64,000 bases of DNA from Catellatospora bangladeshensis (GTDB taxonomy: Bacteria > Actinomycetota > Actinomycetes > Mycobacteriales > Micromonosporaceae). Shown piece by piece: positions 1-64,000 of the stretch. Each line of letters starts with the position of its first letter. Within the stretch, counting starts at the first letter, position 1. Where the stretch lies: assembly GCF_016862575.1 (NCBI RefSeq), contig NZ_BONF01000020.1:1-64000 (forward strand). The letters are read 5' to 3'. The notes beneath the pieces are model-generated. The model ran no database searches. It was not told the DNA's origin and saw nothing but the letters and a program-made list of their open reading frames with translations. Position numbers and translations under genes: made by a program.

Positions 1-459
1 AGCAACATCGGCATGTTGATCGACACCTCGCGCAACGGCTGGGGCAACTGCGTGCAGACCCCGTGCCAGTCGATCCAGACCACCCGCCCGACCGCGGCCA
101 GCACCTCCACCGTGCTGGACACCTACATCAACCAGTCGCGCATCGACCGCCGTATCCACCTCGGCAACTGGTGCAACCAGGCCGGTGCCGGCATGGGCGA
201 GCGCCCGACCGCCGCGCCGCAGCCCGGCATCGACGCCTACGTGTGGATCAAGCCTCCGGGCGAGTCCGACGGGTCCAGCTCGCTGATCCCGAACGACGAG
301 GGCAAGGGCTTCGACCGGATGTGCGACCCGACCTACGGCGGCAACGAGCGCAACGGCAACAGCATGTCCGGTGCGCTGGGCAACGCCCCGATCTCGGGCC
401 AGTGGTTCTCGGCCCAGTTCCAGCAGCTGATGGCCAACGCCTACCCGGCGCTGTCCTGA
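1..459 (+). CDS. Glycoside hydrolase family 6 cellulase, C-terminal part (5' end outside window)
   Basis: The reading frame is open from base 1, so only the last 152 residues are present. They carry GH6 landmarks: IDTSRNGWG near the start, LGNWCNQAGAGMGERP, YVWIKPPGESDG, and the closing DPTYGGN...SGQWFSAQFQQLM block. In the family the Asp of the GESDG motif (codon 268-270) corresponds to the conserved catalytic-region Asp near the end of the barrel. The cysteines in GNCVQTPC and GNWCN fit the disulfides of secreted GH6 enzymes. The protein ends just after the barrel, so any cellulose-binding module would be N-terminal and is not visible. Family is sure; exo- versus endoglucanase cannot be decided from this fragment. 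Confidence 0.93.
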   Translation, partial: SNIGMLIDTSRNGWGNCVQTPCQSIQTTRPTAASTSTVLDTYINQSRIDRRIHLGNWCNQAGAGMGERPTAAPQPGIDAYVWIKPPGESDGSSSLIPNDEGKGFDRMCDPTYGGNERNGNSMSGALGNAPISGQWFSAQFQQLMANAYPALS

Positions 460-477
460 TCGGCTGAAGGCATGAAG

Positions 478-507
478 AAGGGCGTTCCCCGCAGGGGGAA
501 CGCCCTT
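478..507. terminator. Bidirectional hairpin terminator between convergent genes
   Basis: AAGGGCGTTCCCC (478-490) pairs perfectly with GGGGAACGCCCTT (495-507) around a short loop. It lies 18 bases after the cellulase stop and 8 bases before the stop of the opposing oligopeptidase gene. There is no long U-tract, as is usual in GC-rich actinobacteria. Confidence 0.75.
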
Positions 508-515
508 CCCTCGTC

Positions 516-2636
516 TCAGCCGGCCAGGCCGACCCGGTCGAGCACCCAGGCGTTGATGAACGCCTCCTCGCGCCAGGCGTCGTAGCGCCCGGACGGGCCG
601 CCGTGCCCCGCCCCCATCTCGGTCTTGAGCAGGTAGTGCCCCTCCGGTGCGGTGTGCCGCAGCGCGGCGACCCACTTGGCCGGCTCGCTGTACCGCACCC
701 GGGTGTCGTTGAGGCTGGTCACCGCGAGGATCGGCGGGTACTCCAGCGCCGCCACGTTCTCGTACGGCGAGTAGCCCTTCATGTACGCGTACACCTCGGG
801 CGACTCCAGCGGGTTGCCCCACTCCTCCCACTCGGTCACCGTCAGCGGCAGGGACGGGTCGAGGATCGAGGAGAGCGGGTCCACGAACGGCACCTGCGCC
901 ACGATCCCGGCGAACGCGTCCGGGGCGAGGTTGGCCACCGCGCCCATCAGCAGCCCGCCCGCCGAGCCGCCGCGCGCGATGATCCGGTCCGCGCTGGACC
1001 AGCCGCTCTTGGCCAGGTGCCGGGCGCAGGCCACGAAGTCGGTGAAGGTGTTGCGCTTGTGCAGCAGCTTGCCCTCGTCGTACCAGCGCCGGCCCAGCTC
1101 GCCGCCGCCTCGCACGTGCGCCACCGCGAAGATGACGCCCCGCTCCAGCAGGGACAGCCGCGGGATGGAGAACCACGGGTCCATGCTCGACTCGTACGAG
1201 CCGTAGCCGTAGAGCACGCACGGCGCCGAGCCGTCCAGCGGCGTGCCCGCCTTGCACACGAGCGAGATCGGCACGCCGGTGTTGTCGTCGGCGGTGGCCC
1301 ACACCCGGTGCTGCTCGTAGCGCGCCGGGTCGAAGGCGACGCCGTCCGGGCCGGGCAGCACCGGCTTGCGCTTGCGCAGCAGCAGCTCGCCGGTGGCGAC
1401 CACGTAGTCGAACACCGAGTCCGGCGTGACCAGCGAGGTGTACGTGAGCCGGAGCTGGTCGGCCTGGTAATCCGGGTTGCCGGACAGGCCCACCGTGTAG
1501 AGCGGCTCGGGGAAGGTGATGTCGCGCGGCTTCGAGGTCGGCTCCCCCACGATCGGGTAGAGGCGCAGGCCGGTGAGGCCGTCGCGGCGCAGCGACACCA
1601 CGAACAGGTCGGCGAAGGCGTCCACGCCTTCCAGGCGTACGCCGGGGGTGTGCCCGATCAGCTCGCGCCAGTCGGCCGGGGCGTCCACGGACGCCTCGGC
1701 CAGCGTGAAGTCCTCGGCGTCGCGGTTGTGCAGGATCAGCAGCCGGTCGCCCTGCGGCTCGACGGCGTACTCCAGGCCCTGCTCGCGCGGCGCGACCACG
1801 CGCGGAGCGGCGGTCGGGTCGTCGGCCGGGATCAGCCAGACCTCGCTGGTCACCTTGCTGTGGATGTCGATCTGCAGGAAGCGCTGGGAGCGGCTCAGCT
1901 CGACGCCCATCCAGAAGCGCTCGTCGGCCTCCTCCAGCACCAGCGCGTCCTCGCCGGTGGCGCCGACCTCGTGCCGCCACACCTTGTGCGGCCGCCAGGC
2001 TTCGTCCACGGTCAGGTAGAACAGCTGCGACCCGTCCAGCGACCAGGCGCTGCCGTAGAACGCGCCCTCGATCCGGTCGGGCAGGATCTCGCCGGTGGCC
2101 AGGTCCTTGATCTGGAGGGTGAAGCGCTCCTCGCCGGTGAAGTCGGTGGAGAAGGCGAGCAGCCGCCCGTCGGGGCTCACGTCCAGCGTGCCCAGCGAGA
2201 AGAAGTCGTGCCCGGCGGCCAGCTCGTTGCCGTCGAGCAGGATCTCCTCACCGGGCAGCGGCGCGCCGTCGCCGGGCGCGGGCGGGGCGGTCTCGCCCGC
2301 CGCCACGGCGCGGCGGCACTGGATGCCGTACTGCTTGCCGGCCTCGGTGCGGGCGTAGTACCAGTAGGCGCCCTTGCGTACGGGCACCGACAGGTCGGTC
2401 TCCTGCGTGCGGCCCTTGATCTCGCCGAACAGGGTCTCGCGCAGGCCCGCCAGGTGGGCCGTGGCGCGCTCGGTCCAGGCGTTCTCGGCCTCCAGGTAGG
2501 CGGTGACCGCCGGATCGTCCTTCTGCTCCAGCCAGGCGTACTCGTCGAGGACAGAGTCGCCGTGGTGGGTGCGTGTGCTCGCGATCCGCTGTGCGACAGG
2601 AGCGGTGGCCGGCCCGCTGGGAAGATCGGAAGTCAT
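516..2636 (-). CDS. ptrB: Oligopeptidase B (S9A family serine peptidase)
   Basis: A 706-residue protein of normal length for oligopeptidase B, which cleaves short peptides after Arg or Lys in the cytoplasm. It has an N-terminal beta-propeller region and a C-terminal alpha/beta-hydrolase domain. The nucleophile elbow RGGSAGGLLMGA puts the catalytic Ser near residue 558; Asp is in SLNDTRV (about 644) and His in GAGHGGPSGR (about 678). The motif HVRGGGELGRRWYDEGK is also typical. No signal peptide is present. The ATG start at 2636 gives the expected N-terminus. It is monocistronic, convergent with the cellulase and divergent from the 2862 gene. Distinction from prolyl oligopeptidase rests on overall motif similarity. 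Confidence 0.93.
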   Translation of the reverse strand: MTSDLPSGPATAPVAQRIASTRTHHGDSVLDEYAWLEQKDDPAVTAYLEAENAWTERATAHLAGLRETLFGEIKGRTQETDLSVPVRKGAYWYYARTEAGKQYGIQCRRAVAAGETAPPAPGDGAPLPGEEILLDGNELAAGHDFFSLGTLDVSPDGRLLAFSTDFTGEERFTLQIKDLATGEILPDRIEGAFYGSAWSLDGSQLFYLTVDEAWRPHKVWRHEVGATGEDALVLEEADERFWMGVELSRSQRFLQIDIHSKVTSEVWLIPADDPTAAPRVVAPREQGLEYAVEPQGDRLLILHNRDAEDFTLAEASVDAPADWRELIGHTPGVRLEGVDAFADLFVVSLRRDGLTGLRLYPIVGEPTSKPRDITFPEPLYTVGLSGNPDYQADQLRLTYTSLVTPDSVFDYVVATGELLLRKRKPVLPGPDGVAFDPARYEQHRVWATADDNTGVPISLVCKAGTPLDGSAPCVLYGYGSYESSMDPWFSIPRLSLLERGVIFAVAHVRGGGELGRRWYDEGKLLHKRNTFTDFVACARHLAKSGWSSADRIIARGGSAGGLLMGAVANLAPDAFAGIVAQVPFVDPLSSILDPSLPLTVTEWEEWGNPLESPEVYAYMKGYSPYENVAALEYPPILAVTSLNDTRVRYSEPAKWVAALRHTAPEGHYLLKTEMGAGHGGPSGRYDAWREEAFINAWVLDRVGLAG

Positions 2637-2708
2637 GGCGGTAACGCTACCGAAAGAGCGGGTATCGGGGCACCGATGATTGCCGCAAGCGAAATCGGTG
2701 GGGTACGA

Positions 2709-2724
2709 TCGAACACATGTACTA
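2709..2724. promoter_or_regulatory. Candidate LexA/SOS-box-like operator
   Basis: TCGAACACATGTACTA matches 10 of 12 fixed positions of the actinobacterial SOS box (TCGAAC-N4-GTTCGA). It sits in the 225-base divergent region between ptrB and the FAD-binding oxidoreductase, 73 bases from the ptrB start and about 140 bases from the 2862 start. Neither neighbour is a classical SOS gene, so function is uncertain. No other clear element was seen in this gap. Confidence 0.4.
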
Positions 2725-2861
2725 ATCCGCCGGTTCGGTTCAGGCGCTGATCTCGCGTTTGTGCGCTGCGTGAAGATTTCTCTCGCACGGGTCGCCAGCC
2801 CGCGTGCATGCGAGGTGAACTGTTGTCAGGAGCGGCACCTCCATTCGGGTTGGAGCAGGGG

Positions 2862-4058
2862 ATGACGGCACCGGTGCGCGAGGAATCCGAGCTGGACGAG
2901 CTGCGGCTCGGCTGTCCGGTGCGTCCTTCCGGCCCGCGGGACCGGGTCGACGGGGCTCGGGTGCGCTGGGTGGCCACCCCGCGCGACCTTGGCGAGGCCG
3001 CCTCGCTGATGGCGCGGGCGCACGAGCTGGGCCTCACGGTGCTGCCGCGCGGCGGCGGCTCCAAGATCACCTGGCTCGATCCGCCCGCCGTCATCGACCT
3101 GCTCGTCGACCTCGCCGACCTGGCCGAGATCCGCTACGACGAGCGCACCGAGCTGCTCACCGTCGGGGCCGGGGCCGGGGTCGCCGTGGCGCAGGACGTG
3201 CTCGCCCGCGCGGGCCGGCGGCTCGCGCTGGACCCGCCGTCGCCGCGGGCCACCTTCGGCGGGGTGCTGGCCGCGGCCGAGTTCGGCCCGCTGACCCACC
3301 TCTACGGTCCGCCCGCGGTCCAGGTCGTGGACGCGACCGTGGTGCTGCCCGACGGCACCGTGACCACCGTCGCCGACCGGGCCAAGCTGCTCGGCTCCGG
3401 CATCTACGATCTGCGCTGGACCCACCCCGGCGCGCCGCACCAGGCCAGCCTGGTGGTCGAGGCCACCCTGCGGACCTACCCGCAGCCACCCGCCGCGGCG
3501 TGGGTGGTCTGCCCGGTGCTGCAGCCGCTGCAGGTGGCCACACTGCGCGACGACGTGCTCTCGGCCAACCTGGCGCCCGCCGCGATCGAGCTGGACATGC
3601 CGGGCGTGCGCCGCACCGCCCAGGCCGGCGGGCGGCGGGACGCGACCGGGGTGCTGGCCGTGCTGCTGGAGGGGTCGACGATCAGCCTCGCCGACCGGGC
3701 CCGGCTGCTGGTGCACCGGCTGGGCGGCCACGCCTACCTGACCTCCCACGCCCCGGCCTGGTGGGGGCGCTACCCGTTCCGCCCCGACGAGGTCGCGGTG
3801 CGGCTCTACGCGCCCTCGGGCGACCTGCACTCGGTCTGCTACGCGCTGGTCGACGCGGTCGGCTCGCCGGTGCCGGTGCGCGGCAGCATCGGCGTGGGCC
3901 AGGCGTGGGCCGCGGTGCCCGCCGACCTGCCGCCCGGCCGCCTGATCGCCGTGCTGGAGACGTTGCGGGAGGTGCTGCTGGCGCGCAGCGGCTCCGCTGT
4001 GGTGCAGGCCGCCCCGCCGCACCTGCGTGAGCTGCTCGCGCCGTACCGCGTGCCATAA
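2862..4058 (+). CDS. FAD-binding oxidoreductase (PCMH-type, GlcE-like)
   Basis: A 398-residue protein with an FAD-binding type 4 (PCMH) domain over roughly residues 30-210. [12 protein letters not shown] resembles the family's nucleotide loop, [14 protein letters not shown] and [18 protein letters not shown] follow, and [24 protein letters not shown] closes the domain. This resembles the GlcE subunit of glycolate oxidase and related flavoproteins. The C-terminal half matches no domain I can name. The start at 2862 is chosen because GGAGCAGGGG precedes it at good spacing; an in-frame ATG at 2808 has no binding site. It ends 11 bases before hemL and may be co-transcribed with it. The substrate is unknown. 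Confidence 0.8.
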
Positions 4059-4069
4059 TTCGTAACGCT

Positions 4070-5404
4070 GTGATCGAGACTGACGAGCCGGCTGAGCGCC
4101 CCGCGCGGTACCCGGCAGAAGCACCCGCCTCCCAGGCCCTCTTCGACCGGGCGGCGGCCATCGTCCCCGGCGGCGTGAACTCGCCCGTCCGGGCGTTCCG
4201 CGCTGTGGGCGGCACCCCACGTTTCATGGTCCGCGGCGAGGGCCCCTGGCTCTTCGACGCGGACGGCCGCCGGTATGCGGACCTCGTCTGCTCCTGGGGC
4301 CCGCTGCTGCTCGGCCACGCCCACCCCGAGGTCGTCGCCGCCATCCAGGACGCCGCGAGCCGGGGCACCAGCTTCGGCACCCCGACGCCGGGTGAGGTCG
4401 AGCTGGCCGAGGAGCTGGTCGCGCGCACCGCCGCCGAGCAGATCCGGCTGGTCAACTCCGGCACCGAGGCGACCATGTCGGCGATCCGGCTGGCACGCGG
4501 GTACACCGGGCGCTCGAAGATCGTAAAGTTCGCCGGCTGCTACCACGGGCACGTGGACGCGCTGCTGGCGGCGGCCGGATCCGGCGTGGCCACGCTCGCC
4601 CTGCCCGACTCGCCCGGCGTCACCGGCGCGGGCGCGTCCGAGACCATCGTGCTGCCGTACAACGACCTGGCCGCGGTCGAGCAGGCGTTCGCCGCGCACG
4701 GCGCGGACATCGCCGCGATCATCACCGAGGCCGCCGCGGGCAACATGGGCGTGGTCGCCCCGCTGCCCGGCTTCAACGCGGGCCTGGCCGAGCTGGCCCA
4801 CCGCGACGGCGCGCTGCTCATCATGGACGAGGTGATGACCGGGTTCCGGGTGTCGCGCAGCGGCTGGCAGGGCCTGGAGCCGGTGGACGCCGACCTGTGG
4901 ACCTTCGGCAAGGTGATGGGCGGCGGCCTGCCCGCTGCGGCGTTCGGCGGCCGCGCCGACGTGATGTCCCGGCTGGCTCCGGCCGGCCCGGTCTACCAGG
5001 CGGGCACCCTGTCCGGTAACCCGCTGGCCTGTGCGGCGGGCCTGGCCACGCTGCGGCTGGCCGACGACGCCGTGTACGCGCGGCTCGACGCCACCGCGGC
5101 CACGATCAGCGGCCTGGCCGTGAAGGCGCTGGCCGAGGCGGGGGTGCCGCACCGGCTCGCCACCGCGGGCAGCATGTTCTCCATCTTCTTCACCGACGCC
5201 GAGGTACGCGACTACGACGGCGCCCGGCAGCAGAACGTGGCCGCCTTCAAGGCGTTCTTCCACAGCATGCTGGCCCAGGGCGTCTACCTGCCGCCCAGCG
5301 CGTACGAGTCGTGGTTCGTCTCGGCCGCCATCGACGACGAGGCCCTGGAGCACATCGCCGCAGCCCTGCCCGGCGCGGCCCGCGCGGCGGCGCAAGAGTC
5401 ATGA
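4070..5404 (+). CDS. hemL: Glutamate-1-semialdehyde 2,1-aminomutase
   Basis: This PLP enzyme converts glutamate-1-semialdehyde to 5-aminolevulinate, the precursor of heme, siroheme and cobalamin, in the C5 pathway. The 444-residue length is normal. Diagnostic segments are [31 protein letters not shown], the CYHGHVD motif, [11 protein letters not shown], and [11 protein letters not shown] with the PLP lysine at about residue 281. The start is GTG at 4070. The stop overlaps the next start as ATGA, and the gene heads a coupled run into cytochrome c maturation genes, linking heme supply to its use. Confidence 0.97.
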
Positions 5405-6030
5405 GGACGGTCGTTCACCTGCTCCGGCATGGTGAGGTGCACAACCCGGACAAGGTGCTGTACGGGCGGCTGCCGGGGTTCCAGCTCAGCGGGCTGGGAC
5501 AGCAGATGGCGAAGGCGGCCGCCACCGCGCTGGCCGAGCGGGACATCACCTACCTGGTGTCCAGCCCGCTGGAGCGGGCGCAGCTGACCGCCCAGCCGTT
5601 CGCCGAGCAGCTCGGCCTGCCGGTGCACCTCGATCCGAACCTGATCGAGAGCGGGAACTACTTCGAGGGCATGCGGGTCACCGCCGGTGACAACGCGCTA
5701 CGTGATCCGCGCCACTGGTGGGTGCTGCGCAACCCGCTCAAGCCGAGCTGGGGTGAGCCCTACCGGCTGATCGCCGCCCGGATGATCCTCGCCCTGCACG
5801 CCGCCCGCGAGCACGCGCGCGGCCACGAGGCGGTGGCGGTCTCGCACCAGCTTCCGATCTGGACCCTGCGCTGCGCGCTGGAGGGCCGGCGGCTGTGGCA
5901 CGACCCGCGCCGCCGCCAGTGCGGCCTGGCCAGCCTGACCTCGTTCGTCTTCGAGGGTGATCAGTTGGCGCAGATCACATACTCCGAGCCGGCAGCCCAC
6001 CTGGGACCCGGGACCGGGCTCGGGGCATGA
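5401..6030 (+). CDS. Histidine phosphatase family protein (phosphoglycerate mutase-like)
   Basis: A 209-residue protein starting [13 protein letters not shown], with the RHG motif at residues 9-11 that carries the phosphorylated His of this superfamily. [16 protein letters not shown] and [13 protein letters not shown] follow in the usual order, and [15 protein letters not shown] supplies the second catalytic His. The start overlaps the hemL stop by four bases and its own stop overlaps the next gene, so it is translationally coupled on both sides. The same neighbour pair occurs in other actinobacteria. The substrate is not known; a metabolic phosphatase is more likely than a glycolytic mutase. 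Confidence 0.88.
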
Positions 6031-6611
6031 TGGGGCGCGTGACATCGCGCCCCCGCCCCCACGCCCGCCGCGCCGTGCTGGCGTTCGCCGTGGCCGGGCT
6101 GGCCACCACCGCGCTCGCCGCGTGCGGCGCGGACGAGAAGCCGCCCGCCGTCGGTGACGTGCTGCGCTTCCAGCCCACCCAGCGCAAGGCCGCCCCCGCC
6201 GTCACCGGCGAGCTGCTGGACGGCGGCTCGTACGACCTGGCCGCCCAGCGCGGCACCGTGGTCGTGGTCAACTTCTGGGCGAGCTGGTGCGCGCCGTGCC
6301 GGCTGGAGGCCGCCGACCTGGAGCAGGTCGCCAAGGACACGGCCGGCCTGGGCGTGACCTTCCTGGGCATCAACAACCGCGACGACCGGGACAAGGCCAA
6401 GGCGTTCACAGCCGCCCGCAACTCGTACCCGAGCATCTTCGACCCGGGCGGCCGGGTCGCCCTGGGCTTCACCGACATGCCCCCCGTGTCCACCCCCGCC
6501 ACGCTGATCATCGACCGGCAGGGCCGGGTCGCCGCGGTGGTGCGTAAGGCGACCAACATCGCCGAGCTCGGCCCGATCGTGCGCGAGATCGCCGCGGAAC
6601 AGGCCGGCTGA
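6027..6611 (+). CDS. TlpA/ResA-like thioredoxin-fold lipoprotein
   Basis: A 194-residue exported thiol-disulfide protein. An Arg-rich N-terminus and hydrophobic segment lead to a lipobox LAAC with lipidated Cys at about residue 33. The thioredoxin domain carries VVVNFWASWCAPC, active-site Cys pair at about 88 and 91, and the cis-Pro region VSTPATLIIDRQGRV. In system II cytochrome c maturation, ResA-type proteins reduce the apocytochrome heme-binding cysteines outside the membrane. The start overlaps the previous stop (ATGA); a GTG at 6039 is an alternative. It lies directly before ccdA, the source of its reducing power. Confidence 0.9.
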   Translation: MMGRVTSRPRPHARRAVLAFAVAGLATTALAACGADEKPPAVGDVLRFQPTQRKAAPAVTGELLDGGSYDLAAQRGTVVVVNFWASWCAPCRLEAADLEQVAKDTAGLGVTFLGINNRDDRDKAKAFTAARNSYPSIFDPGGRVALGFTDMPPVSTPATLIIDRQGRVAAVVRKATNIAELGPIVREIAAEQAG

Positions 6612-6630
6612 TGCGCCCGGTGGACGCCTG

Positions 6631-7410
6631 ATGGGCACCGACTTCGTCGCCGTGGTCAACGGCGGCCCGCTGGTGCTGGCCGTGGCCGTGGCGACGCTCG
6701 CCGGGCTGGTCAGCTTCCTGTCGCCGTGCGTGCTGCCGCTGGTGCCCGGCTACCTGTCGTACGTCACCGGCCTGGTCGGCGCCGACCTCGACGCCACCCT
6801 CGGCGACGACCGCAGCGGCCTGGGCCGGGCCCGGCGCGGCCGGGTGCTGGCCGGGGTGCTGCTGTTCATCGCCGGGTTCGCCGCCGTCTTCCTCACCACG
6901 ACCATCCTGGTCGCGCAGGTCGGCCGGGTGCTGCTCACCCACGAGCGGGTGCTGCAGACCGTCGTCGGCGGGCTGATCGTGCTGTTCGGGCTGGCGTTCC
7001 TCGGCGTGGTGCCGGGGCTGGACAGCGAGCGGCGGATCCAGAAGCTGCCCCAGGCCGGGCTGTGGGGCGCGCCCGTGTTCGGCGCGGTGTTCGCGCTGAG
7101 CTGGATGCCGTGCCTGTCGCCGACGCTGGGCGCGGTCGGCTCGCTCGCCCTGGTGTACGGCGACACCGGCCGCGCCGTCGTGCTCGGCCTGGCCTACTGC
7201 CTCGGCATCGGGCTGCCCTTCCTCGCGCTCGGCCTCGGCATGCGCAAGCTCGGCGGGGTGGTCGGCTTCATCCGGCGCAACTCGCGCTGGGTCACCCGGT
7301 TCGGCGGCGCGCTGCTGATCGTCGTCGGCCTCGCCCTGATCACCGGCGGCTGGAACGACTTCGTGATCTGGCTCCAGGTCACCTTCGGCGTCGGGTCGGT
7401 GGCGATATGA
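6631..7410 (+). CDS. ccdA: Cytochrome c biogenesis protein CcdA
   Basis: A 259-residue polytopic membrane protein with about six membrane segments, the usual CcdA size. It passes electrons from cytoplasmic thioredoxin across the membrane to the ResA-type protein upstream. The paired redox cysteines are in SFLSPCVLPLVPGYLSYVTG (about C33) and SWMPCLSPTLG (about C161), both with the expected prolines. A hydrophilic loop around residues 50-70 is slightly longer than in minimal CcdA. It follows the thioredoxin lipoprotein by 19 bases. Confidence 0.95.
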   Translation: MGTDFVAVVNGGPLVLAVAVATLAGLVSFLSPCVLPLVPGYLSYVTGLVGADLDATLGDDRSGLGRARRGRVLAGVLLFIAGFAAVFLTTTILVAQVGRVLLTHERVLQTVVGGLIVLFGLAFLGVVPGLDSERRIQKLPQAGLWGAPVFGAVFALSWMPCLSPTLGAVGSLALVYGDTGRAVVLGLAYCLGIGLPFLALGLGMRKLGGVVGFIRRNSRWVTRFGGALLIVVGLALITGGWNDFVIWLQVTFGVGSVAI

Positions 7411-7474
7411 GCCGTCCGGAGAGCACCCGGCGGGCCCGCGCGAGCTCGCCGGGCGGGACGGCCGGGAGGCAGCC

Positions 7475-9031
7475 ATGACCGTGTCCGAACTCGCCGTCGA
7501 GCAGCCGCCCGCGGGCGGGCAGCCGCCGGGACGGCGTACCCCCGGGATCCTCTCCGCCGCGTGGGCCGCGGCGCGCAACGGATGGCGGCAGCTCACCAGC
7601 ATGCGCACCGCGCTGGTGCTGCTGTTCCTGCTGGCCGTGGCAGCGATCCCGGGCTCGATCCTGCCGCAGCGCTCGGTCAAGGTCGAGGACGTGCAGCGGT
7701 ACTACGCCGCCAACCCCGGCCTGGCCCCGATCGTGGACCGGCTGTGGGGCTTCGACGTGTACGCCTCGCCCTGGTTCGCCGCGATCTACCTGCTGCTGTT
7801 CACGTCGCTGATCGGCTGCGTCACCCCGCGCCTGGCCGACCACGTCCGGGCCATGCGCACCCCGCCGCCGGACGCGCCGAAGAACCTGCACCGCCTCCCG
7901 CAGCACGCCGAGCTGGCCACGGCGGTCGACGCGGCCGCGGCGAAGGCGGCGCTGCGCGGCTGGCGCACCGTGCGCCGCGAGCAGGCCGACGGCACGGTCA
8001 CCCTGGCCGCCGAGAAGGGCTTCCTGAAGGAGACCGGCAACCTGCTGTTCCACAGCTCGCTGCTGGTCATCCTGATCGGCGTCGGGCTCGGCTCGCAGTG
8101 GGGCTGGCACGCCGGGCGGCTCATCGTCGCCGGGCCGGAGCAGGTCTTCTGCAACACCGTGCAGCAGTACGACGACTTCGGGCTCGGCCCGCGCATCGAC
8201 GCGGGCGACCTGCCCGGCTTCTGCCTGGAGCTGACGGACTTCCGCGCCGAGTTCCACGACAACGGCATGCCGATCTCCTTCGAGGCGGACGTGGCCGTCA
8301 GCGACGCCGCACACGGCGACCTCGGGCGGCGCTCGTTCCAGGTGAACCACCCGCTGCGCCTGGACGGCGCGAACGTGTACCTGCTCGGGCACGGGTACGC
8401 CCCGGTGCTGCGCTACACCGACGCGGCCGGGGTCACCCAGGAGACGGTGGTCCCGTTCCCGTTCACGGATCCGACGCTGACCAGCTCCGGCGTGGCCGCG
8501 TTCCCGGACGCCAACGGCAGCGACAAGGCGAAGCAGATGGCCTTCGAGGGCCTCTACCTGCCGACCGCGAACCAGGCCCCGTACATCACCTCCGAGCACC
8601 CCGAGGAGCGCAACCCGGCGCTCATGCTGACCGCGTACCGCGGCGACCTCGGGCTCGACGCGGGCATCCCCAGCTCGGTGTACGAGCTGGACCAGCGGCA
8701 GATCGAGACCGGCCGGCTCAAGCGCTACGGCGAGGCCAAGCTGCTCCGGCCCGGCGAGACCTGGACCCTGGAGGACGGCAGCCGGCTCCAGTTCCTCGGC
8801 ACCCGGCAGTGGATCACGGTGTCCATCCGGCACGACCCGGGAGAGCCGATCGTGCTGACCGGCGCGGTGCTGCTGCTGGCGGGCCTGCCCCTGTCGCTGT
8901 ACGGCCGCCGCCGCCGGGTCTGGCTGCGGCTGCACCCGGACGGGCGCGCCGAGGCGGGCGGCCTGCCGCGCACCGAGTACCCCGGCTTCGAAGACGAGTT
9001 CCGCTCCCTGGTGGAAAGGTGGCAACGGTAG
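7475..9031 (+). CDS. resB: Cytochrome c biogenesis protein ResB (Ccs1)
   Basis: A 518-residue protein of the ResB family, half of the system II heme export and ligation complex with CcsA. Three membrane segments lie in the N-terminal third (MRTALVLLFLLAVAAIPGS, WFAAIYLLLFTSLIGC, and the HSSLLVILIGVGLGS stretch). A large external domain follows, and a last segment (IVLTGAVLLLAGLPLSLYG) precedes a short basic cytoplasmic tail. IPGSILPQRSV and LLFHSSLLVILIG are family landmarks. The stop overlaps the ccsA GTG by one base, as expected for a two-subunit complex. Confidence 0.94.
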   Translation: MTVSELAVEQPPAGGQPPGRRTPGILSAAWAAARNGWRQLTSMRTALVLLFLLAVAAIPGSILPQRSVKVEDVQRYYAANPGLAPIVDRLWGFDVYASPWFAAIYLLLFTSLIGCVTPRLADHVRAMRTPPPDAPKNLHRLPQHAELATAVDAAAAKAALRGWRTVRREQADGTVTLAAEKGFLKETGNLLFHSSLLVILIGVGLGSQWGWHAGRLIVAGPEQVFCNTVQQYDDFGLGPRIDAGDLPGFCLELTDFRAEFHDNGMPISFEADVAVSDAAHGDLGRRSFQVNHPLRLDGANVYLLGHGYAPVLRYTDAAGVTQETVVPFPFTDPTLTSSGVAAFPDANGSDKAKQMAFEGLYLPTANQAPYITSEHPEERNPALMLTAYRGDLGLDAGIPSSVYELDQRQIETGRLKRYGEAKLLRPGETWTLEDGSRLQFLGTRQWITVSIRHDPGEPIVLTGAVLLLAGLPLSLYGRRRRVWLRLHPDGRAEAGGLPRTEYPGFEDEFRSLVERWQR

Positions 9032-10026
9032 TGGCAGCACTCTCCGACAACCTCATGGTCTGCACGGTGCTGGTGTACCTGGTCGCGATGCTGCTGCACG
9101 CCGCCGAGTACGCCTTCGGCGACCGCGGCCGGATCGGCTCCGCGGCGACGGCGCCCGCCGCCGAGCGCGAGAAGGAGCTGGTCGGCGCCGGTGCCCCGGT
9201 CGTCGCGAAGTCCTCGCACGGCGGCTACGCGGCACCGGACGTCATCGAGTCCGGCGGCGACCGGCCGTCGTGGGCGAGCCGGCTCGGCTTCCTCGCGGTC
9301 GTCGCGACGGTCCTCGGGGCCCTCGCGCACTTGGGCAGCGTGGTGACCCGCGGGCTGGCCGCCGAGCGGCTGCCGTTCGGCAACATGTACGAGTTCGTCA
9401 TGGCGATCACGCTGCTCGGCGTGGTGGTCTGGCTGGTCACCGTGCTCCTGCAGCAGCAGGTGCGCCACGTCGGCCTGTTCGTGATGCTGTTCGAGGTGCT
9501 GCTGGTCGGCGTGGCCGGCATGGTGCTGTACACCCCGGTCGGGCCGCTGGTGCCGGCGCTGGACTCGTACTGGTTCGCCATCCACATCGGCGCGGTGGCC
9601 ACCTCGTCCAGCCTGTTCATGATCGGCGGCGCTGCCTCGATCATGTTCCTGGTGCGCGCCGGCTACGACCGGGGCAAGCGCGGCTTCCTGTACGCCTTCG
9701 GCGGCCGCCTGGCCAACGCCGAGGCGGTGGAGCGGCTCAGCTTCCGGCTGCACGCGTTCGCGTTCCCGATCTGGACCTTCGGCGTCACCGCGGGCGCCAT
9801 CTGGGCCGAGGTCGCCTGGGGCCGCTACTGGGGCTGGGACCCGAAGGAGGTCTGGGCCTTCATCTCCTGGGTCGTCTACGCCGGCTACCTGCACGCCCGC
9901 GCCACGCCCAGCATCAAGCGCACCACCGCCGCCTGGATCGCCGTCATCGGCTTCCTGACGATGCTGATGAACCTGTTCGGCGTCAACATCTTCTTCACCG
10001 GCCTCCACTCCTACGGCGGCGTCTAG
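9031..10026 (+). CDS. ccsB: Cytochrome c biogenesis protein CcsA/ResC
   Basis: A 331-residue integral membrane protein that binds heme and, with ResB, ligates it to apocytochromes outside the membrane. The tryptophan-rich signature WGRYWGWDPKEVWAFISW is the WWD heme-handling motif. Conserved His residues occur in WFAIHIG, LHAFAFPIW and the terminal region. About eight membrane segments are predicted; a hydrophilic stretch near residues 30-85 follows the first. The GTG at 9031 overlaps the resB stop; a GTG at 9019 is possible. It ends the hemL-to-ccsA run. The gene is called ccsB in many actinobacterial annotations. Confidence 0.94.
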   Translation: MAALSDNLMVCTVLVYLVAMLLHAAEYAFGDRGRIGSAATAPAAEREKELVGAGAPVVAKSSHGGYAAPDVIESGGDRPSWASRLGFLAVVATVLGALAHLGSVVTRGLAAERLPFGNMYEFVMAITLLGVVVWLVTVLLQQQVRHVGLFVMLFEVLLVGVAGMVLYTPVGPLVPALDSYWFAIHIGAVATSSSLFMIGGAASIMFLVRAGYDRGKRGFLYAFGGRLANAEAVERLSFRLHAFAFPIWTFGVTAGAIWAEVAWGRYWGWDPKEVWAFISWVVYAGYLHARATPSIKRTTAAWIAVIGFLTMLMNLFGVNIFFTGLHSYGGV

Positions 10027-10029
10027 AGC

Positions 10030-10083
10030 AAAGGAAGGGCACCTTCTTAACGCTATGCGTAGAGGAAGGTGCCCTTCTTAACG
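10030..10083. repeat. Intergenic palindromic repeat, family I, full copy 1
   Basis: Two imperfect palindromes, GGAAGGGCACCTTCTTAAC and GGAAGGTGCCCTTCTTAAC, are joined by CGCTATGCGTAGA. The two halves are near reverse complements. It sits between convergent ccsA and the GNAT gene and may double as a terminator. Related copies are at 10963 and 38660. Confidence 0.85.
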
Positions 10084-10098
10084 CCTGCGGGAAGCCGG

Positions 10099-10731
10099 TC
10101 ACCAGAGGCGGTCGATGACGCCGGGGTACAGGGCGACCCGGGTGCTGGGGAAGGTGTGGGCGTGGGCGCGGGCCGTCGCGGTGAAGAACGCGGCCACGGT
10201 CACCTTGTCGAAGCGGTCGGACGGGAACGGGTCCTCAGGCGTGCCGCCGACCAGCACCGTGCCGGGCAGGTGTCGCCAGCCGGCGCTCTCGTAGAAGGTG
10301 CGCAGGCCGCTGTCACAGGTGAAGATGCCGAGGTCCGCGCCGCTCCGCTCGATCGCCTCGCGTGCCGCGGCGACCAGGTGACGGCCGTGACCCCGGCCGC
10401 GGAGCCTGCTCGCGGTGACCACCCGGCTCAGGCCGCGAGCCTGGAAACGCTGCCTCGCGTGGGTGATCTCCTTGGTCAGGATGTCGAGACTCGCGACTAC
10501 CGTGCCCTTGTCGTCGACGAGCAGCATGGCGATCGGCGCCAGCGCCGGGTCGTGCCACTGGCCGGCGTCGTCATCCTCGCCGTGCCCGTCACTCTCGTGC
10601 CCGTCACGCTCGTGCCCGTCACTCTCGTGCCTGGCAACCTCGTCGCTCGGCCAGGCCTCCTCCTGCAGCGCGAGCGCTTGGCGGCGCAGCGCGGCGGGGG
10701 TGTCCCGCTCGGCGAAGGTCACGATCCGCAT
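10099..10731 (-). CDS. GNAT-family N-acetyltransferase with an internal Asp/Gly/His repeat
   Basis: A 210-residue acetyl-CoA-dependent acyltransferase. The acetyl-CoA loop is in SRVVTASRLRGRGHGRHLVAAAREA (motif A, RxxGxG/A type), with ILTKEITH before it and LRTFYESAGWRHLPGT (motif B) after it. Around residues 34-52 a hydrophilic repeat built on ESDGHERDGH interrupts the N-terminal region and is encoded by 15-bp tandem repeats. The substrate is unknown. It is convergent with ccsA, with a palindromic repeat between them. Confidence 0.82.
   Translation of the reverse strand: MRIVTFAERDTPAALRRQALALQEEAWPSDEVARHESDGHERDGHESDGHGEDDDAGQWHDPALAPIAMLLVDDKGTVVASLDILTKEITHARQRFQARGLSRVVTASRLRGRGHGRHLVAAAREAIERSGADLGIFTCDSGLRTFYESAGWRHLPGTVLVGGTPEDPFPSDRFDKVTVAAFFTATARAHAHTFPSTRVALYPGVIDRLW
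10581..10631. repeat. 15-bp tandem repeat inside the GNAT gene
   Basis: Three copies of CGTGCCCGTCACTCT (the middle one with CGCT at its end) plus a partial fourth. The unit is five codons, so copy changes keep the frame and only lengthen the ESDGH-type loop. Confidence 0.85.
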
Positions 10732-10865
10732 GGCGCAGCAGCTTAACCCCGGTCCCTGTCCCTGGGCAGGGCCCTGTCCCTCGGCCGGGCGCGGTCGGAC
10801 ATGCGACGGCGCCGCCGGGGCCGCTCCCGGTGCCCGCTGCCGGGCGAGCGGCGTTCTGCTGGCAA

Positions 10866-10926
10866 GATCGCGAGTTCGTGTCCAAACCTGAGGTCAGGCT
10901 GCACTTCTGGACACGAAACCGCGATC
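10866..10926 (+). repeat. 61-bp intergenic palindromic repeat, family II, copy 1
   Basis: It begins GATCGC and ends GCGATC, with inner arms TTCGTGTCC and GGACACGAA around a conserved centre (CCTGAGGTCAGGCTGCAC). It has the same length as the copies at 14289 and 41712. The rest of the 10732-10983 gap shows no gene. Confidence 0.85.
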
Positions 10927-10962
10927 ATGACCGCGCCTGCCGTGGCGCGGCCCTCCCCAGGA

Positions 10963-10984
10963 GTTAAGAAGGTGCCCTTCCTTT
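10963..10984. repeat. Palindromic repeat, family I, half copy
   Basis: GTTAAGAAGGTGCCCTTCCT is one hairpin unit of the element at 10030. It touches the stop codon of the lipoprotein gene on the minus strand, so it probably forms the end of that transcript. Confidence 0.75.
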
Positions 10985-11805
10985 CAGCAGGTGGTGGTGG
11001 TCCAGGTGGTGTAGGGGTGCTGCCAGGTGAGGCAGTACGTGGCGAAGGCGGCGCCGGGGTCGGTGGGGACGTCGGCGTTCCAGGGGCGCAGGGGGGCGTC
11101 GGGGGCGGATTTGAGGGCGACGTCGGAGACGGTCAGGGGTGGGATGGTGAGGGCGCCGGGGTGGACGGGGTCGGCGTGGACCTCGACGTACTGCTCGATC
11201 TGGGCCTGGCCGGTGAGCGGGAGCGGGCGGCTGGTGAGCAGGTGCCAGGTGTCGCCCCACCACAGCCAGGCCTGCCAGGCGGGGCTCGCGCCGGTGGACT
11301 CGGTCTGCAGGTGCAGCCACAGCCGGTCGCCCGGCCTGACGTCGTACTGGTCGTAGAAGGCCCACGCGCGGGTCGCCGTGTCGTACGTGTAGACCCGCTG
11401 GCGCCCCGTGCCCGACCAGCCGGTCTCGGTCCAGCCGACCTCCAGCCAGGCCGCGCCGTCGCCGGTCTTGGCCATGAAACGCGCGGCGACGAAGTCGTAC
11501 GTGCCGGGCCGCACCGCCACGTCGCCGACCTCGATCCGCCCGAGCACCCCGGACCAGCGCCCGCGGGTGGTCGCGCCGAGGTGGTGGTAGCCGGGGCTGG
11601 GCACCGCCGCGGTGACGGGCTGCACGACGGTCGCGTGCGAGCGGCACGTGCCGGGTGCGTGCAGGCTGGGCGGGCCGCTGGGCGCGGTGACGGAGGCGGG
11701 ACGCCCAACGGGGCAGTCGGGCATGGCGTCGGCGTGGGCGGGGGCGCAGCCTGCGGTGAGGGCGAGCAGCACGACCGCCGCGAGGCGGGCGAGGCGGGGG
11801 TTCAC
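10984..11805 (-). CDS. Secreted lipoprotein of unknown function
   Basis: A 273-residue protein with an N-terminal signal VNPRLARLAAVVLLALTAGC, where LTAGC is a good lipobox. The mature part is Trp- and Tyr-rich with alternating polar/hydrophobic strands (GDRLWLHLQTES, AWLWWGDTWHLLTSRPL), suggesting a beta-rich extracellular domain. It has few cysteines (ATYCLTWQHP, near the end). I recognise no family. The GTG start at 11805 is chosen because it gives the signal peptide; the binding site is weak. It ends in repeat DNA and is divergent from mqnL. Confidence 0.7.
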   Translation of the reverse strand: MNPRLARLAAVVLLALTAGCAPAHADAMPDCPVGRPASVTAPSGPPSLHAPGTCRSHATVVQPVTAAVPSPGYHHLGATTRGRWSGVLGRIEVGDVAVRPGTYDFVAARFMAKTGDGAAWLEVGWTETGWSGTGRQRVYTYDTATRAWAFYDQYDVRPGDRLWLHLQTESTGASPAWQAWLWWGDTWHLLTSRPLPLTGQAQIEQYVEVHADPVHPGALTIPPLTVSDVALKSAPDAPLRPWNADVPTDPGAAFATYCLTWQHPYTTWTTTTC

Positions 11806-11907
11806 ATCCCGGTCAACCGGCCGCGACGGGCGCGGGTGACGATGCCGTACGCCGCACCGCGTCGCCCCTCCCCGGCGGGGTGACGGCACGGATGCGAGGA
11901 TGCCTGC

Positions 11908-13371
11908 ATGGCGGCACCGCGTTTCCCCTTCGACGACCTGCAGGGCTTCCTCGGCGCGCTGGAGCGGGCCGGCGAGCTGCACCGGGTCAAGGTCCCCGTC
12001 GATCCCACGCTGGAGATCAGCGAGATCGTCACCCGTACGGTGCGGGCCAAGGGCCCCGCGCTGCTGTTCGAGAAGCCGACGCGCGGCATGATGCCGCTGG
12101 CGATCAACATCTTCGGCAGCGACCGCCGGATGGCGATGGCGCTGGGCGTCGACGACTTCGACGAGATCGGTGCGCGCATCGGCGAGCTGGCCAAGCCGGA
12201 GCTGCCGCAGGGCTTCAGCGGCATGATGGACGGCCTCGGCAAGATCATGCAGCTCAAGTCGCTGCCCCCGAAGCGGGTCAAGAGCGCGCCCTGCCAGGAG
12301 GTCGTGCTCAAGGGCGCCGAGGTCGACCTGAACATGCTGCCCGGACTGCAGATGTGGCCGGGGGACGGCGGGATCTACCACAACTACGGGTTGACCCATA
12401 CCAAGCACCCGGAAACCGGGAAGCGCAATCTGGGTCTCTACCGGCTGCAGCAGCACTCGCACAACACGATCGGCATGCACTGGCAGATCCACAAGGACTC
12501 GACGGCGCACCACGCGGTGGCCGAGCGGCGCGGCGAGCGCCTGCCGGTCGCGGTCGCGTTCGGTGCCGACCCGGTGGTGTCCTACTCGGCGAGCGCTCCG
12601 CTGCCCGGTGACATCGACGAGTACCTGTTCGCCGGGTTCCTGCGCGGGGAGCGGGTGGAGCTGGTCGACTGCCTGACCGTGCCGCTGCAGGTGCCCGCCA
12701 ACGCCAACATCATCCTGGAGGGGTGGGTCGAGCCGGGCGAGCGGCTGCCGGAGGGCCCGTTCGGCGACCACACCGGCTTCTACACGCCGGTCGAGCCGTT
12801 CCCGGTGATGCACGTCGAGGCGATCACGATGCGCCGGGACCCGATCTACCACTCGATCATCACGAGCAAGCCGCCGCAGGAGGACGGGCCGATCGGCCGC
12901 GCCACCGAGCGCATCTTCCTGCCGCTCATCAAGATCCTGGTGCCGGACATCGTGGACTACCACATGCCCGAGGCGGGCGTGTTCCACAACTGCCTGGTCG
13001 TCGCGATCAACAAGCGGTACCCGAAGCACGCGCAGAAGGTGATGAGTGCCGTGTGGGGCGCGCACCTGCTCAGCCTCACCAAGCTGATCGTGGTGGTGGA
13101 CGACGACTGCGACCCGCGCGATCTCCAGGAGGTCGCGTTCCGCGCGTTCGGCAACGTCGACTACGCGCACGACCTGGTGCTCACGCAGGGGCCGGTGGAC
13201 CACCTCGACCACGCGTCGTACCAGCAGTTCTGGGGCGGCAAGGCCGGGGTCGACGCCACCCGCAAGCTGCCCACCGAGGGCTACACCCGCGGCTGGCCGG
13301 AGGAGATGCGGATGGCCCCCGAGGTCGTCGCGAAGGTCGACAAGCGGTGGAAGGAGTACGGGTTCAAGTGA
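11908..13371 (+). CDS. mqnL: UbiD-family decarboxylase of the futalosine menaquinone pathway (MqnL)
   Basis: A 487-residue UbiD-type, prenylated-FMN-dependent decarboxylase of full length. The UbiD core is seen in GIYHNYGLTHTKHPETGKRN, LPVAVAFGADPV, EGPFGDHTGFYTPVEPFP and PIYHSIITSKPPQEDGPIGRATE, the last containing part of the catalytic E-x-x-x-R/E network. The VMSAVWGAHLLSLTK block is typical of actinobacterial menaquinone decarboxylases. It overlaps the prenyltransferase gene by four bases and faces the UbiX gene that should supply its cofactor. The role as MqnL follows from this trio and from mqnA, mqnC and mqnE elsewhere in the window. Confidence 0.9.
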   Translation: MAAPRFPFDDLQGFLGALERAGELHRVKVPVDPTLEISEIVTRTVRAKGPALLFEKPTRGMMPLAINIFGSDRRMAMALGVDDFDEIGARIGELAKPELPQGFSGMMDGLGKIMQLKSLPPKRVKSAPCQEVVLKGAEVDLNMLPGLQMWPGDGGIYHNYGLTHTKHPETGKRNLGLYRLQQHSHNTIGMHWQIHKDSTAHHAVAERRGERLPVAVAFGADPVVSYSASAPLPGDIDEYLFAGFLRGERVELVDCLTVPLQVPANANIILEGWVEPGERLPEGPFGDHTGFYTPVEPFPVMHVEAITMRRDPIYHSIITSKPPQEDGPIGRATERIFLPLIKILVPDIVDYHMPEAGVFHNCLVVAINKRYPKHAQKVMSAVWGAHLLSLTKLIVVVDDDCDPRDLQEVAFRAFGNVDYAHDLVLTQGPVDHLDHASYQQFWGGKAGVDATRKLPTEGYTRGWPEEMRMAPEVVAKVDKRWKEYGFK

Positions 13372-14267
13372 GTACCGCCACCGCGGTCCCCGAGCTGGAG
13401 CGGCCGGGGAAGGTCAAGTCGTTCCTCAAGCTGGTCGCGATCGAGCACTCGGTGTTCGCGCTGCCCTTCGCATACCTGTCCGCGCTGGTCGCGATGGACC
13501 GGGAGCTGGGCCGCATCGACTGGCTGACGCTGCTGCTGATCACGGTCGCCATGGTCGGCGCGCGCACGTTCGCCATGGCCGCTAACCGGATCATCGACCG
13601 GCACATCGACGCCCGCAACCCGCGCACCGCCCAGCGAGAGCTGGTCACCGGAGCGGTGAGCGTGCGCACCGCCTGGCTCGGCGCGGCCGTCGCGCTCGTG
13701 GTCTTCATGGGCGCCACGCTGGCCCTCAACCCGCTGTGCGCGCTGCTGGCGCCGCTCGCGGTGGTGCCGCTGGTGCTGTACCCGTACGGCAAGCGCTTCA
13801 CCGACTGGCCGCACGCGATCCTGGCGCTGGCCCAGGCGGTCGGCCCGATCGGGGCGTGGCTCGCGGTCACCGGCACCTTCGCCGGGTCCGGCCCGGCCTG
13901 GCTGCTGGGCCTGGCCGTGGGGCTGTGGATCGGCGGCTTCGACCTGATCTACGCCTGCCAGGACGCCGAGGTCGACCGGCAGATCGGCGTGCGCAGCGTG
14001 CCCGCCCGGTACGGCGTGCGCGCCGCGCTGCTGATCTCGACGCTGACCCACGTGGTGACGTTCGCGCTGTTCGTGTGGTTCGGGATCTGGGTGGGTCTGG
14101 GCTGGCCGTGGTGGATCGGGCTGGCGCTGACCGCGGGGGCGTTCGCCTACCAGCACGTCATCGTGACCCCGACCGACCTTTCCAAGGTCAACCGCGCCTT
14201 CTTCACCGCCAACGGGTTCGTGGGGATCGCGCTGTTCGTCTTCGCGGTGCTCGCGCTGGTGGTCTAG
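13368..14267 (+). CDS. mqnP: UbiA-family prenyltransferase (MqnP)
   Basis: A 299-residue membrane protein with about eight or nine transmembrane segments. The two Asp-rich UbiA motifs are ANRIIDRHIDARNPRT (NxxxDxxxD) and YACQDAEVDRQIGVRSVP (DxxxD), which bind the prenyl diphosphate through Mg2+. It should attach the polyprenyl tail to 1,4-dihydroxy-6-naphthoate or its decarboxylation product. The GTG start lies within the mqnL stop (GTGA), so the pair is translationally coupled. The ORF also contains an early LVAIEHSVFALPFAYL segment characteristic of MqnP-type enzymes. Confidence 0.92.
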   Translation: MSTATAVPELERPGKVKSFLKLVAIEHSVFALPFAYLSALVAMDRELGRIDWLTLLLITVAMVGARTFAMAANRIIDRHIDARNPRTAQRELVTGAVSVRTAWLGAAVALVVFMGATLALNPLCALLAPLAVVPLVLYPYGKRFTDWPHAILALAQAVGPIGAWLAVTGTFAGSGPAWLLGLAVGLWIGGFDLIYACQDAEVDRQIGVRSVPARYGVRAALLISTLTHVVTFALFVWFGIWVGLGWPWWIGLALTAGAFAYQHVIVTPTDLSKVNRAFFTANGFVGIALFVFAVLALVV

Positions 14268-14288
14268 GGGTGGTTGTGCTGGAAGGTT

Positions 14289-14349
14289 GATCGCTGTTTC
14301 GTGTCAGAACCTGTGGTCTGACTGCACTTTCTGACACGAACTCGCGATC
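14289..14349 (+). repeat. 61-bp intergenic palindromic repeat, family II, copy 2
   Basis: Same ends and inner arms as the 10866 copy: GATCGC, TTCGTGTCAGAA, TTCTGACACGAA, GCGATC. It lies between convergent mqnP and the UbiX gene. Confidence 0.85.
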
Positions 14350-14402
14350 ATCGCGCGTGCAGCCGGACCAGCCAGGCTGGCAAGCCGCGCAAAACGGGCG
14401 GG

Positions 14403-15044
14403 TCAGCGGTGGCCGAGGTGGCCGATCCAGCGGGTGAGCAGCGTGTGCGGGACGCCTGCCGCGTCGAGGACCTTGCCCGCGACGAAGTCGATCAGCTGCT
14501 GGGCGGTGGCGTCCGCGCCGGAGCCGTAGAAGCCGGGGCTGGCCGGGAGGACCACCGCCCCGGAGTCGATCAGCTCGACCAGGTGCAGCAGATGGCTGCG
14601 GGTCACCGGGGTCTCCCGCGGCACGATCACCACGGGCCGGCGCTCCTTCAGGTTCACCTCGGCGGCGCGCTGGAGCAGGTCCTTGGACAGGCCGAGGGCG
14701 ATGCCCGCGCAGGCGGCCGTCGAGGCGGGCACGACGATCATGCCCCTGGCCCGGTAGGACCCGCTGCTCGGCCCGGCCGCGAGGTCGCCCGCGGGCCAGT
14801 AGCGCAGGTCGGCGCCGTCGACCGGGACGCCCAGCCAGGCCGCCAGGTCCTCGCGCCAGTGCGCGTCGCGGAACGCCTGCCCGGTCTCGTCGAGGATGGT
14901 CAGCCGCGCCGCCCGGGATACGACCAGGTCGACGGCCTGGCCCGCGTCGCACAGCGCCCGCAGCACCGCGGCGGCGTACGGCGTGCCCGACGCGCCGGAC
15001 ACCCCCAATATCCAGGGAGTACGCGGGGCGTCGGCGGCGGGCAC
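14403..15044 (-). CDS. ubiX: UbiX-family flavin prenyltransferase (MqnM-type)
   Basis: A 213-residue flavoprotein that makes prenylated FMN, the cofactor of UbiD-type decarboxylases. It shows the FMN-binding loop LGVSGASGTPYA near the N-terminus, VVPASTAACAGIALGLSKDLLQRAAEV, the KERRPVVIVPRETP motif and LPASPGFYG. It is convergent with mqnL-mqnP across repeat family II copy 2. In Streptomyces the equivalent three genes also cluster and act in the futalosine pathway. No other UbiX-like gene is present in the window. Confidence 0.94.
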   Translation of the reverse strand: MPAADAPRTPWILGVSGASGTPYAAAVLRALCDAGQAVDLVVSRAARLTILDETGQAFRDAHWREDLAAWLGVPVDGADLRYWPAGDLAAGPSSGSYRARGMIVVPASTAACAGIALGLSKDLLQRAAEVNLKERRPVVIVPRETPVTRSHLLHLVELIDSGAVVLPASPGFYGSGADATAQQLIDFVAGKVLDAAGVPHTLLTRWIGHLGHR

Positions 15045-15100
15045 ACCGAAACACTATCCGGCTGATTGACCGGCCCCGCGCCCGCGCCTAGCCTCGGCGC

Positions 15101-15562
15101 ATGCGAGCCCAGCCCGCCGACGTCCGGATCGCGGTCGAGATCGTCGTCAACCGCCCGGTGGAGCAGGTGTTCGCGTACCTGTCCGATCTGCGGCACGACC
15201 CGCACTGGTGGGGCGGCATCCACTCGTCGCGCCGGATCAGCGGAGACGGTGGCGTGGGCACGGTCTACGAGCTGGACGCGACGCTGCTGCGGGTGCGGCA
15301 CCAGACCACGATCGAGGTGATCGCGCAGGAGCCGCCGCTGCGCCAGACGATCCGGGTGCGCACCGGTCCGCTGCCGTACACGGCCTACTACGAGTGGACC
15401 CCGGAGACGCCCGAGCGGACCAGGTTCCGCCTGGTCGCCGAGATCGTCGCGGCCCGGCCCTGGCGCTGGTTCGGCCCGCTGCTCAGCCCGGTGCTGTCGC
15501 TGCTGGCCCGCCGCTACTTCCGGCGGGTCCCCGCGATCCTGGAGGCCTCGCTGCCGGAGTGA
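15101..15562 (+). CDS. SRPBCC-family (START/polyketide-cyclase-like) protein
   Basis: A 153-residue protein fitting the helix-grip fold: the opening VEIVVNRPVEQVFAYLSDLRHDPHWWGG is the usual SRPBCC start, followed by antiparallel strands with YYEWTPE and a C-terminal amphipathic helix ending in RRYFRRVPAILEASL. Such proteins bind small hydrophobic ligands in the cytoplasm; none can be named. It is divergent from ubiX and ends five bases before the opposing unknown gene. Confidence 0.78.
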   Translation: MRAQPADVRIAVEIVVNRPVEQVFAYLSDLRHDPHWWGGIHSSRRISGDGGVGTVYELDATLLRVRHQTTIEVIAQEPPLRQTIRVRTGPLPYTAYYEWTPETPERTRFRLVAEIVAARPWRWFGPLLSPVLSLLARRYFRRVPAILEASLPE

Positions 15563-15567
15563 CCGGC

Positions 15568-16890
15568 TCAGACGGCGTACTCGCCGAGCGGGTCGGTGTG
15601 CGCGTGCGAGTACATACGCTCGTGGAAGCGGACGAAGCGCTCGACGACGGCGCCCGCCCGGCGGTCCTTCAGCCTGGTGTCGAGCGCGGCGAGGCCGGCC
15701 GCGAGCCGGGCGCTGTGCAGCGCGTACAGGCCGGAGTAGTAGGCGAGGCTGTCCGCCAGCGCGGCCAGGGCGCTGGTCGCGTCGGGGGCCCGGCGGGCGT
15801 GCCACAGGGCGACGTTGGCCTCGCCGTTGAGGATGTCCTTCTGCAGCCGGTTGAAGGTGTGGTCGGGGTCGTCGCCCGCGGCGAGCATCGCGATGGCGTC
15901 CTCGGTGCTCTCCCGGCCGCTGCGCTGGCAGGCCAGGGCGATCCGGTTGAGCAGCGCGCCCTGCTGCACCGGGGGCAGGCGCAGCAGCCGGGTGCCGATG
16001 TCGTTCTGCAGCCGCACCAGCAGCGCGGCGTCGGCGAGCAGGTCGCTGAGGCTGCCGTCGGCCAGCACGGCGCGGTGCGCGGGCACGGGCGCCAGCACGT
16101 CGTTCAGCACGCACACCAGGTAGCCGAGGGTCGGCACGACCAGGATCGTCTGGCCGCCGAGCGCGGCGAGTTCCAGCCGGGACACGTGTTCGGCGCGCAG
16201 GGTGCGCTCGACGGCGCCGTACCGGTCGGCCAGCCCCTGGCGCACCAGCGATCCGGTGGGCAGCCCGGCGACGGTGTCGACCAGGTCCCGGCAGCTCTCC
16301 ACATTGGTGACCAGTGCCGCCCACAGGCCGTACTCGACGTCCAGCAGCAGCGGGGCGGCCCCGCCGACGTGGCGGGTGTACTCCTCGGCCATCCCGGCGA
16401 GCTTGCCGCCCACCAGGCTCTGCTCGAACCGGGACGCGTGCCGGGCGGCCTCCCGCGCGGGCCCGGACAGCAGCAAAACCGCGGGGGTACGCCGGTCCGG
16501 CAGCAGCGCCTGGAGCATGGCCCGGTTGAGCGCGCCGATGAGGTCGCGCCGCCGCTGCCGGGACGGGTCGAGGTCGGGCTGCCCGAGCCCGATGCCGAGG
16601 TCGTCGGAGACCACCTCGAAGACCTGGTAGGCGTTCATGTGCCCGGCGAAGCGGAGCATGGTGGGCCAGTCGTCCTCGTCCACCAGCCCGCTGAGCAGCC
16701 GGGTGTTCATGGTGACGAGCTGGATGACCCCGGTGCTCTGCAGGTACTCGTGGCGGCGGGGGTTCTCCGGGGAGTAGGCCCAGGCGGTGAAGTCGCGGTA
16801 GGGGCCGGCGGGCATGTGCCGCGTGATCGTCTCGGTCAGCGCCGAGCACGTCGCTTCCAGCAGCTGGGCGGCGCGCCGGTTGGTTGGCAT
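15568..16890 (-). CDS. Unrecognised 440-residue, largely alpha-helical protein
   Basis: I do not recognise a family with certainty. The sequence is soluble, Leu/Ala-rich and apparently all helical, with no signal peptide or membrane segment. Two acidic stretches, EVVSDDLGIG and VLNDVLAP...RLQNDIGTRLL, faintly recall the Asp-rich and NDxxS metal sites of class I terpene synthases, but the Glu of a proper NSE motif is missing. The start at ATG 16890 is preferred to a GTG at 16926; neither has an ideal binding site. It lies 180 bases downstream of the BldC-like gene on the same strand and may share its promoter. That gap holds no obvious element. Confidence 0.65.
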   Translation of the reverse strand: MPTNRRAAQLLEATCSALTETITRHMPAGPYRDFTAWAYSPENPRRHEYLQSTGVIQLVTMNTRLLSGLVDEDDWPTMLRFAGHMNAYQVFEVVSDDLGIGLGQPDLDPSRQRRRDLIGALNRAMLQALLPDRRTPAVLLLSGPAREAARHASRFEQSLVGGKLAGMAEEYTRHVGGAAPLLLDVEYGLWAALVTNVESCRDLVDTVAGLPTGSLVRQGLADRYGAVERTLRAEHVSRLELAALGGQTILVVPTLGYLVCVLNDVLAPVPAHRAVLADGSLSDLLADAALLVRLQNDIGTRLLRLPPVQQGALLNRIALACQRSGRESTEDAIAMLAAGDDPDHTFNRLQKDILNGEANVALWHARRAPDATSALAALADSLAYYSGLYALHSARLAAGLAALDTRLKDRRAGAVVERFVRFHERMYSHAHTDPLGEYAV

Positions 16891-17070
16891 GCGGGCGACT
16901 CGTTCCTCGGGTCCGGCACGGGCCACGCGGGTCGGTGGCCCGTGGGGCGGAACCCGGCGCGTCTCGCGGGTGCCGTGTTCCGGGGCGCCGGGTCAGCGCC
17001 GCTGATGAGGGTACGACCTACGCGGCCGTCGTGTCGTACCGCTCACCGCATCGTCCTGCTTGGACGGTCG

Positions 17071-17346
17071 TCAGTATCCTCCCGGTCGGCTGCCGGCCGC
17101 CCGCGGTGCCGCGCTCGGGCCCGGCTGGGCCGCGGGGGCGGGGCCGCCCGGCGGGTTGTCCTCGTCGAACTCGCCCTCACCCTCCAGCAGCGCCCGCACC
17201 TCCGACTCCCGGAACCGGCGGTGGCCGCCGGGCGTGCGGATGCTGCCGATGCGACCGGCCGCTGCCCACCTGGTCACCGTCTTGGGGTCGACCCGGAACA
17301 GCGCGGCCACCTCGCCAGGTGTCAACAGGCGATCTCCTGTGTCCAC
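17071..17346 (-). CDS. BldC-like MerR-type DNA-binding protein
   Basis: A 91-residue regulator. Residues about 7-57 form a single winged-helix MerR-type domain, LLTPGEVAALFRVDPKTVTRWAAAGRI...GGHRRFRESEVRALL, very close to Streptomyces BldC, a developmental regulator that binds DNA in head-to-tail arrays. A disordered Pro/Ala/Gly tail follows. The GTG at 17346 is chosen because AAGGAGG precedes it by six bases; the longer frame to 17418 has no such site. It is divergent from the Lrp-type gene. Whether it is the BldC orthologue or a paralogue cannot be settled here. Confidence 0.87.
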   Translation of the reverse strand: MDTGDRLLTPGEVAALFRVDPKTVTRWAAAGRIGSIRTPGGHRRFRESEVRALLEGEGEFDEDNPPGGPAPAAQPGPSAAPRAAGSRPGGY

Positions 17347-17473
17347 GCCCACCTCCTTGCGTCGACGGAGTCGGTTGGGACGAACCCGGTTGCCGCCTCC
17401 GCTGGGACGTACGCCCAATTAGAGCACCTACATGAACAGATGTCCCTAAAATGGTCGTATGCACCTTTTGGGG

Positions 17474-17498
17474 GGTTCGCGGCTGTACGTCGCGAACC
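17474..17498. promoter_or_regulatory. Inverted repeat in the divergent BldC-like / Lrp region
   Basis: GGTTCGCG (17474-17481) and CGCGAACC (17491-17498) are perfect arms around nine bases, 21 bases before the Lrp start at 17520. The position suits an autoregulatory operator of the Lrp-type protein. Confidence 0.4.
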
Positions 17499-17519
17499 TC
17501 ATTCGTATATTGCCCGAAG

Positions 17520-18020
17520 ATGCGCCCCTCCGTGCCCACTCTGGAAGAAACTGCCTCTAAGGTGCTCTGTGTGGACGCGATCGACCGCAACCTGCTTGAC
17601 CTGCTGCGTAACAACGCCCGCCTCTCCTACGCGGAGCTGGCGCGCCAGGTCGGCCTCTCCGCGCCCGCGGTGCACGACCGCGTCGGCAAGCTGGAGGCGT
17701 CGGGCGTGATCCGGGGCTACCACGCGGATGTGGAGCCCAGCTCCATCGACCTCGGCGTGACCGCGCTGATCGGCATCGTGGCCGATCCCGCCGTGGACAT
17801 GGAGGACGTCAGCGCGGCGCTCACCGAGCTGGACGAGATCGAGTCCTGCTACTTCATGGCCGGCGAGGAGTCGTATCTGGTGAAGGCCCGCGTGGGCACC
17901 ATCGCGGAGCTGGAGCAGCTCATCGTGCGGTTGTCGCGCACCCGCGGGGTGGCCCGCACCCGCACCGCGATCGCGCTGTCCACCACCTTCGAAGGCAGGC
18001 CCAGGCCGCTGCTCGGCTGA
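17520..18020 (+). CDS. Lrp/AsnC-family transcriptional regulator
   Basis: A 166-residue protein. An N-terminal helix-turn-helix (IDRNLLDLLRNNARLSYAELARQVGLSAPAVHDRVGKLEASGVIRGY) is followed by an AsnC ligand-binding domain with the beta-alpha-beta fold (VTALIGIVADP..., ESCYFMAGEESYLVKARV). Such regulators sense amino acids as octamers. The start at ATG 17520 is tentative; GTG 17571 is an alternative closer to the domain. Its stop is 18 bases before the PLP enzyme gene on the same strand, so the two probably form one unit and the enzyme's substrate is the likely effector. Confidence 0.9.
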   Translation: MRPSVPTLEETASKVLCVDAIDRNLLDLLRNNARLSYAELARQVGLSAPAVHDRVGKLEASGVIRGYHADVEPSSIDLGVTALIGIVADPAVDMEDVSAALTELDEIESCYFMAGEESYLVKARVGTIAELEQLIVRLSRTRGVARTRTAIALSTTFEGRPRPLLG

Positions 18021-18038
18021 ACCTGTTACGGTCCGCTC

Positions 18039-19130
18039 ATGGAGCAGCTGGACAGGTGTTGTGACGACGACCGGGCATGGGTGACCGAGGCGATCGGCAA
18101 GGTCGCCGCCGACGCCAACCGCAGCGCGGACACGCACCTGCTGCCGTTCCCGCTGCCGGAGGCCTGGGGCGTCGACCTCTACCTGAAGGACGAGTCGGTG
18201 CACCCCACCGGATCGCTGAAGCACCGGCTGGCCCGTTCGCTGTTCCTGTACGCGCTGTGCAACGGCTGGATCCGCCCCGGCACCACCATCGTGGAGGCCT
18301 CGTCCGGCTCCACGGCCGTCTCCGAGGCGTACTTCGCGCGCATGCTGGGGCTGCCGTTCATCGCGGTGATGCCGGCCTCCACCAGCAAGGAGAAGATCGA
18401 GCTGATCGAGTTCCAGGGCGGCGAATGCCACCTGGTGAGCGATCCGGCGCAGGTGGTCGTCGAGGCGCGCTGGCTGGCCGAGGACCGCCGCGGGCACTTC
18501 ATGGACCAGTTCACCTACGCCGAGCGGGCCACGGACTGGCGCGGCAACAACAACATCGCCGAGTCGATCTTCCAGCAGATGTCGCAGGAGCGGCACCCGG
18601 TGCCGGCATGGATCGTGACCGGCGCGGGCACCGGCGGCACCTCCGCCACCATCGGCCGCTACGTCCGCTACCAGCGGCACTGCACGAAGATCCTGGTGGT
18701 GGACCCGGAGAACTCCGCCTTCTACCCGGCGTACGAGACCGGCGACTGGTCGGTGACCACCGGCAAGGGCTCGCGCATCGAGGGCATCGGGCGGCCCCGG
18801 GTCGAGGCGTCGTTCCAGCCCGACATCGTGGACCGCATGGTGCGGGTGCCCGACGCGGGCTCGCTGGCCGCGATGCGGGTCGCCTCCGAGGTGCTGGGCC
18901 GCCGGGTGGGCGGCTCCACCGGCACCAACCTCTGGGGCGCCTTCGGCCTCATCGCCGGTATGCGCGAACGGGGCGAGACCGGATCCGTGGTGACCCTGCT
19001 CTGCGACGGCGGCGAGCGCTACGTGCACACGTACTACGACGACGCCTGGCTGGCCGACCAGCACCTGGACCTCACCGGCCCGCTCACCACGGTCCGGCAG
19101 TTCCTCCAGACCGGCACCTGGCAGGACTGA
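18039..19130 (+). CDS. PLP-dependent cysteine synthase-fold enzyme, probable cysteine desulfhydrase (Cds1-like)
   Basis: A 363-residue fold-type II PLP enzyme. The PLP lysine is about K61 in [11 protein letters not shown], the substrate loop is [15 protein letters not shown], and the phosphate-binding loop is [16 protein letters not shown]. It is longer than CysK and resembles mycobacterial Cds1, which releases H2S from L-cysteine, more than biosynthetic synthases. Pairing with an upstream Lrp/AsnC regulator parallels cysteine-responsive catabolic modules in other bacteria. Desulfhydrase activity is inference; O-acyl-serine sulfhydrylase remains possible. Confidence 0.8.
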
Positions 19131-19140
19131 CCGCCGCCAC

Positions 19141-19182
19141 GTCACATCAGCTGGGTTGTAGCTACAACCCAGCTGATGTGAC
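19141..19182. repeat. Perfect 42-bp palindrome
   Basis: Two exact 21-base arms with no spacer, beginning GTCACATCAGCTGGG and meeting at TAG|CTA. It starts 10 bases after the stop of the 18039 gene. A second perfect palindrome, GGTTGCCATGGCAACC, follows at 19202-19217. Confidence 0.9.
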
Positions 19183-19257
19183 CCGCGACAGGAAACCCTT
19201 TGGTTGCCATGGCAACCCCTGTGTTGCAGCGCCCGGCCGCAGCTGTGCCGGGGACGA

Positions 19258-19297
19258 CGAGGGCCCCGCAATCCCTGGCAGGAGTGCGGGGCCCTCG
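19258..19297. terminator. Bidirectional hairpin terminator
   Basis: CGAGGGCCCCGCA (19258-19270) pairs with TGCGGGGCCCTCG (19285-19297) over a 14-base loop, between the convergent cysteine synthase-fold gene and the helicase. Confidence 0.8.
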
Positions 19298-19308
19298 ATG
19301 TCGTCAGA

Positions 19309-20976
19309 TCAGCGGTCGCCCTGCGGACGCTCGGCCCGGAACGGCCGGTCACCCTGCGGACGGTCGCCGCGGAAGGGCCGGTCGCCCTGGGGGCGGTCAC
19401 CGCGGAACGGGCGGTCGCCCCGGTCACTGCGGAACGGGCGGTCACCACCCTGGAAGCGGTCGCCGCGGAAGGGCCGGTCGCCCTGCGGGCGGTCGCCACG
19501 GAACGGGCGGTCACCCTGCGGCCGGTCCCCACGGAACGGGCGGTCGCCCTGCGGGCGGTCGCCCCGGTCGCGGAACGGGCGGTCACCCTGCGGGCGGTCG
19601 CCGCGGAAGGGCCGGTCGCCGTACTGGCGCGGGCCGCGGTCGCGGAACGAGCGGTCGCCGTCGCGGCGCGGGCCGCGCTGGAAACGCGGCTCCGGCTCGT
19701 CCACCACGGGGGTGCCGGAGGGCTCCCGGGCGCCGGTCAGCTCGACCAGCTTCTCGTCGGTGAAGCGCAGCCGGTGCTCGGCGGGCTTCTCGACGCCGGC
19801 CTTCTCCATCATGGCCAGCGTGGTGCGGCGCTGCTTGGGCAGCACCAGGGTGGCCACCGCGCCGGACTCGCCGGCCCGCGCGGTGCGGCCCGCCCGGTGC
19901 AGGTAGTCCTTGGGGTCCTTCGGCGGGTCGATGTGCACGACGAGCGAGACGCCGTCCACGTGGATGCCGCGGGCCGCGACGTCGGTCGCGACCAGCACGC
20001 CCATCCGGCCCTCCTTGAACTCGGCCAGGGTGCGGGTGCGGACCCGCTGGGTCTTGCCGCCGTGCAGGCCACCGGCGCGTACGCCGACCTCGCGCAGCTG
20101 CTCGACCAGGCGGTCCACGCCCATCTGGGTGCGCGCGAACATGATCGTCCGACCCGGACGGTTCGCGATCGCCGCCGTGACCTTGAACTTCTCCTGCGGC
20201 GGGATCAGCAGCATCATGTGGTCCATGGTGGTCACCGCGGCCGCCGGCGGGGCGGTCGAGTGCGTCACCGGGTCCTTCATGAACCGCTTGACCAGCGTGT
20301 CGACGTCACCGTCCAGAGTGGCCGAGAAGAGCAGGCGCTGGCCCTCGGCGGGGGTCTTCGACATCAGCTCGGTGACGTCGGGCAGGAAGCCCATGTCCGC
20401 CATCTGGTCGGCCTCGTCGAGCACGGTGACCTCGATGTCGTCGAGCGCGCAGGCGCCGCGCTCGATGAGGTCGCCGAGGCGGCCCGGCGTCGCGATCATC
20501 ACGTCCAGGCCGCGCTGCAGGCCCAGGATCTGCCGGTCGTACGGCACGCCGCCGACGGCGGTGCCCGTGTAGAGGTCCATCGCCTTGGCCAGCGGGCGCA
20601 GCGCGTCCGCGACCTGCATGGCCAGCTCACGGGTGGGCACCAGGATCAGGGCCTTCGGGTGGTGCGGGCGGGCCGGCTTGCCCTCGGCGAGCCGGGCCAG
20701 CAGCGGCAGTCCGAACGCGAGGGTCTTACCCGAGCCGGTCTGGCCGCGGCCGAGCACGTCCCGGCCGGCCAGCGCGTCGGGCAGGGTGGCCGCCTGGATC
20801 TCGAAGGGCTGGGTGATGCCGGCGCGGTCCAGCTCCCGCACCATCGGGCGGGGCAGGCCGAGCTCGGCGAAGGTGGGAAGGTGGGAATCGCCCTGGTCGG
20901 CAGCGGCGCCCTCGGGCGCGGCGGAGCCGTCGATGTCGATCTCGAAGACCGACGGGAACAGGGCAGGGTCATGCAT
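19309..20976 (-). CDS. DEAD-box RNA helicase with long Arg/Gly/Asp-rich repeat tail
   Basis: A 555-residue protein. The two RecA-like domains occupy about residues 35-410: Q motif (ITQPFEIQAATLP), Walker A GRGQTGSGKT, DEAD in TVLDEADQM, SAT in LFSATLDG and the motif VI region HRAGRTARAG. From about residue 440 the protein becomes a low-complexity tail of GDRPFRGDRPQ-type units, expected to be disordered and to bind RNA. Cytoplasmic RNA remodelling, ribosome assembly or RNA decay is the likely role. The start at 20976 (MHDPALF) is preferred; the frame stays open upstream to 21084 with in-frame ATGs. Confidence 0.93.
   Translation of the reverse strand: MHDPALFPSVFEIDIDGSAAPEGAAADQGDSHLPTFAELGLPRPMVRELDRAGITQPFEIQAATLPDALAGRDVLGRGQTGSGKTLAFGLPLLARLAEGKPARPHHPKALILVPTRELAMQVADALRPLAKAMDLYTGTAVGGVPYDRQILGLQRGLDVMIATPGRLGDLIERGACALDDIEVTVLDEADQMADMGFLPDVTELMSKTPAEGQRLLFSATLDGDVDTLVKRFMKDPVTHSTAPPAAAVTTMDHMMLLIPPQEKFKVTAAIANRPGRTIMFARTQMGVDRLVEQLREVGVRAGGLHGGKTQRVRTRTLAEFKEGRMGVLVATDVAARGIHVDGVSLVVHIDPPKDPKDYLHRAGRTARAGESGAVATLVLPKQRRTTLAMMEKAGVEKPAEHRLRFTDEKLVELTGAREPSGTPVVDEPEPRFQRGPRRDGDRSFRDRGPRQYGDRPFRGDRPQGDRPFRDRGDRPQGDRPFRGDRPQGDRPFRGDRPQGDRPFRGDRFQGGDRPFRSDRGDRPFRGDRPQGDRPFRGDRPQGDRPFRAERPQGDR
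19312..19650. repeat. Degenerate tandem repeats encoding the helicase tail
   Basis: About 340 bases made of variants of CGGAACGGGCGGTCGCCCTG, encoding GDRPFRGDRPQ units on the minus strand. Unit order and spacing vary by whole codons, as expected for slippage or recombination under frame constraint. Confidence 0.85.
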
Positions 20977-21058
20977 AGTCAACGCGAAACCTCTCGGGTG
21001 GCGCATCCCCGCGCCGCGCGGCCTCGTGCCGCTGCAAGTCACCCGCAGGAACGCTCGA

Positions 21059-21077
21059 GGGCGCGCCGAGCGCGCCC
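21059..21077 (-). promoter_or_regulatory. GC-rich hairpin in the probable 5' leader of the helicase
   Basis: GGGCGCGC-CGA-GCGCGCCC forms an 8-bp stem about 80 bases upstream of the helicase start at 20976. It may be a structured leader element or the tail of an upstream transcript. Nothing else clear was seen in 20977-21149. Confidence 0.3.
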
Positions 21078-21149
21078 AGAACACAACCCGTCAAGTGTAC
21101 GGGGCGCCGCGCCAGGCGTCCCGTCAATAACACGGCGGTGTAGCGGGAG

Positions 21150-22565
21150 TCACCCCGCGGCGGGCGCCGGACTCGGGCTCGGGGACGGCTGCGGGCTCGC
21201 CTTCGGGCTGGTGCTCTCCTGCGCCACCGGGGACGCCGACTCGGCCGGCTCCGGCTCCGGGGAACCGCCGCCCTGCGGGGTCGGAGAGCTGCTCGCGCTG
21301 GGTGAGCTGCTCGGTGAGCTGCTCGCCGACGGCGAGGACGACGCGGTGGGCCGAGGGGTCGCCGAAGCGGACGCGGTGGCCGTCGGGGTGCTCTGCGGCG
21401 CGGGCAGCGCGTCCACCACGCGGGTCGCGAAGTCGACACTGCTCATGCTCACCGGTGCGATCTTCACCACATCGCCGGTGGTGCGCGCGTGCACCATCTT
21501 GCCGTTGCCGAGGTACATGCCGACGTGGTGGATGGTGCGCCAGTCGTTCGGATTGGTGGCGAAGAACAGCAGGTCGCCGGGGAGCAGCGCGCTCTTGGCC
21601 ACCGGCTTGGCACGGGTGCCGTAGTACTGGTCCTTGGCGACCCGGTTGAGCCGGATGCCGGCCTTGCCGTACGACCAGTACATGAGGCCGGAGCAGTCGT
21701 AGGTGTTCGGGCCCTCATCGCCCCACTTGTACGGTTTGCCGCGCTGGCTGAGCGCGTGCATGACGGCCTGACGCGCCTTGGGAGCGGCGATGAGGCCCGC
21801 GTTGCTCTGCCCGGCGTCGTAGTCGCCGAGGTTCTGCTCCTGGAGCTCGCGCTGCCGGTCCGCTTCGGACTGCGCCTCGGCGACCCGCCGCTTCAGCTCC
21901 AGGAACGCGGTCTCCTTGCGCTTGTACTCCTTCTCGATGGCGGAGTACGCGGCGGAGGTCTTCTGCTCGGCGGTGATCGCCTCGGTGAGCGCGACGTACG
22001 CGGTGCGCTCCTCCACCTGCGCGCGGGACAGGTCGGCCAGCGCCGACTCGGTCTCCGGGGTGCTGTGCGCGCGCGGGATGAGCAGGCCCAGCTCGCCGAG
22101 CGAGTCGTCCAGGCCGGCCGGGCCCTTCACCGAGCCCTGGTAGGCGGCGATGGCGGCGGCCTCGGCGGCCTTGCGGGCCTCGCGCAGCGCGTCGGCGGTC
22201 TGGCGCCAGGCGTAGTCGGCCATCGCCTTGGCGATGAGCGCGTTGCTGTACTCCTGCTGCAGCTCGCTGCGGCGGGCGCTGAGCACCGACAGCTCCAGCT
22301 CGGCGGCGGTGTACTGCGCCAGGAGCTGGGCCTGCGGGGTCAGCGCGACCGACCGGGGCGTGCTGAGCGAGCCGTAGGGCAGGGTGGGGATGCCGTCGGC
22401 GACGGGGCGGCTGCCGGAGTCGGGAATCGCGGTGATCTTCGCCCCGACCGGCGCCTCCGCGGCAGCGGGCACCGTCACGCCGCCCACGATCAGCGCACTC
22501 AGCACGGCCGTGCCGAGAGCAGCCGGATGCGGACGTCGAGTCTGCCCACGTCGACGCTTGGACAT
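21150..22565 (-). CDS. Secreted NlpC/P60 peptidoglycan endopeptidase with coiled coil and Ser/Pro-rich tail
   Basis: A 471-residue exported protein. A basic N-terminus and hydrophobic segment end at PAAAEA near residue 37. A long helical, probably coiled-coil region spans about 75-245, as in RipA/CwlO-type hydrolases. The NlpC/P60 domain follows with catalytic Cys in NTYDCSGLMYWSYG (about C291) and His in RTIHHVGMYLGNG (about 346-347). The last 75 residues are Ser/Pro/Ala-rich, a probable wall-spanning linker. It should cut D-Glu to diamino-acid bonds in stem peptides. The start MSKRRRG at 22565 is chosen over an in-frame codon at 22598. Confidence 0.92.
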   Translation of the reverse strand: MSKRRRGQTRRPHPAALGTAVLSALIVGGVTVPAAAEAPVGAKITAIPDSGSRPVADGIPTLPYGSLSTPRSVALTPQAQLLAQYTAAELELSVLSARRSELQQEYSNALIAKAMADYAWRQTADALREARKAAEAAAIAAYQGSVKGPAGLDDSLGELGLLIPRAHSTPETESALADLSRAQVEERTAYVALTEAITAEQKTSAAYSAIEKEYKRKETAFLELKRRVAEAQSEADRQRELQEQNLGDYDAGQSNAGLIAAPKARQAVMHALSQRGKPYKWGDEGPNTYDCSGLMYWSYGKAGIRLNRVAKDQYYGTRAKPVAKSALLPGDLLFFATNPNDWRTIHHVGMYLGNGKMVHARTTGDVVKIAPVSMSSVDFATRVVDALPAPQSTPTATASASATPRPTASSSPSASSSPSSSPSASSSPTPQGGGSPEPEPAESASPVAQESTSPKASPQPSPSPSPAPAAG

Positions 22566-22716
22566 CAGTGGCCCCGCCCTCCCCGTTGGTCCCACCAAGT
22601 TTCCTACCGGAAATCAGGTTTCATGTCGACCCTTCTGTCCCGGTGGCGTCAAGCTGAACATCAGCTGTCAAGGCCCACACGAGTGTCACCTGCGGCGGGG
22701 TCGTAGGCTGGCGGTC

Positions 22717-23886
22717 ATGGACGTGGGTTTGAAGCGGGAGCTGGAGCAGAAGGTCTACGCCGGGGAGCGGCTCAGCCGCGCCGACGGCGAGGCACTCTAC
22801 GCGAGTGACGATCTGGCCTGGCTGGGCCGCCTCGCACACCACGTGCGCACGCAGAAGAACGGCGACCGGGTGATGTTCAACGTCAACCGGCACCTCAACC
22901 TCACCAACGTGTGCTCGGCGAGCTGCGCGTACTGCTCCTTCCAGCGCAAGCCGGGGGAGAAGGACGCCTACACGATGCGGGTCGAGCAGGCCGTCGCCAA
23001 GGCGCTGGAGATGAAGGACGAGCAGCTGACCGAGCTGCACATCGTCAACGGCCTGCACCCGACCCTGCCGTGGCGCTACTACCCGCGCGTGCTCAAGGAG
23101 CTGAAGCAGGCGCTGCCGAACGTCAAGCTGAAGGCGTTCACCGCGACCGAGGTGCAGTGGTTCGAGAAGATCTCCGGCCTGACCGCCGACGCGATCCTCG
23201 ACGAGCTGATGGAGGCGGGCCTGGAGTCGCTGACCGGCGGCGGCGCCGAGATCTTCGACTGGGAGGTCCGGCAGCACATCGTGGACCACGCCTGCCACTG
23301 GGAGGACTGGTCGCGCATCCACCGGCTGGCCCACAGCAAGGGCCTGCGCACCCCGTCGACGATGCTGTACGGCCACATCGAGGAGCCGCGGCACCGCGTC
23401 GACCACGTGCTGCGCCTGCGTGAGCTGCAGGACGAGACCGGCGGCTTCACCGTCTTCATCCCGCTGCGCTACCAGCACGACTTCCACGACAGCGCGGACG
23501 GCAAGGTGCGCAACCGGATCCAGGCGCGCACCACGATGGCCTCGCCGGCCGAGTCGCTGAAGACGTTCGCGGTGTCCCGGCTGCTGCTGGACAACTTCGA
23601 CCACGTGAAGTGCTTCTGGGTCATGCACGGCCTGTCGGTGGCGCAGCTGTCGCTGAACTTCGGCGTGGACGACCTGGACGGCTCGGTGGTGGAGTACAAG
23701 ATCACCCATGACGCCGACTCGTACGGCACGCCCAACACCATGCACCGCGACGACCTGCTGCACCTGATCTGGGACGCGGGCTTCACCCCGGTCGAGCGGG
23801 ACACCCGCTACCAGGTGGTCCGGGAGTACGGCCCGCCGCAGAGCCTGGCCGAGCGGCGCAGCGAGCCGCAGCAGGTCTGGGCCTGA
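22717..23886 (+). CDS. mqnE: Aminofutalosine synthase (radical SAM)
   Basis: A 389-residue radical SAM enzyme that joins the MqnA product to S-adenosylmethionine to give aminofutalosine. The cluster motif is CSASCAYC (C66, C70, C73), preceded by NRHLNLTNV. Segments TELHIVNGLHPTLPWRYYP, KAFTATEVQWFEKI and LTGGGAEIFDWEVR are characteristic of MqnE rather than MqnC. The frame is open from 22384, but ATG 22717 gives the family N-terminus. It is followed two bases later by a small membrane protein gene. In this pathway it acts between MqnA and the futalosine-processing step. Confidence 0.94.
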   Translation: MDVGLKRELEQKVYAGERLSRADGEALYASDDLAWLGRLAHHVRTQKNGDRVMFNVNRHLNLTNVCSASCAYCSFQRKPGEKDAYTMRVEQAVAKALEMKDEQLTELHIVNGLHPTLPWRYYPRVLKELKQALPNVKLKAFTATEVQWFEKISGLTADAILDELMEAGLESLTGGGAEIFDWEVRQHIVDHACHWEDWSRIHRLAHSKGLRTPSTMLYGHIEEPRHRVDHVLRLRELQDETGGFTVFIPLRYQHDFHDSADGKVRNRIQARTTMASPAESLKTFAVSRLLLDNFDHVKCFWVMHGLSVAQLSLNFGVDDLDGSVVEYKITHDADSYGTPNTMHRDDLLHLIWDAGFTPVERDTRYQVVREYGPPQSLAERRSEPQQVWA

Positions 23887-23888
23887 GC

Positions 23889-24323
23889 ATGGCCGGCGCC
23901 GAGGGCGCCCCGCAGGAGCGGCGTCGCGGTCCCCGCCGTGACGCCGCCGGGCGCATCGTCTCCCTCTCCGACCTGCTCGGGTACGTGCTGGCCGGCTGGG
24001 TCATCAGCATGCTCGGGCTGCTCGCCTTCGACGGGCTGTTCGCGCTGCTCGGGCTGGGCGAGTTCGGGCAGGTCACCGGCTGGCTCGGCCTGATCTACCC
24101 GGTGATCGTGTTCGTGGAGCAGTTCAAGGCAGCGGCTCCCCATCGCGGACGGCTCGCCGTGGCCCCGGCCGCCGCGCTGGTCGCGGTGGTGCTGGGGCTG
24201 GTCGCCGTCGGGCTGGCGGGCGGGTTCGCCCCATTGGTCACCGGCGGCCTGGGCTCCCTGGTGGCCACCGTCGCGTACGCCGTGCTCTGGCACACCGGCC
24301 TTGCCGTGGCTAGCCGAGACTGA
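23889..24323 (+). CDS. Small integral membrane protein of unknown function
   Basis: A 144-residue protein with a basic N-terminal 25 residues and about four hydrophobic helices (YVLAGWVISMLGLLAF, LGLIYPVIVFVEQF, APAAALVAVVLGLVAVGLAGG, and the last segment). No known motif was found. It begins two bases after the mqnE stop and precedes another small membrane gene by 16 bases, so it is probably translated from the mqnE message. Confidence 0.72.
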   Translation: MAGAEGAPQERRRGPRRDAAGRIVSLSDLLGYVLAGWVISMLGLLAFDGLFALLGLGEFGQVTGWLGLIYPVIVFVEQFKAAAPHRGRLAVAPAAALVAVVLGLVAVGLAGGFAPLVTGGLGSLVATVAYAVLWHTGLAVASRD

Positions 24324-24339
24324 CCGCTACCCTGGACCG

Positions 24340-24651
24340 GTGAGTCCTGCTGTCAAGTACACCCTCGGCCGGCTGGTCCTCTTCCTGGCCTGCTTCGCCG
24401 CCGCCTGGTTCATCCCCGGCATCGACCTGTTCATCAAGCTCGGCATCGCGGTGCTGGCGTCGTTCGCGCTCAGCTGGTTCCTGCTGCGCGGCCTGCGTGA
24501 CGAGATGACGGCGCAGGTCGAGGACGCGCTGGAGCGCCGCAAGGCGGACAAGGAGCGGCTGCGCGCCGCCCTGGCCGGCGAGGACGTCCCCGCGGCGGCC
24601 GACGAGACCGACGACGCGGCCCCGGTCGCCGAGGCGTCCTCCGCCAAGTGA
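24340..24651 (+). CDS. DUF4229-type small membrane protein
   Basis: A 103-residue protein with two hydrophobic segments (LVLFLACFAAAWFIPGIDLF, then LGIAVLASFALSWFLL), then LRDEMTAQVEDALERRKADKERL and an acidic tail, the pattern of DUF4229 proteins. The function is unknown; the family often sits near menaquinone genes in actinobacteria, as here after mqnE. The GTG at 24340 is chosen as start; the frame is open from 24301 but that part overlaps the previous gene. Confidence 0.78.
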   Translation: MSPAVKYTLGRLVLFLACFAAAWFIPGIDLFIKLGIAVLASFALSWFLLRGLRDEMTAQVEDALERRKADKERLRAALAGEDVPAAADETDDAAPVAEASSAK

Positions 24652-24689
24652 TGAGCAGCGGCACATCCTGATCCCGCCTCGCGTCCGGC

Positions 24690-24808
24690 GGCACGGGTGT
24701 GTATTACCGTGTCGCCTGACCGTCCGCAGCGAAGCCGGTGCGAACCCGGCGCTGTCCCGCAACTGTGATCCCGCTCGTCGAGCGGGGAGCCAGGTCGCCT
24801 GCGGCGGT
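24690..24808 (+). promoter_or_regulatory. Cobalamin (AdoCbl-type) riboswitch aptamer
   Basis: The aptamer core GAAGCCGGTGCGAACCCGGC, then GCTGTCCCGCAACTGTGA, is the B12-box region. GGAGCCAGGTCGCCTGC closes the aptamer in the position usual for cobalamin riboswitches. It precedes a B12 ABC transporter, the classical target. The exact 5' boundary is approximate. Confidence 0.93.
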
Positions 24809-24868
24809 CGCGAACCACGCCTTCGAGGAAAGGCGTCTCGCGGACCGGGCTGCCCCACCTGAACGGGC

Positions 24869-24901
24869 CCTGTCGGCGAAGACCTTGCCTCGACCGACAG
24901 G
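24869..24901 (+). promoter_or_regulatory. Hairpin overlapping the btuF ribosome binding site (riboswitch expression platform)
   Basis: CCTGTCGG (24869-24876) pairs with CCGACAGG (24894-24901), whose end runs into the btuF GGAGG (24900-24904). Formation of this stem would block translation when cobalamin is bound. This is inference from pairing and position. Confidence 0.7.
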
Positions 24902-24910
24902 AGGATCTGC

Positions 24911-25843
24911 ATGTCTGCCCTTTCGCTCTCCCGGCGCGCGCTCGGCGCGCTGGCCGCCCTCGGCCTCGCGGCCGGGCTCGCGGCCTGCGCCACCGAGGAC
25001 CCCGCCGCCCCCGCGCCGTCCGGCGCCGCCGCGGCGTACCCGGTGACCGTGGGCTCGGTCACCCTCGCCGCGCAGCCCGTGAAGATCATCTCGCTGTCGC
25101 CGACCACGACCGAGATGCTGTTCGCCATCGGCGCGGGCGGCCAGGTCACCGCCGTCGACGACAACTCGAACTTCCCGGCCGAGGCGCCGAAGACGGACCT
25201 GTCCGGCTTCCAGCCCAACGCCGAGGCCGTCGCTGCGAAGAGCCCCGACCTGGTCGTGCTCAGCACCGACAGCAACAACGTGGTGGCTCAGCTGACCGCC
25301 CTGAAGATCCCGGTGTACGTCGCCCCGGCGGCGGTGACGCTGGAGGACTCGTACCGGCAGATCAGCGAGCTGGGCACGCTGACCGGCCACGCGAACGAGG
25401 CGTCCGCACTCACCCAGCGCATGAAGGACGACATCGCCAAGCTGGTCAAGGACGTGCCGCAGCGCGCCACCCCGCTGACCTACTACTACGAGCTCGACCC
25501 GACGCTGTACTCGGTGACCTCGAAGACCTTCATCGGCTCGCTGTTCGAGCTGGCGGGCCTGAAGAACGTGGCGGACGCCGCCGACACCAAGGGCAGCGGC
25601 TACCCGCAGCTGACCGCCGAGTCGCTGGTCAAGGCCAACCCTGACCTGATCTTCCTGGCCGACACCAAGTGCTGCGGCCAGAGCCTGGACACCGTGAAGG
25701 CGCGGGCCGGCTGGGCCGGGATCACCGCCGTGAGCAAGGGCCAGGTCATCGCGCTCGACGACGACATCGCCTCGCGCTGGGGCCCGCGCGTCGTCGACCT
25801 GATCCGCTCGATCGTCGAGGCCACCGGCAAGGTTCAGGCCTGA
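24911..25843 (+). CDS. btuF: Vitamin B12 ABC transporter substrate-binding lipoprotein (BtuF-like)
   Basis: A 310-residue lipoprotein: signal peptide with lipobox GLAAC (Cys about 26), an Ala/Pro linker, then a helical-backbone metal-receptor fold. Family segments are KIISLSPTTTEMLFAIGAGGQVTAVDD, SPDLVVLSTDSNN, KTFIGSLFELAGLKNVAD and SLVKANPDLIFLAD. A CC pair (DTKCCGQ) is present at about residue 257. AGGAGG lies six bases before the ATG. Assignment to cobalamin rather than siderophore rests on the riboswitch directly upstream. Confidence 0.92.
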   Translation: MSALSLSRRALGALAALGLAAGLAACATEDPAAPAPSGAAAAYPVTVGSVTLAAQPVKIISLSPTTTEMLFAIGAGGQVTAVDDNSNFPAEAPKTDLSGFQPNAEAVAAKSPDLVVLSTDSNNVVAQLTALKIPVYVAPAAVTLEDSYRQISELGTLTGHANEASALTQRMKDDIAKLVKDVPQRATPLTYYYELDPTLYSVTSKTFIGSLFELAGLKNVADAADTKGSGYPQLTAESLVKANPDLIFLADTKCCGQSLDTVKARAGWAGITAVSKGQVIALDDDIASRWGPRVVDLIRSIVEATGKVQA

Positions 25844-25848
25844 TCGTC

Positions 25849-26877
25849 GTGAAGACACTGCGACCGGCACGGCTGCGACTCCCGTGGCTCGCCGCGGGCA
25901 TCGGGGCCGTGCTGGTCGCGCTCATCGCCGGGGTCGCCCTCGGCCCGGTGACGCTGCCGCCCGGCTCGGTCGCGGCGGAGCTGCTGAACCTGATCCCCGG
26001 CGTGGACCTGCCGTCGGGCCTCAACGAGCGTGAGATCGCCATCATCACCGAGCTGCGGCTGCCGCGGGTGGTGCTGGGGCTGCTGGTCGGCGCGATGCTG
26101 TCCCTGGCGGGCGGCTGCTACCAGGGCGTCTTCCGCAACCCGCTGGCCGATCCGTACCTGCTCGGCGTCGCCGCGGGCGCCGGGCTCGGCGCGACCCTGT
26201 CCATCGCGCTGCGGGAGAGCGCCTGGCTGGCCCCGGCCGCGTTCGCCGGGGCGGGCCTGGCGGTGCTGGCCACGTACCTGCTCGGGGTGGCGGGCGGCCG
26301 GGACCGGTCGTCGGCCACGCTGATCCTGGCCGGGGTCGCCGTGTCGGCGTTCCTCGCCGCGATCCAGACCTACCTGCTGCAGCGCAACGTGGACACCATC
26401 CGCGAGGTGTACTCCTGGCTGCTCGGGCGGCTGGCCACCAACGGCTGGCACGAGGTGACCCTGCTGCTGCCGTACGCGGTGGTCACGACCGTGGTGGTGC
26501 TGGCGCTGCGCCGGGAGCTGGACGTGCTGAGCGTCGGCGACACCGAGGCGGCGAGCCTGGGCCTGCACCCGCAGCGCTCGCGGCTGATCCTGCTGGGCGC
26601 CGCCTCGCTGGGCACGGCCGCGGCGGTCGCCGTGTCGGGGCTGATCGGCTTCGTCGGCATCATCGTGCCGCACGTGGTGCGCCTGCTGGCCGGCGGCTCA
26701 TACCGGTCGATCCTGCCGCTGTCGCTGCTGTTCGGCGCGGCGTTCCTGGCGCTGGCGGATCTGGCCGCGCGCACCCTGATCGCGCCCGGCGAGCTGCCCA
26801 TCGGCGTGGTCACCGCGTTCTTCGGCGCGCCGTTCTTCGTGCTGGTGCTGCGCACCACCCGGCGGGTGAGCGTCTGA
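25849..26877 (+). CDS. btuC: Vitamin B12 ABC transporter permease (BtuC/FecCD family)
   Basis: A 342-residue polytopic permease with about ten membrane segments. LRLPRVVLGLLVGAMLSLAGGCYQGVFRNPLADPYLLGVAAGAGLG is the FecCD/BtuC signature, and GLIGFVGIIVPHVVRLL is the coupling-helix region. It starts with GTG six bases after the btuF stop; the binding site is weak, suggesting translational coupling. Its stop overlaps the ATPase start (TGATG). Confidence 0.93.
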   Translation: MKTLRPARLRLPWLAAGIGAVLVALIAGVALGPVTLPPGSVAAELLNLIPGVDLPSGLNEREIAIITELRLPRVVLGLLVGAMLSLAGGCYQGVFRNPLADPYLLGVAAGAGLGATLSIALRESAWLAPAAFAGAGLAVLATYLLGVAGGRDRSSATLILAGVAVSAFLAAIQTYLLQRNVDTIREVYSWLLGRLATNGWHEVTLLLPYAVVTTVVVLALRRELDVLSVGDTEAASLGLHPQRSRLILLGAASLGTAAAVAVSGLIGFVGIIVPHVVRLLAGGSYRSILPLSLLFGAAFLALADLAARTLIAPGELPIGVVTAFFGAPFFVLVLRTTRRVSV

Positions 26878-27644
26878 TGCTGGCCGCCGCCGGAATCCGG
26901 GTCACGCTCGGCGACGCCGAGATCCTGCACGGGGTGGACCTGACCGTGGCCTCCGGCGAGTGGGTCACCGTGATCGGCCCGAACGGCGCGGGCAAGTCGA
27001 CGCTGCTGCGGGCGGTCGGCGGCGCGGTGCCGCACACCGGCACGGTCACCATCGACGGCACCGCCACCACGGCGCTGCCGCGCCGGCGCCGGGCCCAGCT
27101 CGTAGCGACGGTCGCCCAGCAGCCCGTGGTGCCGTCCGCCATGCGGGTGCTCGACTACGTGCTGCTCGGGCGTACGCCGTACATCGCGCCGCTGGGCCGC
27201 GAGTCGGCCGAGGACCTGTCCCTGGTGGAGCAGGTGCTGGACTCCCTCGAGCTGCGCCGGTTCGCCGGGCGGGAGCTGGAGACGCTGTCCGGCGGCGAGC
27301 GGCAGCGGGTGTTCCTGGCCCGCGCGCTGGCCCAGGGCGCGCCGCTGCTGCTGCTCGACGAGCCAACCTCGGCGCTGGACATCGGCCACCAGCAGGAGGT
27401 GCTGGAGCTGGTCGACGCGCTGCGCAAGGAGCGGGCGCTCACCGTGCTGGCCACCATGCACGACCTGTCCGTGGCCGGCGAGTACGCCGACCGGCTGGTG
27501 CTGCTGGCCGAGGGCCGGGTCGCCGCCGACGGCCCGCCGGCGCAGGTGCTCACCGAGGAGCTGCTGGCCCGGCACTACCGGGCGCGGGTCCGCGTGATCG
27601 CGGGCGAGTTCGGCCCGATCGTGGTGCCGGTGCGCGCGGGCTGA
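26877..27644 (+). CDS. btuD: Vitamin B12 ABC transporter ATPase (BtuD)
   Basis: A 255-residue ABC ATPase with Walker A GPNGAGKSTLLR, a Q-loop in VAQQPVV, signature LSGGERQR, Walker B LLLLDEPTSALD and the switch His in TMHDLSVAG. It overlaps btuC by one base and completes the riboswitch-controlled btuFCD operon, which is followed at once by a terminator. Confidence 0.95.
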   Translation: MLAAAGIRVTLGDAEILHGVDLTVASGEWVTVIGPNGAGKSTLLRAVGGAVPHTGTVTIDGTATTALPRRRRAQLVATVAQQPVVPSAMRVLDYVLLGRTPYIAPLGRESAEDLSLVEQVLDSLELRRFAGRELETLSGGERQRVFLARALAQGAPLLLLDEPTSALDIGHQQEVLELVDALRKERALTVLATMHDLSVAGEYADRLVLLAEGRVAADGPPAQVLTEELLARHYRARVRVIAGEFGPIVVPVRAG

Positions 27645-27645
27645 G

Positions 27646-27671
27646 GGTGTTTGCCGCAGGAGGCAAACACC
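27646..27671 (+). terminator. Hairpin terminator of btuFCD
   Basis: GGTGTTTGCC pairs perfectly with GGCAAACACC around a six-base loop. It begins two bases after the btuD stop. Confidence 0.75.
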
Positions 27672-27706
27672 TGGTGTGATGATCTTAGATCCGTCATCAT
27701 GCGCTG

Positions 27707-28732
27707 ATGCTGCGGATCCATTTCACCGGAGCGGATCTGGCCGCCACCAGGATCGCCGCGGAGCCGGATCCGCTGTGGGAGCTGTCGCTGAGCATGCACC
27801 AGCTGCGGCTGCGCGACTCGAACCCGTTCCTCGCGGGCTGGAAGCACGAGATCACCCGGCGCCTGCATCCGGGCAGCCGCGAGCGCCGGGCGGTCGCGCT
27901 GCCGTTCGCGCTCAACCCGCCACGCGGCTACTTCCCCGACTTCCTCACCCCGTACGAGTCGGTGGGCGGCTTCGAGGCCGGCCTGGACGCGGTGCTCGGC
28001 ACCCCGAAGCGCCGCCTGCGCCGCGAGATCGACCAGCTCGCCGGCGCGTCCGCCGACACCCGGCCGCTGATCGAGGGCATCGGCCGGGGCAGTCCCGAGG
28101 ACCTCGACGCGCTCGGCGCGAGCCTGCGCCGCTATCACGACCTCGCTCTCGCCCCGGTGTGGGACCAGGTCACCGAGGCGATCCGGCGGGACCGGGCACT
28201 GCGCGCCCGGCAGCTCGTCGACGGCGGGCTGGCGGCCGTGCTCGGCCGGCTCCACCCGCAGGTGCGATACGCCGACGGCGTGCTGGAGGTCGGCGTGTAC
28301 GGCCGCAGCACCGACCGGGACGTACACCTGGAGGGGCGCGGGCTGCTGCTGATCCCCTCCTACTTCAAGGAGACCCGCCAGCTGATGGTGCTCGCCGACG
28401 CGGAACTGCCGCCGGTGCTGGTCTACCCGGTCGACCCCACCGCCCGCATCACGGCCGAGGCCGCGGTGTGGGGCACGGCGAACGCCCACCGCGACGCGCC
28501 GTCGGGGCCGCTCACCGCCCTGATGGGGCGCACCCGCGCGCTGGTGCTGGAGGCGGTCGCGACCGGCGGCACCACCTCCGTGCTGGCCAGGCGGCTGGGC
28601 CTCACCGTCCCGGCGGCGAGCAAGCACCTGGCCGTGCTGCGCAACTGCGGGCTGGTGCTCAGCACCCGCGACCGGAACACGGTCCACCACGACCTGACCC
28701 CGCTGGGCCGGGCACTGCTGGCCGCCGGCTGA
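27707..28732 (+). CDS. ArsR-type winged-helix regulator with large N-terminal DUF5937-like domain
   Basis: A 341-residue protein. The first 250 residues match the actinobacterial DUF5937 pattern (LRIHFTGADLAATRIA, PDPLWELSLSMHQL...). The C-terminal 80 residues are an ArsR-type helix-turn-helix (RALVLEAVATGGTTSVLARRLGLTVPAASKHLAVLRNCGLV). No metal-binding cysteines are evident, so it is not a standard metal sensor. A short inverted repeat (ATGAT/ATCAT) in the preceding 35 bases could be its operator. The ligand is unknown. Confidence 0.83.
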   Translation: MLRIHFTGADLAATRIAAEPDPLWELSLSMHQLRLRDSNPFLAGWKHEITRRLHPGSRERRAVALPFALNPPRGYFPDFLTPYESVGGFEAGLDAVLGTPKRRLRREIDQLAGASADTRPLIEGIGRGSPEDLDALGASLRRYHDLALAPVWDQVTEAIRRDRALRARQLVDGGLAAVLGRLHPQVRYADGVLEVGVYGRSTDRDVHLEGRGLLLIPSYFKETRQLMVLADAELPPVLVYPVDPTARITAEAAVWGTANAHRDAPSGPLTALMGRTRALVLEAVATGGTTSVLARRLGLTVPAASKHLAVLRNCGLVLSTRDRNTVHHDLTPLGRALLAAG

Positions 28733-28742
28733 TCCCGCTCGG

Positions 28743-30056
28743 TCACCCGAGCGAGCGGACCGCCGCCAGCGCCCGGTCCACATCGTCCTCACCGGTCAGG
28801 ATGCTGGTGCCGAACCGCAGGTACGACGGCTCGTACGGCGTGGTGCTGGTGATGACGCCCTTGTCGCGCAGCTGCGCGGCCGCCATGCCCGGATGCAGCG
28901 AGCCCACGTTGCAGCACACCACGCCCGCGGACAGCTCCGCCGAGCGCGGCGTGAACAGGGTGACCCCGGAGATCCCGGCCAGCCCATCCTTGAGCCGGGT
29001 GGCCAGCGCCGTGGTGCGCTCGGCGATCCGGGCCCGGCCCACCGTGCGGTGGAACTCGAACGCCTCCGCCAGCGACCACTGGTGCTCGAACGCGTGATAG
29101 CCGCCGGGCGACCCGGCCGGGTTGGGCGGGAGCTGGCTCAGCCCCATCCAGCGGCCGAACGCGGCGTTCTCGAAGGCGGGGATGGTCGGCTGGAAACGGG
29201 CCCACGCCTCCGGCTTGCCCCAGACCAGTCCGGTGCCGCGCGGCCCGAACAGCCACTTGTGGCAGCCCGAGACCAGGAAGTCGCAGCCCAGCTCCGCCGG
29301 CCCGGCGTCGACGGCGCCGAACCCGTGCACCCCGTCGACGCACAGCAGCGCCCGCTGCTCGGGAGCACGGTCCCTGTTGTGTACGGCCAGCGCGTCGGCC
29401 ATGGCCCGGATCGGCAGGCGTACCCCCGTGCTGGAGTGAACCCAGGTCACCGCCACCACCCGGGTCGCCGGGGTGAGCGCCTTGACCAGCGCGGACACGA
29501 TCTCGTCGGTGCTCGCCGCCGCGGACTGGGCGAACAGCCGCACCCGGCGTACGGTCACCCCGTCGCGCTCGGCGCGCAGCCGCAGCGACTCGTGCGTGGA
29601 GAAGAAGTCGTGCTCGGTGGTCAGCACCTCGTCGCCGGGGCGCAGCTTGATCCCGCCGTAGAGCAGGCCCAGGCCCATCGTGGTGGAGTCGGTGAAGCAC
29701 ACGTCGGTGCCGGGCACGCCCAGGTAGCGGCTCGCGCCGACGTGGATGCGCTCGAGCGCGCCCTCTTCGTTCTCGTGCAGGTAGCCGAACGTGTCCGCGT
29801 CCAGCCCGGCCCGGTGCCGGGCGATCGCGTCGCGCACCACGGCCGGCGGGCTCGCGAACACGAACGCCGCGAACTGCGCCTTGGCGGTGTCGAGGGCGAA
29901 CTGCGCGCGTACGCTCGCCCAGCTGTTCGGGTCCAGTGGCGGCGCGCTGCTCACCAGGGGCGGCGTCACCTCCGCGCCGTCGCACGCGGACAGTGCACCG
30001 AGCGCGGCGGTCGCGGTCAGCCCGCCCAGCAGCCCGCGACGCGAGATCTCACCCAT
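28743..30056 (-). CDS. Tat-exported class V aminotransferase-fold PLP lipoprotein
   Basis: A 437-residue protein. The N-terminus has the twin-arginine motif EISRRGLLGG, a hydrophobic segment and a lipobox LSAC (Cys about 25). The mature part is a complete class V aminotransferase (isopenicillin N epimerase/cysteine desulfurase-like) with Asp in CVDGVHGFGAVD (about D241) and the PLP lysine in SGCHKWLFGPRGTG (about K267). PLP enzymes are usually cytoplasmic; Tat export of the folded holoenzyme would explain this location. The substrate is unknown. It converges on the regulator at 27707, with only ten bases between. Confidence 0.88.
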   Translation of the reverse strand: MGEISRRGLLGGLTATAALGALSACDGAEVTPPLVSSAPPLDPNSWASVRAQFALDTAKAQFAAFVFASPPAVVRDAIARHRAGLDADTFGYLHENEEGALERIHVGASRYLGVPGTDVCFTDSTTMGLGLLYGGIKLRPGDEVLTTEHDFFSTHESLRLRAERDGVTVRRVRLFAQSAAASTDEIVSALVKALTPATRVVAVTWVHSSTGVRLPIRAMADALAVHNRDRAPEQRALLCVDGVHGFGAVDAGPAELGCDFLVSGCHKWLFGPRGTGLVWGKPEAWARFQPTIPAFENAAFGRWMGLSQLPPNPAGSPGGYHAFEHQWSLAEAFEFHRTVGRARIAERTTALATRLKDGLAGISGVTLFTPRSAELSAGVVCCNVGSLHPGMAAAQLRDKGVITSTTPYEPSYLRFGTSILTGEDDVDRALAAVRSLG

Positions 30057-30301
30057 CGGTACATCGCAGCACCTCTGGGCGCGTAGCGCCAGCCCGCACG
30101 CGAGGCGTCGCAGGCTCCGAGTTTTCGGGCAGAGGCAAACTCATTGTGGGAGATTCGTCGATGCCAGAGGGTTGTCTCAGTCGTGTTCGGACAGACGGCC
30201 GCGTCGCACCGGATCGAGCGGAGGAAGACCCGGACGGTGTGGACCGCTGAACTCGGCCTCTCCCGGCGGCCGCCGGGCGGACGTCCTCGGAAGGGATGCG
30301 C

Positions 30302-30721
30302 ATGAGGAAGAAACTTCGGCAACTGGCGATCATGGCCGTGCTGACGGCGCTGGCCGGCACGCTTACGACGGTGCTCACCGCGTCGCCGGCCGCGGCGGCC
30401 GGCTGCTACGAGGGCGCGGTCTCGTTCCCCACCCAGAACCTGACGGTGGGGTCGATCCGCTACCTGCCCAGCGCCAGCAGTTACTACACGACCAGTTCGC
30501 GCTGCTCTGACATCCAGATCGACCTGACCAACAACGGCGACGTCTACTGGGACGTGCGGCTGTGCTGGTGGGGCGGCACGTGCAAGCCGTATCAGCTGGT
30601 GCGGGCGAACGCGGGCTACGTCATCCTGGCCACGCAGGTGCTCGACGGCACGAAGTTCACCATCCAGATCTACAACAGTTTCGACTGGGACTATCCGGTG
30701 GGCGGAAAAGTCGCGGCATGA
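30302..30721 (+). CDS. Small secreted protein of unknown function
   Basis: A 139-residue protein with a classical signal peptide (RKKLRQLAIMAVLTALAGTL, cleaved near ASPAAA|AG). The mature part has about 105 residues, three or four cysteines (GCYEG, SRCSD, LCWWGGTCK), and many Tyr, Asn and Trp, suggesting a small disulfide-linked beta protein. No family is recognised. GGAAGGG at 30289-30295 abuts an in-frame ATG at 30296 but stands six bases from ATG 30302, which decides the start. The 245-base region before it shows no clear element. Confidence 0.75.
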   Translation: MRKKLRQLAIMAVLTALAGTLTTVLTASPAAAAGCYEGAVSFPTQNLTVGSIRYLPSASSYYTTSSRCSDIQIDLTNNGDVYWDVRLCWWGGTCKPYQLVRANAGYVILATQVLDGTKFTIQIYNSFDWDYPVGGKVAA

Positions 30722-30749
30722 CGCTGCGGCGTAGGTCGGTTTGATCCGG

Positions 30750-30788
30750 TGCTCGTTCCGGGGGCGGAAGCCGTCCCCGGAACGAGCA
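30750..30788. terminator. Bidirectional hairpin terminator
   Basis: TGCTCGTTCCGGGG (30750-30763) pairs perfectly with CCCCGGAACGAGCA (30775-30788), between the convergent secreted-protein gene and helD. Confidence 0.85.
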
Positions 30789-30800
30789 TGCCGTGCCGTG

Positions 30801-32819
30801 TCAGCTCCGCAGCGGCTCCGGGAGCGGGTCGGTGTGCAGGACGATGAGGCTGGTCACGGCGCGGGTGAGGGCGACGTAGAGCCGGTGCAGGCCGCGCGGC
30901 TCGGCGGCGACGATGGCGGCGGGTTCGAGCACGACCACGTGGTCGTACTCCAGGCCCTTGACCATCGTGGCGGGCACCACGGTGAGGCGGCCGTCGCCGT
31001 CCAGCTCGGACGGATCGAGACCGGCCTCGCGCAGCGCCGCCAGCACCGCGGGCACCGCGGCGTCGGCGGCGATGACGCCGACCGACCCCTCCCGCTCCAG
31101 CGCGGCGCGGGCCGCGGTCACCACGTCGGCCGACTCGGTGACCTCCAGCGAGCCGTCGCGGCGCAGTGAGCGGGCCGGCGGCACCGCGACGTCGAGGGCG
31201 GGCAGCAGCCGGTTGGCCAGCGCCACCACCGCCTCGGGCACCCGGAAGCCGGTGCTCAGCGGCACGATGCGGCCGTCGGGACGGCCGAGGTGGCCGAGCA
31301 TGTCCCGCCAGTCGCGCGCGGCCCACGGGGTGGTGCCCTGGGCGAGGTCGCCGAGCACCGTCAGCGAACCGTGCGCGCTGCGCCGGGCCAGCGCCCGCGC
31401 CTGCATCGGGGACAGGTCCTGCGCCTCGTCGATCACGATGTGGCCGAAGCCGGGCTGGCGGTCGAGCAGCCCGGCGATCTCGTCGGCGAGCACCGCGTCG
31501 GCCGCGGTCCAGGGTGCGGTACGCAGGCTGCGCGGCGGCTTCACCCAGCGCAGCGACTCCCGCTCGGCCTCGTCGAGCAGCCCGTCGGCGGCTTCGCGCA
31601 GCCGCTCGGCGTCGGTGTAGAGGTCGGCCAGCAGCTGCTGCGGGGTGACCGCCGGCCAGCAGTGGTCGAGCAGCTCCACGACCGCCTTGACCTTGCCCAT
31701 CTTGCGCAGCCACGAGTCCGGTGGGGAGTCGCCGCGGCGGGCCTCGGACTGCCGTTGCAGCAGCCCGACCACGCGGGCCCGCACCCGCTCGCGGCCGAGG
31801 GCGTACGGCGGCTGCTCGCGGCGTACCTCGTCGACGACGCGGCGCAGCACGCCCTCGTCGACGCGCCAGCGGTACGAGCCGTCGGACACGGTGATCGGCC
31901 CGGCCGGGCGGGCGATCCGGGACCACAGCGCGCGGTGCAGCACCTGCGCCATGCGCGGGTCGTGCTTGACCGCCGCAGCGGCGGCACCGTCCTCGGCGCG
32001 CACCGGCAGCTGGTCCAGCAGCTCGGCGACGGTGGTCTGCTCGACCTCCAGCTCACCGAGGGCGGGCAGCACCGCCGAGATGTAGTGCAGGAACGAGCGG
32101 TTCGGCCCGATGATCATCACGCCGGCCCGGCGCAGCCGCTCCCGGTGCAGGTAGACCAGGTACGCCGCGCGGTGCAGGCCGACCGCGGTCTTCCCGGTGC
32201 CGGGGGCGCCCTGTACGCAGATGGTGTCCTCCAGCTCGGCCCGGACCAGTTCGTCCTGCTCCGGCTGGATGGTGGCGACGATGTCGCGCATCGGCCCGAC
32301 GCGGGGACGCTCGATCTCGGCGGTGAGGATGGCGCTGCCCGTGCCCAGCTCCTCCCCGGCGTCCAGGCGCTCGTCCTCGAAGCTGGTCAGCACGGTGGTG
32401 CCGCCCGGCGCGGCCGGGGACCAGCCGAACCGGCGGCGCACCGCGACGTCCTGCGGGTCGCGGGCGCTGGCCTGGTAGAAGCGGCGGGACATGGGTGCGC
32501 GCCAGTCGAGCACCAGCGGCTCGCCGACGGCGTCGGTGACGTGACGGCGGCCGATGTGCCAGCGCTCGTCCAGGTCGGACATCGTCAGCTTGCCGAAGAA
32601 CAGCGGCACCGCCGGGTCGTCGGACAGCTCCTTGATGCGCTGGGCCATCTGCCGCCCGAGCTGCTCGGCGGTGTACGCGTCCCCGGCGACCTGGTCGCCG
32701 GTGGTGAACAGGTGCTCGGCGCGTTCACGCATCGCCTTCAGCGCGGCGCGGGACGTGGTGAGGTGGTCTCGTTCGGCGGATATGTCGTCGGTGGGGGTGA
32801 CACGGGCGTGGGTGGTCAC
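30801..32819 (-). CDS. helD: HelD-family RNA polymerase-associated ATPase (UvrD-like)
   Basis: A 672-residue superfamily 1 helicase-like protein. An N-terminal helical region with HLTTSRAALKAMRERAEH, then LVLDWRAPMSRRFYQA, precedes Walker A QGAPGTGKTAVGLHR (about 204-211). Walker B is HIVIDEAQDLSPMQ, and VVPATMVKGLEYDHVVVLEP with LYVALTRAV supplies the last motifs. This is the class II HelD pattern; such proteins dislodge stalled RNA polymerase from nucleic acid, and some relatives confer rifamycin resistance. No rifamycin-associated element was seen upstream. It is divergent from the 32945 regulator over a 125-base promoter gap. Confidence 0.9.
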   Translation of the reverse strand: MTTHARVTPTDDISAERDHLTTSRAALKAMRERAEHLFTTGDQVAGDAYTAEQLGRQMAQRIKELSDDPAVPLFFGKLTMSDLDERWHIGRRHVTDAVGEPLVLDWRAPMSRRFYQASARDPQDVAVRRRFGWSPAAPGGTTVLTSFEDERLDAGEELGTGSAILTAEIERPRVGPMRDIVATIQPEQDELVRAELEDTICVQGAPGTGKTAVGLHRAAYLVYLHRERLRRAGVMIIGPNRSFLHYISAVLPALGELEVEQTTVAELLDQLPVRAEDGAAAAAVKHDPRMAQVLHRALWSRIARPAGPITVSDGSYRWRVDEGVLRRVVDEVRREQPPYALGRERVRARVVGLLQRQSEARRGDSPPDSWLRKMGKVKAVVELLDHCWPAVTPQQLLADLYTDAERLREAADGLLDEAERESLRWVKPPRSLRTAPWTAADAVLADEIAGLLDRQPGFGHIVIDEAQDLSPMQARALARRSAHGSLTVLGDLAQGTTPWAARDWRDMLGHLGRPDGRIVPLSTGFRVPEAVVALANRLLPALDVAVPPARSLRRDGSLEVTESADVVTAARAALEREGSVGVIAADAAVPAVLAALREAGLDPSELDGDGRLTVVPATMVKGLEYDHVVVLEPAAIVAAEPRGLHRLYVALTRAVTSLIVLHTDPLPEPLRS

Positions 32820-32944
32820 GGCCGTCCTTTCAGAGGAGGGCCGCCCGGCTCTGCGCTCCCTGTAAAGCGCTGTCGGCTGTGCCTGTCAAACCGACCGACC
32901 ATGGTAGCTGTCATCAAGGGCGGGGCACGTGATTTTCTTTACGC

Positions 32945-34430
<1,486 letters not shown>

Positions 34431-34444
34431 ATCCGAGCTGTAGG

Positions 34445-35389
34445 TCAGATCAGCTGGGTCTTCGACCGTAGCTGGGTGGCCACCGACTTCGCGATCTCGG
34501 CGCCGTGGCTCCAGCTCGGGCTGGTGATCTTCCAGCGGGTCAGCACCGCCATGGTCCAGGTGTCGCCCAGCGCCAGGCAGTTGACGTTCCACTCCCTGGT
34601 GGCCTGCCGGTCCACCCAGCCGTTCTTGATGGCGATGCTCGACTGCTGGTTGCTGGGCCAGGCCTTACGGATGCCGAAGTCGCCGGTGCCGCGTACCGCC
34701 TGCATCTCGCCGACGAGGTAGTCGGTCCAGCGGGGGCCCGCCGCCGCGCCGCTGCCGATGGCGTGCGCGATGCGGCAGGTGTCGCGAGCGGACAGCCGGG
34801 TGGTGCTCCAGCCGTCGCCGGCCCTGGAGTCGGTCAGCTTGCAGATCGAGATCATCCGGGAGATGGTCGCCGACTTGCCCAACTCCGCCCAGAGTGTGGA
34901 GGCGGGCCCGTTGGCGCTGTCGCGGATCATCGTGCGGATCTCGTTCATCCGCGTCGAGCTGGGCGTCTGGCCGTTGTCGGCGGCGCGGCGCAGGTAGTCG
35001 GCGGCGAGCCAGGCCTTGATCATCGAGGCGGTCATGTTCGTCTGGTTCCAGTTCTTGGACCCGACGATGGTGCCGGTCTTGCGGTCCATCAGCGCCCAGC
35101 TGTACCAGGCGCTGGTGTTGACCTTGACCAGCTCGGCCGCGTTGCCCGACTCCAGCAGGTCGGCGTGCTCGACGCCGGGCGGGCCCGGCTGGATGGGGAT
35201 GGCCCGCGAGGCGGGCGAGGTCGAGGGCGCGGGCGTCGCGCTCGGCGCCGGGCTGGGCTCGCGCCAGGCGTGCTGGACGGGGACGCCGTTGTCGCGGTTG
35301 GCCAACCAGATGCCTCCGGTGGTCATGGCGGCGGCGAGGCCGGCCCCGCCGGCCAGCAGTGCGCGCCGTCGGGTGAGCAGCTCTTTCAT
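34445..35389 (-). CDS. Secreted SxxK serine hydrolase (class A beta-lactamase/PBP-like), paralogue 1
   Basis: A 314-residue exported protein. RRRALLAGGAGLAAAMTTGGIWLA is a signal or anchor with an RR pair, followed by a Pro/Ser/Thr-rich linker. The catalytic domain has SMIK (S122, K125) as SxxK, DSANGPAS at the SxN position and IKNGW in place of KTG. It should form a serine acyl-enzyme, possibly on peptidoglycan; a true beta-lactamase is not implied. The start is MKELL at 35389. It lies 45 bases downstream of a close paralogue on the same strand. Confidence 0.82.
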   Translation of the reverse strand: MKELLTRRRALLAGGAGLAAAMTTGGIWLANRDNGVPVQHAWREPSPAPSATPAPSTSPASRAIPIQPGPPGVEHADLLESGNAAELVKVNTSAWYSWALMDRKTGTIVGSKNWNQTNMTASMIKAWLAADYLRRAADNGQTPSSTRMNEIRTMIRDSANGPASTLWAELGKSATISRMISICKLTDSRAGDGWSTTRLSARDTCRIAHAIGSGAAAGPRWTDYLVGEMQAVRGTGDFGIRKAWPSNQQSSIAIKNGWVDRQATREWNVNCLALGDTWTMAVLTRWKITSPSWSHGAEIAKSVATQLRSKTQLI

Positions 35390-35434
35390 GAGGGGGACTC
35401 CGGGGGGAGGAGGGGTCACGGAGTATGTCGTCGG

Positions 35435-36448
35435 TCAGGCGCCAGGTGGCGTCACCAACTGCCGCGCCACGCCGGCGCAGACGTCGGCCCCGTACTGCAG
35501 GCCGTTCTCGACGGGGTAACGGGTCATCACGGTCATGATCCAGTCATCGCTGATGGCCAGACAGTTCAGGTGCCAGTTGCTGTCGGCGCCGATCGCGGTC
35601 CAGCCGTTCTTGATGGCGAGGGTGCGGGAAACGGGGTCCGGTACGCCGTCGATGATGCCCCATCTGCCGCCGCCTGTGGTGGGGAACTGTTCCTCGGCGG
35701 CGGTCGAGCCGGACACCTGGCGCATCTCGGACATGACCCAGTCGGTCCAGCGCGGGCCCGCCGCGGTGCCGTCGGCGACGCACTGGGCGAGCCGGACCGC
35801 GTCCCGCGGGGACATCTGGGTGCGGCTCCACCACTGGTCGTAGAGGCTGGTGTCGGTCAGCCCGCACATGTCGATCATGCGCTGGACCACGTCGTTGCCG
35901 CCGCCGGCCAGGTAGAGGGCCTGGGCGGCGCGGTCGTCGGAGTGCCGGATGGCCGCGCTCGCCTGTTCGAGCCGTTCCTGGCCGACGGTCTGCCCGGACT
36001 CGGCGGCCCGCCGCAGGAAGTCCGCGACCAGCCATACCTTGATCATCGACTCGGTGCTGCTGGTCTGCGTCGCGTTGCGGGACGCGATCAGCTCGCCGGT
36101 GTGCCGGTCGAGCATGGCGTAGCCGATGAAGTCGCCGGTGAAGTTCAGGTTGACCCGGCCCGCGACCAGTGAACGGCTGGGCTGGCGGGCGGCCTCGGCC
36201 CGCGCGTCCTGCTTCGCGGGCGCCTTCGCGGCGGCGGGCGACGGGACGCTCGCCGGGCTGGGGGTGACGGCGGCGGCCGACGGTTCGGGCGTGGCGCCCG
36301 CGTTCGCGTTCACCTGGACATTCTGCTGCGAGTCGGTGACGGTCCGCTCGCCCGCGACCCGGTCCACGGCGGCAGGGGCCAGCAGGGCGAGGACCAGAAC
36401 GCCGAGCGCGGTCGTCGCGGCGGTGCTGAAGGTACGGCGGCGCTGCAT
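35435..36448 (-). CDS. Secreted SxxK serine hydrolase, paralogue 2
   Basis: A 337-residue protein with the same plan as its downstream neighbour: an N-terminal hydrophobic segment, an Ala/Pro-rich linker to about residue 90, then a domain with SMIK (S134, K137), RHSDDRAAQ at the SxN position and IKNGW for KTG. Shared blocks such as GPRWTDW and WxxNCLA show tandem duplication followed by divergence. It is the first gene of the pair and is divergent from paaA across 224 bases. Confidence 0.82.
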   Translation of the reverse strand: MQRRRTFSTAATTALGVLVLALLAPAAVDRVAGERTVTDSQQNVQVNANAGATPEPSAAAVTPSPASVPSPAAAKAPAKQDARAEAARQPSRSLVAGRVNLNFTGDFIGYAMLDRHTGELIASRNATQTSSTESMIKVWLVADFLRRAAESGQTVGQERLEQASAAIRHSDDRAAQALYLAGGGNDVVQRMIDMCGLTDTSLYDQWWSRTQMSPRDAVRLAQCVADGTAAGPRWTDWVMSEMRQVSGSTAAEEQFPTTGGGRWGIIDGVPDPVSRTLAIKNGWTAIGADSNWHLNCLAISDDWIMTVMTRYPVENGLQYGADVCAGVARQLVTPPGA

Positions 36449-36585
36449 GGAGGGGGTGCTCCCGGTGACGTCATTGTCGTGGGTTCGCCCGGATATGGGG
36501 TGGTCCGGGTTGGCCGCAACGGTAGGTCGTACCGCTGCGAGCTGCCATTTCCGAGTCTTGCTCGCGCTCAGCTCCCCGGCCAGAA

Positions 36586-36599
36586 GTGACGCAGGTCAC
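36586..36599. promoter_or_regulatory. Inverted repeat upstream of paaA
   Basis: GTGAC-GCAG-GTCAC is a perfect palindrome with a four-base spacer, 74 bases before the paaA start. It is a plausible operator for the paa operon; no PaaX/PaaR gene is in the window. Confidence 0.35.
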
Positions 36600-36672
36600 G
36601 TGCGTGGACGCCGGGGCGGGCTCGTTGTGACAGTTCTTGCGCCGATCGGAGCAGAGCTGTAACACTGGCCGC

Positions 36673-37694
<1,022 letters not shown>

Positions 37695-37698
<4 letters not shown>

Positions 37699-37976
37699 GC
37701 AACGAGCCCCTGTGGGAGGTGTTCGTCCGGCCCCGGCGCGGGCTGGCGCACACGCACGCCGGCAGCCTGCACGCGCCGGACGCGGGCATGGCCCTGCGGC
37801 ACGCGCGTGACCTCTACACCCGCCGCCAGGAGGGCGTCTCCATCTGGGTGGTGCCCGCCGCCGAGATCACCGCGTCGAGCCCGGACGAGAAGGACTCCTT
37901 CTTCGACCCGGCCGCCGACAAGATCTATCGCCACCCCACCTTCTACGAGCTGCCGGAGGGGGTGGAACACCTGTGA
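37695..37976 (+). CDS. paaB: 1,2-phenylacetyl-CoA epoxidase subunit PaaB
   Basis: A 93-residue small structural subunit, normal size. [42 protein letters not shown] and [13 protein letters not shown] are typical PaaB segments. It bridges PaaA-PaaC units in the complex. The start overlaps paaA and the stop overlaps paaC by four bases each, which should keep subunit amounts balanced. Confidence 0.95.
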
Positions 37977-38653
37977 GCGAGCTGCTTGCGCTCGGCGACG
38001 ACGCGCTGATCGCGGCCCAAAGGCTGAGCGAGTGGGTCTCCCGCGCGCCCACCCTGGAGGAGGACGTGGCGCTGGCCAACATCGCGCTCGACCAGCTCGG
38101 CGCGGCCCGGCTGCTGCTGTCCACCGCCGGTGACGAGGACGAGCTGGCCTACCTGCGCGACGGCCCCCAGTTCCGCAACTGCCTGCTGGCCGAGCTGCCG
38201 CTCGGCCCCGCCCGGGGCGACCTGGACTTCGCCTGGACCATGGCTTGGCTGCTCCTGCTGTCGTCAGCCCAGCTGCTGCGCTACACCGACCTCGCGGCGA
38301 GCGACGACGAACTCGCCGCGGGCATCGGCGCGAAGACCGTCAAGGAGTCGACCTACCACCTCGACCACGCCCACCAGTGGACGCTGCGCCTGGGCGGCGG
38401 CACCGACGAGTCGCACCGCCGCGTCCAGGAGGCCCTGGACAGCCTGTGGCCGTACGCGCACGAACTCACCGAGGGCATCCGGGACCGCTGGCTGGCCCTG
38501 GTCGAGCCGATCCTCGCCGAGGCCGGCCTGACCCGCCCCGCCGACCGCTGGCAGCCCGAGGGAGGCCGCACCGGCCGCCACACCGAACACCTCGGCTACC
38601 TGCTCGCCGAGATGCAGTCCCTGCACCGCGCCCACCCCGGAGCCCAGTGGTGA
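37973..38653 (+). CDS. paaC: 1,2-phenylacetyl-CoA epoxidase subunit PaaC
   Basis: A 226-residue structural partner of PaaA with a ferritin-like helical fold lacking most iron ligands. Key segments are QRLSEWVSRAPTLEEDVALANIALDQLGAARLLL, FAWTMAWLLLLSSAQLL and KESTYHLDHAHQWTLRLGGGTDESHRR. It is slightly shorter than many PaaC proteins. The GTG start overlaps paaB. An 87-bp palindromic repeat separates it from paaD. Confidence 0.94.
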   Translation: MSELLALGDDALIAAQRLSEWVSRAPTLEEDVALANIALDQLGAARLLLSTAGDEDELAYLRDGPQFRNCLLAELPLGPARGDLDFAWTMAWLLLLSSAQLLRYTDLAASDDELAAGIGAKTVKESTYHLDHAHQWTLRLGGGTDESHRRVQEALDSLWPYAHELTEGIRDRWLALVEPILAEAGLTRPADRWQPEGGRTGRHTEHLGYLLAEMQSLHRAHPGAQW

Positions 38654-38659
38654 CGCCCG

Positions 38660-38746
38660 AAAGGAAGGGCACCTTCGTCGGCTCGCGTCAGCGAGCCGAG
38701 CAGCAGCGCAGCACGCTATGCGTAGAGGAAGGGCACCTTCTTAACG
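38660..38746. repeat. Palindromic repeat, family I, expanded copy inside the paa operon
   Basis: The outer parts match the 10030 copy (GGAAGGGCACCTTC at the left; GCTATGCGTAGAGGAAGGGC then ACCTTCTTAACG at the right). The middle holds about 38 extra bases with a nested hairpin, GGCTCGC-GTCA-GCGAGCC (38680-38697). It lies between co-oriented paaC and paaD, five bases from the paaD GGAGG. Confidence 0.87.
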
Positions 38747-38762
38747 GGAAGGAGGTATGACC

Positions 38763-39263
38763 ATGGAGCTGGCTCACCCCGAGACCGTGCTGCTCGACGA
38801 CCCGGCGCGGGTCGCCGAGATCGCCGGGGCCGTGCCGGATCCCGAGCTGCGCGTGGTGACCATCGGTGAGCTGGGCATCGTGCGCGGCGCCGAGCTGGCC
38901 GAGGACGGCCGCGTCACCGTGACCATCACCCCGACCTACTCCGGCTGCCCGGCGATGGACGCCATCCGCGACGACATCCGATCCGCGCTGGCCGCGGCCG
39001 GGCACCCCGACGTCGAGGTGAAGACCGTGCTCAGCCCGGCCTGGTCTACCGACATGATCACCGAGTCGGGCTGGGCGGCGCTGGAGCGCACCGGCATCGC
39101 CGCGCCGGGCGCGTCAGGCACCCCGGCCTGCCCGCGCTGCGCGCACGGCGGCCAGCCGGTCACGCCGGTGCTGCAGATCAGCCGGTACGCCTCGACGCCG
39201 TGCCAGAGCCTGTGGAGCTGCCGCTCCTGCCTGGAACCCTTCAACGCGATCAAGAAACTGTGA
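38763..39263 (+). CDS. paaD: Phenylacetate degradation protein PaaD (MIP18-type)
   Basis: A 166-residue protein with an N-terminal DUF59/MIP18 domain (VPDPELRVVTIGELGIVRGAEL, ITPTYSGCPAMDAIRDDI) and a C-terminal cysteine-rich end (CPRCAHGG, CQSLWSCRSC), likely a zinc or cluster site. It is thought to help mature the Fe-S/di-iron components of the epoxidase. GGAGG at 38751-38755 is too close to ATG 38757 but seven bases from ATG 38763, which decides the start. Confidence 0.94.
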   Translation: MELAHPETVLLDDPARVAEIAGAVPDPELRVVTIGELGIVRGAELAEDGRVTVTITPTYSGCPAMDAIRDDIRSALAAAGHPDVEVKTVLSPAWSTDMITESGWAALERTGIAAPGASGTPACPRCAHGGQPVTPVLQISRYASTPCQSLWSCRSCLEPFNAIKKL

Positions 39264-39273
39264 GCCCGCCGCT

Positions 39274-40326
39274 GTGAGCACGACCTTCCACGAGCTGACC
39301 GTCGCCGCCGTCGAGCCGCTGACCCCGTCCGCGGTGGCGCTGACCTTCGCCGTCCCCGCCGAGCTGCGGCAGGTCTTCACCTTCCGTCCCGGGCAGCATG
39401 TGACGGTACGCCTCGACGGCGAGCTGCGCCGCTCGTACTCGATCTGCTCCACCCCCGCCGAGCTGCGTGAGCAAGGCATGCTGACGATCGGGGTGAAGCG
39501 GGTGCCGGGCGGGGTCTTCTCCACCCGCGCCCAGGGTCTGGCCCCCGGCGAGACGCTGCCGGTGCTGCCGCCGCTGGGCCGCTTCACCACCGAGCTGGAC
39601 CCGGCCCGCACCCGCCGCTACGGCGCGATCGTGGCCGGCTCCGGGATCACGCCGGTGCTGTCGCTGATCGCCACGGCGCTGGCCGTCGAGCCGGGCAGCA
39701 CGTTCACGGTGATCTGCGGCAACCGCAGCGCGGCCGAGGTGATGTTCGCCGACGCGCTCGCCGACCTGAAGGACCGCTACGGCTCCCGGCTGCAGCTGGT
39801 CCACGTGCTGTCGCGGGAGATGCAGCCCAGCGAGCTGCTGTCCGGCCGGCTCGACGGGCCCCGGGTGACCGCGCTGCTCAAGGAGTTCGAGCTGGCGGCC
39901 GTGGACGAGTGGTTCCTGTGCGGGCCGCTGGGCGTGGTCCGCGCGGCCCGGGACGCGCTGGCCGCGGCGGGCGCGTCGGGCAAGGTGCACGTCGAGCTGT
40001 TCCACGCGGAGGAGCCGCCTGCGCCGCAGGCCGCCGTGGCCGAGGGCGGTGAGGTCGAGGTGTCCATCGTCCTGGACGGACGCTCCACCGACTTCACCAT
40101 GGACCGCGCCGAGCGGGTGCTGGACGCGGCGCTGCGGCACCGCGGCGAGCTGCCGTACGCCTGCAAGGGCGGGGTCTGCTCGACCTGCCGCGCCAAGGTC
40201 GTCTCAGGCTCTGTGCAGATGGCCGCCAACTGGTCCCTGGAGCCCGACGAGCTGGCCGCCGGCTACGTCCTCACCTGCCAGTCCACCCCCACCACCGACA
40301 CCCTCACCCTCGACTTCGACGCCTGA
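39274..40326 (+). CDS. paaE: Phenylacetyl-CoA epoxidase reductase PaaE
   Basis: A 350-residue reductase passing electrons from NADPH through FAD and a 2Fe-2S cluster to the PaaA di-iron site. Order: FAD domain with RRSYSICS, NADP domain with GSGITPVLSLIATAL and CGPLGVVRAARD, then a plant-type ferredoxin domain with CKGGVCSTC and a last Cys in YVLTCQSTP. GTG 39274 is the start. It ends the paaABCDE unit; the CoA ligase and later steps are not in the window. Confidence 0.95.
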   Translation: MSTTFHELTVAAVEPLTPSAVALTFAVPAELRQVFTFRPGQHVTVRLDGELRRSYSICSTPAELREQGMLTIGVKRVPGGVFSTRAQGLAPGETLPVLPPLGRFTTELDPARTRRYGAIVAGSGITPVLSLIATALAVEPGSTFTVICGNRSAAEVMFADALADLKDRYGSRLQLVHVLSREMQPSELLSGRLDGPRVTALLKEFELAAVDEWFLCGPLGVVRAARDALAAAGASGKVHVELFHAEEPPAPQAAVAEGGEVEVSIVLDGRSTDFTMDRAERVLDAALRHRGELPYACKGGVCSTCRAKVVSGSVQMAANWSLEPDELAAGYVLTCQSTPTTDTLTLDFDA

Positions 40327-40351
40327 CCGCCTCCGGGAGCCGGTCGTGGGG

Positions 40352-40413
40352 GTGCAGTTTCGGGGAAACTGCACGATCCCTGGCTCAGGTTCGTGCAGTT
40401 TCCCCGAAACTGC
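40352..40413. repeat. 62-bp intergenic double-hairpin repeat, family III, copy 1
   Basis: GCAGTTTCGGGGAAACTGC and GCAGTTTCCCCGAAACTGC, each a perfect 8-bp stem and reverse complements of each other, are preceded by GT and separated by 20 bases. It has the same length and arms as the copy at 62846. Confidence 0.9.
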
Positions 40414-40501
40414 AGAGTGGCGCACGCGGACGCGGGAGCGGCGGGACGGTGTGACGGACCAGGCGGCCCCGGGGCGGTGGGGACGGGTTAGTCTCGGTGG
40501 C

Positions 40502-41692
40502 GTGAGTGCGAACAGGGAGATCGACAGCATCGTGCAGCGGGCCGCCGACGGCGGCCGGATCAGCGCCGAGGAGGCGCTGCTGCTCTACACCGACGCGCCG
40601 TTCCACGCGCTGGGTGAGGCCGCTGACGCGGTGCGCCGCCGCCGCTACCCGGACGGCGTCGTGACGTACCTGATCGACCGCAACATCAACTACACCAACG
40701 TCTGCGTGACGGCGTGCAAGTTCTGCGCGTTCTACCGCGCGCCCAAGCACGCCGAGGGCTGGGTGCACGACACCGCGGAGATCCTGCGCCGCTGCGGCGA
40801 GGCGGTGGAGCTGGGCGCGACGCAGGTGATGCTGCAGGGCGGCCACCACCCCGAGTTCGGCGTGGAGTACTACGAGAACCTGTTCGCCTCGGTGAAGCAG
40901 GCGTACCCGCAGCTCATGATCCACTCGATCGGGCCCAGCGAGATCCTGCACATGGCCAAGGTCTCCGAGGTGTCCATCGACGAGGCCGTGGCCCGTATCA
41001 AGGCGGCCGGCCTGGACTCGATCGCGGGCGCCGGCGCGGAGATGCTGCCCGACCGGCCGCGTAAGGCGATCGCCCCGCTCAAGGAGTCGGGCGCGCGCTG
41101 GCTGGAGGTCATGGAGGTGGCGCACCGGCACGGCGTCGAGTCCACCGCGACCATGATGATGGGCACCGGCGAGACCAACGCCGAGCGCATCGAGCACCTG
41201 CGCATGATCCGCGACGTGCAGGACCGCACCGGCGGCTTCCGCGCGTTCATCCCGTGGACGTACCAGCCGGAGAACAACCACCTCAAGGGCCGCACCCAGG
41301 CCACGTCGCTGGAGTACCTGCGGCTCATCGCGGTGGCCCGGCTGTTCTTCGACAACGTGGCGCACCTGCAGGCGTCCTGGCTGACCACCGGCAAGGACGT
41401 GGGCCAGCTCGCGCTGCACATGGGCGTGGACGACCTGGGCTCGATCATGCTGGAGGAGAACGTGATCTCCTCGGCGGGCGCCCGGCACCGGTCCAACCTG
41501 CACGACCTGGTCCAGCTCATCCGCACGGCGGGCCGCATCCCGGCCCAGCGCGACACGCTGTACCGCCACCTCAAGGTGCACTGGACCCCCGCCGACGACC
41601 CGACGGACGAGCGCGTCACCTCCCACTTCTCCTCCATCGCCATCGAGGGCGGCGGCGTGGGCAGGCAGCTCCCCCTGGTCGACGCGCGCTGA
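40502..41692 (+). CDS. mqnC: Cyclic dehypoxanthinyl futalosine synthase (radical SAM)
   Basis: A 396-residue radical SAM enzyme that cyclises dehypoxanthinyl futalosine. The cluster motif is CVTACKFC (C68, C72, C75) after LIDRNINYTNV. LGATQVMLQGGHHPEFGVEYYE, IHSIGPSEILHMAKVS, SIAGAGAEMLPDRPRK and TMMMGTGETNAERIEHL are MqnC signatures. The frame is open from 40049, but the GTG at 40502 gives the family N-terminus. It is followed by a family II repeat and preceded by a family III repeat. Confidence 0.95.
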   Translation: MSANREIDSIVQRAADGGRISAEEALLLYTDAPFHALGEAADAVRRRRYPDGVVTYLIDRNINYTNVCVTACKFCAFYRAPKHAEGWVHDTAEILRRCGEAVELGATQVMLQGGHHPEFGVEYYENLFASVKQAYPQLMIHSIGPSEILHMAKVSEVSIDEAVARIKAAGLDSIAGAGAEMLPDRPRKAIAPLKESGARWLEVMEVAHRHGVESTATMMMGTGETNAERIEHLRMIRDVQDRTGGFRAFIPWTYQPENNHLKGRTQATSLEYLRLIAVARLFFDNVAHLQASWLTTGKDVGQLALHMGVDDLGSIMLEENVISSAGARHRSNLHDLVQLIRTAGRIPAQRDTLYRHLKVHWTPADDPTDERVTSHFSSIAIEGGGVGRQLPLVDAR

Positions 41693-41711
41693 GCTTCGCT
41701 CGCGCGGGCTA

Positions 41712-41772
41712 GATCGCCGTTTCGTGTCCAGAAGTGCGCTCAGACCGCAGGTTCTGACACGAAGCAGTGATC
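41712..41772 (-). repeat. 61-bp intergenic palindromic repeat, family II, copy 3 (inverted)
   Basis: Exactly 61 bases, GATCGCC...GTGATC with inner arms TTCGTGTCCAGAA and TTCTGACACGAA. Its reverse complement aligns best with the 14289 copy, so it is in the opposite orientation. The rest of the 41693-41877 gap is promoter-sized and otherwise featureless. Confidence 0.85.
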
Positions 41773-41877
41773 TTCACGTGGCGGGAGCCGCCGGCCGGTC
41801 TGTGCCTGATCGGACTATGGGGGCGGGTGGCCGGCGGACATTAGTGTCCACCTGACTGTGACGTCGGGGGGACATCG

Positions 41878-42621
41878 ATGACGCGGATCGTGAGCAGGAT
41901 GGCAGCGCTGTTCGTGGCGCTCGTCGCGGCGGTGGGGGCCGCCGCCGCTCCGGCGTGGGCGGCCGGGCCGGATCTCGCGGCGCTGTCCAGAGGTGCGCGC
42001 GGAGCGATCGGGGCGACCGTCGACGTGTCGGTGGGCATCGCCAACCACGGTGATCCGCTGACCATCCAGCAGGTGGTCCTCAACTACCGCGCCCCGGCGG
42101 GCACGGTGATCGTCAAGGCGGCGGGCACGGCCTGTGTCTTCAACCAGGAGCGCACGACCGCCAGGTGCGGGCTCGGCACCGAGTGGCGCAGCAGGATCGC
42201 CGCGCGGCCCGAGGGCGGCTTCCAGACCATCCAGGTCAAGATCACATCCAGGGTGACCGGGACGGGCTCGTTCACCGTCACCTGCGGGTGCGACGCGAAG
42301 AAGGCCAACAACTCGGCGGAGATCGTCATCGAGGGCGCGGCCAAGCCGCAGCCCACCGCCTCGCCGAAGCCGTCGGCGAAGCCCCGGCCGAGCGAGAGCC
42401 CGTCGCCGCAGCAGAGCCTCAGCCCGCAGGAGACCTTCGAGCCGGACTACGGCAGCGAGGCGCCGGTCGTCGCCGCGCCGCCCGCGGCCGAGAAGGACTC
42501 CTCCAGCAGCGGATTCCTGCTCATCGGGGTCGGCGCGGTGCTGTTCGGGCTGGTCGGCCTGGGCGGTGCCGCGTACCTGTGGCGGGACCGCTCCGGCGGC
42601 GAAGAGGACGACACGGAGTAG
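41878..42621 (+). CDS. Cell-surface protein: signal peptide, beta domain, Pro/Ser linker, C-terminal membrane anchor
   Basis: A 247-residue protein. The signal peptide ends near APAWAA (about residue 29). Residues about 30-150 look like one immunoglobulin-like CARDB/DUF11-type domain ([29 protein letters not shown]) with four cysteines. Residues about 155-205 are a Pro/Ser linker, and a single helix ([25 protein letters not shown]) followed by an acidic tail anchors it. No LPXTG motif is present. The function is unknown; it is not obviously tied to the menaquinone genes around it. Confidence 0.75.
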
Positions 42622-42676
42622 CGCAGTGTGGCAGCCGCCGCAGCGCCGCCGCGCGGGGTTTGGCAGAGTGGCGGCT

Positions 42677-43372
42677 GTGAGCCGCGCAGACCTTGACAAA
42701 GAGCCGCACGAGATCGCTTCGATGTTCGACGGGGTGGCGGAGAAGTACGACAAGACCAACTCCGTGCTGTCGTTCGGCCAGGACAAGAGCTGGCGCCGGG
42801 CGACCCGGGCCGCGCTGGCGCTCAAGGCCGGCGAGAAGGTGCTCGACCTGGGCGCGGGCACCGGCGTCTCGACCGAGGAGCTGGCCCGCTCGGGCGCGTA
42901 CGTGGTCGGCGTCGACCTGTCCCTGGGCATGCTGGCCGTGGGACGGCGCGACCGGCCGAAGGTGCCGCTGGTCGCGGGGGACGCGCTGGCGCTGCCGTTC
43001 CCGGACGAGACGTTCGACGCGGTGACCACCTCGTTCGTCATCCGCAACGTGGCGAACACGCCCGCCGCGCTGCGCGAGCTGTCCCGGGTCACCAAGCCGG
43101 GCGGCCGCCTGGTCATCTGTGAGTTCTCGCACCCGACCAACGGCGCGTTCCGCACCGTCTACCTGCAGTACCTGATGCGCTCGCTGCCCGCGGTGGCGCG
43201 CAAGGTGTCGAGCAACCCCGAGGCGTACGTCTACCTCGCCGAGTCCATCCGGGCGTGGCCCGACCAGCGCGAGTTCGCCACGATCATCGGCGAGAACACC
43301 TGGTCGCAGGTGAAGTGGCGCAACCTGACCGGCGGCATCGTGGCGCTGCACAAGGCGGTCCGCCCGGCCTGA
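42677..43372 (+). CDS. menG: Demethylmenaquinone methyltransferase
   Basis: A 231-residue class I SAM methyltransferase of the UbiE/MenG family that adds the last methyl group to demethylmenaquinone. [30 protein letters not shown] is the family opening, [15 protein letters not shown] the SAM loop, and [34 protein letters not shown] the next motifs. The GTG at 42677 is chosen; the frame is open from 42566 without a plausible start. It shares the region with mqnC and menJ-nuo. Confidence 0.95.
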
Positions 43373-43421
43373 TCCGGCCGTTTGCCGGACACGGCGCGGC
43401 GTGCCGCCGCACGATCAGGGC

Positions 43422-43610
43422 ATGGGGTACGACGAGAGCGCGGTGATCGGGTTCCTCGGCGGCGGGTACGGCGAGCCGCCCGTGCGCGTGGCAGACCTGG
43501 AGGAGGCGGCCCGCCGCCGCGCCGCCGCCCGCCGCGCCGCGCGCGCCGAGGACACTCCTGACCCTGACCTCGCGCCGCCCGCCGCGCCCGACACCACGCC
43601 CGATCCCTGA
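43422..43610 (+). CDS. Possible small Ala/Arg/Pro-rich protein
   Basis: A 62-codon frame beginning MGYDESAVIGFLGGGYGEPPVRVADLE, then an Ala/Arg helix and a Pro/Asp tail. Codon choice resembles the neighbours, but the binding site is poor and no family is recognised. If it is not a gene, 43373-43828 is a 456-base leader region containing the three elements listed next. Confidence 0.35.
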   Translation: MGYDESAVIGFLGGGYGEPPVRVADLEEAARRRAAARRAARAEDTPDPDLAPPAAPDTTPDP

Positions 43611-43637
43611 CCGCCCCGCCCTGCCCGCCCCCGCCCC

Positions 43638-43662
43638 GCCGCAACTCCTGGAGAGTTGCGGC
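43638..43662. terminator. Hairpin, probable terminator after menG
   Basis: GCCGCAACTC pairs with GAGTTGCGGC around a five-base loop, downstream of menG and the small ORF and upstream of the menJ-nuo promoter region. Confidence 0.6.
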
Positions 43663-43709
43663 TCGAGCGCGTACGGCGGTGGATTGGGAGCGTTTTCGGG
43701 GGGTGATTC

Positions 43710-43731
43710 ATGGTTAGGGTCACCTAACCAT
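43710..43731. promoter_or_regulatory. Perfect 22-bp palindrome upstream of menJ-nuo (DtxR/IdeR-like)
   Basis: ATGGTTAGG, four bases, CCTAACCAT. The TTAGG/CCTAA halves resemble the iron-box half-sites of actinobacterial DtxR/IdeR regulators, but the spacing and flanks are not a full match. It lies about 100 bases before menJ, near the expected promoter. Confidence 0.45.
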
Positions 43732-43770
43732 TACGGGGTCACGGCGCAGTTCTAGACTGCTCGCCGGACT

Positions 43771-43794
43771 GGCTTGTGAAGACTTTCACGAGCC
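43771..43794. promoter_or_regulatory. Candidate Rex (NADH/NAD+ sensor) operator of menJ-nuo
   Basis: TTGTGAAGACTTTCACGA (43774-43791) matches the Rex consensus TTGTGAA-N4-TTCACAA at 13 of 14 fixed positions. The palindrome extends to GGCT...AGCC with one mismatch. It stands 38 bases before the menJ start. Rex is known to repress nuo in Streptomyces when NADH is low. Confidence 0.75.
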
Positions 43795-43828
43795 CGGAAC
43801 GAACGTTCAGGTAGAGGTGGAGGTGAGC

Positions 43829-45100
43829 ATGACACCGACCGATATCGATGCCGACGTGATCGTCGTTGGTGCCGGTCCGGGTGGCTCCGCCACCGCGTAC
43901 CACCTCGCCAAGCACGGTGCGAAGGTGCTGCTGCTGGAGAAGACCGAGTTCCCGCGGGAGAAGGTCTGCGGCGACGGGTTGACCCCGCGCGCGGTCAAGC
44001 AGCTGATCGACATGGGCGTGGACGTCCGCCCGGAGGCCGGCTGGCTGCACAACAAGGGCCTGCGCGTGATCGGTGGCGGCGTCCGGCTGGAGCTGGACTG
44101 GCCCGACCTGGCCAGCTTCCCCGACTTCGGCCTGGTGCGCACCCGCCTGGACTTCGACGACATGCTCGCGCAGCGCGCCGTCGCCGCCGGGGCCGTCCTG
44201 CGGACCGGCCACAACGTGACCGGCCCGGTGCTGGACACCGACGGCCGCGTGGTCGGCGTCGAGGTGAAGACCGCCGAGGGCGTCAAGACGCTGCGCGCGC
44301 ACCTGGTGGTCGCCGCCGACGGCGTCTCCGGCCGGTTCGCGCTGGCGATGGGCATGGCCAAGCGCGAGGACCGCCCGATGGGCGTGGCCGTGCGCCGCTA
44401 CTACCGCTGCCCGGCCAAGACCAACGACGACTACCTGGAGTCGTGGCTCGAGCTGCGCAGCCGCGAGGCGGGCAGCGCGCAGCTGCCGGGTTACGGCTGG
44501 ATCTTCGGGCTGGGCGACGGCCGGGTCAACGTGGGCCTCGGCGTGCTCAACTCGTCGAAGGCGTACCAGCAGACCAACTACCGGCAGATGCTCACCGACT
44601 GGCTCGGCGCGACGCCCGAGGAGTGGGGCCTGAACGACGAGGCCAACGCCGAGGGCAAGACGCTGGGCGCGGCCCTGCCGATGGGGTTCAACCGCACGCC
44701 CCACTACACGCGGGGCATGATGCTGGTGGGCGACTCGGGCGGCATGGTCAACCCCTTCAACGGCGAGGGCATCGCGTACGCGATGGAATCCGGGCAGCTG
44801 GCCGCTGACGTGCTGATCCAGGCGCTGGCCCGCCCGGCGGGCCCGGCCCGGGAGCGCGCGCTGCAGGCGTACGCGACCGAGCTGAAGCGGCGGCTGGGCG
44901 GTTACTACCGCGTTGGCGGCATCTTCGTGAAGCTGATCGGGAATCCTCAGGTGATGAAGGTCGCGACGAAGCACGGCATGCCGCACCCGACGCTCATGCG
45001 GTTCGTGCTCAAGCTGCTGGCGAACCTCACCGACCAGCGTGACGGGGACGCCATGGACCGCATCATCAATGCCATGTCCCGCGTGGCACCCGCGGTGTAG
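43829..45100 (+). CDS. menJ: Geranylgeranyl reductase-family flavoprotein, probable menaquinone reductase MenJ
   Basis: A 423-residue FAD enzyme with an N-terminal dinucleotide fold (VIVVGAGPGGSATAYHLAKHGAKVLLLEK), the PREKVCGDGLTPRAV motif, and GMMLVGDSGGMVNPFNGEGIAYAMESG. In mycobacteria MenJ saturates one isoprene unit of the menaquinone tail. Placement just before nuoA and behind the Rex-like site fits a quinone role over general lipid reduction. GGAGGTG sits five bases before ATG 43829, preferred to GTG 43817. Confidence 0.87.
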   Translation: MTPTDIDADVIVVGAGPGGSATAYHLAKHGAKVLLLEKTEFPREKVCGDGLTPRAVKQLIDMGVDVRPEAGWLHNKGLRVIGGGVRLELDWPDLASFPDFGLVRTRLDFDDMLAQRAVAAGAVLRTGHNVTGPVLDTDGRVVGVEVKTAEGVKTLRAHLVVAADGVSGRFALAMGMAKREDRPMGVAVRRYYRCPAKTNDDYLESWLELRSREAGSAQLPGYGWIFGLGDGRVNVGLGVLNSSKAYQQTNYRQMLTDWLGATPEEWGLNDEANAEGKTLGAALPMGFNRTPHYTRGMMLVGDSGGMVNPFNGEGIAYAMESGQLAADVLIQALARPAGPARERALQAYATELKRRLGGYYRVGGIFVKLIGNPQVMKVATKHGMPHPTLMRFVLKLLANLTDQRDGDAMDRIINAMSRVAPAV

Positions 45101-45179
45101 CGGGCCGCGGGGCGAGGATCTTAACGGACTGCAAGCAGGCGAAACACAACAGTTCACCGGGAAGAAAGGACGCAGGCAG

Positions 45180-45548
45180 GTGTCGCTCTCCGCGTACGTG
45201 CCCATCGTTGGGCTCTTCGCGCTGGCCGCGGCCTTCGGGCTTTTCTCGGTCGCGGCAGCACCCATCATCGGACCCCGCCGCTTCAACAAGGCGAAGCTCG
45301 ACGCCTACGAGTGCGGCATCGAGCCGACCCCTCAGCCGGTCGGCGGCGGGCGCTTTCCGATCAAGTTCTACCTGACCGCGATGCTCTTCATCGTCTTCGA
45401 CATCGAGATCATCTTCCTCTACCCGTGGGCGGTCAGCTTCGACCAGTTCGAAGGTGTGTTCGTCTTCGTGGAGATGGTTCTGTTCATCGGCACGGTGTTC
45501 GTCGCGTACGCCTACGTATGGCGTCGCGGCGGCCTGGATTGGGACTGA
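45180..45548 (+). CDS. nuoA: NADH-quinone oxidoreductase subunit A
   Basis: A 122-residue membrane subunit with three helices, in the junction of the membrane arm. [11 protein letters not shown], with the conserved Cys loop, [23 protein letters not shown] and [17 protein letters not shown] are diagnostic. GTG 45180 is chosen from GAAAGGA upstream; the frame is open from 45039. The 79-base gap after menJ has no terminator, so menJ and nuoA-N are probably one transcript. Confidence 0.95.
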
Positions 45549-45549
45549 C

Positions 45550-46206
45550 ATGGGACTCGAAGAGAAGCTCCCCTCCGGGGTGCTGCTCACCACCGTCCAG
45601 GGGCTCGTCAACTGGACCCGTAAGGCCAGCTTCTGGCCGGCCACCTTCGGCCTGGCCTGCTGCGCCATCGAGATGATGGCCTCCGGTGCGGCCCGGTACG
45701 ACACGGGCCGCTTCGGCATGGAGGTCTTCCGGGCCTCGCCCCGCCAGGCCGACCTGATGATCGTGGCCGGCCGGGTGAGCCAGAAGATGGCCCCGGTGCT
45801 GCGCCAGATCTACGACCAGATGCCCGAGCCCCGGTGGGTGCTGTCCATGGGCGTCTGCGCGTCGTCCGGCGGCATGTTCAACAACTACGCGATCGTGCAG
45901 GGCGTGGACCACATCGTCCCCGTCGACATGTACCTGCCCGGCTGCCCGCCGAGGCCGGAGATGCTGCTCGACGCGATCCTCAAGCTGCACGACAAGATCC
46001 TCGCCGAGCCGCTGGGCGCCGGCGGCCGCAAGATGCTGGCCGCCAAGGAGGCCCGCGAGGGCAAGCCCGTGGTCGCGGCCGGCGCGATGCCGTCGAGCTA
46101 CCGCTACAACAAGGCGCTGCGCGCCGAGTGGGAGCAGGCCGCCGCCGAGGGCCGCGAGGAGCAGCTGCGGATCCAGAAGTGGATGGAGAAGGGGAACCAC
46201 CGGTGA
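45550..46206 (+). CDS. nuoB: NADH-quinone oxidoreductase subunit B
   Basis: A 218-residue hydrophilic subunit holding cluster N2, the last Fe-S centre before quinone. The ligands are the CC pair in [11 protein letters not shown] (C37, C38), C103 in [10 protein letters not shown] and C132 in [10 protein letters not shown]. The start is one base after the nuoA stop; the end overlaps nuoC (GTGA). The C-terminal tail (about 150-218) is charged. Confidence 0.97.
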
Positions 46207-46838
46207 CTCAGCCTGAGGGACTTTTCGGGGTCACCGGCAGTGGTGACACCTCCGGCTTCGGCGGCCTGGTCCGCAAGCGGCCGGTCCAGCTGGAGGCGCA
46301 GCGGCCGTTCGGCGGCTGGTTCGACGAGGTCGTGGACGCGCTGGAGGAGGCCTACCCCGGCTTCGCCGACGCGATCGAGCGCGTGGTCATCGACCGCGGG
46401 GAGCTGACCCTGCACATCGTCCCGGCGAAGATCGCCGAGGTGTGCCAGGTCCTGCGCGACGACGAGTCGCTGCGGTACGAGCTGTGCTCGTCGGTGTCCG
46501 GCGTCGACTACGTCACCGAGGAGCGCCGCCTGCACGTGGCGTACCACCTCACCTCCATGACCTACCGGCGCCGCATCCGGCTGGAGTGCGCGCTGACCGT
46601 CGCGGACCCGCGCCTGCCCAGCGTGACCTCGGTCTACCCGACCGCGGACTGGCAGGAGCGCGAGACGTACGACATGTTCGGCGTCGTCTTCGAGGGCCAC
46701 CCGAACCTGACCCGGATCCTCATGCCGGACGACTGGGACGGCCACCCCCAGCGCAAGGACTACCCGCTGGGCGGGGTTCCGGTCGAGTACAAGGGCGCCG
46801 AGATCCCGCCGCCCGACACGCGGAGGGCTTACCGATGA
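46203..46838 (+). CDS. nuoC: NADH-quinone oxidoreductase subunit C
   Basis: A 211-residue 30-kDa-type subunit of the connecting module. [36 protein letters not shown] and the signature [40 protein letters not shown] are present. It is separate from NuoD, unlike the fused E. coli protein. It overlaps nuoB and nuoD by four bases. Confidence 0.97.
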
Positions 46839-48160
46839 GTACCCCTGGATACGCGCAGGAGCGCGAGACGACCGAGGGCAAGGTCTTCACGGTCACCGGT
46901 GGTGACTGGGACAGCCTGGTCTCGGGCGTGGACCCGATCCACGACGAGCGCATCGTCGTCAACATGGGTCCCCAGCACCCGTCCACGCACGGCGTGCTGC
47001 GGCTGGTGCTGGAGCTGGAGGGCGAGACGGTCACCGAGGCGCGCACCGTCGTCGGTTACCTGCACACCGGCATCGAGAAGAACATGGAGTACCGCACCTG
47101 GACGCAGGGCTCCACGTTCGTGACCCGGATGGACTACCTCGCCCCGATCTTCAACGAGACGGCGTACAGCCTCGCGGTGGAGAAGCTGCTGGGCATCGAG
47201 GACCAGATCACCGACCGGACCACCACCATCCGCGTGCTGATGATGGAGCTGAACCGGATCTCCTCCCACCTGGTGTGGCTGGCGACGACCGGTATGGAGC
47301 TCGGCGCGCTGTCGATGATGATCTACGGCTTCCGCGAGCGTGAGTTCATCCTCGACATCTTCGAGATGATCACCGGTCTGCGCATGAACATGGCCTACGT
47401 GCGCCCCGGCGGCGTGGCGCAGGACGTGCCGGACGAGGCGGTCCGGAAGATCCGCGAGTTCCTGGGCTTCATGCCCAAGCGGCTCAAGGAGTACGAGGAC
47501 CTGCTGTCCGGCCAGCCGATCTGGACCGCGCGCACCAAGGGCATCGCGGTGCTCGACGTCACCGGCTGCGTGGCGCTCGGCGTCACCGGCCCGGTGCTGC
47601 GCAGCGCCGGCCTGCCCTGGGACCTGCGCAAGACGATGCCGTACTGCGGCTACGAGACGTACGAGTTCGACGTGCCGGTGGCGCAGACCGCCGACGTGTG
47701 GGGCCGCTACGAGGTGCGCCTCGCCGAGATGCGCGAGTCGCTGAAGCTGATCGAGCAGGCGCTGGACCGGCTCAAGCCGGGCCCGATCATGGTCGAGGAC
47801 CGGAAGATCGCCTGGCCGGCGCAGCTCGCGATCGGCAACGACGGCCTCGGCAACTCGCTGGAGCATGTCGCGCACATCATGGGTCAGTCGATGGAGTCGC
47901 TGATCCACCACTTCAAGCTGGTCACCGAGGGCTTCCGGGTCCCGGCCGGCCAGGTGTACGTGCCGATCGAGGCGCCGCGCGGCGAGCTGGGCGCGCACGT
48001 GGTCTCCGACGGTGGCACCCGGCCGTTCCGGGTCCACATGCGGGAACCCAGCTTCGTGAACCTGCAGGCCATCCCCGCGATGGCCGAGGGCGGCCTGCTG
48101 GCCGATGTGATCGCGGGTGGGGCCAGCCTCGACCCGGTGATGGGTGGGTGTGACCGATGA
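46835..48160 (+). CDS. nuoD: NADH-quinone oxidoreductase subunit D
   Basis: A 441-residue 49-kDa-type subunit that forms the quinone site with Nuo[24 protein letters not shown] is the family opening with the conserved quinone-contact His. [18 protein letters not shown] and [22 protein letters not shown] follow, and [29 protein letters not shown] is near the end. The ATG start overlaps nuoC. Confidence 0.97.
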
Positions 48161-48875
48161 CAGCGCCGGAGAAGGCAGTGGACGTGTTCGACCAGGAGAC
48201 CCGGGACCGGGCGCGCGAGATCGTCGCGCGTTACCCGGAGGGCCGCGAGCGCTCGGCGCTGCTGCCGATGCTGCACCTGGTGCAGTCGGTCGAGGGGTAC
48301 GTCTCCCCGGCCGGTGTCGCGTTCTGCGCCGAGCAGCTCGGGCTGACCAAGGCGCAGGTCGGCGCGGTAGCCACCTTCTACACCATGTACAAGCGCCGCC
48401 CGACCGGTGAGTACCTGGTCAGCGTCTGCACCAACACCATGTGCAACGTGCTCGGCGGCCAGGAGGTCTACGACACGCTGTCCGACGCCCTCGGCGTCGG
48501 GCACGACGAGACCACCGAGGACGGGAAGATCACGCTGGAGCACGCCGAGTGCCTCGCCGCGTGCGACTACGGCCCGGTGCTCACGGTCAACTACGACTTC
48601 TTCGACAACGTGACCCCGGAGAGCGCGCTCGACGTCGTCGGCAAGCTCAAGTCCGGGCAGCGGCCGATGCCGACCCGCGGCGCCCGGCTGTGCACGCTGA
48701 AGGAGATGGCGGTCCAGCTGGCGGGCTTCGCCGACGAGCGCGAGGGCGCGGTCGCGGACGGCCCGGCGGGCGACTCGACGCTGCGCGGCGTACGCCTGGC
48801 GCAGCAGCACGGGATCAGCCCGGCCGGCTTCGACATCAACACGCCCATCCCGACTCCCTCGAAGGAGGCGGCGAA

Positions 48876-48879
<4 letters not shown>
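48157..48879 (+). CDS. nuoE: NADH-quinone oxidoreductase subunit E
   Basis: A 240-residue 24-kDa-type subunit carrying 2Fe-2S cluster N1a, with ligands C91, C96, C132 and C136 in [13 protein letters not shown] and [10 protein letters not shown]. The C-terminal 60 residues, ending in a Pro-rich tail, exceed the usual bacterial length. Both ends overlap the neighbouring genes. Confidence 0.96.
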
Positions 48880-50192
<1,313 letters not shown>

Positions 50193-50194
50193 CA

Positions 50195-52627
50195 ATGAGC
50201 CAGGAAGTACAGAAGCACACCGACACCGTCACGCTCACCATCGACGGCATCGAGGTGACCGCGCCCAAGGGCGAGCTGGTCATCCGTACCGCCGAGCGGC
50301 TGGGCATCGACATCCCGCGGTTCTGCGACCACCCGCTGCTGGCCCCGGCCGGCGCCTGCCGCCAGTGCCTGGTGGACGTGGAGGGCCAGCGCAAGCCGGT
50401 CGCCTCGTGCACCCAGACGGTGGCCGACGGCATGGTGGTGCGCACGCAGCTCACCTCCGAGGTGGCCCGCAAGGCCCAGGAGGGTGTGATGGAGCTGCTG
50501 CTCATCAACCACCCGCTGGACTGCCCGATGTGCGACAAGGGCGGCGAGTGCCCGCTGCAGAACCAGGCGATGCAGGTCGGCCGCCCGGAGTCGCGCTTCC
50601 ACGAGCACAAGCGCGAGTACGAGAAGCCGATCAACATCTCCGCGCAGGTGCTGCTGGACCGCGAGCGCTGCGTGCTCTGCCAGCGCTGCACCCGGTTCTC
50701 CGAGGAGATCGCGGGCGACAAGTTCATCGACCTGATGGAGCGCTCGTCCGCCGAGCAGATCAACGTCTACAGCGACAGCTTCTTCGGCGACGACGAGGAG
50801 AACGCGCCCGAGGTGCCGTTCAACTCGTACTACTCGGGCAACACGATCCAGATCTGCCCGGTCGGCGCGCTGACCAGCGAGCAGTACCGCTTCCGCGCCC
50901 GCCCGTTCGACCTGGTGTCCTCGCCGAGCAAGTGCGAGCACTGCGCGTCGGGCTGCGACATGCGCACCGACCACCGCCGCGGCAAGGTGCTGCGCCGGCT
51001 GGCCGGCAACGACCCGCAGGTCAACGAGGAGTGGAACTGCGACAAGGGCCGGTGGGGCTTCCGCTACGCGACCGCCTTCGACCGGCTCACCACCCCGCTG
51101 GTGCGCGACGGCAAGACCGGTGAGCTGCGCGAGGCCTCCTGGACCGAGGCGCTGAGCGTCGCGGCCGAGGGCCTGCGGGCCGCCCGCGACGGCGCGTACG
51201 GCGTGGGTGTGCTGACCGGCGGCCGGCTGACCGTCGAGGACGCGTACGCGTACGCCAAGTTCACCCGCATCGTGCTGGGCAGCAACGACATCGACTTCCG
51301 GGCGCGCCCGCTGTCCGCGGAGGAGGCCGAGTTCCTGGCGTCCTCGGTGGTCGGCGAGCAGCAGGTCACCTACACCGACCTGGAGCAGGCCAAGCACGTG
51401 GTGCTGGTCGGCTTCGAGCCGGAGGAGGAGAGCCCGATCGTGCTGCTGCGCCTGCGCAAGGCGGCGGCCAAGGGCAAGCTCAAGGTCACCTCGGTGGCCC
51501 CGTTCCTGACCCGCGGCGCGGAGAAGGCCGGCGCGACGCTGGCCGAGTGCGTGCCCGGCCAGGAGCCGGCGGTGCTGTCCAACCTGGAGGGCGTGGACCC
51601 GTCCACGGTCGTCCTGGTGGGCGAGCGGCTGGCCACGGTGCGGGGCGGCTACTCGGCCGCGGCGGCGCTGGCCACGCGGACCGGCGCCAAGCTGGCCTGG
51701 GTGCCGCGGCGCGCGGGTGACCGCGGCGCGGTCGACGCGGGCTGCCTGCCCAACCTGCTGCCCGGGGGCCGCGCGGTGAGCGAGCCCGCGGCGCGGGCCG
51801 AGCTGTCGGCGGCCTGGGGCGTGACCGCGGGCGTGATCCCGAGCGCGGCCGGCCGTGACACCGACGCGATCCTGGCCGCGGCCGCCGCCGGCAAGCTGGG
51901 CGCGCTGGTCGTGGCGGGTGTGGACCCGGCCGACCTGGCCGACCCGAAGGCCGCCGAGGAGGCGCTGGACAAGGTCGGCTTCCTGGTCTCGCTGGAGCTG
52001 CGGATGAGCGCGGTCTCCCGCCGCGCGAACGTGGTGTTCCCGGTCGCCGCGGCGGCCGAGAAGGCCGGTTCGTACGTGAACTGGGAGGGCCGCCTGCGCA
52101 CCTACGAGCAGGCGCTGGACACCCCGAACGCGGGTGCCGTGCTGACCGACGCCCGGGTGCTGGACGCCCTGGCCGCGCGGCTGGGCGTCACCCTGGGCAC
52201 CGCGGACGTGCTGGCGGTCCGCCGGGAGCTGGGCAGCCTGCCCGCGACCGGTGCGCCGCGCCCGTCCGCCCCGGCCGAGGTGGGCGCGGCCGCGCCCGCG
52301 CTGAAGCCGAACGAGGCGATCCTGGCCAGCTGGGCGCAGCTGATCGACCTGGGCAGCCTCACCGACGGCGACCAGGTGCTGGCCGGCACCGCCCGCCCGC
52401 CGGTGGTGCGCCTGTCGAAGGCCCGCGCCACGGCGCTGGGTGTCGCCGACGGCGACCCGGTGACCGTCGGCACCGCGCGGGGTGCGATCACCCTGCCGGC
52501 CGCGATCACCGAGATCGCCGATGACGTCGTCTGGGTTCCGACCAACTCGCCGGGCTCGACCCTGCGCCGCACGCTCGGCGCGGTCCCCGGCGCGGTCGTG
52601 ACCGTGAGCGGAGGAACGAGCAAATGA
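50195..52627 (+). CDS. nuoG: NADH-quinone oxidoreductase subunit G
   Basis: An 810-residue subunit with an N-terminal 2Fe-2S domain ([19 protein letters not shown]), His/Cys 4Fe-4S motifs ([23 protein letters not shown]) and [21 protein letters not shown]. The rest is a molybdopterin oxidoreductase-like domain without catalytic metal. The extra N7-type CxxC motif is thus seen. The ATG is two bases after nuoF, preceded by GGCAGGAG. Confidence 0.96.
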
Positions 52628-54006
52628 TCCTCGCCCCTATCGGTTTCCTGGCCGAGGACCCGGAGACCGGCGACCCGACCCTGGTCGACTTCGGGCACGA
52701 CCCGTGGTGGCTGGTGCTCATCAAGGTGCTGGGCGTCTTCGTCTTCCTCGTGGTGATGACCCTGTTCACCATCTGGTACGAGCGCCGCGTGGTGGCCCGG
52801 ATGCAGGTGCGTCCCGGCCCGAACCGGCACGGTCCCTTCGGTCTGCTCCAGTCGCTGGCCGACGGCCTGAAGCTGGCGTTCAAGGAAGACATCATGCCGC
52901 TCAAGGCGGACAAGGTGGTCTTCTTCATCGCGCCGGTGATCTCGACCGTGTGCGCGTTCACCGCGTTCTCGATCATGCCGTTCGGCCCGTTCGTGTCGAT
53001 CTTCGGCACGAAGACGCCGCTGCAGCTCACCGACATCTCGGTGGCGGTGCTGCTGGTGCTGGCCTGCTCCGGCATGGGCATCTACGGCATCGTGCTGGGC
53101 GGTTGGGCCTCCGGCTCGACCTACCCGCTGCTCGGCGGTCTGCGCTCCAGCGCCCAGCTGATCTCGTACGAGGTCGCCATGGGCCTGTCCTTCGTGGCCG
53201 TCTTCATGCTCTCCGGCACGATGAGCACCTCGGAGATCGTCAACGCGCAGGCCACCGGCCACACGCTGCAGCTGCCCTTCGGGAACATCAACATCCCGAT
53301 CGGCGGCTGGTTCTTCCTGCTGCTGTTCCCGAGCTTCATCATCTACGCCATCTCGGCGGTGGGTGAGACCAACCGCGCACCGTTCGACCTCCCCGAGGCC
53401 GAGTCGGAGCTGGTCGGCGGCTTCCACACCGAGTACTCGTCGCTGAAGTTCGCGCTGTTCTTCCTGGCCGAGTACATCAACATGGTGACGGTGTCGGGTC
53501 TGTGCGCCACGCTCTTCCTGGGCGGCTGGCGGATGCCGACCTCGTTCGAGAGCTTCGCGCCGTGGATCAACTCCGGCTGGTGGGGCCTGCTGTGGTTCAC
53601 CATCAAGGTGCTGCTGCTGCTGTTCGTCTTCGTCTGGCTGCGGGGCACGCTGCCCCGGCTGCGCTACGACCAGTTCATGCGGTTCGGCTGGAAGGTCCTC
53701 ATCCCGGCCAACCTGGTGTGGATCCTGGCCGTGGCCGGCTGGCTGACGCTGCGCAAGTCCAACCTGGGCACCGTGGACCGGCTGATCTTCTTCGGCCTGC
53801 CGCTGGCGGTGATCATCCTGCTGGCGCTGTTCTGGCCGCAGAAGGACAAGGAGCCGGAGCTGTCCGTCGAGCAGCAGGTGGCCAAGCGCCCCGAGGGCAG
53901 CTTCCCGCTGCCGCCGCTCGACCTGCAGGTGCCGGTCAATCCCCGCGCCAAGCGGCTCACCGCCGAGCGCGAGACCGTAGGCACCGCGACCGAGAAGGAG
54001 GTGTGA
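52624..54006 (+). CDS. nuoH: NADH-quinone oxidoreductase subunit H
   Basis: A 460-residue membrane subunit with about eight helices, forming the quinone chamber with NuoB and Nuo[39 protein letters not shown] is the classic signature and [26 protein letters not shown] the second. A charged cytoplasmic tail from about 415 ([20 protein letters not shown]) is long, as in other actinobacteria. It overlaps nuoG by four bases. Confidence 0.97.
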
Positions 54007-54007
54007 C

Positions 54008-54544
54008 GTGGGTACGTTCACGGGCGCCGTCAAGGGCTTCGGCGTGACCTTCTCGCACATGTTCAAGAAGACCGTCACCACGCAGTACCCGGAGAAGCCG
54101 GACGCGACCGCGCCGCGCTACCACGGCCGGCACATCCTCAACCGGTGGCCGGACGGGCTGGAGAAGTGCATCGGCTGCGAGCTGTGCGCCTGGGCCTGCC
54201 CGGCGGACGCGATCTTCGTGGAGGGCGCGGACAACACCGACGAGGAGCGTTTCTCGCCCGGTGAGCGGTACGCCGCCAACTACCAGATCAACTACGCGCG
54301 GTGCATCTTCTGCGGCCTGTGCATCGAGGCCTGCCCGACCCGCTCGCTCACCATGAGCAACGAGTACGAGCTGGCCCGGGACAAGCGCACCGATCTGATC
54401 TTCACGAAGGAGCAGCTGCTCGCGCCGCTGCTGCCGGGCATGGAGCAGCCTCCGCACCCGATGCGGCTGGGCGACACGGAGAAGGACTACTACCTGGGTG
54501 CGGTCACGAACCCGGGCACGTCGGCGGGAGCTGAGACCCGATGA
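54008..54544 (+). CDS. nuoI: NADH-quinone oxidoreductase subunit I
   Basis: A 178-residue ferredoxin-like subunit with two 4Fe-4S clusters (N6a, N6b): [12 protein letters not shown] (C54, C57, C60, C64) and [12 protein letters not shown] (C99, C102, C105, C109). It relays electrons to N2 in NuoB. GTG start one base after nuoH; the end overlaps nuoJ (ATGA). Confidence 0.97.
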
Positions 54545-55317
54545 CACTCGCAACTACGGTGCTCGCCGCCGCCGGTGAGGTCACGACCGGGGAGAAGTGG
54601 GTCTTCTTCCTGCTGGCCCCGGTCGCGGTCATCGGCGCGCTGGGCATGGTGATCGCCCGCAACGCGGTGCACTCCGCGCTGTGGCTGGTGCTGACCATGC
54701 TCAGCCTGGGCGTCTTCTACATCGTGCAGGCGGGGCCGTTCATCGGCATGGTGCAGATCATCGTCTACACCGGCGCCATCATGATGCTGTTCCTGTTCGT
54801 GCTGATGCTCGTCGGCCGGGACGCCTCCGACTCGGTGATCGAGACGCTGCGCGGCCAGAAGGTCGTCGCGATCATCCTCGGCGTCGGCCTGGCGGGCCTG
54901 CTCGGCACCGGCCTCTACCGCGCCCTGCAGGGTGTGGCGCCGGCCGGGCTGGAGGGCGCCAACGCCAACGGCAACGTGCAGGGCATCGCCTCGCTGTTGT
55001 TCACCAAGTACGTCTACATCTTCGAGGTCACCTCGGCGCTGCTCATCACGGCGGCGGTCGGCGCGATGATCCTGGCCCACCGCGAGCGGGCCGAGGGCGA
55101 GCGGGTCGGCCAGGCCGCCAAGATGCGCGAGCGCTTCCTGCCGGGCAACTACCCCGGCCCGAAGCCCGGCCCCGGTGTCTTCGCGAACTCCACCTCGGTG
55201 GCCACCCCGGCGAAGCTGCCGGACGGGTCCCCGGCCGAGCGGAGCCTCTCGCCGATCCTGCCGACGCGTGAGCTCACCCCGGCCGAGATCGCCAACAAGC
55301 ACACCGAGGGGAAGTGA
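54541..55317 (+). CDS. nuoJ: NADH-quinone oxidoreductase subunit J
   Basis: A 258-residue membrane subunit with five helices. [25 protein letters not shown] and [19 protein letters not shown], which in NuoJ contains the pi-bulge helix of the proton pathway, are typical. A hydrophilic C-terminal stretch of about 70 residues after [18 protein letters not shown] is longer than in E. coli. Confidence 0.95.
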
Positions 55318-55320
55318 CCC

Positions 55321-55620
55321 GTGACCCCCGTCTACTACATCGTGCTGGCCGCCGTGCTGTTCAGCATCGGCGCGGTCGGCGTCCTGATCCGGCGTAACGC
55401 CATCGTGCTGTTCATGTGCGTGGAGCTGATGCTCAACGCCGCGAACCTCGCGCTGGTCACCTTCGCCCGGATGAACGGGACGCTCGACGGCCAGGTGATG
55501 GCGTTCTTCTCGATGGTGGTCGCCGCGGCCGAGGTCGTGGTCGGTCTGGCCATCATCATGTCGATCTTCCGGACGCGACGCTCGGCGAGCGTCGACGACG
55601 CGAACCTGCTGAAGTACTGA
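55321..55620 (+). CDS. nuoK: NADH-quinone oxidoreductase subunit K
   Basis: A 99-residue three-helix membrane subunit, normal length. [19 protein letters not shown] contains the conserved membrane Glu of the proton channel, and [19 protein letters not shown] a second conserved Glu. GTG start three bases after nuoJ. Confidence 0.97.
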
Positions 55621-55627
55621 GGCTGAC

Positions 55628-57589
55628 ATGGAAGTGAACCTGATGCCTGCCGAAGCGGTGCAGGCGCCCGTCGTCTATGCGTCGGCCACGGGCCTGCTCT
55701 CGTACATGTGGCTGCTCATCGCCCTCCCGGCGATCGGCGCGCTGATCCTGCTGCTGTTCGGCCGCTGGACGGACAAGTGGGGCCACTGGCTCGGCTGCGC
55801 GACGGTGCTCGGCTCGTTCGTGCTCGGCCTGAGCATGTTCTTCCAGCTGCGCGACCTGCCCAACCGGGCCGTGCAGCAGGATCTCTACAGCTTCATCCCG
55901 GTGGGCAACCTGCAGGTCGACTTCGGCCTGCTGTTCGACCCGCTGTCGGCGTGCTTCGTGCTGCTGATCACGGGCGTGGGCTTCCTGATCCACATCTACG
56001 CCACCGGGTACATGGCTCACGACGAGGGCCGCCGCCGCTTCTTCGGGTACTTCAACCTGTTCATCGCGGCGATGCTGCTGCTGGTCCTCGGCAACAACTT
56101 CGTCATGCTGTACTTCGGCTGGGAGGGCGTCGGTCTGGCGTCGTACCTGCTGATCTCCTTCTGGTACGGCCGGCCGTCCGCGGCCACCGCCGGCAAGAAG
56201 GCGTTCATCATGAACCGCGTCGGCGACGCGGGCCTGGTGATCGCCATCTTCCTGATGTTCTTCCAGTTCGGCTCGGTCAACTACGACGTCGTGTTCAGCG
56301 AGGTCGGCCTGCTGTCCGGCACCACGGTGCTGATCCTGGGCCTGCTCCTGCTGCTCGGCGCGTGCGGCAAGTCCGGCCAGTTCCCGCTGCAGGCGTGGCT
56401 GCCCGACGCGATGGAGGGCCCGACCCCGGTCTCGGCCCTGATCCACGCCGCGACGATGGTGACCGCCGGTGTCTACCTGATCGCCCGCTCCAACCCGATC
56501 TTCTCGGCGAACCTGACGCTGCAGACGGTCGTGGTCAGCGTGGGCGCGCTGACCCTGCTGCTGGGCTGCGTCATCGGCTCGGCCAAGGACGACATCAAGC
56601 GGGTGCTCGCCTGGTCGACCGTGTCGCAGATCGGCTACATGTTCCTGGGCGTCGGGCTCGGCGGCGGCGCGTACGCGCTGGCCATCATCCACCTGCTGGC
56701 GCACGGCTTCTTCAAGGCCAACATGTTCCTCGGCGCCGGCTCGGTCATGCACGGCATGAACGACCAGGTGGACATCCGCCGCTTCGGCGGGCTGTGGAAG
56801 TACATGCGCATCACCTGGCTCACCTTCATGATGGGCTGGCTGGCGATCATCGGCATCCCGCCGCTGAGCGGCTTCTTCACCAAGGAGCCGATCATCGTGG
56901 CCGCGTTCGCGCGGCCCGGCTGGACCGGCTGGCTCTACGGCCTGGCGGCGCTGATCGGCGCGGGTCTCACCGCGTTCTACATGACCCGCCTGTTCATCCT
57001 GACCTTCCACGGCCCGAAGCGGTGGACCACCGCCAAGGAGGGCTCGGTCGACCAGCACCCGCACGAGTCGCCGCTGGTCATGACGATCCCGCTGATCCTG
57101 CTGGCGCTCGGCTCGATCGCGGCCGGCTGGCTGATGGCCTCGCCGGTGGCGCAGTGGCTCACCCCCGTGCTCGGCCCGGCCACGGAGGAGCACCCGAAGA
57201 TCGGCCACACGCTGCTCACGGTGCTCAGCATCGTGCTGACCCTGGCCGGTGCGGGCCTGGCGTACGCCCTGTTCCGCAACGGCACCGCGCTGGTCCCGCA
57301 GCCCGCTGGCCCGGTGGTCACCGCCGCCCGCAACAACCTCTACACCGACGCCTTCAACGAGGCCGTGTTCGAGAAGCCGGGCAACTGGCTCACCCGCGCA
57401 CTGGTCTTCGTCGACAACAAGGGCGTCGACGGCCTGGTCAACGGACTCGCCGCGCTGGTCGGCGGGGGCTCGGGCCGGCTGCGGCGGCTGCAGACCGGCT
57501 TCGTGCGGTCCTACGCGCTCTCGATGCTTCTCGGCGCGGTGCTGGTGCTCGGCGCCTTCGCCGCGGTGCAGCTCGGCTGGATGGGATAA
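55628..57589 (+). CDS. nuoL: NADH-quinone oxidoreductase subunit L
   Basis: A 653-residue antiporter-like proton pump subunit with about 14 to 16 helices. FGWEGVGLASYLLISFWYGRPSA contains the conserved Glu, and GKSGQFPLQAWLPDAMEGPTPVSALIHAATMVTAGVYL the conserved Lys of the broken helix. The amphipathic lateral helix region and a last helix follow near the C-terminus. ATG 55628 starts it; a second ATG eight codons on is possible. Confidence 0.97.
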   Translation: MEVNLMPAEAVQAPVVYASATGLLSYMWLLIALPAIGALILLLFGRWTDKWGHWLGCATVLGSFVLGLSMFFQLRDLPNRAVQQDLYSFIPVGNLQVDFGLLFDPLSACFVLLITGVGFLIHIYATGYMAHDEGRRRFFGYFNLFIAAMLLLVLGNNFVMLYFGWEGVGLASYLLISFWYGRPSAATAGKKAFIMNRVGDAGLVIAIFLMFFQFGSVNYDVVFSEVGLLSGTTVLILGLLLLLGACGKSGQFPLQAWLPDAMEGPTPVSALIHAATMVTAGVYLIARSNPIFSANLTLQTVVVSVGALTLLLGCVIGSAKDDIKRVLAWSTVSQIGYMFLGVGLGGGAYALAIIHLLAHGFFKANMFLGAGSVMHGMNDQVDIRRFGGLWKYMRITWLTFMMGWLAIIGIPPLSGFFTKEPIIVAAFARPGWTGWLYGLAALIGAGLTAFYMTRLFILTFHGPKRWTTAKEGSVDQHPHESPLVMTIPLILLALGSIAAGWLMASPVAQWLTPVLGPATEEHPKIGHTLLTVLSIVLTLAGAGLAYALFRNGTALVPQPAGPVVTAARNNLYTDAFNEAVFEKPGNWLTRALVFVDNKGVDGLVNGLAALVGGGSGRLRRLQTGFVRSYALSMLLGAVLVLGAFAAVQLGWMG

Positions 57590-57591
57590 CG

Positions 57592-59139
57592 ATGAAATAC
57601 CTGTCAATCCTGACCCTGGCGCCGCTGGTCGGCGCGCTGGTGGTCGCGTTCGTCCCGCGAAACAAGCCGCAGCTGGCCAAGCAGCTGGCGCTGCTCGTCT
57701 CGCTGGTGGTGCTCGGCGTGGCGGTCGCGGCCTGGTTCGCGTTCGACTCCGGCGACACCGCCCAGCGGCTGCAGCTGCAGGAGTCCTACACCTGGATCCC
57801 GGCGTGGGGCGCGAAGTTCTCGTTCGGCATCGACGGCATCGCGCTGGTGATGCTGGCGCTGACCGCGGTGCTCACCCCGCTGGTGATCCTGGCCAGCTGG
57901 CACGACGCCGAGCGCAGCAAGCGCAGCGTCCCGGCGTACTTCGCGCTGCTGCTGGCGCTCGAGGGCACGATGATCGGCACCTTCGCCGTCTCCGACGTGC
58001 TGCTCTTCTACCTCTTCTTCGAGGTCATGCTGGTGCCGATGTACTTCATCATCGGCTCGTTCGGCAGTGACGTGCCGGCCAAGCAGCGCCAGTACGCCGC
58101 GGTGAAGTTCTTCCTGTACTCGCTGGTCGGCGGTCTGTTCATGCTGGCCGCGGTCATCGGCATGTGGGTGCTGGGCGGCCACACCTTCGACTGGCAGACG
58201 CTGACGAACGCGGAGTTCTCCACCATCGCGCAGCGCTGGCTGTTCCTCGGCTTCTTCATCGCGTTCGCCATCAAGGCGCCGTTCTTCCCGTTCCACACCT
58301 GGCTGCCGGACGCGGGCGGGGCGGCTCCGGCCGGCGCCGCCGCGTTGCTGGTCGGCGTGATGGACAAGATCGGCACCTTCGGCATCCTGCGCTACTGCCT
58401 CCCGCTGTTCCCGGAGGCGTCGCGCTGGTTCGCGCCGTGGGCGATCGCGCTGTCGCTGGTGGGCATCATCTACGCCGCGCTGCTGGCGGTCGGCCAGAAC
58501 GACCTCAAGCGGCTGGTCAGCTACACGTCGATCGCGCACTTCGGCTTCATCGGCATCGGCATCTTCGCCTTCACCTTCCAGGCCGGCTCCGGCGCGGTGC
58601 TGTACATGGTCAACCACGGTCTCGCCACCGGCCTGCTGTTCCTGGTCGTCGGCATGTTCGTGGCGCGCCGCGGCAGCACCCTGGTGACCGACTTCGGCGG
58701 CGCGGGCAAGCTCATGCCGCTGCTGGCGGGCATCTTCTTCATCGCCGGCATGGCGTCGCTGGCGCTGCCGGGCCTGGCCCCGTTCGTCAGCGAGTTCCTG
58801 GTGCTGCTGGGCGTGTTCACGGTGAACAAGACGGTGGCCGTGATCGCGACTGTCGGCATCATCCTGGCCGCGGCATACGTGCTGTGGATGATCCAGCGCA
58901 CCACCCAGGGCAACCTGAACCCGGCGCTGGCCGACGTCGCCCCGATGAAGAAGGACCTGAACCTGCGCGAGGGCATCATCGTCGCGCCGCTCATCGTCCT
59001 GCTCATCGTGCTCGGCTTCTACCCCAAGCCGGTGCTCGACGTGATCAACCCGGCGGTGCAGGCCACGCTGTCTGACGTGGTCACCCCGGAGCGGGCCGAT
59101 CCGGCGCCCGCCACCTCCACTGTGGAAGCAGGAAAGTGA
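57592..59139 (+). CDS. nuoM: NADH-quinone oxidoreductase subunit M
   Basis: A 515-residue antiporter-like proton pump subunit. FFEVMLVPMYFIIGSFG holds the conserved membrane Glu, and IKAPFFPFHTWLPDAGGAAPAGAAALLVGVMDKIGTFGILRY the broken-helix Lys. In most NuoM the last motif reads HTEAPTAGS; here it is GGAAPAGAAA. The start is ATG two bases after the nuoL stop. Confidence 0.96.
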   Translation: MKYLSILTLAPLVGALVVAFVPRNKPQLAKQLALLVSLVVLGVAVAAWFAFDSGDTAQRLQLQESYTWIPAWGAKFSFGIDGIALVMLALTAVLTPLVILASWHDAERSKRSVPAYFALLLALEGTMIGTFAVSDVLLFYLFFEVMLVPMYFIIGSFGSDVPAKQRQYAAVKFFLYSLVGGLFMLAAVIGMWVLGGHTFDWQTLTNAEFSTIAQRWLFLGFFIAFAIKAPFFPFHTWLPDAGGAAPAGAAALLVGVMDKIGTFGILRYCLPLFPEASRWFAPWAIALSLVGIIYAALLAVGQNDLKRLVSYTSIAHFGFIGIGIFAFTFQAGSGAVLYMVNHGLATGLLFLVVGMFVARRGSTLVTDFGGAGKLMPLLAGIFFIAGMASLALPGLAPFVSEFLVLLGVFTVNKTVAVIATVGIILAAAYVLWMIQRTTQGNLNPALADVAPMKKDLNLREGIIVAPLIVLLIVLGFYPKPVLDVINPAVQATLSDVVTPERADPAPATSTVEAGK

Positions 59140-59141
59140 CC

Positions 59142-60692
59142 ATGGGAGAAACAGTCCTCAAGCTGCCCGCGCTGGACTACGCAGCGCTGGCGCCGATGCT
59201 GATCCTCTTCTTCGCGGCCTGCCTCGGGGTGCTCGTCGAGGCGTTCGCGCCGCGGGGCTGGCGTAACCCGATCCAGCTGGTGTGGAGCCTGCTGGCGCTG
59301 GTCGCCGCGCTGGTCGCGGTCGTGCTGCGGGTCCCGGACGTGACCGCCGAGAACGCGCAGACCGCCGTGGCGGCGGTCTCGATCGACCAGGCGGGCCTGT
59401 TCCTGCAGGGCGCCATCCTGGTGCTGGGCATCGTGTCGATGCTGCTGTTCGGCGAGCGCACGCTGGAGAACGGCGGCCCGTTCGTGGCCCAGGCGGCGAT
59501 CACCGTCGGCTCGGAGCCGGACCGCCGCCAGGCGGCCCGTGAGCCGGGCGCGACCGAGGTCTACCCGCTGGTGCTGTTCGCCGTCGGCGGCATGATGCTC
59601 TTCGTCACCGCGAACGACCTGCTGGTCATGTTCGTGGCGCTGGAGGTCTTCTCCCTGCCGCTGTACCTGCTCTGCGCGCTGGCCCGCCGCAAGCGGCTGC
59701 TGTCGCAGGAGGCCGCGCTCAAGTACTTCCTGCTCGGCGCGTACGCCTCGGCGTTCTTCCTGTTCGGCGTGGCGCTGGTGTACGGCTACGCGGGCGCGGT
59801 CGACTTCCGCACCATCCACACCGCGATCGGCGCCGGCACCGGCAACATCGTGCTGCTGCTGATCGGCCTGGCCATGCTCGCCATCGGCCTGCTGTTCAAG
59901 GCCGCCGCGGCGCCGTTCCACGTGTGGACGCCGGACGTGTACCAGGGCGCGCCGACGCCGGTCACCGCCTTCATGGCGGCCTGCACCAAGGTCGCCGCGT
60001 TCGGCGGCCTGGCCCGCGTGCTGTACGTCGGCTTCGACCGCACGGCCTGGGACTACACCCCGGTGCTGGGCGTCATCGCGGTGCTGACCATGCTGCTCGG
60101 CGCGATCCTGGCGGTCACCCAGACCGACCTCAAGCGCCTGCTGGCCTACTCGTCCATCGCCAACGCCGGCTACCTGCTGGTCGGTGTGCTCGGCGGCGGC
60201 CGCGAGGGCCTGTCCAGCATGATGTTCTACCTGGTGGCGTACGGCTTCCTGGTGATCGCCGCGTTCGCGATGCTGACCCTGGTGCGCGACGCCGACGGCG
60301 AGGCCACCCACCTGTCCCGGTGGGCCGGGCTGGGCAAGCGTTCGCCGCTGTTCGCGGGCATCTTCACGTTCCTGCTGCTGGCCTTCGCGGGCATCCCGCT
60401 GACCAGCGGCTTCACCGCCAAGTTCGCGGTGTTCGGGGCGGCCATGGGCGGCAACCAGACCTGGCTGGTGCTCTTCGGCGTGCTGAGCAGCATCATCCTG
60501 GCCTTCCCGTACCTGCGGGTGGTGGTGATGATGTGGCTGAGCGAGCCCGGTGAGACCACGCCCAGCGTGTCCATCCCCGGCGCGCTCACCTCGGCCGCAT
60601 TGATGATCGGCGTACTGGTGACGCTGGTGCTCGGCGTCTGGCCGAGCCCGGTCATCGAGCTGGCCAACAGCGCGTCCGACTTCATCCGGTAG
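59142..60692 (+). CDS. nuoN: NADH-quinone oxidoreductase subunit N
   Basis: A 516-residue antiporter-like subunit, the third of the pump chain. VMFVALEVFSLPLYLLCALAR and KAAAAPFHVWTPDVYQGAPTPVTAFMAACTKVAAF are the conserved helices. A hydrophilic loop (about 105-140) with GSEPDRRQAAREPG lengthens the N-terminal part, as seen in actinobacteria. ATG 59142 is chosen from AGGAAAG five bases upstream; GTG 59136 overlapping the nuoM stop is an alternative. Confidence 0.95.
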   Translation: MGETVLKLPALDYAALAPMLILFFAACLGVLVEAFAPRGWRNPIQLVWSLLALVAALVAVVLRVPDVTAENAQTAVAAVSIDQAGLFLQGAILVLGIVSMLLFGERTLENGGPFVAQAAITVGSEPDRRQAAREPGATEVYPLVLFAVGGMMLFVTANDLLVMFVALEVFSLPLYLLCALARRKRLLSQEAALKYFLLGAYASAFFLFGVALVYGYAGAVDFRTIHTAIGAGTGNIVLLLIGLAMLAIGLLFKAAAAPFHVWTPDVYQGAPTPVTAFMAACTKVAAFGGLARVLYVGFDRTAWDYTPVLGVIAVLTMLLGAILAVTQTDLKRLLAYSSIANAGYLLVGVLGGGREGLSSMMFYLVAYGFLVIAAFAMLTLVRDADGEATHLSRWAGLGKRSPLFAGIFTFLLLAFAGIPLTSGFTAKFAVFGAAMGGNQTWLVLFGVLSSIILAFPYLRVVVMMWLSEPGETTPSVSIPGALTSAALMIGVLVTLVLGVWPSPVIELANSASDFIR

Positions 60693-60706
60693 GTCCAGGC
60701 GATTTC

Positions 60707-60751
60707 CGAAGCTCCCCCCGTGCTGCCGTCAGGGCGATGGGGGGAGCTTCG
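60707..60751 (+). terminator. Strong hairpin terminator of the menJ-nuo operon
   Basis: CGAAGCTCCCCCC (60707-60719) pairs perfectly with GGGGGGAGCTTCG (60739-60751), 14 bases after the nuoN stop. Confidence 0.85.
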
Positions 60752-60786
60752 ATCATGTCGACGGCATGTGGCATCGTGAGAGCGTG

Positions 60787-61806
60787 GTGAGCAGCGTGAA
60801 CGGTCATACCGCCCGAAGCACCGGTGTCCGCTTCGAGGACCCGGCCCTGGAGGCGTCGGTCCTGGCGAACCTGGAGCTGGTGGAGCGGCGCCTGCACGAG
60901 TGCGTCGAATCCGCGGACCCCTTCGTCACCGAGGCGGCCAAGCACCTGCTGGAGGCGGGCGGCAAGCGCTTCCGGCCGATGCTCGTCGCGGTGTGCGCGC
61001 ACTTCGGCGACCCGACCGCGCCGGAGCTGGTGGACGCCGCCGCGGTGCTGGAGCTGACGCATGTCGCGACGCTCTACCACGACGACGTGATGGACGAGGC
61101 GCTGATGCGCCGCGGCACGCCCAGCGCCAACGCCCGCTGGGGCAACTCGCTGGCCATCCTCGTCGGCGACTTCCTCTTCTCCCGCGCCGCCGAGCTGGCC
61201 GCCGGGCTGGGCCCGGACGCGGTGCGCATCCAGGCGCAGACCTTCGCCCAGCTCGTGCACGGCCAGATCGCCGAGACGGTCGGCCCGCGCGACGCCGACC
61301 CGATCGAGCACCACCTCAAGGTGCTGGCGGGCAAGACCGGCTCGCTGATGGCCACCTGCGCCACCTTCGGCGGCATGTTCTCCGGTGCGCCCGAGGCGAC
61401 CACCAAGGCGCTCACCACGTACGCGGAGGTCCTCGGGCTGGCCTTCCAGCTCTCCGACGACCTGCTGGACATCTCCAGCGACAGCTCGGACTCGGGCAAG
61501 ACGCCCGGCACCGACCTGCGCGAGGGCGTGCCCACGCTGCCGGTGCTGTACGCGCTGGCGTCGCAGGACAGCGACCCGGCCGCGGTGCGGCTGCGCCAGA
61601 TCCTCGCCGACGGGCCGGTGACCGACGACGCGCTGCATGCCGAGGCGCTGGAGCTGCTGCGCGACAGCGTGGCGCTCAAGCGCGCCCGGCAGACCGTGCG
61701 CGGGTACGCCGACCAGGCCCGCGCCCAGCTCCAGGGCCTGCCCCAGATCCCGGCCCGTGACGCCCTCGAATCCCTCTGCGACGTCCTCGCCGACAGGATC
61801 GCTTAG
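60787..61806 (+). CDS. Long-chain polyprenyl diphosphate synthase (menaquinone tail)
   Basis: A 339-residue trans-isoprenyl diphosphate synthase. The first Asp-rich motif is LYHDDVMDEALMRRG, the second is FQLSDDLLDISSDSSDSGKTPGTDLREG; EAGGKRFRPMLV and GQIAETVGP are further family segments. Residues before the first motif are small to medium, as in synthases making C40-C50 chains. It should supply the tail for MqnP. Starts are uncertain: GTG 60787 is used, with ATG 60766 possible. It lies just after the nuo terminator, so it has its own promoter. Confidence 0.9.
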   Translation: MSSVNGHTARSTGVRFEDPALEASVLANLELVERRLHECVESADPFVTEAAKHLLEAGGKRFRPMLVAVCAHFGDPTAPELVDAAAVLELTHVATLYHDDVMDEALMRRGTPSANARWGNSLAILVGDFLFSRAAELAAGLGPDAVRIQAQTFAQLVHGQIAETVGPRDADPIEHHLKVLAGKTGSLMATCATFGGMFSGAPEATTKALTTYAEVLGLAFQLSDDLLDISSDSSDSGKTPGTDLREGVPTLPVLYALASQDSDPAAVRLRQILADGPVTDDALHAEALELLRDSVALKRARQTVRGYADQARAQLQGLPQIPARDALESLCDVLADRIA

Positions 61807-61839
61807 TCGCCCTGCTTCGCCACGCCCGCCCCGCTGGCG

Positions 61840-61855
61840 CGACTCTCAGGAGTCG
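61840..61855 (+). terminator. Short hairpin after the polyprenyl synthase
   Basis: CGACTC-TCAG-GAGTCG, 34 bases past the stop. The rest of 61807-62019 shows no other clear element. Confidence 0.5.
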
Positions 61856-62019
61856 TGACAACGGGGCGAGTGTTTTGTGCCAAGTCGTTCGGAGATGCGC
61901 GGGAAGGGTCCCGCGAGGGCGTACACCGTCGTCATAGGATCGAGGGATTTCGTTGGGTTTCGGCCCTTCACCTCAGGCGTGCATTTGCATATCGTAGGTG
62001 CGACTGCCTGGAGGTGACG

Positions 62020-62829
62020 GTGCGAGATTCAGCGGTCCCGCCATCGGACATGGTCAGCAGCGTCGCGCGGGCGCTGCGCGTGCTGGAGGTGGTGGGCGAG
62101 TCGCCCACCGGGCTGTCCCCCAAGCAGATCGCCCGGCGCTGCGACATCACCATCGCCGCCGCGTACCGGATGCTGCGTACCCTCGCCCACCAGGGCTACG
62201 TGATGCGCCGCGCGGACGGGGCGTACACGCTCGGCCTGGCGGTCGCCGACCGCTTCCGGGAGCTGGTGACCGCGATGCGCGGCCCGGCCGAGGTCGGCAC
62301 GGTGCTGCGCCGGGCGAGCGCCGAGATCGGCTACAGCCACTACCTGGGCAGCTTCGTGGACGGCCGGATCGCCATCACCGCCGTGGCCGAGGGCTCCCGG
62401 TCGCCGCACGTCGAGGACCTCGTGCCCGGCTTCGACGAGGGCGCGCACGCGACCGCCCTGGGCAAGAGCCTGCTGGCGACCCTCGACCCCAACCAGCGCG
62501 AGCGATACCTCAAGGAGCACGGCATGCGGGCCTTCACCCAGGCCACGCTGCGTTCCCCGGCGGCGCTCGACGCCGACCTCGCGGCGGGCATGCGCCGCGG
62601 CATGCAGGTGGAGATCGGGCAGTTCCGGCCCGGGGTGGCCTGCGTGTCGGTGTCCGTGCAGACGGCAGGCGAGCTGAGCCAGCGCTTCGTGGTGGCCTGT
62701 GCCCTGCCCGCCGTCGACCTGGTGAAGCAGGCCCCCGTCATCCGCGAGCGCCTCCACACCACGGCCCGCGCCCTCAAGGCCGCCCTCACCGCCCCGGCCA
62801 CCACCACCCCTACCGCCGCCGCCGCCTGA
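62020..62829 (+). CDS. IclR-family transcriptional regulator
   Basis: A 269-residue protein with an N-terminal winged helix (VSSVARALRVLEVVGESPTGLSPKQIARRCDITIAAAYRMLRTLAHQGYVMRR) and a C-terminal IclR effector domain (AHATALGKSLLATLDPNQRERYLKEHGMRAFTQ, GVACVSVSVQ). The tail is Ala/Thr-rich. GGAGG at 62010-62014 stands five bases before GTG 62020, which decides the start although the frame is open from 61855. The ligand and target are unknown. Confidence 0.9.
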   Translation: MRDSAVPPSDMVSSVARALRVLEVVGESPTGLSPKQIARRCDITIAAAYRMLRTLAHQGYVMRRADGAYTLGLAVADRFRELVTAMRGPAEVGTVLRRASAEIGYSHYLGSFVDGRIAITAVAEGSRSPHVEDLVPGFDEGAHATALGKSLLATLDPNQRERYLKEHGMRAFTQATLRSPAALDADLAAGMRRGMQVEIGQFRPGVACVSVSVQTAGELSQRFVVACALPAVDLVKQAPVIRERLHTTARALKAALTAPATTTPTAAAA

Positions 62830-62845
62830 CCCGCCGCGTGTGCTG

Positions 62846-62907
62846 GTGCAGTTTCGGGGAAACTGCTGTGCCCGCCGCCTTGATTCGTGCAGTTTCCCCG
62901 AAACTGC
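62846..62907. repeat. 62-bp intergenic double-hairpin repeat, family III, copy 2
   Basis: Same two hairpin units as at 40352 with a 20-base spacer; only the spacer sequence differs (ending GATTC rather than GGTTC before the second unit). It lies between convergent genes. Confidence 0.9.
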
Positions 62908-62946
62908 GAACGACGCCCTGCGGCGTGAGCGTGAGCCCGTGAGCGG

Positions 62947-62999
62947 CGAAGCCCCGCCCGGCGCCCGGAGTGGTCCGGGGGAGGCGGGGCGGGGCTTCG
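62947..62999. terminator. Bidirectional long hairpin terminator
   Basis: CGAAGCCCCGCCC (62947-62959) pairs with GGGCGGGGCTTCG (62987-62999), and the intervening bases form a further GC-rich stem. It lies between IclR and the PhoX-type gene. Confidence 0.75.
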
Positions 63000-63016
63000 G
63001 GTGGGGACGGGGTGGG

Positions 63017-64000
63017 TCAAGCGCCGATCGGGCGGCCGTCGAGACGCCAGACGCCGACGATGCCGGGCTTGGCGTAGTCGCCGTCGGGCCAGGTGCTGGC
63101 GGGCTTGTCCATGGACGCGCCGCTGACCTCGCCCGGGTGCTGCGGGGCCACGAACACGGTCCGGTTGTCCACGCTGATGAACGGCCCGCACGCCTCGGCG
63201 CCGCGGGGCACGGTCAGGAACTGCTTCAGGTGCCCGGCCTCGGGGCCGGTCAGCGCGGTCGCGAAGAGGCCGTCGTTGGTGCCCAGCGCGTTGCCGTCGG
63301 TGGAGATCCACAGGTTGCCGGCGGCGTCGAAGGCGAGGTTGTCGGGGCAGGAGATCGGCGAGACCTTGGTCTTGTCGTACCCCATGAAGTAGGTCGACGG
63401 ATCGGCCGGGTCCCCGCACACGATCGGGACCGCCCAGGTGAACGTGGTGCCGGTGTGGTCGCCGCCGTCCTCGGTGATCTCGAAGATGTGCCCGTGCTTG
63501 TTGCCGTTGCGCGGGTTGGCCTCGTCGGCCGGCGCGTTGCGCCCGCCGGTGGTGCCGCGGGCAGTGTTGTTGGTCAGCGCGGCGTAGATCCTGCCGGTGA
63601 CCGGGTTCGGCTCGACGTCCTCGGGCCGGTCCATCTTGGTCGGGTTGACCAGGTCGGCGGCCAGGCGGGTGTGCACCAGCACCTGCTCCACGGTCCAGCC
63701 GGCCACGTGCGACACGCCGTCCTTGACCAGCGGGATCCAGACGCCGGTGCCGTTGAACGCACCGTCGCTGGGCAGCTTGCCGGTGCCGTCGATCTCGGCG
63801 GCGCTGGTGTAGCCGAGGCGGGCCACGTACAGGTCGCCGGACTCCAGCAGGGTCAGGTTCTGCTTGCGGGCCCACCACGAGTCGCCGCGCGCGATCCGGT
63901 TGCGGGAGACGAACTTGTAGATGTAGTCGTGCCGCTCGTCGTCACCCATGTACGCCACCACGTGCCCGCTCCTGGCGACGATGACGTTGGCGCCCTCGTG
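63017..64000 (-). CDS. PhoX-type (DUF839) phosphatase family protein, C-terminal part (5' end outside window)
   Basis: The frame is open to the window edge, giving 327 residues. GHVVAYMGDDERHDYIYKFVSRNRI, LLESGDLYVARLGYT, TKMDRPEDVEPNPVTGRIYAALTNN, NKHGHIFEITEDGGDH, SCPDNLAFDAAGNLWISTDG and CGPFISVDNRTVFVAPQHPGE are typical PhoX/DUF839 beta-propeller segments. PhoX enzymes are Tat-exported, calcium- and iron-dependent alkaline phosphatases. The Tat signal would lie outside the window. True phosphatase activity cannot be judged from this part. Confidence 0.88.
   Translation of the reverse strand, partial: HEGANVIVARSGHVVAYMGDDERHDYIYKFVSRNRIARGDSWWARKQNLTLLESGDLYVARLGYTSAAEIDGTGKLPSDGAFNGTGVWIPLVKDGVSHVAGWTVEQVLVHTRLAADLVNPTKMDRPEDVEPNPVTGRIYAALTNNTARGTTGGRNAPADEANPRNGNKHGHIFEITEDGGDHTGTTFTWAVPIVCGDPADPSTYFMGYDKTKVSPISCPDNLAFDAAGNLWISTDGNALGTNDGLFATALTGPEAGHLKQFLTVPRGAEACGPFISVDNRTVFVAPQHPGEVSGASMDKPASTWPDGDYAKPGIVGVWRLDGRPIGA

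Follow-up and report, generated by a model that had tools for sequence, protein, structure and literature searches.

A family of near-constant-length intergenic palindromes in Catellatospora as candidate two-fold symmetric recognition sites

Palindromes dispersed in bacterial genomes are usually taken for selfish leftovers or for RNA hairpins, and whether such repeats serve the cell is an old question that has now become directly testable: comparison between sister species allows both readings to be tested, and a 61-bp bait sequence is available. The question is raised here by three palindromes in a 64,000-nucleotide stretch of DNA from Catellatospora bangladeshensis, a soil actinobacterium not known to have any part in disease (the window), which belongs to contig C20 of a genome of 8.83 Mb in 115 contigs, 99.69% complete (G000). 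The three lie at 10866-10926, 14289-14349 and 41712-41772, with no strand assigned, and each is indeed 61 bp long, GATC to GATC, as the original prediction had it. The inner arms that they were said to share are also found, namely a 43-bp core, TTCGTGTC-N27-GACACGAA, that is exact in 3 of 3, with 16 arm positions exact in all three. The GATCGC ends hold in general, but the copy at 41712 has GTGATC at one end instead of GCGATC; the centre, described as conserved, is only partly so across copies; and the inverted orientation ascribed to the copy at 41712 has little meaning, since the element is a near-palindrome. In the second copy, for example, the outer block GATCGC (14289-14294, mirrored as GCGATC at the other end) is followed by the inner block TTCGTGTC (14298-14305, in the family form YTCNNGTC, mirrored as GACACGAA) and by a middle of 27 bp (14306-14332), near-constant in length and variable in sequence. 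At up to 3 mismatches the window contains these 3 copies only, while 100 dinucleotide shuffles gave a mean of 0.16 and never reached 3. Together with a reversed-pattern control, which gave 0 places in every genome searched, including the 101 scanned at up to 2 mismatches (11 of the genus and 90 others), this rules out a chance palindrome.

All three copies lie between genes, as had been claimed, when genes are called with our own codon-usage caller; gene positions given here are the calls of this analysis, not annotation, and gene names were read from sequence. Copy 1 (core 10875-10917) is found between genes 10099-10731 (-), which we take to be GNAT-like, and 10984-11805 (-), and has a counterpart at the same site in the sister genome, G007. 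Copy 2 (core 14298-14340) is found between the converging genes 13368-14267 (+) and 14403-15002 (-), presumably UbiA-like and UbiX-like; the best match of the UbiA-like protein, at 93% identity, is from Catellatospora methionotrophica. Copy 3 (core 41721-41763) starts 19 bp past the stop of gene 40502-41692 (+), which we assume to be MqnC-like, and lies upstream of gene 41878-42621 (+). In other words, the cores at 10875 and 41721 sit between tandem genes and the core at 14298 between converging ones.

How widely is this element spread? Orthologous sites in other species differ in the middle two letters of the inner block, and for this reason TTCGTGTC was dropped as the defining block and the pattern widened to YTCNNGTC, giving GATC-N5-YTCNNGTC-N27-GACNNGAR-N5-GATC as the general family pattern for fixed-length scans. 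At up to 2 mismatches the family is present in all 11 Catellatospora genomes, at 19-281 places per genome, a variation of about 15-fold: 281 in G000, 274 in G007, 228 in G001, 157 in G008, 139 in G006, 85 in G002, 76 in G009, 55 in G003, 48 in G010, 31 in G005 and 19 in G004. With 0 mismatches the count is 221 for G000 and 212 for G007, and it ranges over 3-115 across the nine remaining Catellatospora genomes. A gap in mismatches sets the copies clearly apart from background in G000 and G007, which is not so in G008. The family is nearly absent outside Catellatospora, with 1-4 places in 4 of 90 genomes at up to 2 mismatches and, at 0 mismatches, 1 place in 1 of 289 other genomes of the same taxonomic family; the exact TTCGTGTC-N27-GACACGAA form occurs in 7 of the 11 genus genomes and in 0 of 90 others. 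The expectation of a dispersed, high-copy, intergenic palindrome family is thereby borne out, and the statement that it bears no recognised name agrees with the literature matches listed, among which we found neither a name for it nor anything on such repeats in Catellatospora or Micromonosporaceae. A phage and a plasmid origin were considered and, as far as these searches reach, set aside: the GT-block pattern has no exact match in viral contigs, and copy 2 has no match in plasmids.

The length of the element is nearly invariant. When middles of 19 to 35 bp were tried over 2.36 Mb of six genomes (up to 2 mismatches of 20), the middle measured 27 bp in 80 of 82 copies and 26 bp in the other 2, with no copy having a middle of 19-25 or 28-35 bp. 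Nor is this length imposed by the search, since in the own genome the gapped form TTCGTGTC-N15..44-GACACGAA matches at 84 places, as compared with 83 for the form whose middle is set at 27 bp. Two exceptions were met outside the 2.36-Mb scan, a 56-bp copy at site 14298, identical in sequence in G001 and in C. methionotrophica, and a G006 copy with a deletion at site 96904. Within each half, the two conserved blocks, GATC and YTCNNGTC, have their centres about 11 bp apart.

The family is over-represented between converging gene pairs. In particular, four stretches of G000 and G007 (1.16 Mb) contain 46 copies, 25 in converging, 15 in tandem and 6 in diverging spacers, and by our own gene calls the converging spacers make up 18,857 of the 106,831 intergenic bases. 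A non-random sample of 99 distinct copies, mostly from G000 and G007 (drawn from 103, with 4 dropped that had no called gene on one side), is divided into 53 converging, 38 tandem and 8 diverging cases; 96 of the 99 are clear of called genes, the remaining 3 extend more than 5 bp into one, and in 29 of the 38 tandem spacers the copy is nearer the upstream stop. Placement counts, like the shared-site counts and the 14 sister pairs below, cover copies with up to 2 mismatches of 16. Along the G007 chromosome the density is 25-41 per Mb up to 1.5 Mb from dnaA, uneven between 1.5 and 3.5 Mb (27, 12, 32 and 12 per Mb among the copies listed) and, at greater distances, about 7 per Mb, as calculated from 194 of the 212 exact copies, the other 18 lying past 7.52 Mb and between 1.4 and 2.5 Mb from dnaA.

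Which parts of the element are kept over time? For 22 of the 24 G000 copies on C8 and C20, the orthologous spacer of G007 contains one or more copies; for one (C8:303743) it contains no copy, and the last could not be placed from that side. In the reverse direction, 22 of 22 G007 copies have a G000 counterpart, and clusters of copies differ in number between the two genomes. In 14 one-to-one pairs, substitutions amount to 4/168 in GATCGC and 8/224 in TTCGTGTC, as compared with 22/84 in N3, 12/56 in N2, 52/322 in the remaining middle and 293/1979 in the aligned flanks. A set of 17 pairs, which includes the 14 (a partner was present in the G007 DNA examined for 38 of the 74 copies queried, and clusters were excluded), gives 1/136 in GATC, 5/68 in GC, 10/102 in YTC (6 of the 10 at base 1), 0/68 in NN and 1/102 in GTC, with 25/102 in N3, 17/68 in N2 and 74/391 in the middle. 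The block rates are slightly underestimated, because counting a copy required a near match. Judging from these alignments, the blocks keep their letters and their spacing at the sites they occupy and the bases between them drift, and such fixed key letters amid drift suggest sites that are read by a protein rather than dead remnants of mobile DNA. Opposite the unmatched copy at C8:303743, the G007 spacer (C1, about 2181393-2182419) is ~0.8 kb longer and may contain a small two-gene module.

Across the genus, occupancy is less regular. With respect to 8 sites of C20, G006 has copy-like elements at 41721, 95952 and 96904, G008 has two copies at 96904, and G002, of which 80 kb were examined, has copies at 14298 and 41721; the other sites in these three genomes are without a copy, otherwise occupied or not placeable. 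At site 14298 two other palindrome families are found instead, one in G003 and G006 and one in G004, G008 and G009; the spacer there is 17 bp in G010, and in G005 the two flanking genes are on different contigs. The palindrome that replaces copy 2 between the UbiA-like and UbiX-like genes of G006 and G003 has GCAACTCTTAAAGAGTCGCG-like arms. Taken together, the variation in copy number and the sites that are empty or hold another palindrome mean that gain and loss have happened. The comparison of empty sites proposed in the original prediction therefore cuts both ways, with 22 of 24 copies at the same site in the closest relative speaking against movement and the sites empty elsewhere speaking for it. 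The block letters vary too: at 41721 they are GT in G000 and G007, AG in G006 and GG in G002, with both arms altered. Counted by arm among the first-listed copies, GG or CG lead in G001, G005 and G008, and GT is commonest, mixed with others, in G002, G003, G006 and G010, while the G000 and G007 DNA examined has GT on 92 of 92 arms, with few exceptions in the genome-wide lists. Since GT also leads in those four other genomes, the uniform GT of G000 and G007 may represent one successful subfamily.

Neighbouring copies tend to sit whole helical turns apart. The 19 neighbour spacings below 200 bp in G007, taken from 194 of the 212 exact copies, are 83, 94 (three times), 104 (twice), 105 (nine times), 106, 113, 116 and 126 bp, giving R of 0.917 at 10.5 bp, a value that 0 of 20000 uniform draws reached; when spacings of 103-107 bp are removed, 7 values are left and P=0.0014. 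The period is broad, all values from 10.3 to 11 bp giving R >0.90, the spacings in G000 and G007 are not independent, and the more distant G008 has only two close spacings in the DNA examined, 82 and 126. Linkers of 22, 33, 43-45, 54-55 and 65 bp recur, those of 47 and 52 bp do not fit the series, and a remnant copy lies within a linker of 98 bp in G000. Tandem duplication may lie behind part of this phasing, as judged by two adjacent and identical copies on G000:C5, by doublet partners that are more alike than other pairs (0.694 vs 0.609) and by linkers that resemble each other more than shuffled linkers do. Incomplete copies also exist: a half copy at C8:192606 lies beside the full copy C8:192650, and a remnant is present in the 201-kb cluster. 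A scan of 1.16 Mb from two genomes for half-sites more than 70 bp from any full copy gave, as a raw count, 14 weak matches with 2 mismatches of 14, and the further half-sites turned out to be the two halves of one 60-bp copy.

The reading that we tentatively favour, while holding it a little short of probable, is that these palindromes are two-fold symmetric, double-stranded recognition sites for a putative multi-subunit DNA-binding complex. It is preferred on account of the in-place conservation of the blocks, the nearly fixed middle, the helical phasing, the lack of an RNA signal and the changes of block letters in both arms together. The protein would recognise the blocks along one helical face, the complex would span both halves at once and could contact the same complex on a neighbouring copy, and its likeliest role would be architectural, as a boundary or anchor at gene ends; the copies themselves would first have been spread by some copying process. 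E. coli BIMEs, mosaics of REP units and linkers for which a role as nucleoid or gyrase sites has been proposed, offer a parallel in this respect, i.e. a proposed architectural role, at the DNA level, of dispersed palindromes at gene ends. That said, the two arms match beyond chance even at variable positions, which a protein ignoring those positions would not need, and the wide range in copy number looks more like amplification than like a fixed function. The half copy and the remnant, as well as the 56-bp copy, are further points against such sites; what is more, the half copy and the copy of 56 bp, together with the mixed, GT-rich block letters of other species, not only lower our confidence in them but also strengthen the case for a mobile element.

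Could the palindromes act in RNA instead, terminating transcription in both directions or protecting RNA 3' ends as hairpins? The excess between converging genes and the nearness to upstream stops in tandem spacers are what one would expect of them, and a hairpin-capable sequence near stop codons does recall an intrinsic terminator, but we consider this improbable. If an RNA hairpin were under selection, G-U should be accepted more readily than A-C on the transcribed strand, yet on the sense strand of the 38 tandem copies G-T mismatches do not exceed A-C (73 vs 75; outer stem 36 vs 41, inner 37 vs 34), and the same is seen in converging copies with the nearer stop taken as sense (26 vs 25), so that no RNA signal is seen. 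A G+C-rich hairpin followed by a U-run, the mark of an intrinsic terminator, is not what copies 1-3 present, there being no U-run at any of them, and scanning 10700-14500 for terminators yielded a single match, at the edge of copy 1, with 0.9 expected. Among converging spacers, 8 of the 21 that contain a copy and 24 of the 94 that do not have a separate short-loop hairpin, meaning that the copies do not replace such hairpins, and 8 of the 99 copies lie between diverging genes. Moreover, a hairpin requires neither a fixed middle nor particular block letters, whereas in this family, unlike in intrinsic terminators, letters and length are conserved without U-run or wobble signal. At the Rfam gathering score, the palindromes have no match in the whole window, the only one being to a cobalamin riboswitch elsewhere (RF00174, 24690-24820, 34.4 bits). 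Still less probable, in our view, is a DNA hairpin or cruciform that is kept as such, with hairpin-templated repair or selection on the structure keeping the arms alike. The agreement of the arms would fit it: in nine species with 287 places, both arms carry identical NN in 78 of the 112 copies listed first, as compared with a within-genome shuffled mean of 42.7 and 0 of 2000 shuffles as high, and agreement beyond chance is also seen at the first base of N3, at N2 and at two positions of the middle, there with copy relatedness uncontrolled. The three window copies also fold well as single-stranded DNA, better than shuffles by z of -4.0 to -5.6, but this is expected of any palindrome. Double changes in the middle between sister genomes are more frequent than expected (13 vs 6.36), but only 1 of the 13 goes from pair to pair and 10 are unpaired before and after; for N3 there are 4 vs 3.06 expected, 2 of them pair to pair, and for N2 4 vs 2.12, 0 pair to pair. 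The variable positions thus appear to show no clear compensation in base pairing, several middle pairs show low pairing, and conservation tracks the sequence blocks.

A real possibility, though one to which we give less than even confidence, is a selfish element akin to REP/REPIN or MITEs, whose transposase has been lost or falls outside Pfam Y1_Tnp and for which the blocks would be sites of recognition and cleavage. High copy number, intergenic habit, restriction to the genus and the 15-fold range all speak for it, as do sites that are filled in some species and empty or otherwise occupied in others, near-identical copies within one genome (a pair in G002, the pair on G000:C5) and the presence alongside it of at least 5 further palindrome families of fixed length; past spread by a mobile process is likely. 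Against it, the RAYT-type transposase that the original prediction suggested looking for did not appear: a PF01797 (Y1_Tnp) search at E<=0.001 found no match in G000 or in four relatives, G004, G006, G008 and G009, among which G006, G008 and G009 are copy-rich (139, 157 and 76). Matches are present in 6 of the 11 genus genomes, including the copy-rich G007 and G001, and a Y1-type transposase does not track copy number. Half-sites bounding a longer element are not seen in the 1.16 Mb scanned, no target-site duplication could be made out at the sites compared, 22 of 24 copies have a counterpart in the sister genome, and blocks that stay fixed there while the rest drifts are unlike decaying remnants. 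MITEs are short, intergenic, bear inverted repeats and lack coding capacity, features which the family shares, its terminal inverted repeats being GATC-N5-YTCNNGTC and its mirror; it differs from them in having a near-invariant middle length, and in the DNA scanned neither a target-site duplication nor a parent transposon bearing the same ends came to light. The terminal GATC is itself palindromic and could belong to element or target, no empty site being resolved to the base; a GATC target shared with two other families, which also run GATC to GATC in the patterns used, was considered, but the 17-bp spacer of G010 at 14298 contains no GATC. As to REP/REPIN, of which GTAG- and CGTC-tagged superfamilies are described, the family resembles them in being palindromic, high-copy and found between tandem and converging genes and downstream of coding regions, in the pairing of oppositely oriented units, in regular spacings in some arrays, and in the spacers of REP dimers, some of which are alike in length and not in sequence, as is the middle here (PMC3733652, PMC3116915). 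In contrast to REP units, which measure 20-40 bp and carry GTAG or CGTC as a tag on one end (PMC3733652, PMC3116915), it is a 61-bp near-complete palindrome with GATC at both ends, inside the palindrome, and no unpaired tag, and it has a near-constant 27-bp middle, blocks conserved in place and no Y1-type match in its own genome. The host, moreover, is actinobacterial, and a term search of PMC3733652 gives no mention of "actinobacteri" or "Streptomyces". As tag, unit length and transposase all fail, the family is not classed as REP/RAYT; it is REP-like in habit and not shown to be REP/RAYT. Of the mobile or structural, REP/MITE-like element originally proposed, the dispersed, intergenic, high-copy habit and the kept blocks and spacing stand, but a RAYT link is not supported, nor is there clear compensation in pairing.

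If the palindromes are indeed recognition sites, one might go further and imagine a chromosome-wide protein-DNA code special to the genus, in which hundreds of symmetric sites in phase with the helix would, throughout a lineage, follow the changing taste of one putative architectural protein, with at least 5 parallel palindrome families and proteins in the same cell. The block letters do vary by lineage, with uniform GT in G000 and G007, GG or CG in G001, G005 and G008 and mixtures elsewhere, but we regard this extension as doubtful. The other families seen in the same DNA are likewise of fixed length. The one with CAGTTTCGGGGAAA arms, at 40353-40414 and 62848-62907 of the window, spans 58 bp from one motif end to the other in each of the 12 pairs found (1.16 Mb), and the one with AAGGGCACCTTC arms, at 10032-10079, measures 42 bp in 27 of the 28 pairs found, with an apparent half copy ending near 10983 that has a longer counterpart in G007. 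In the ranges searched of the G000:C8 and G007 stretches, the GATCTTGCNYGAA family is 67 bp in 27 of 27 and the GATCATGAA family 55 bp in 5 of 5, both GATC to GATC, and the CTTGCCWGGCA family is 55 bp in 16 of 16. The window also contains a perfect 42-bp palindrome at 19141-19182.
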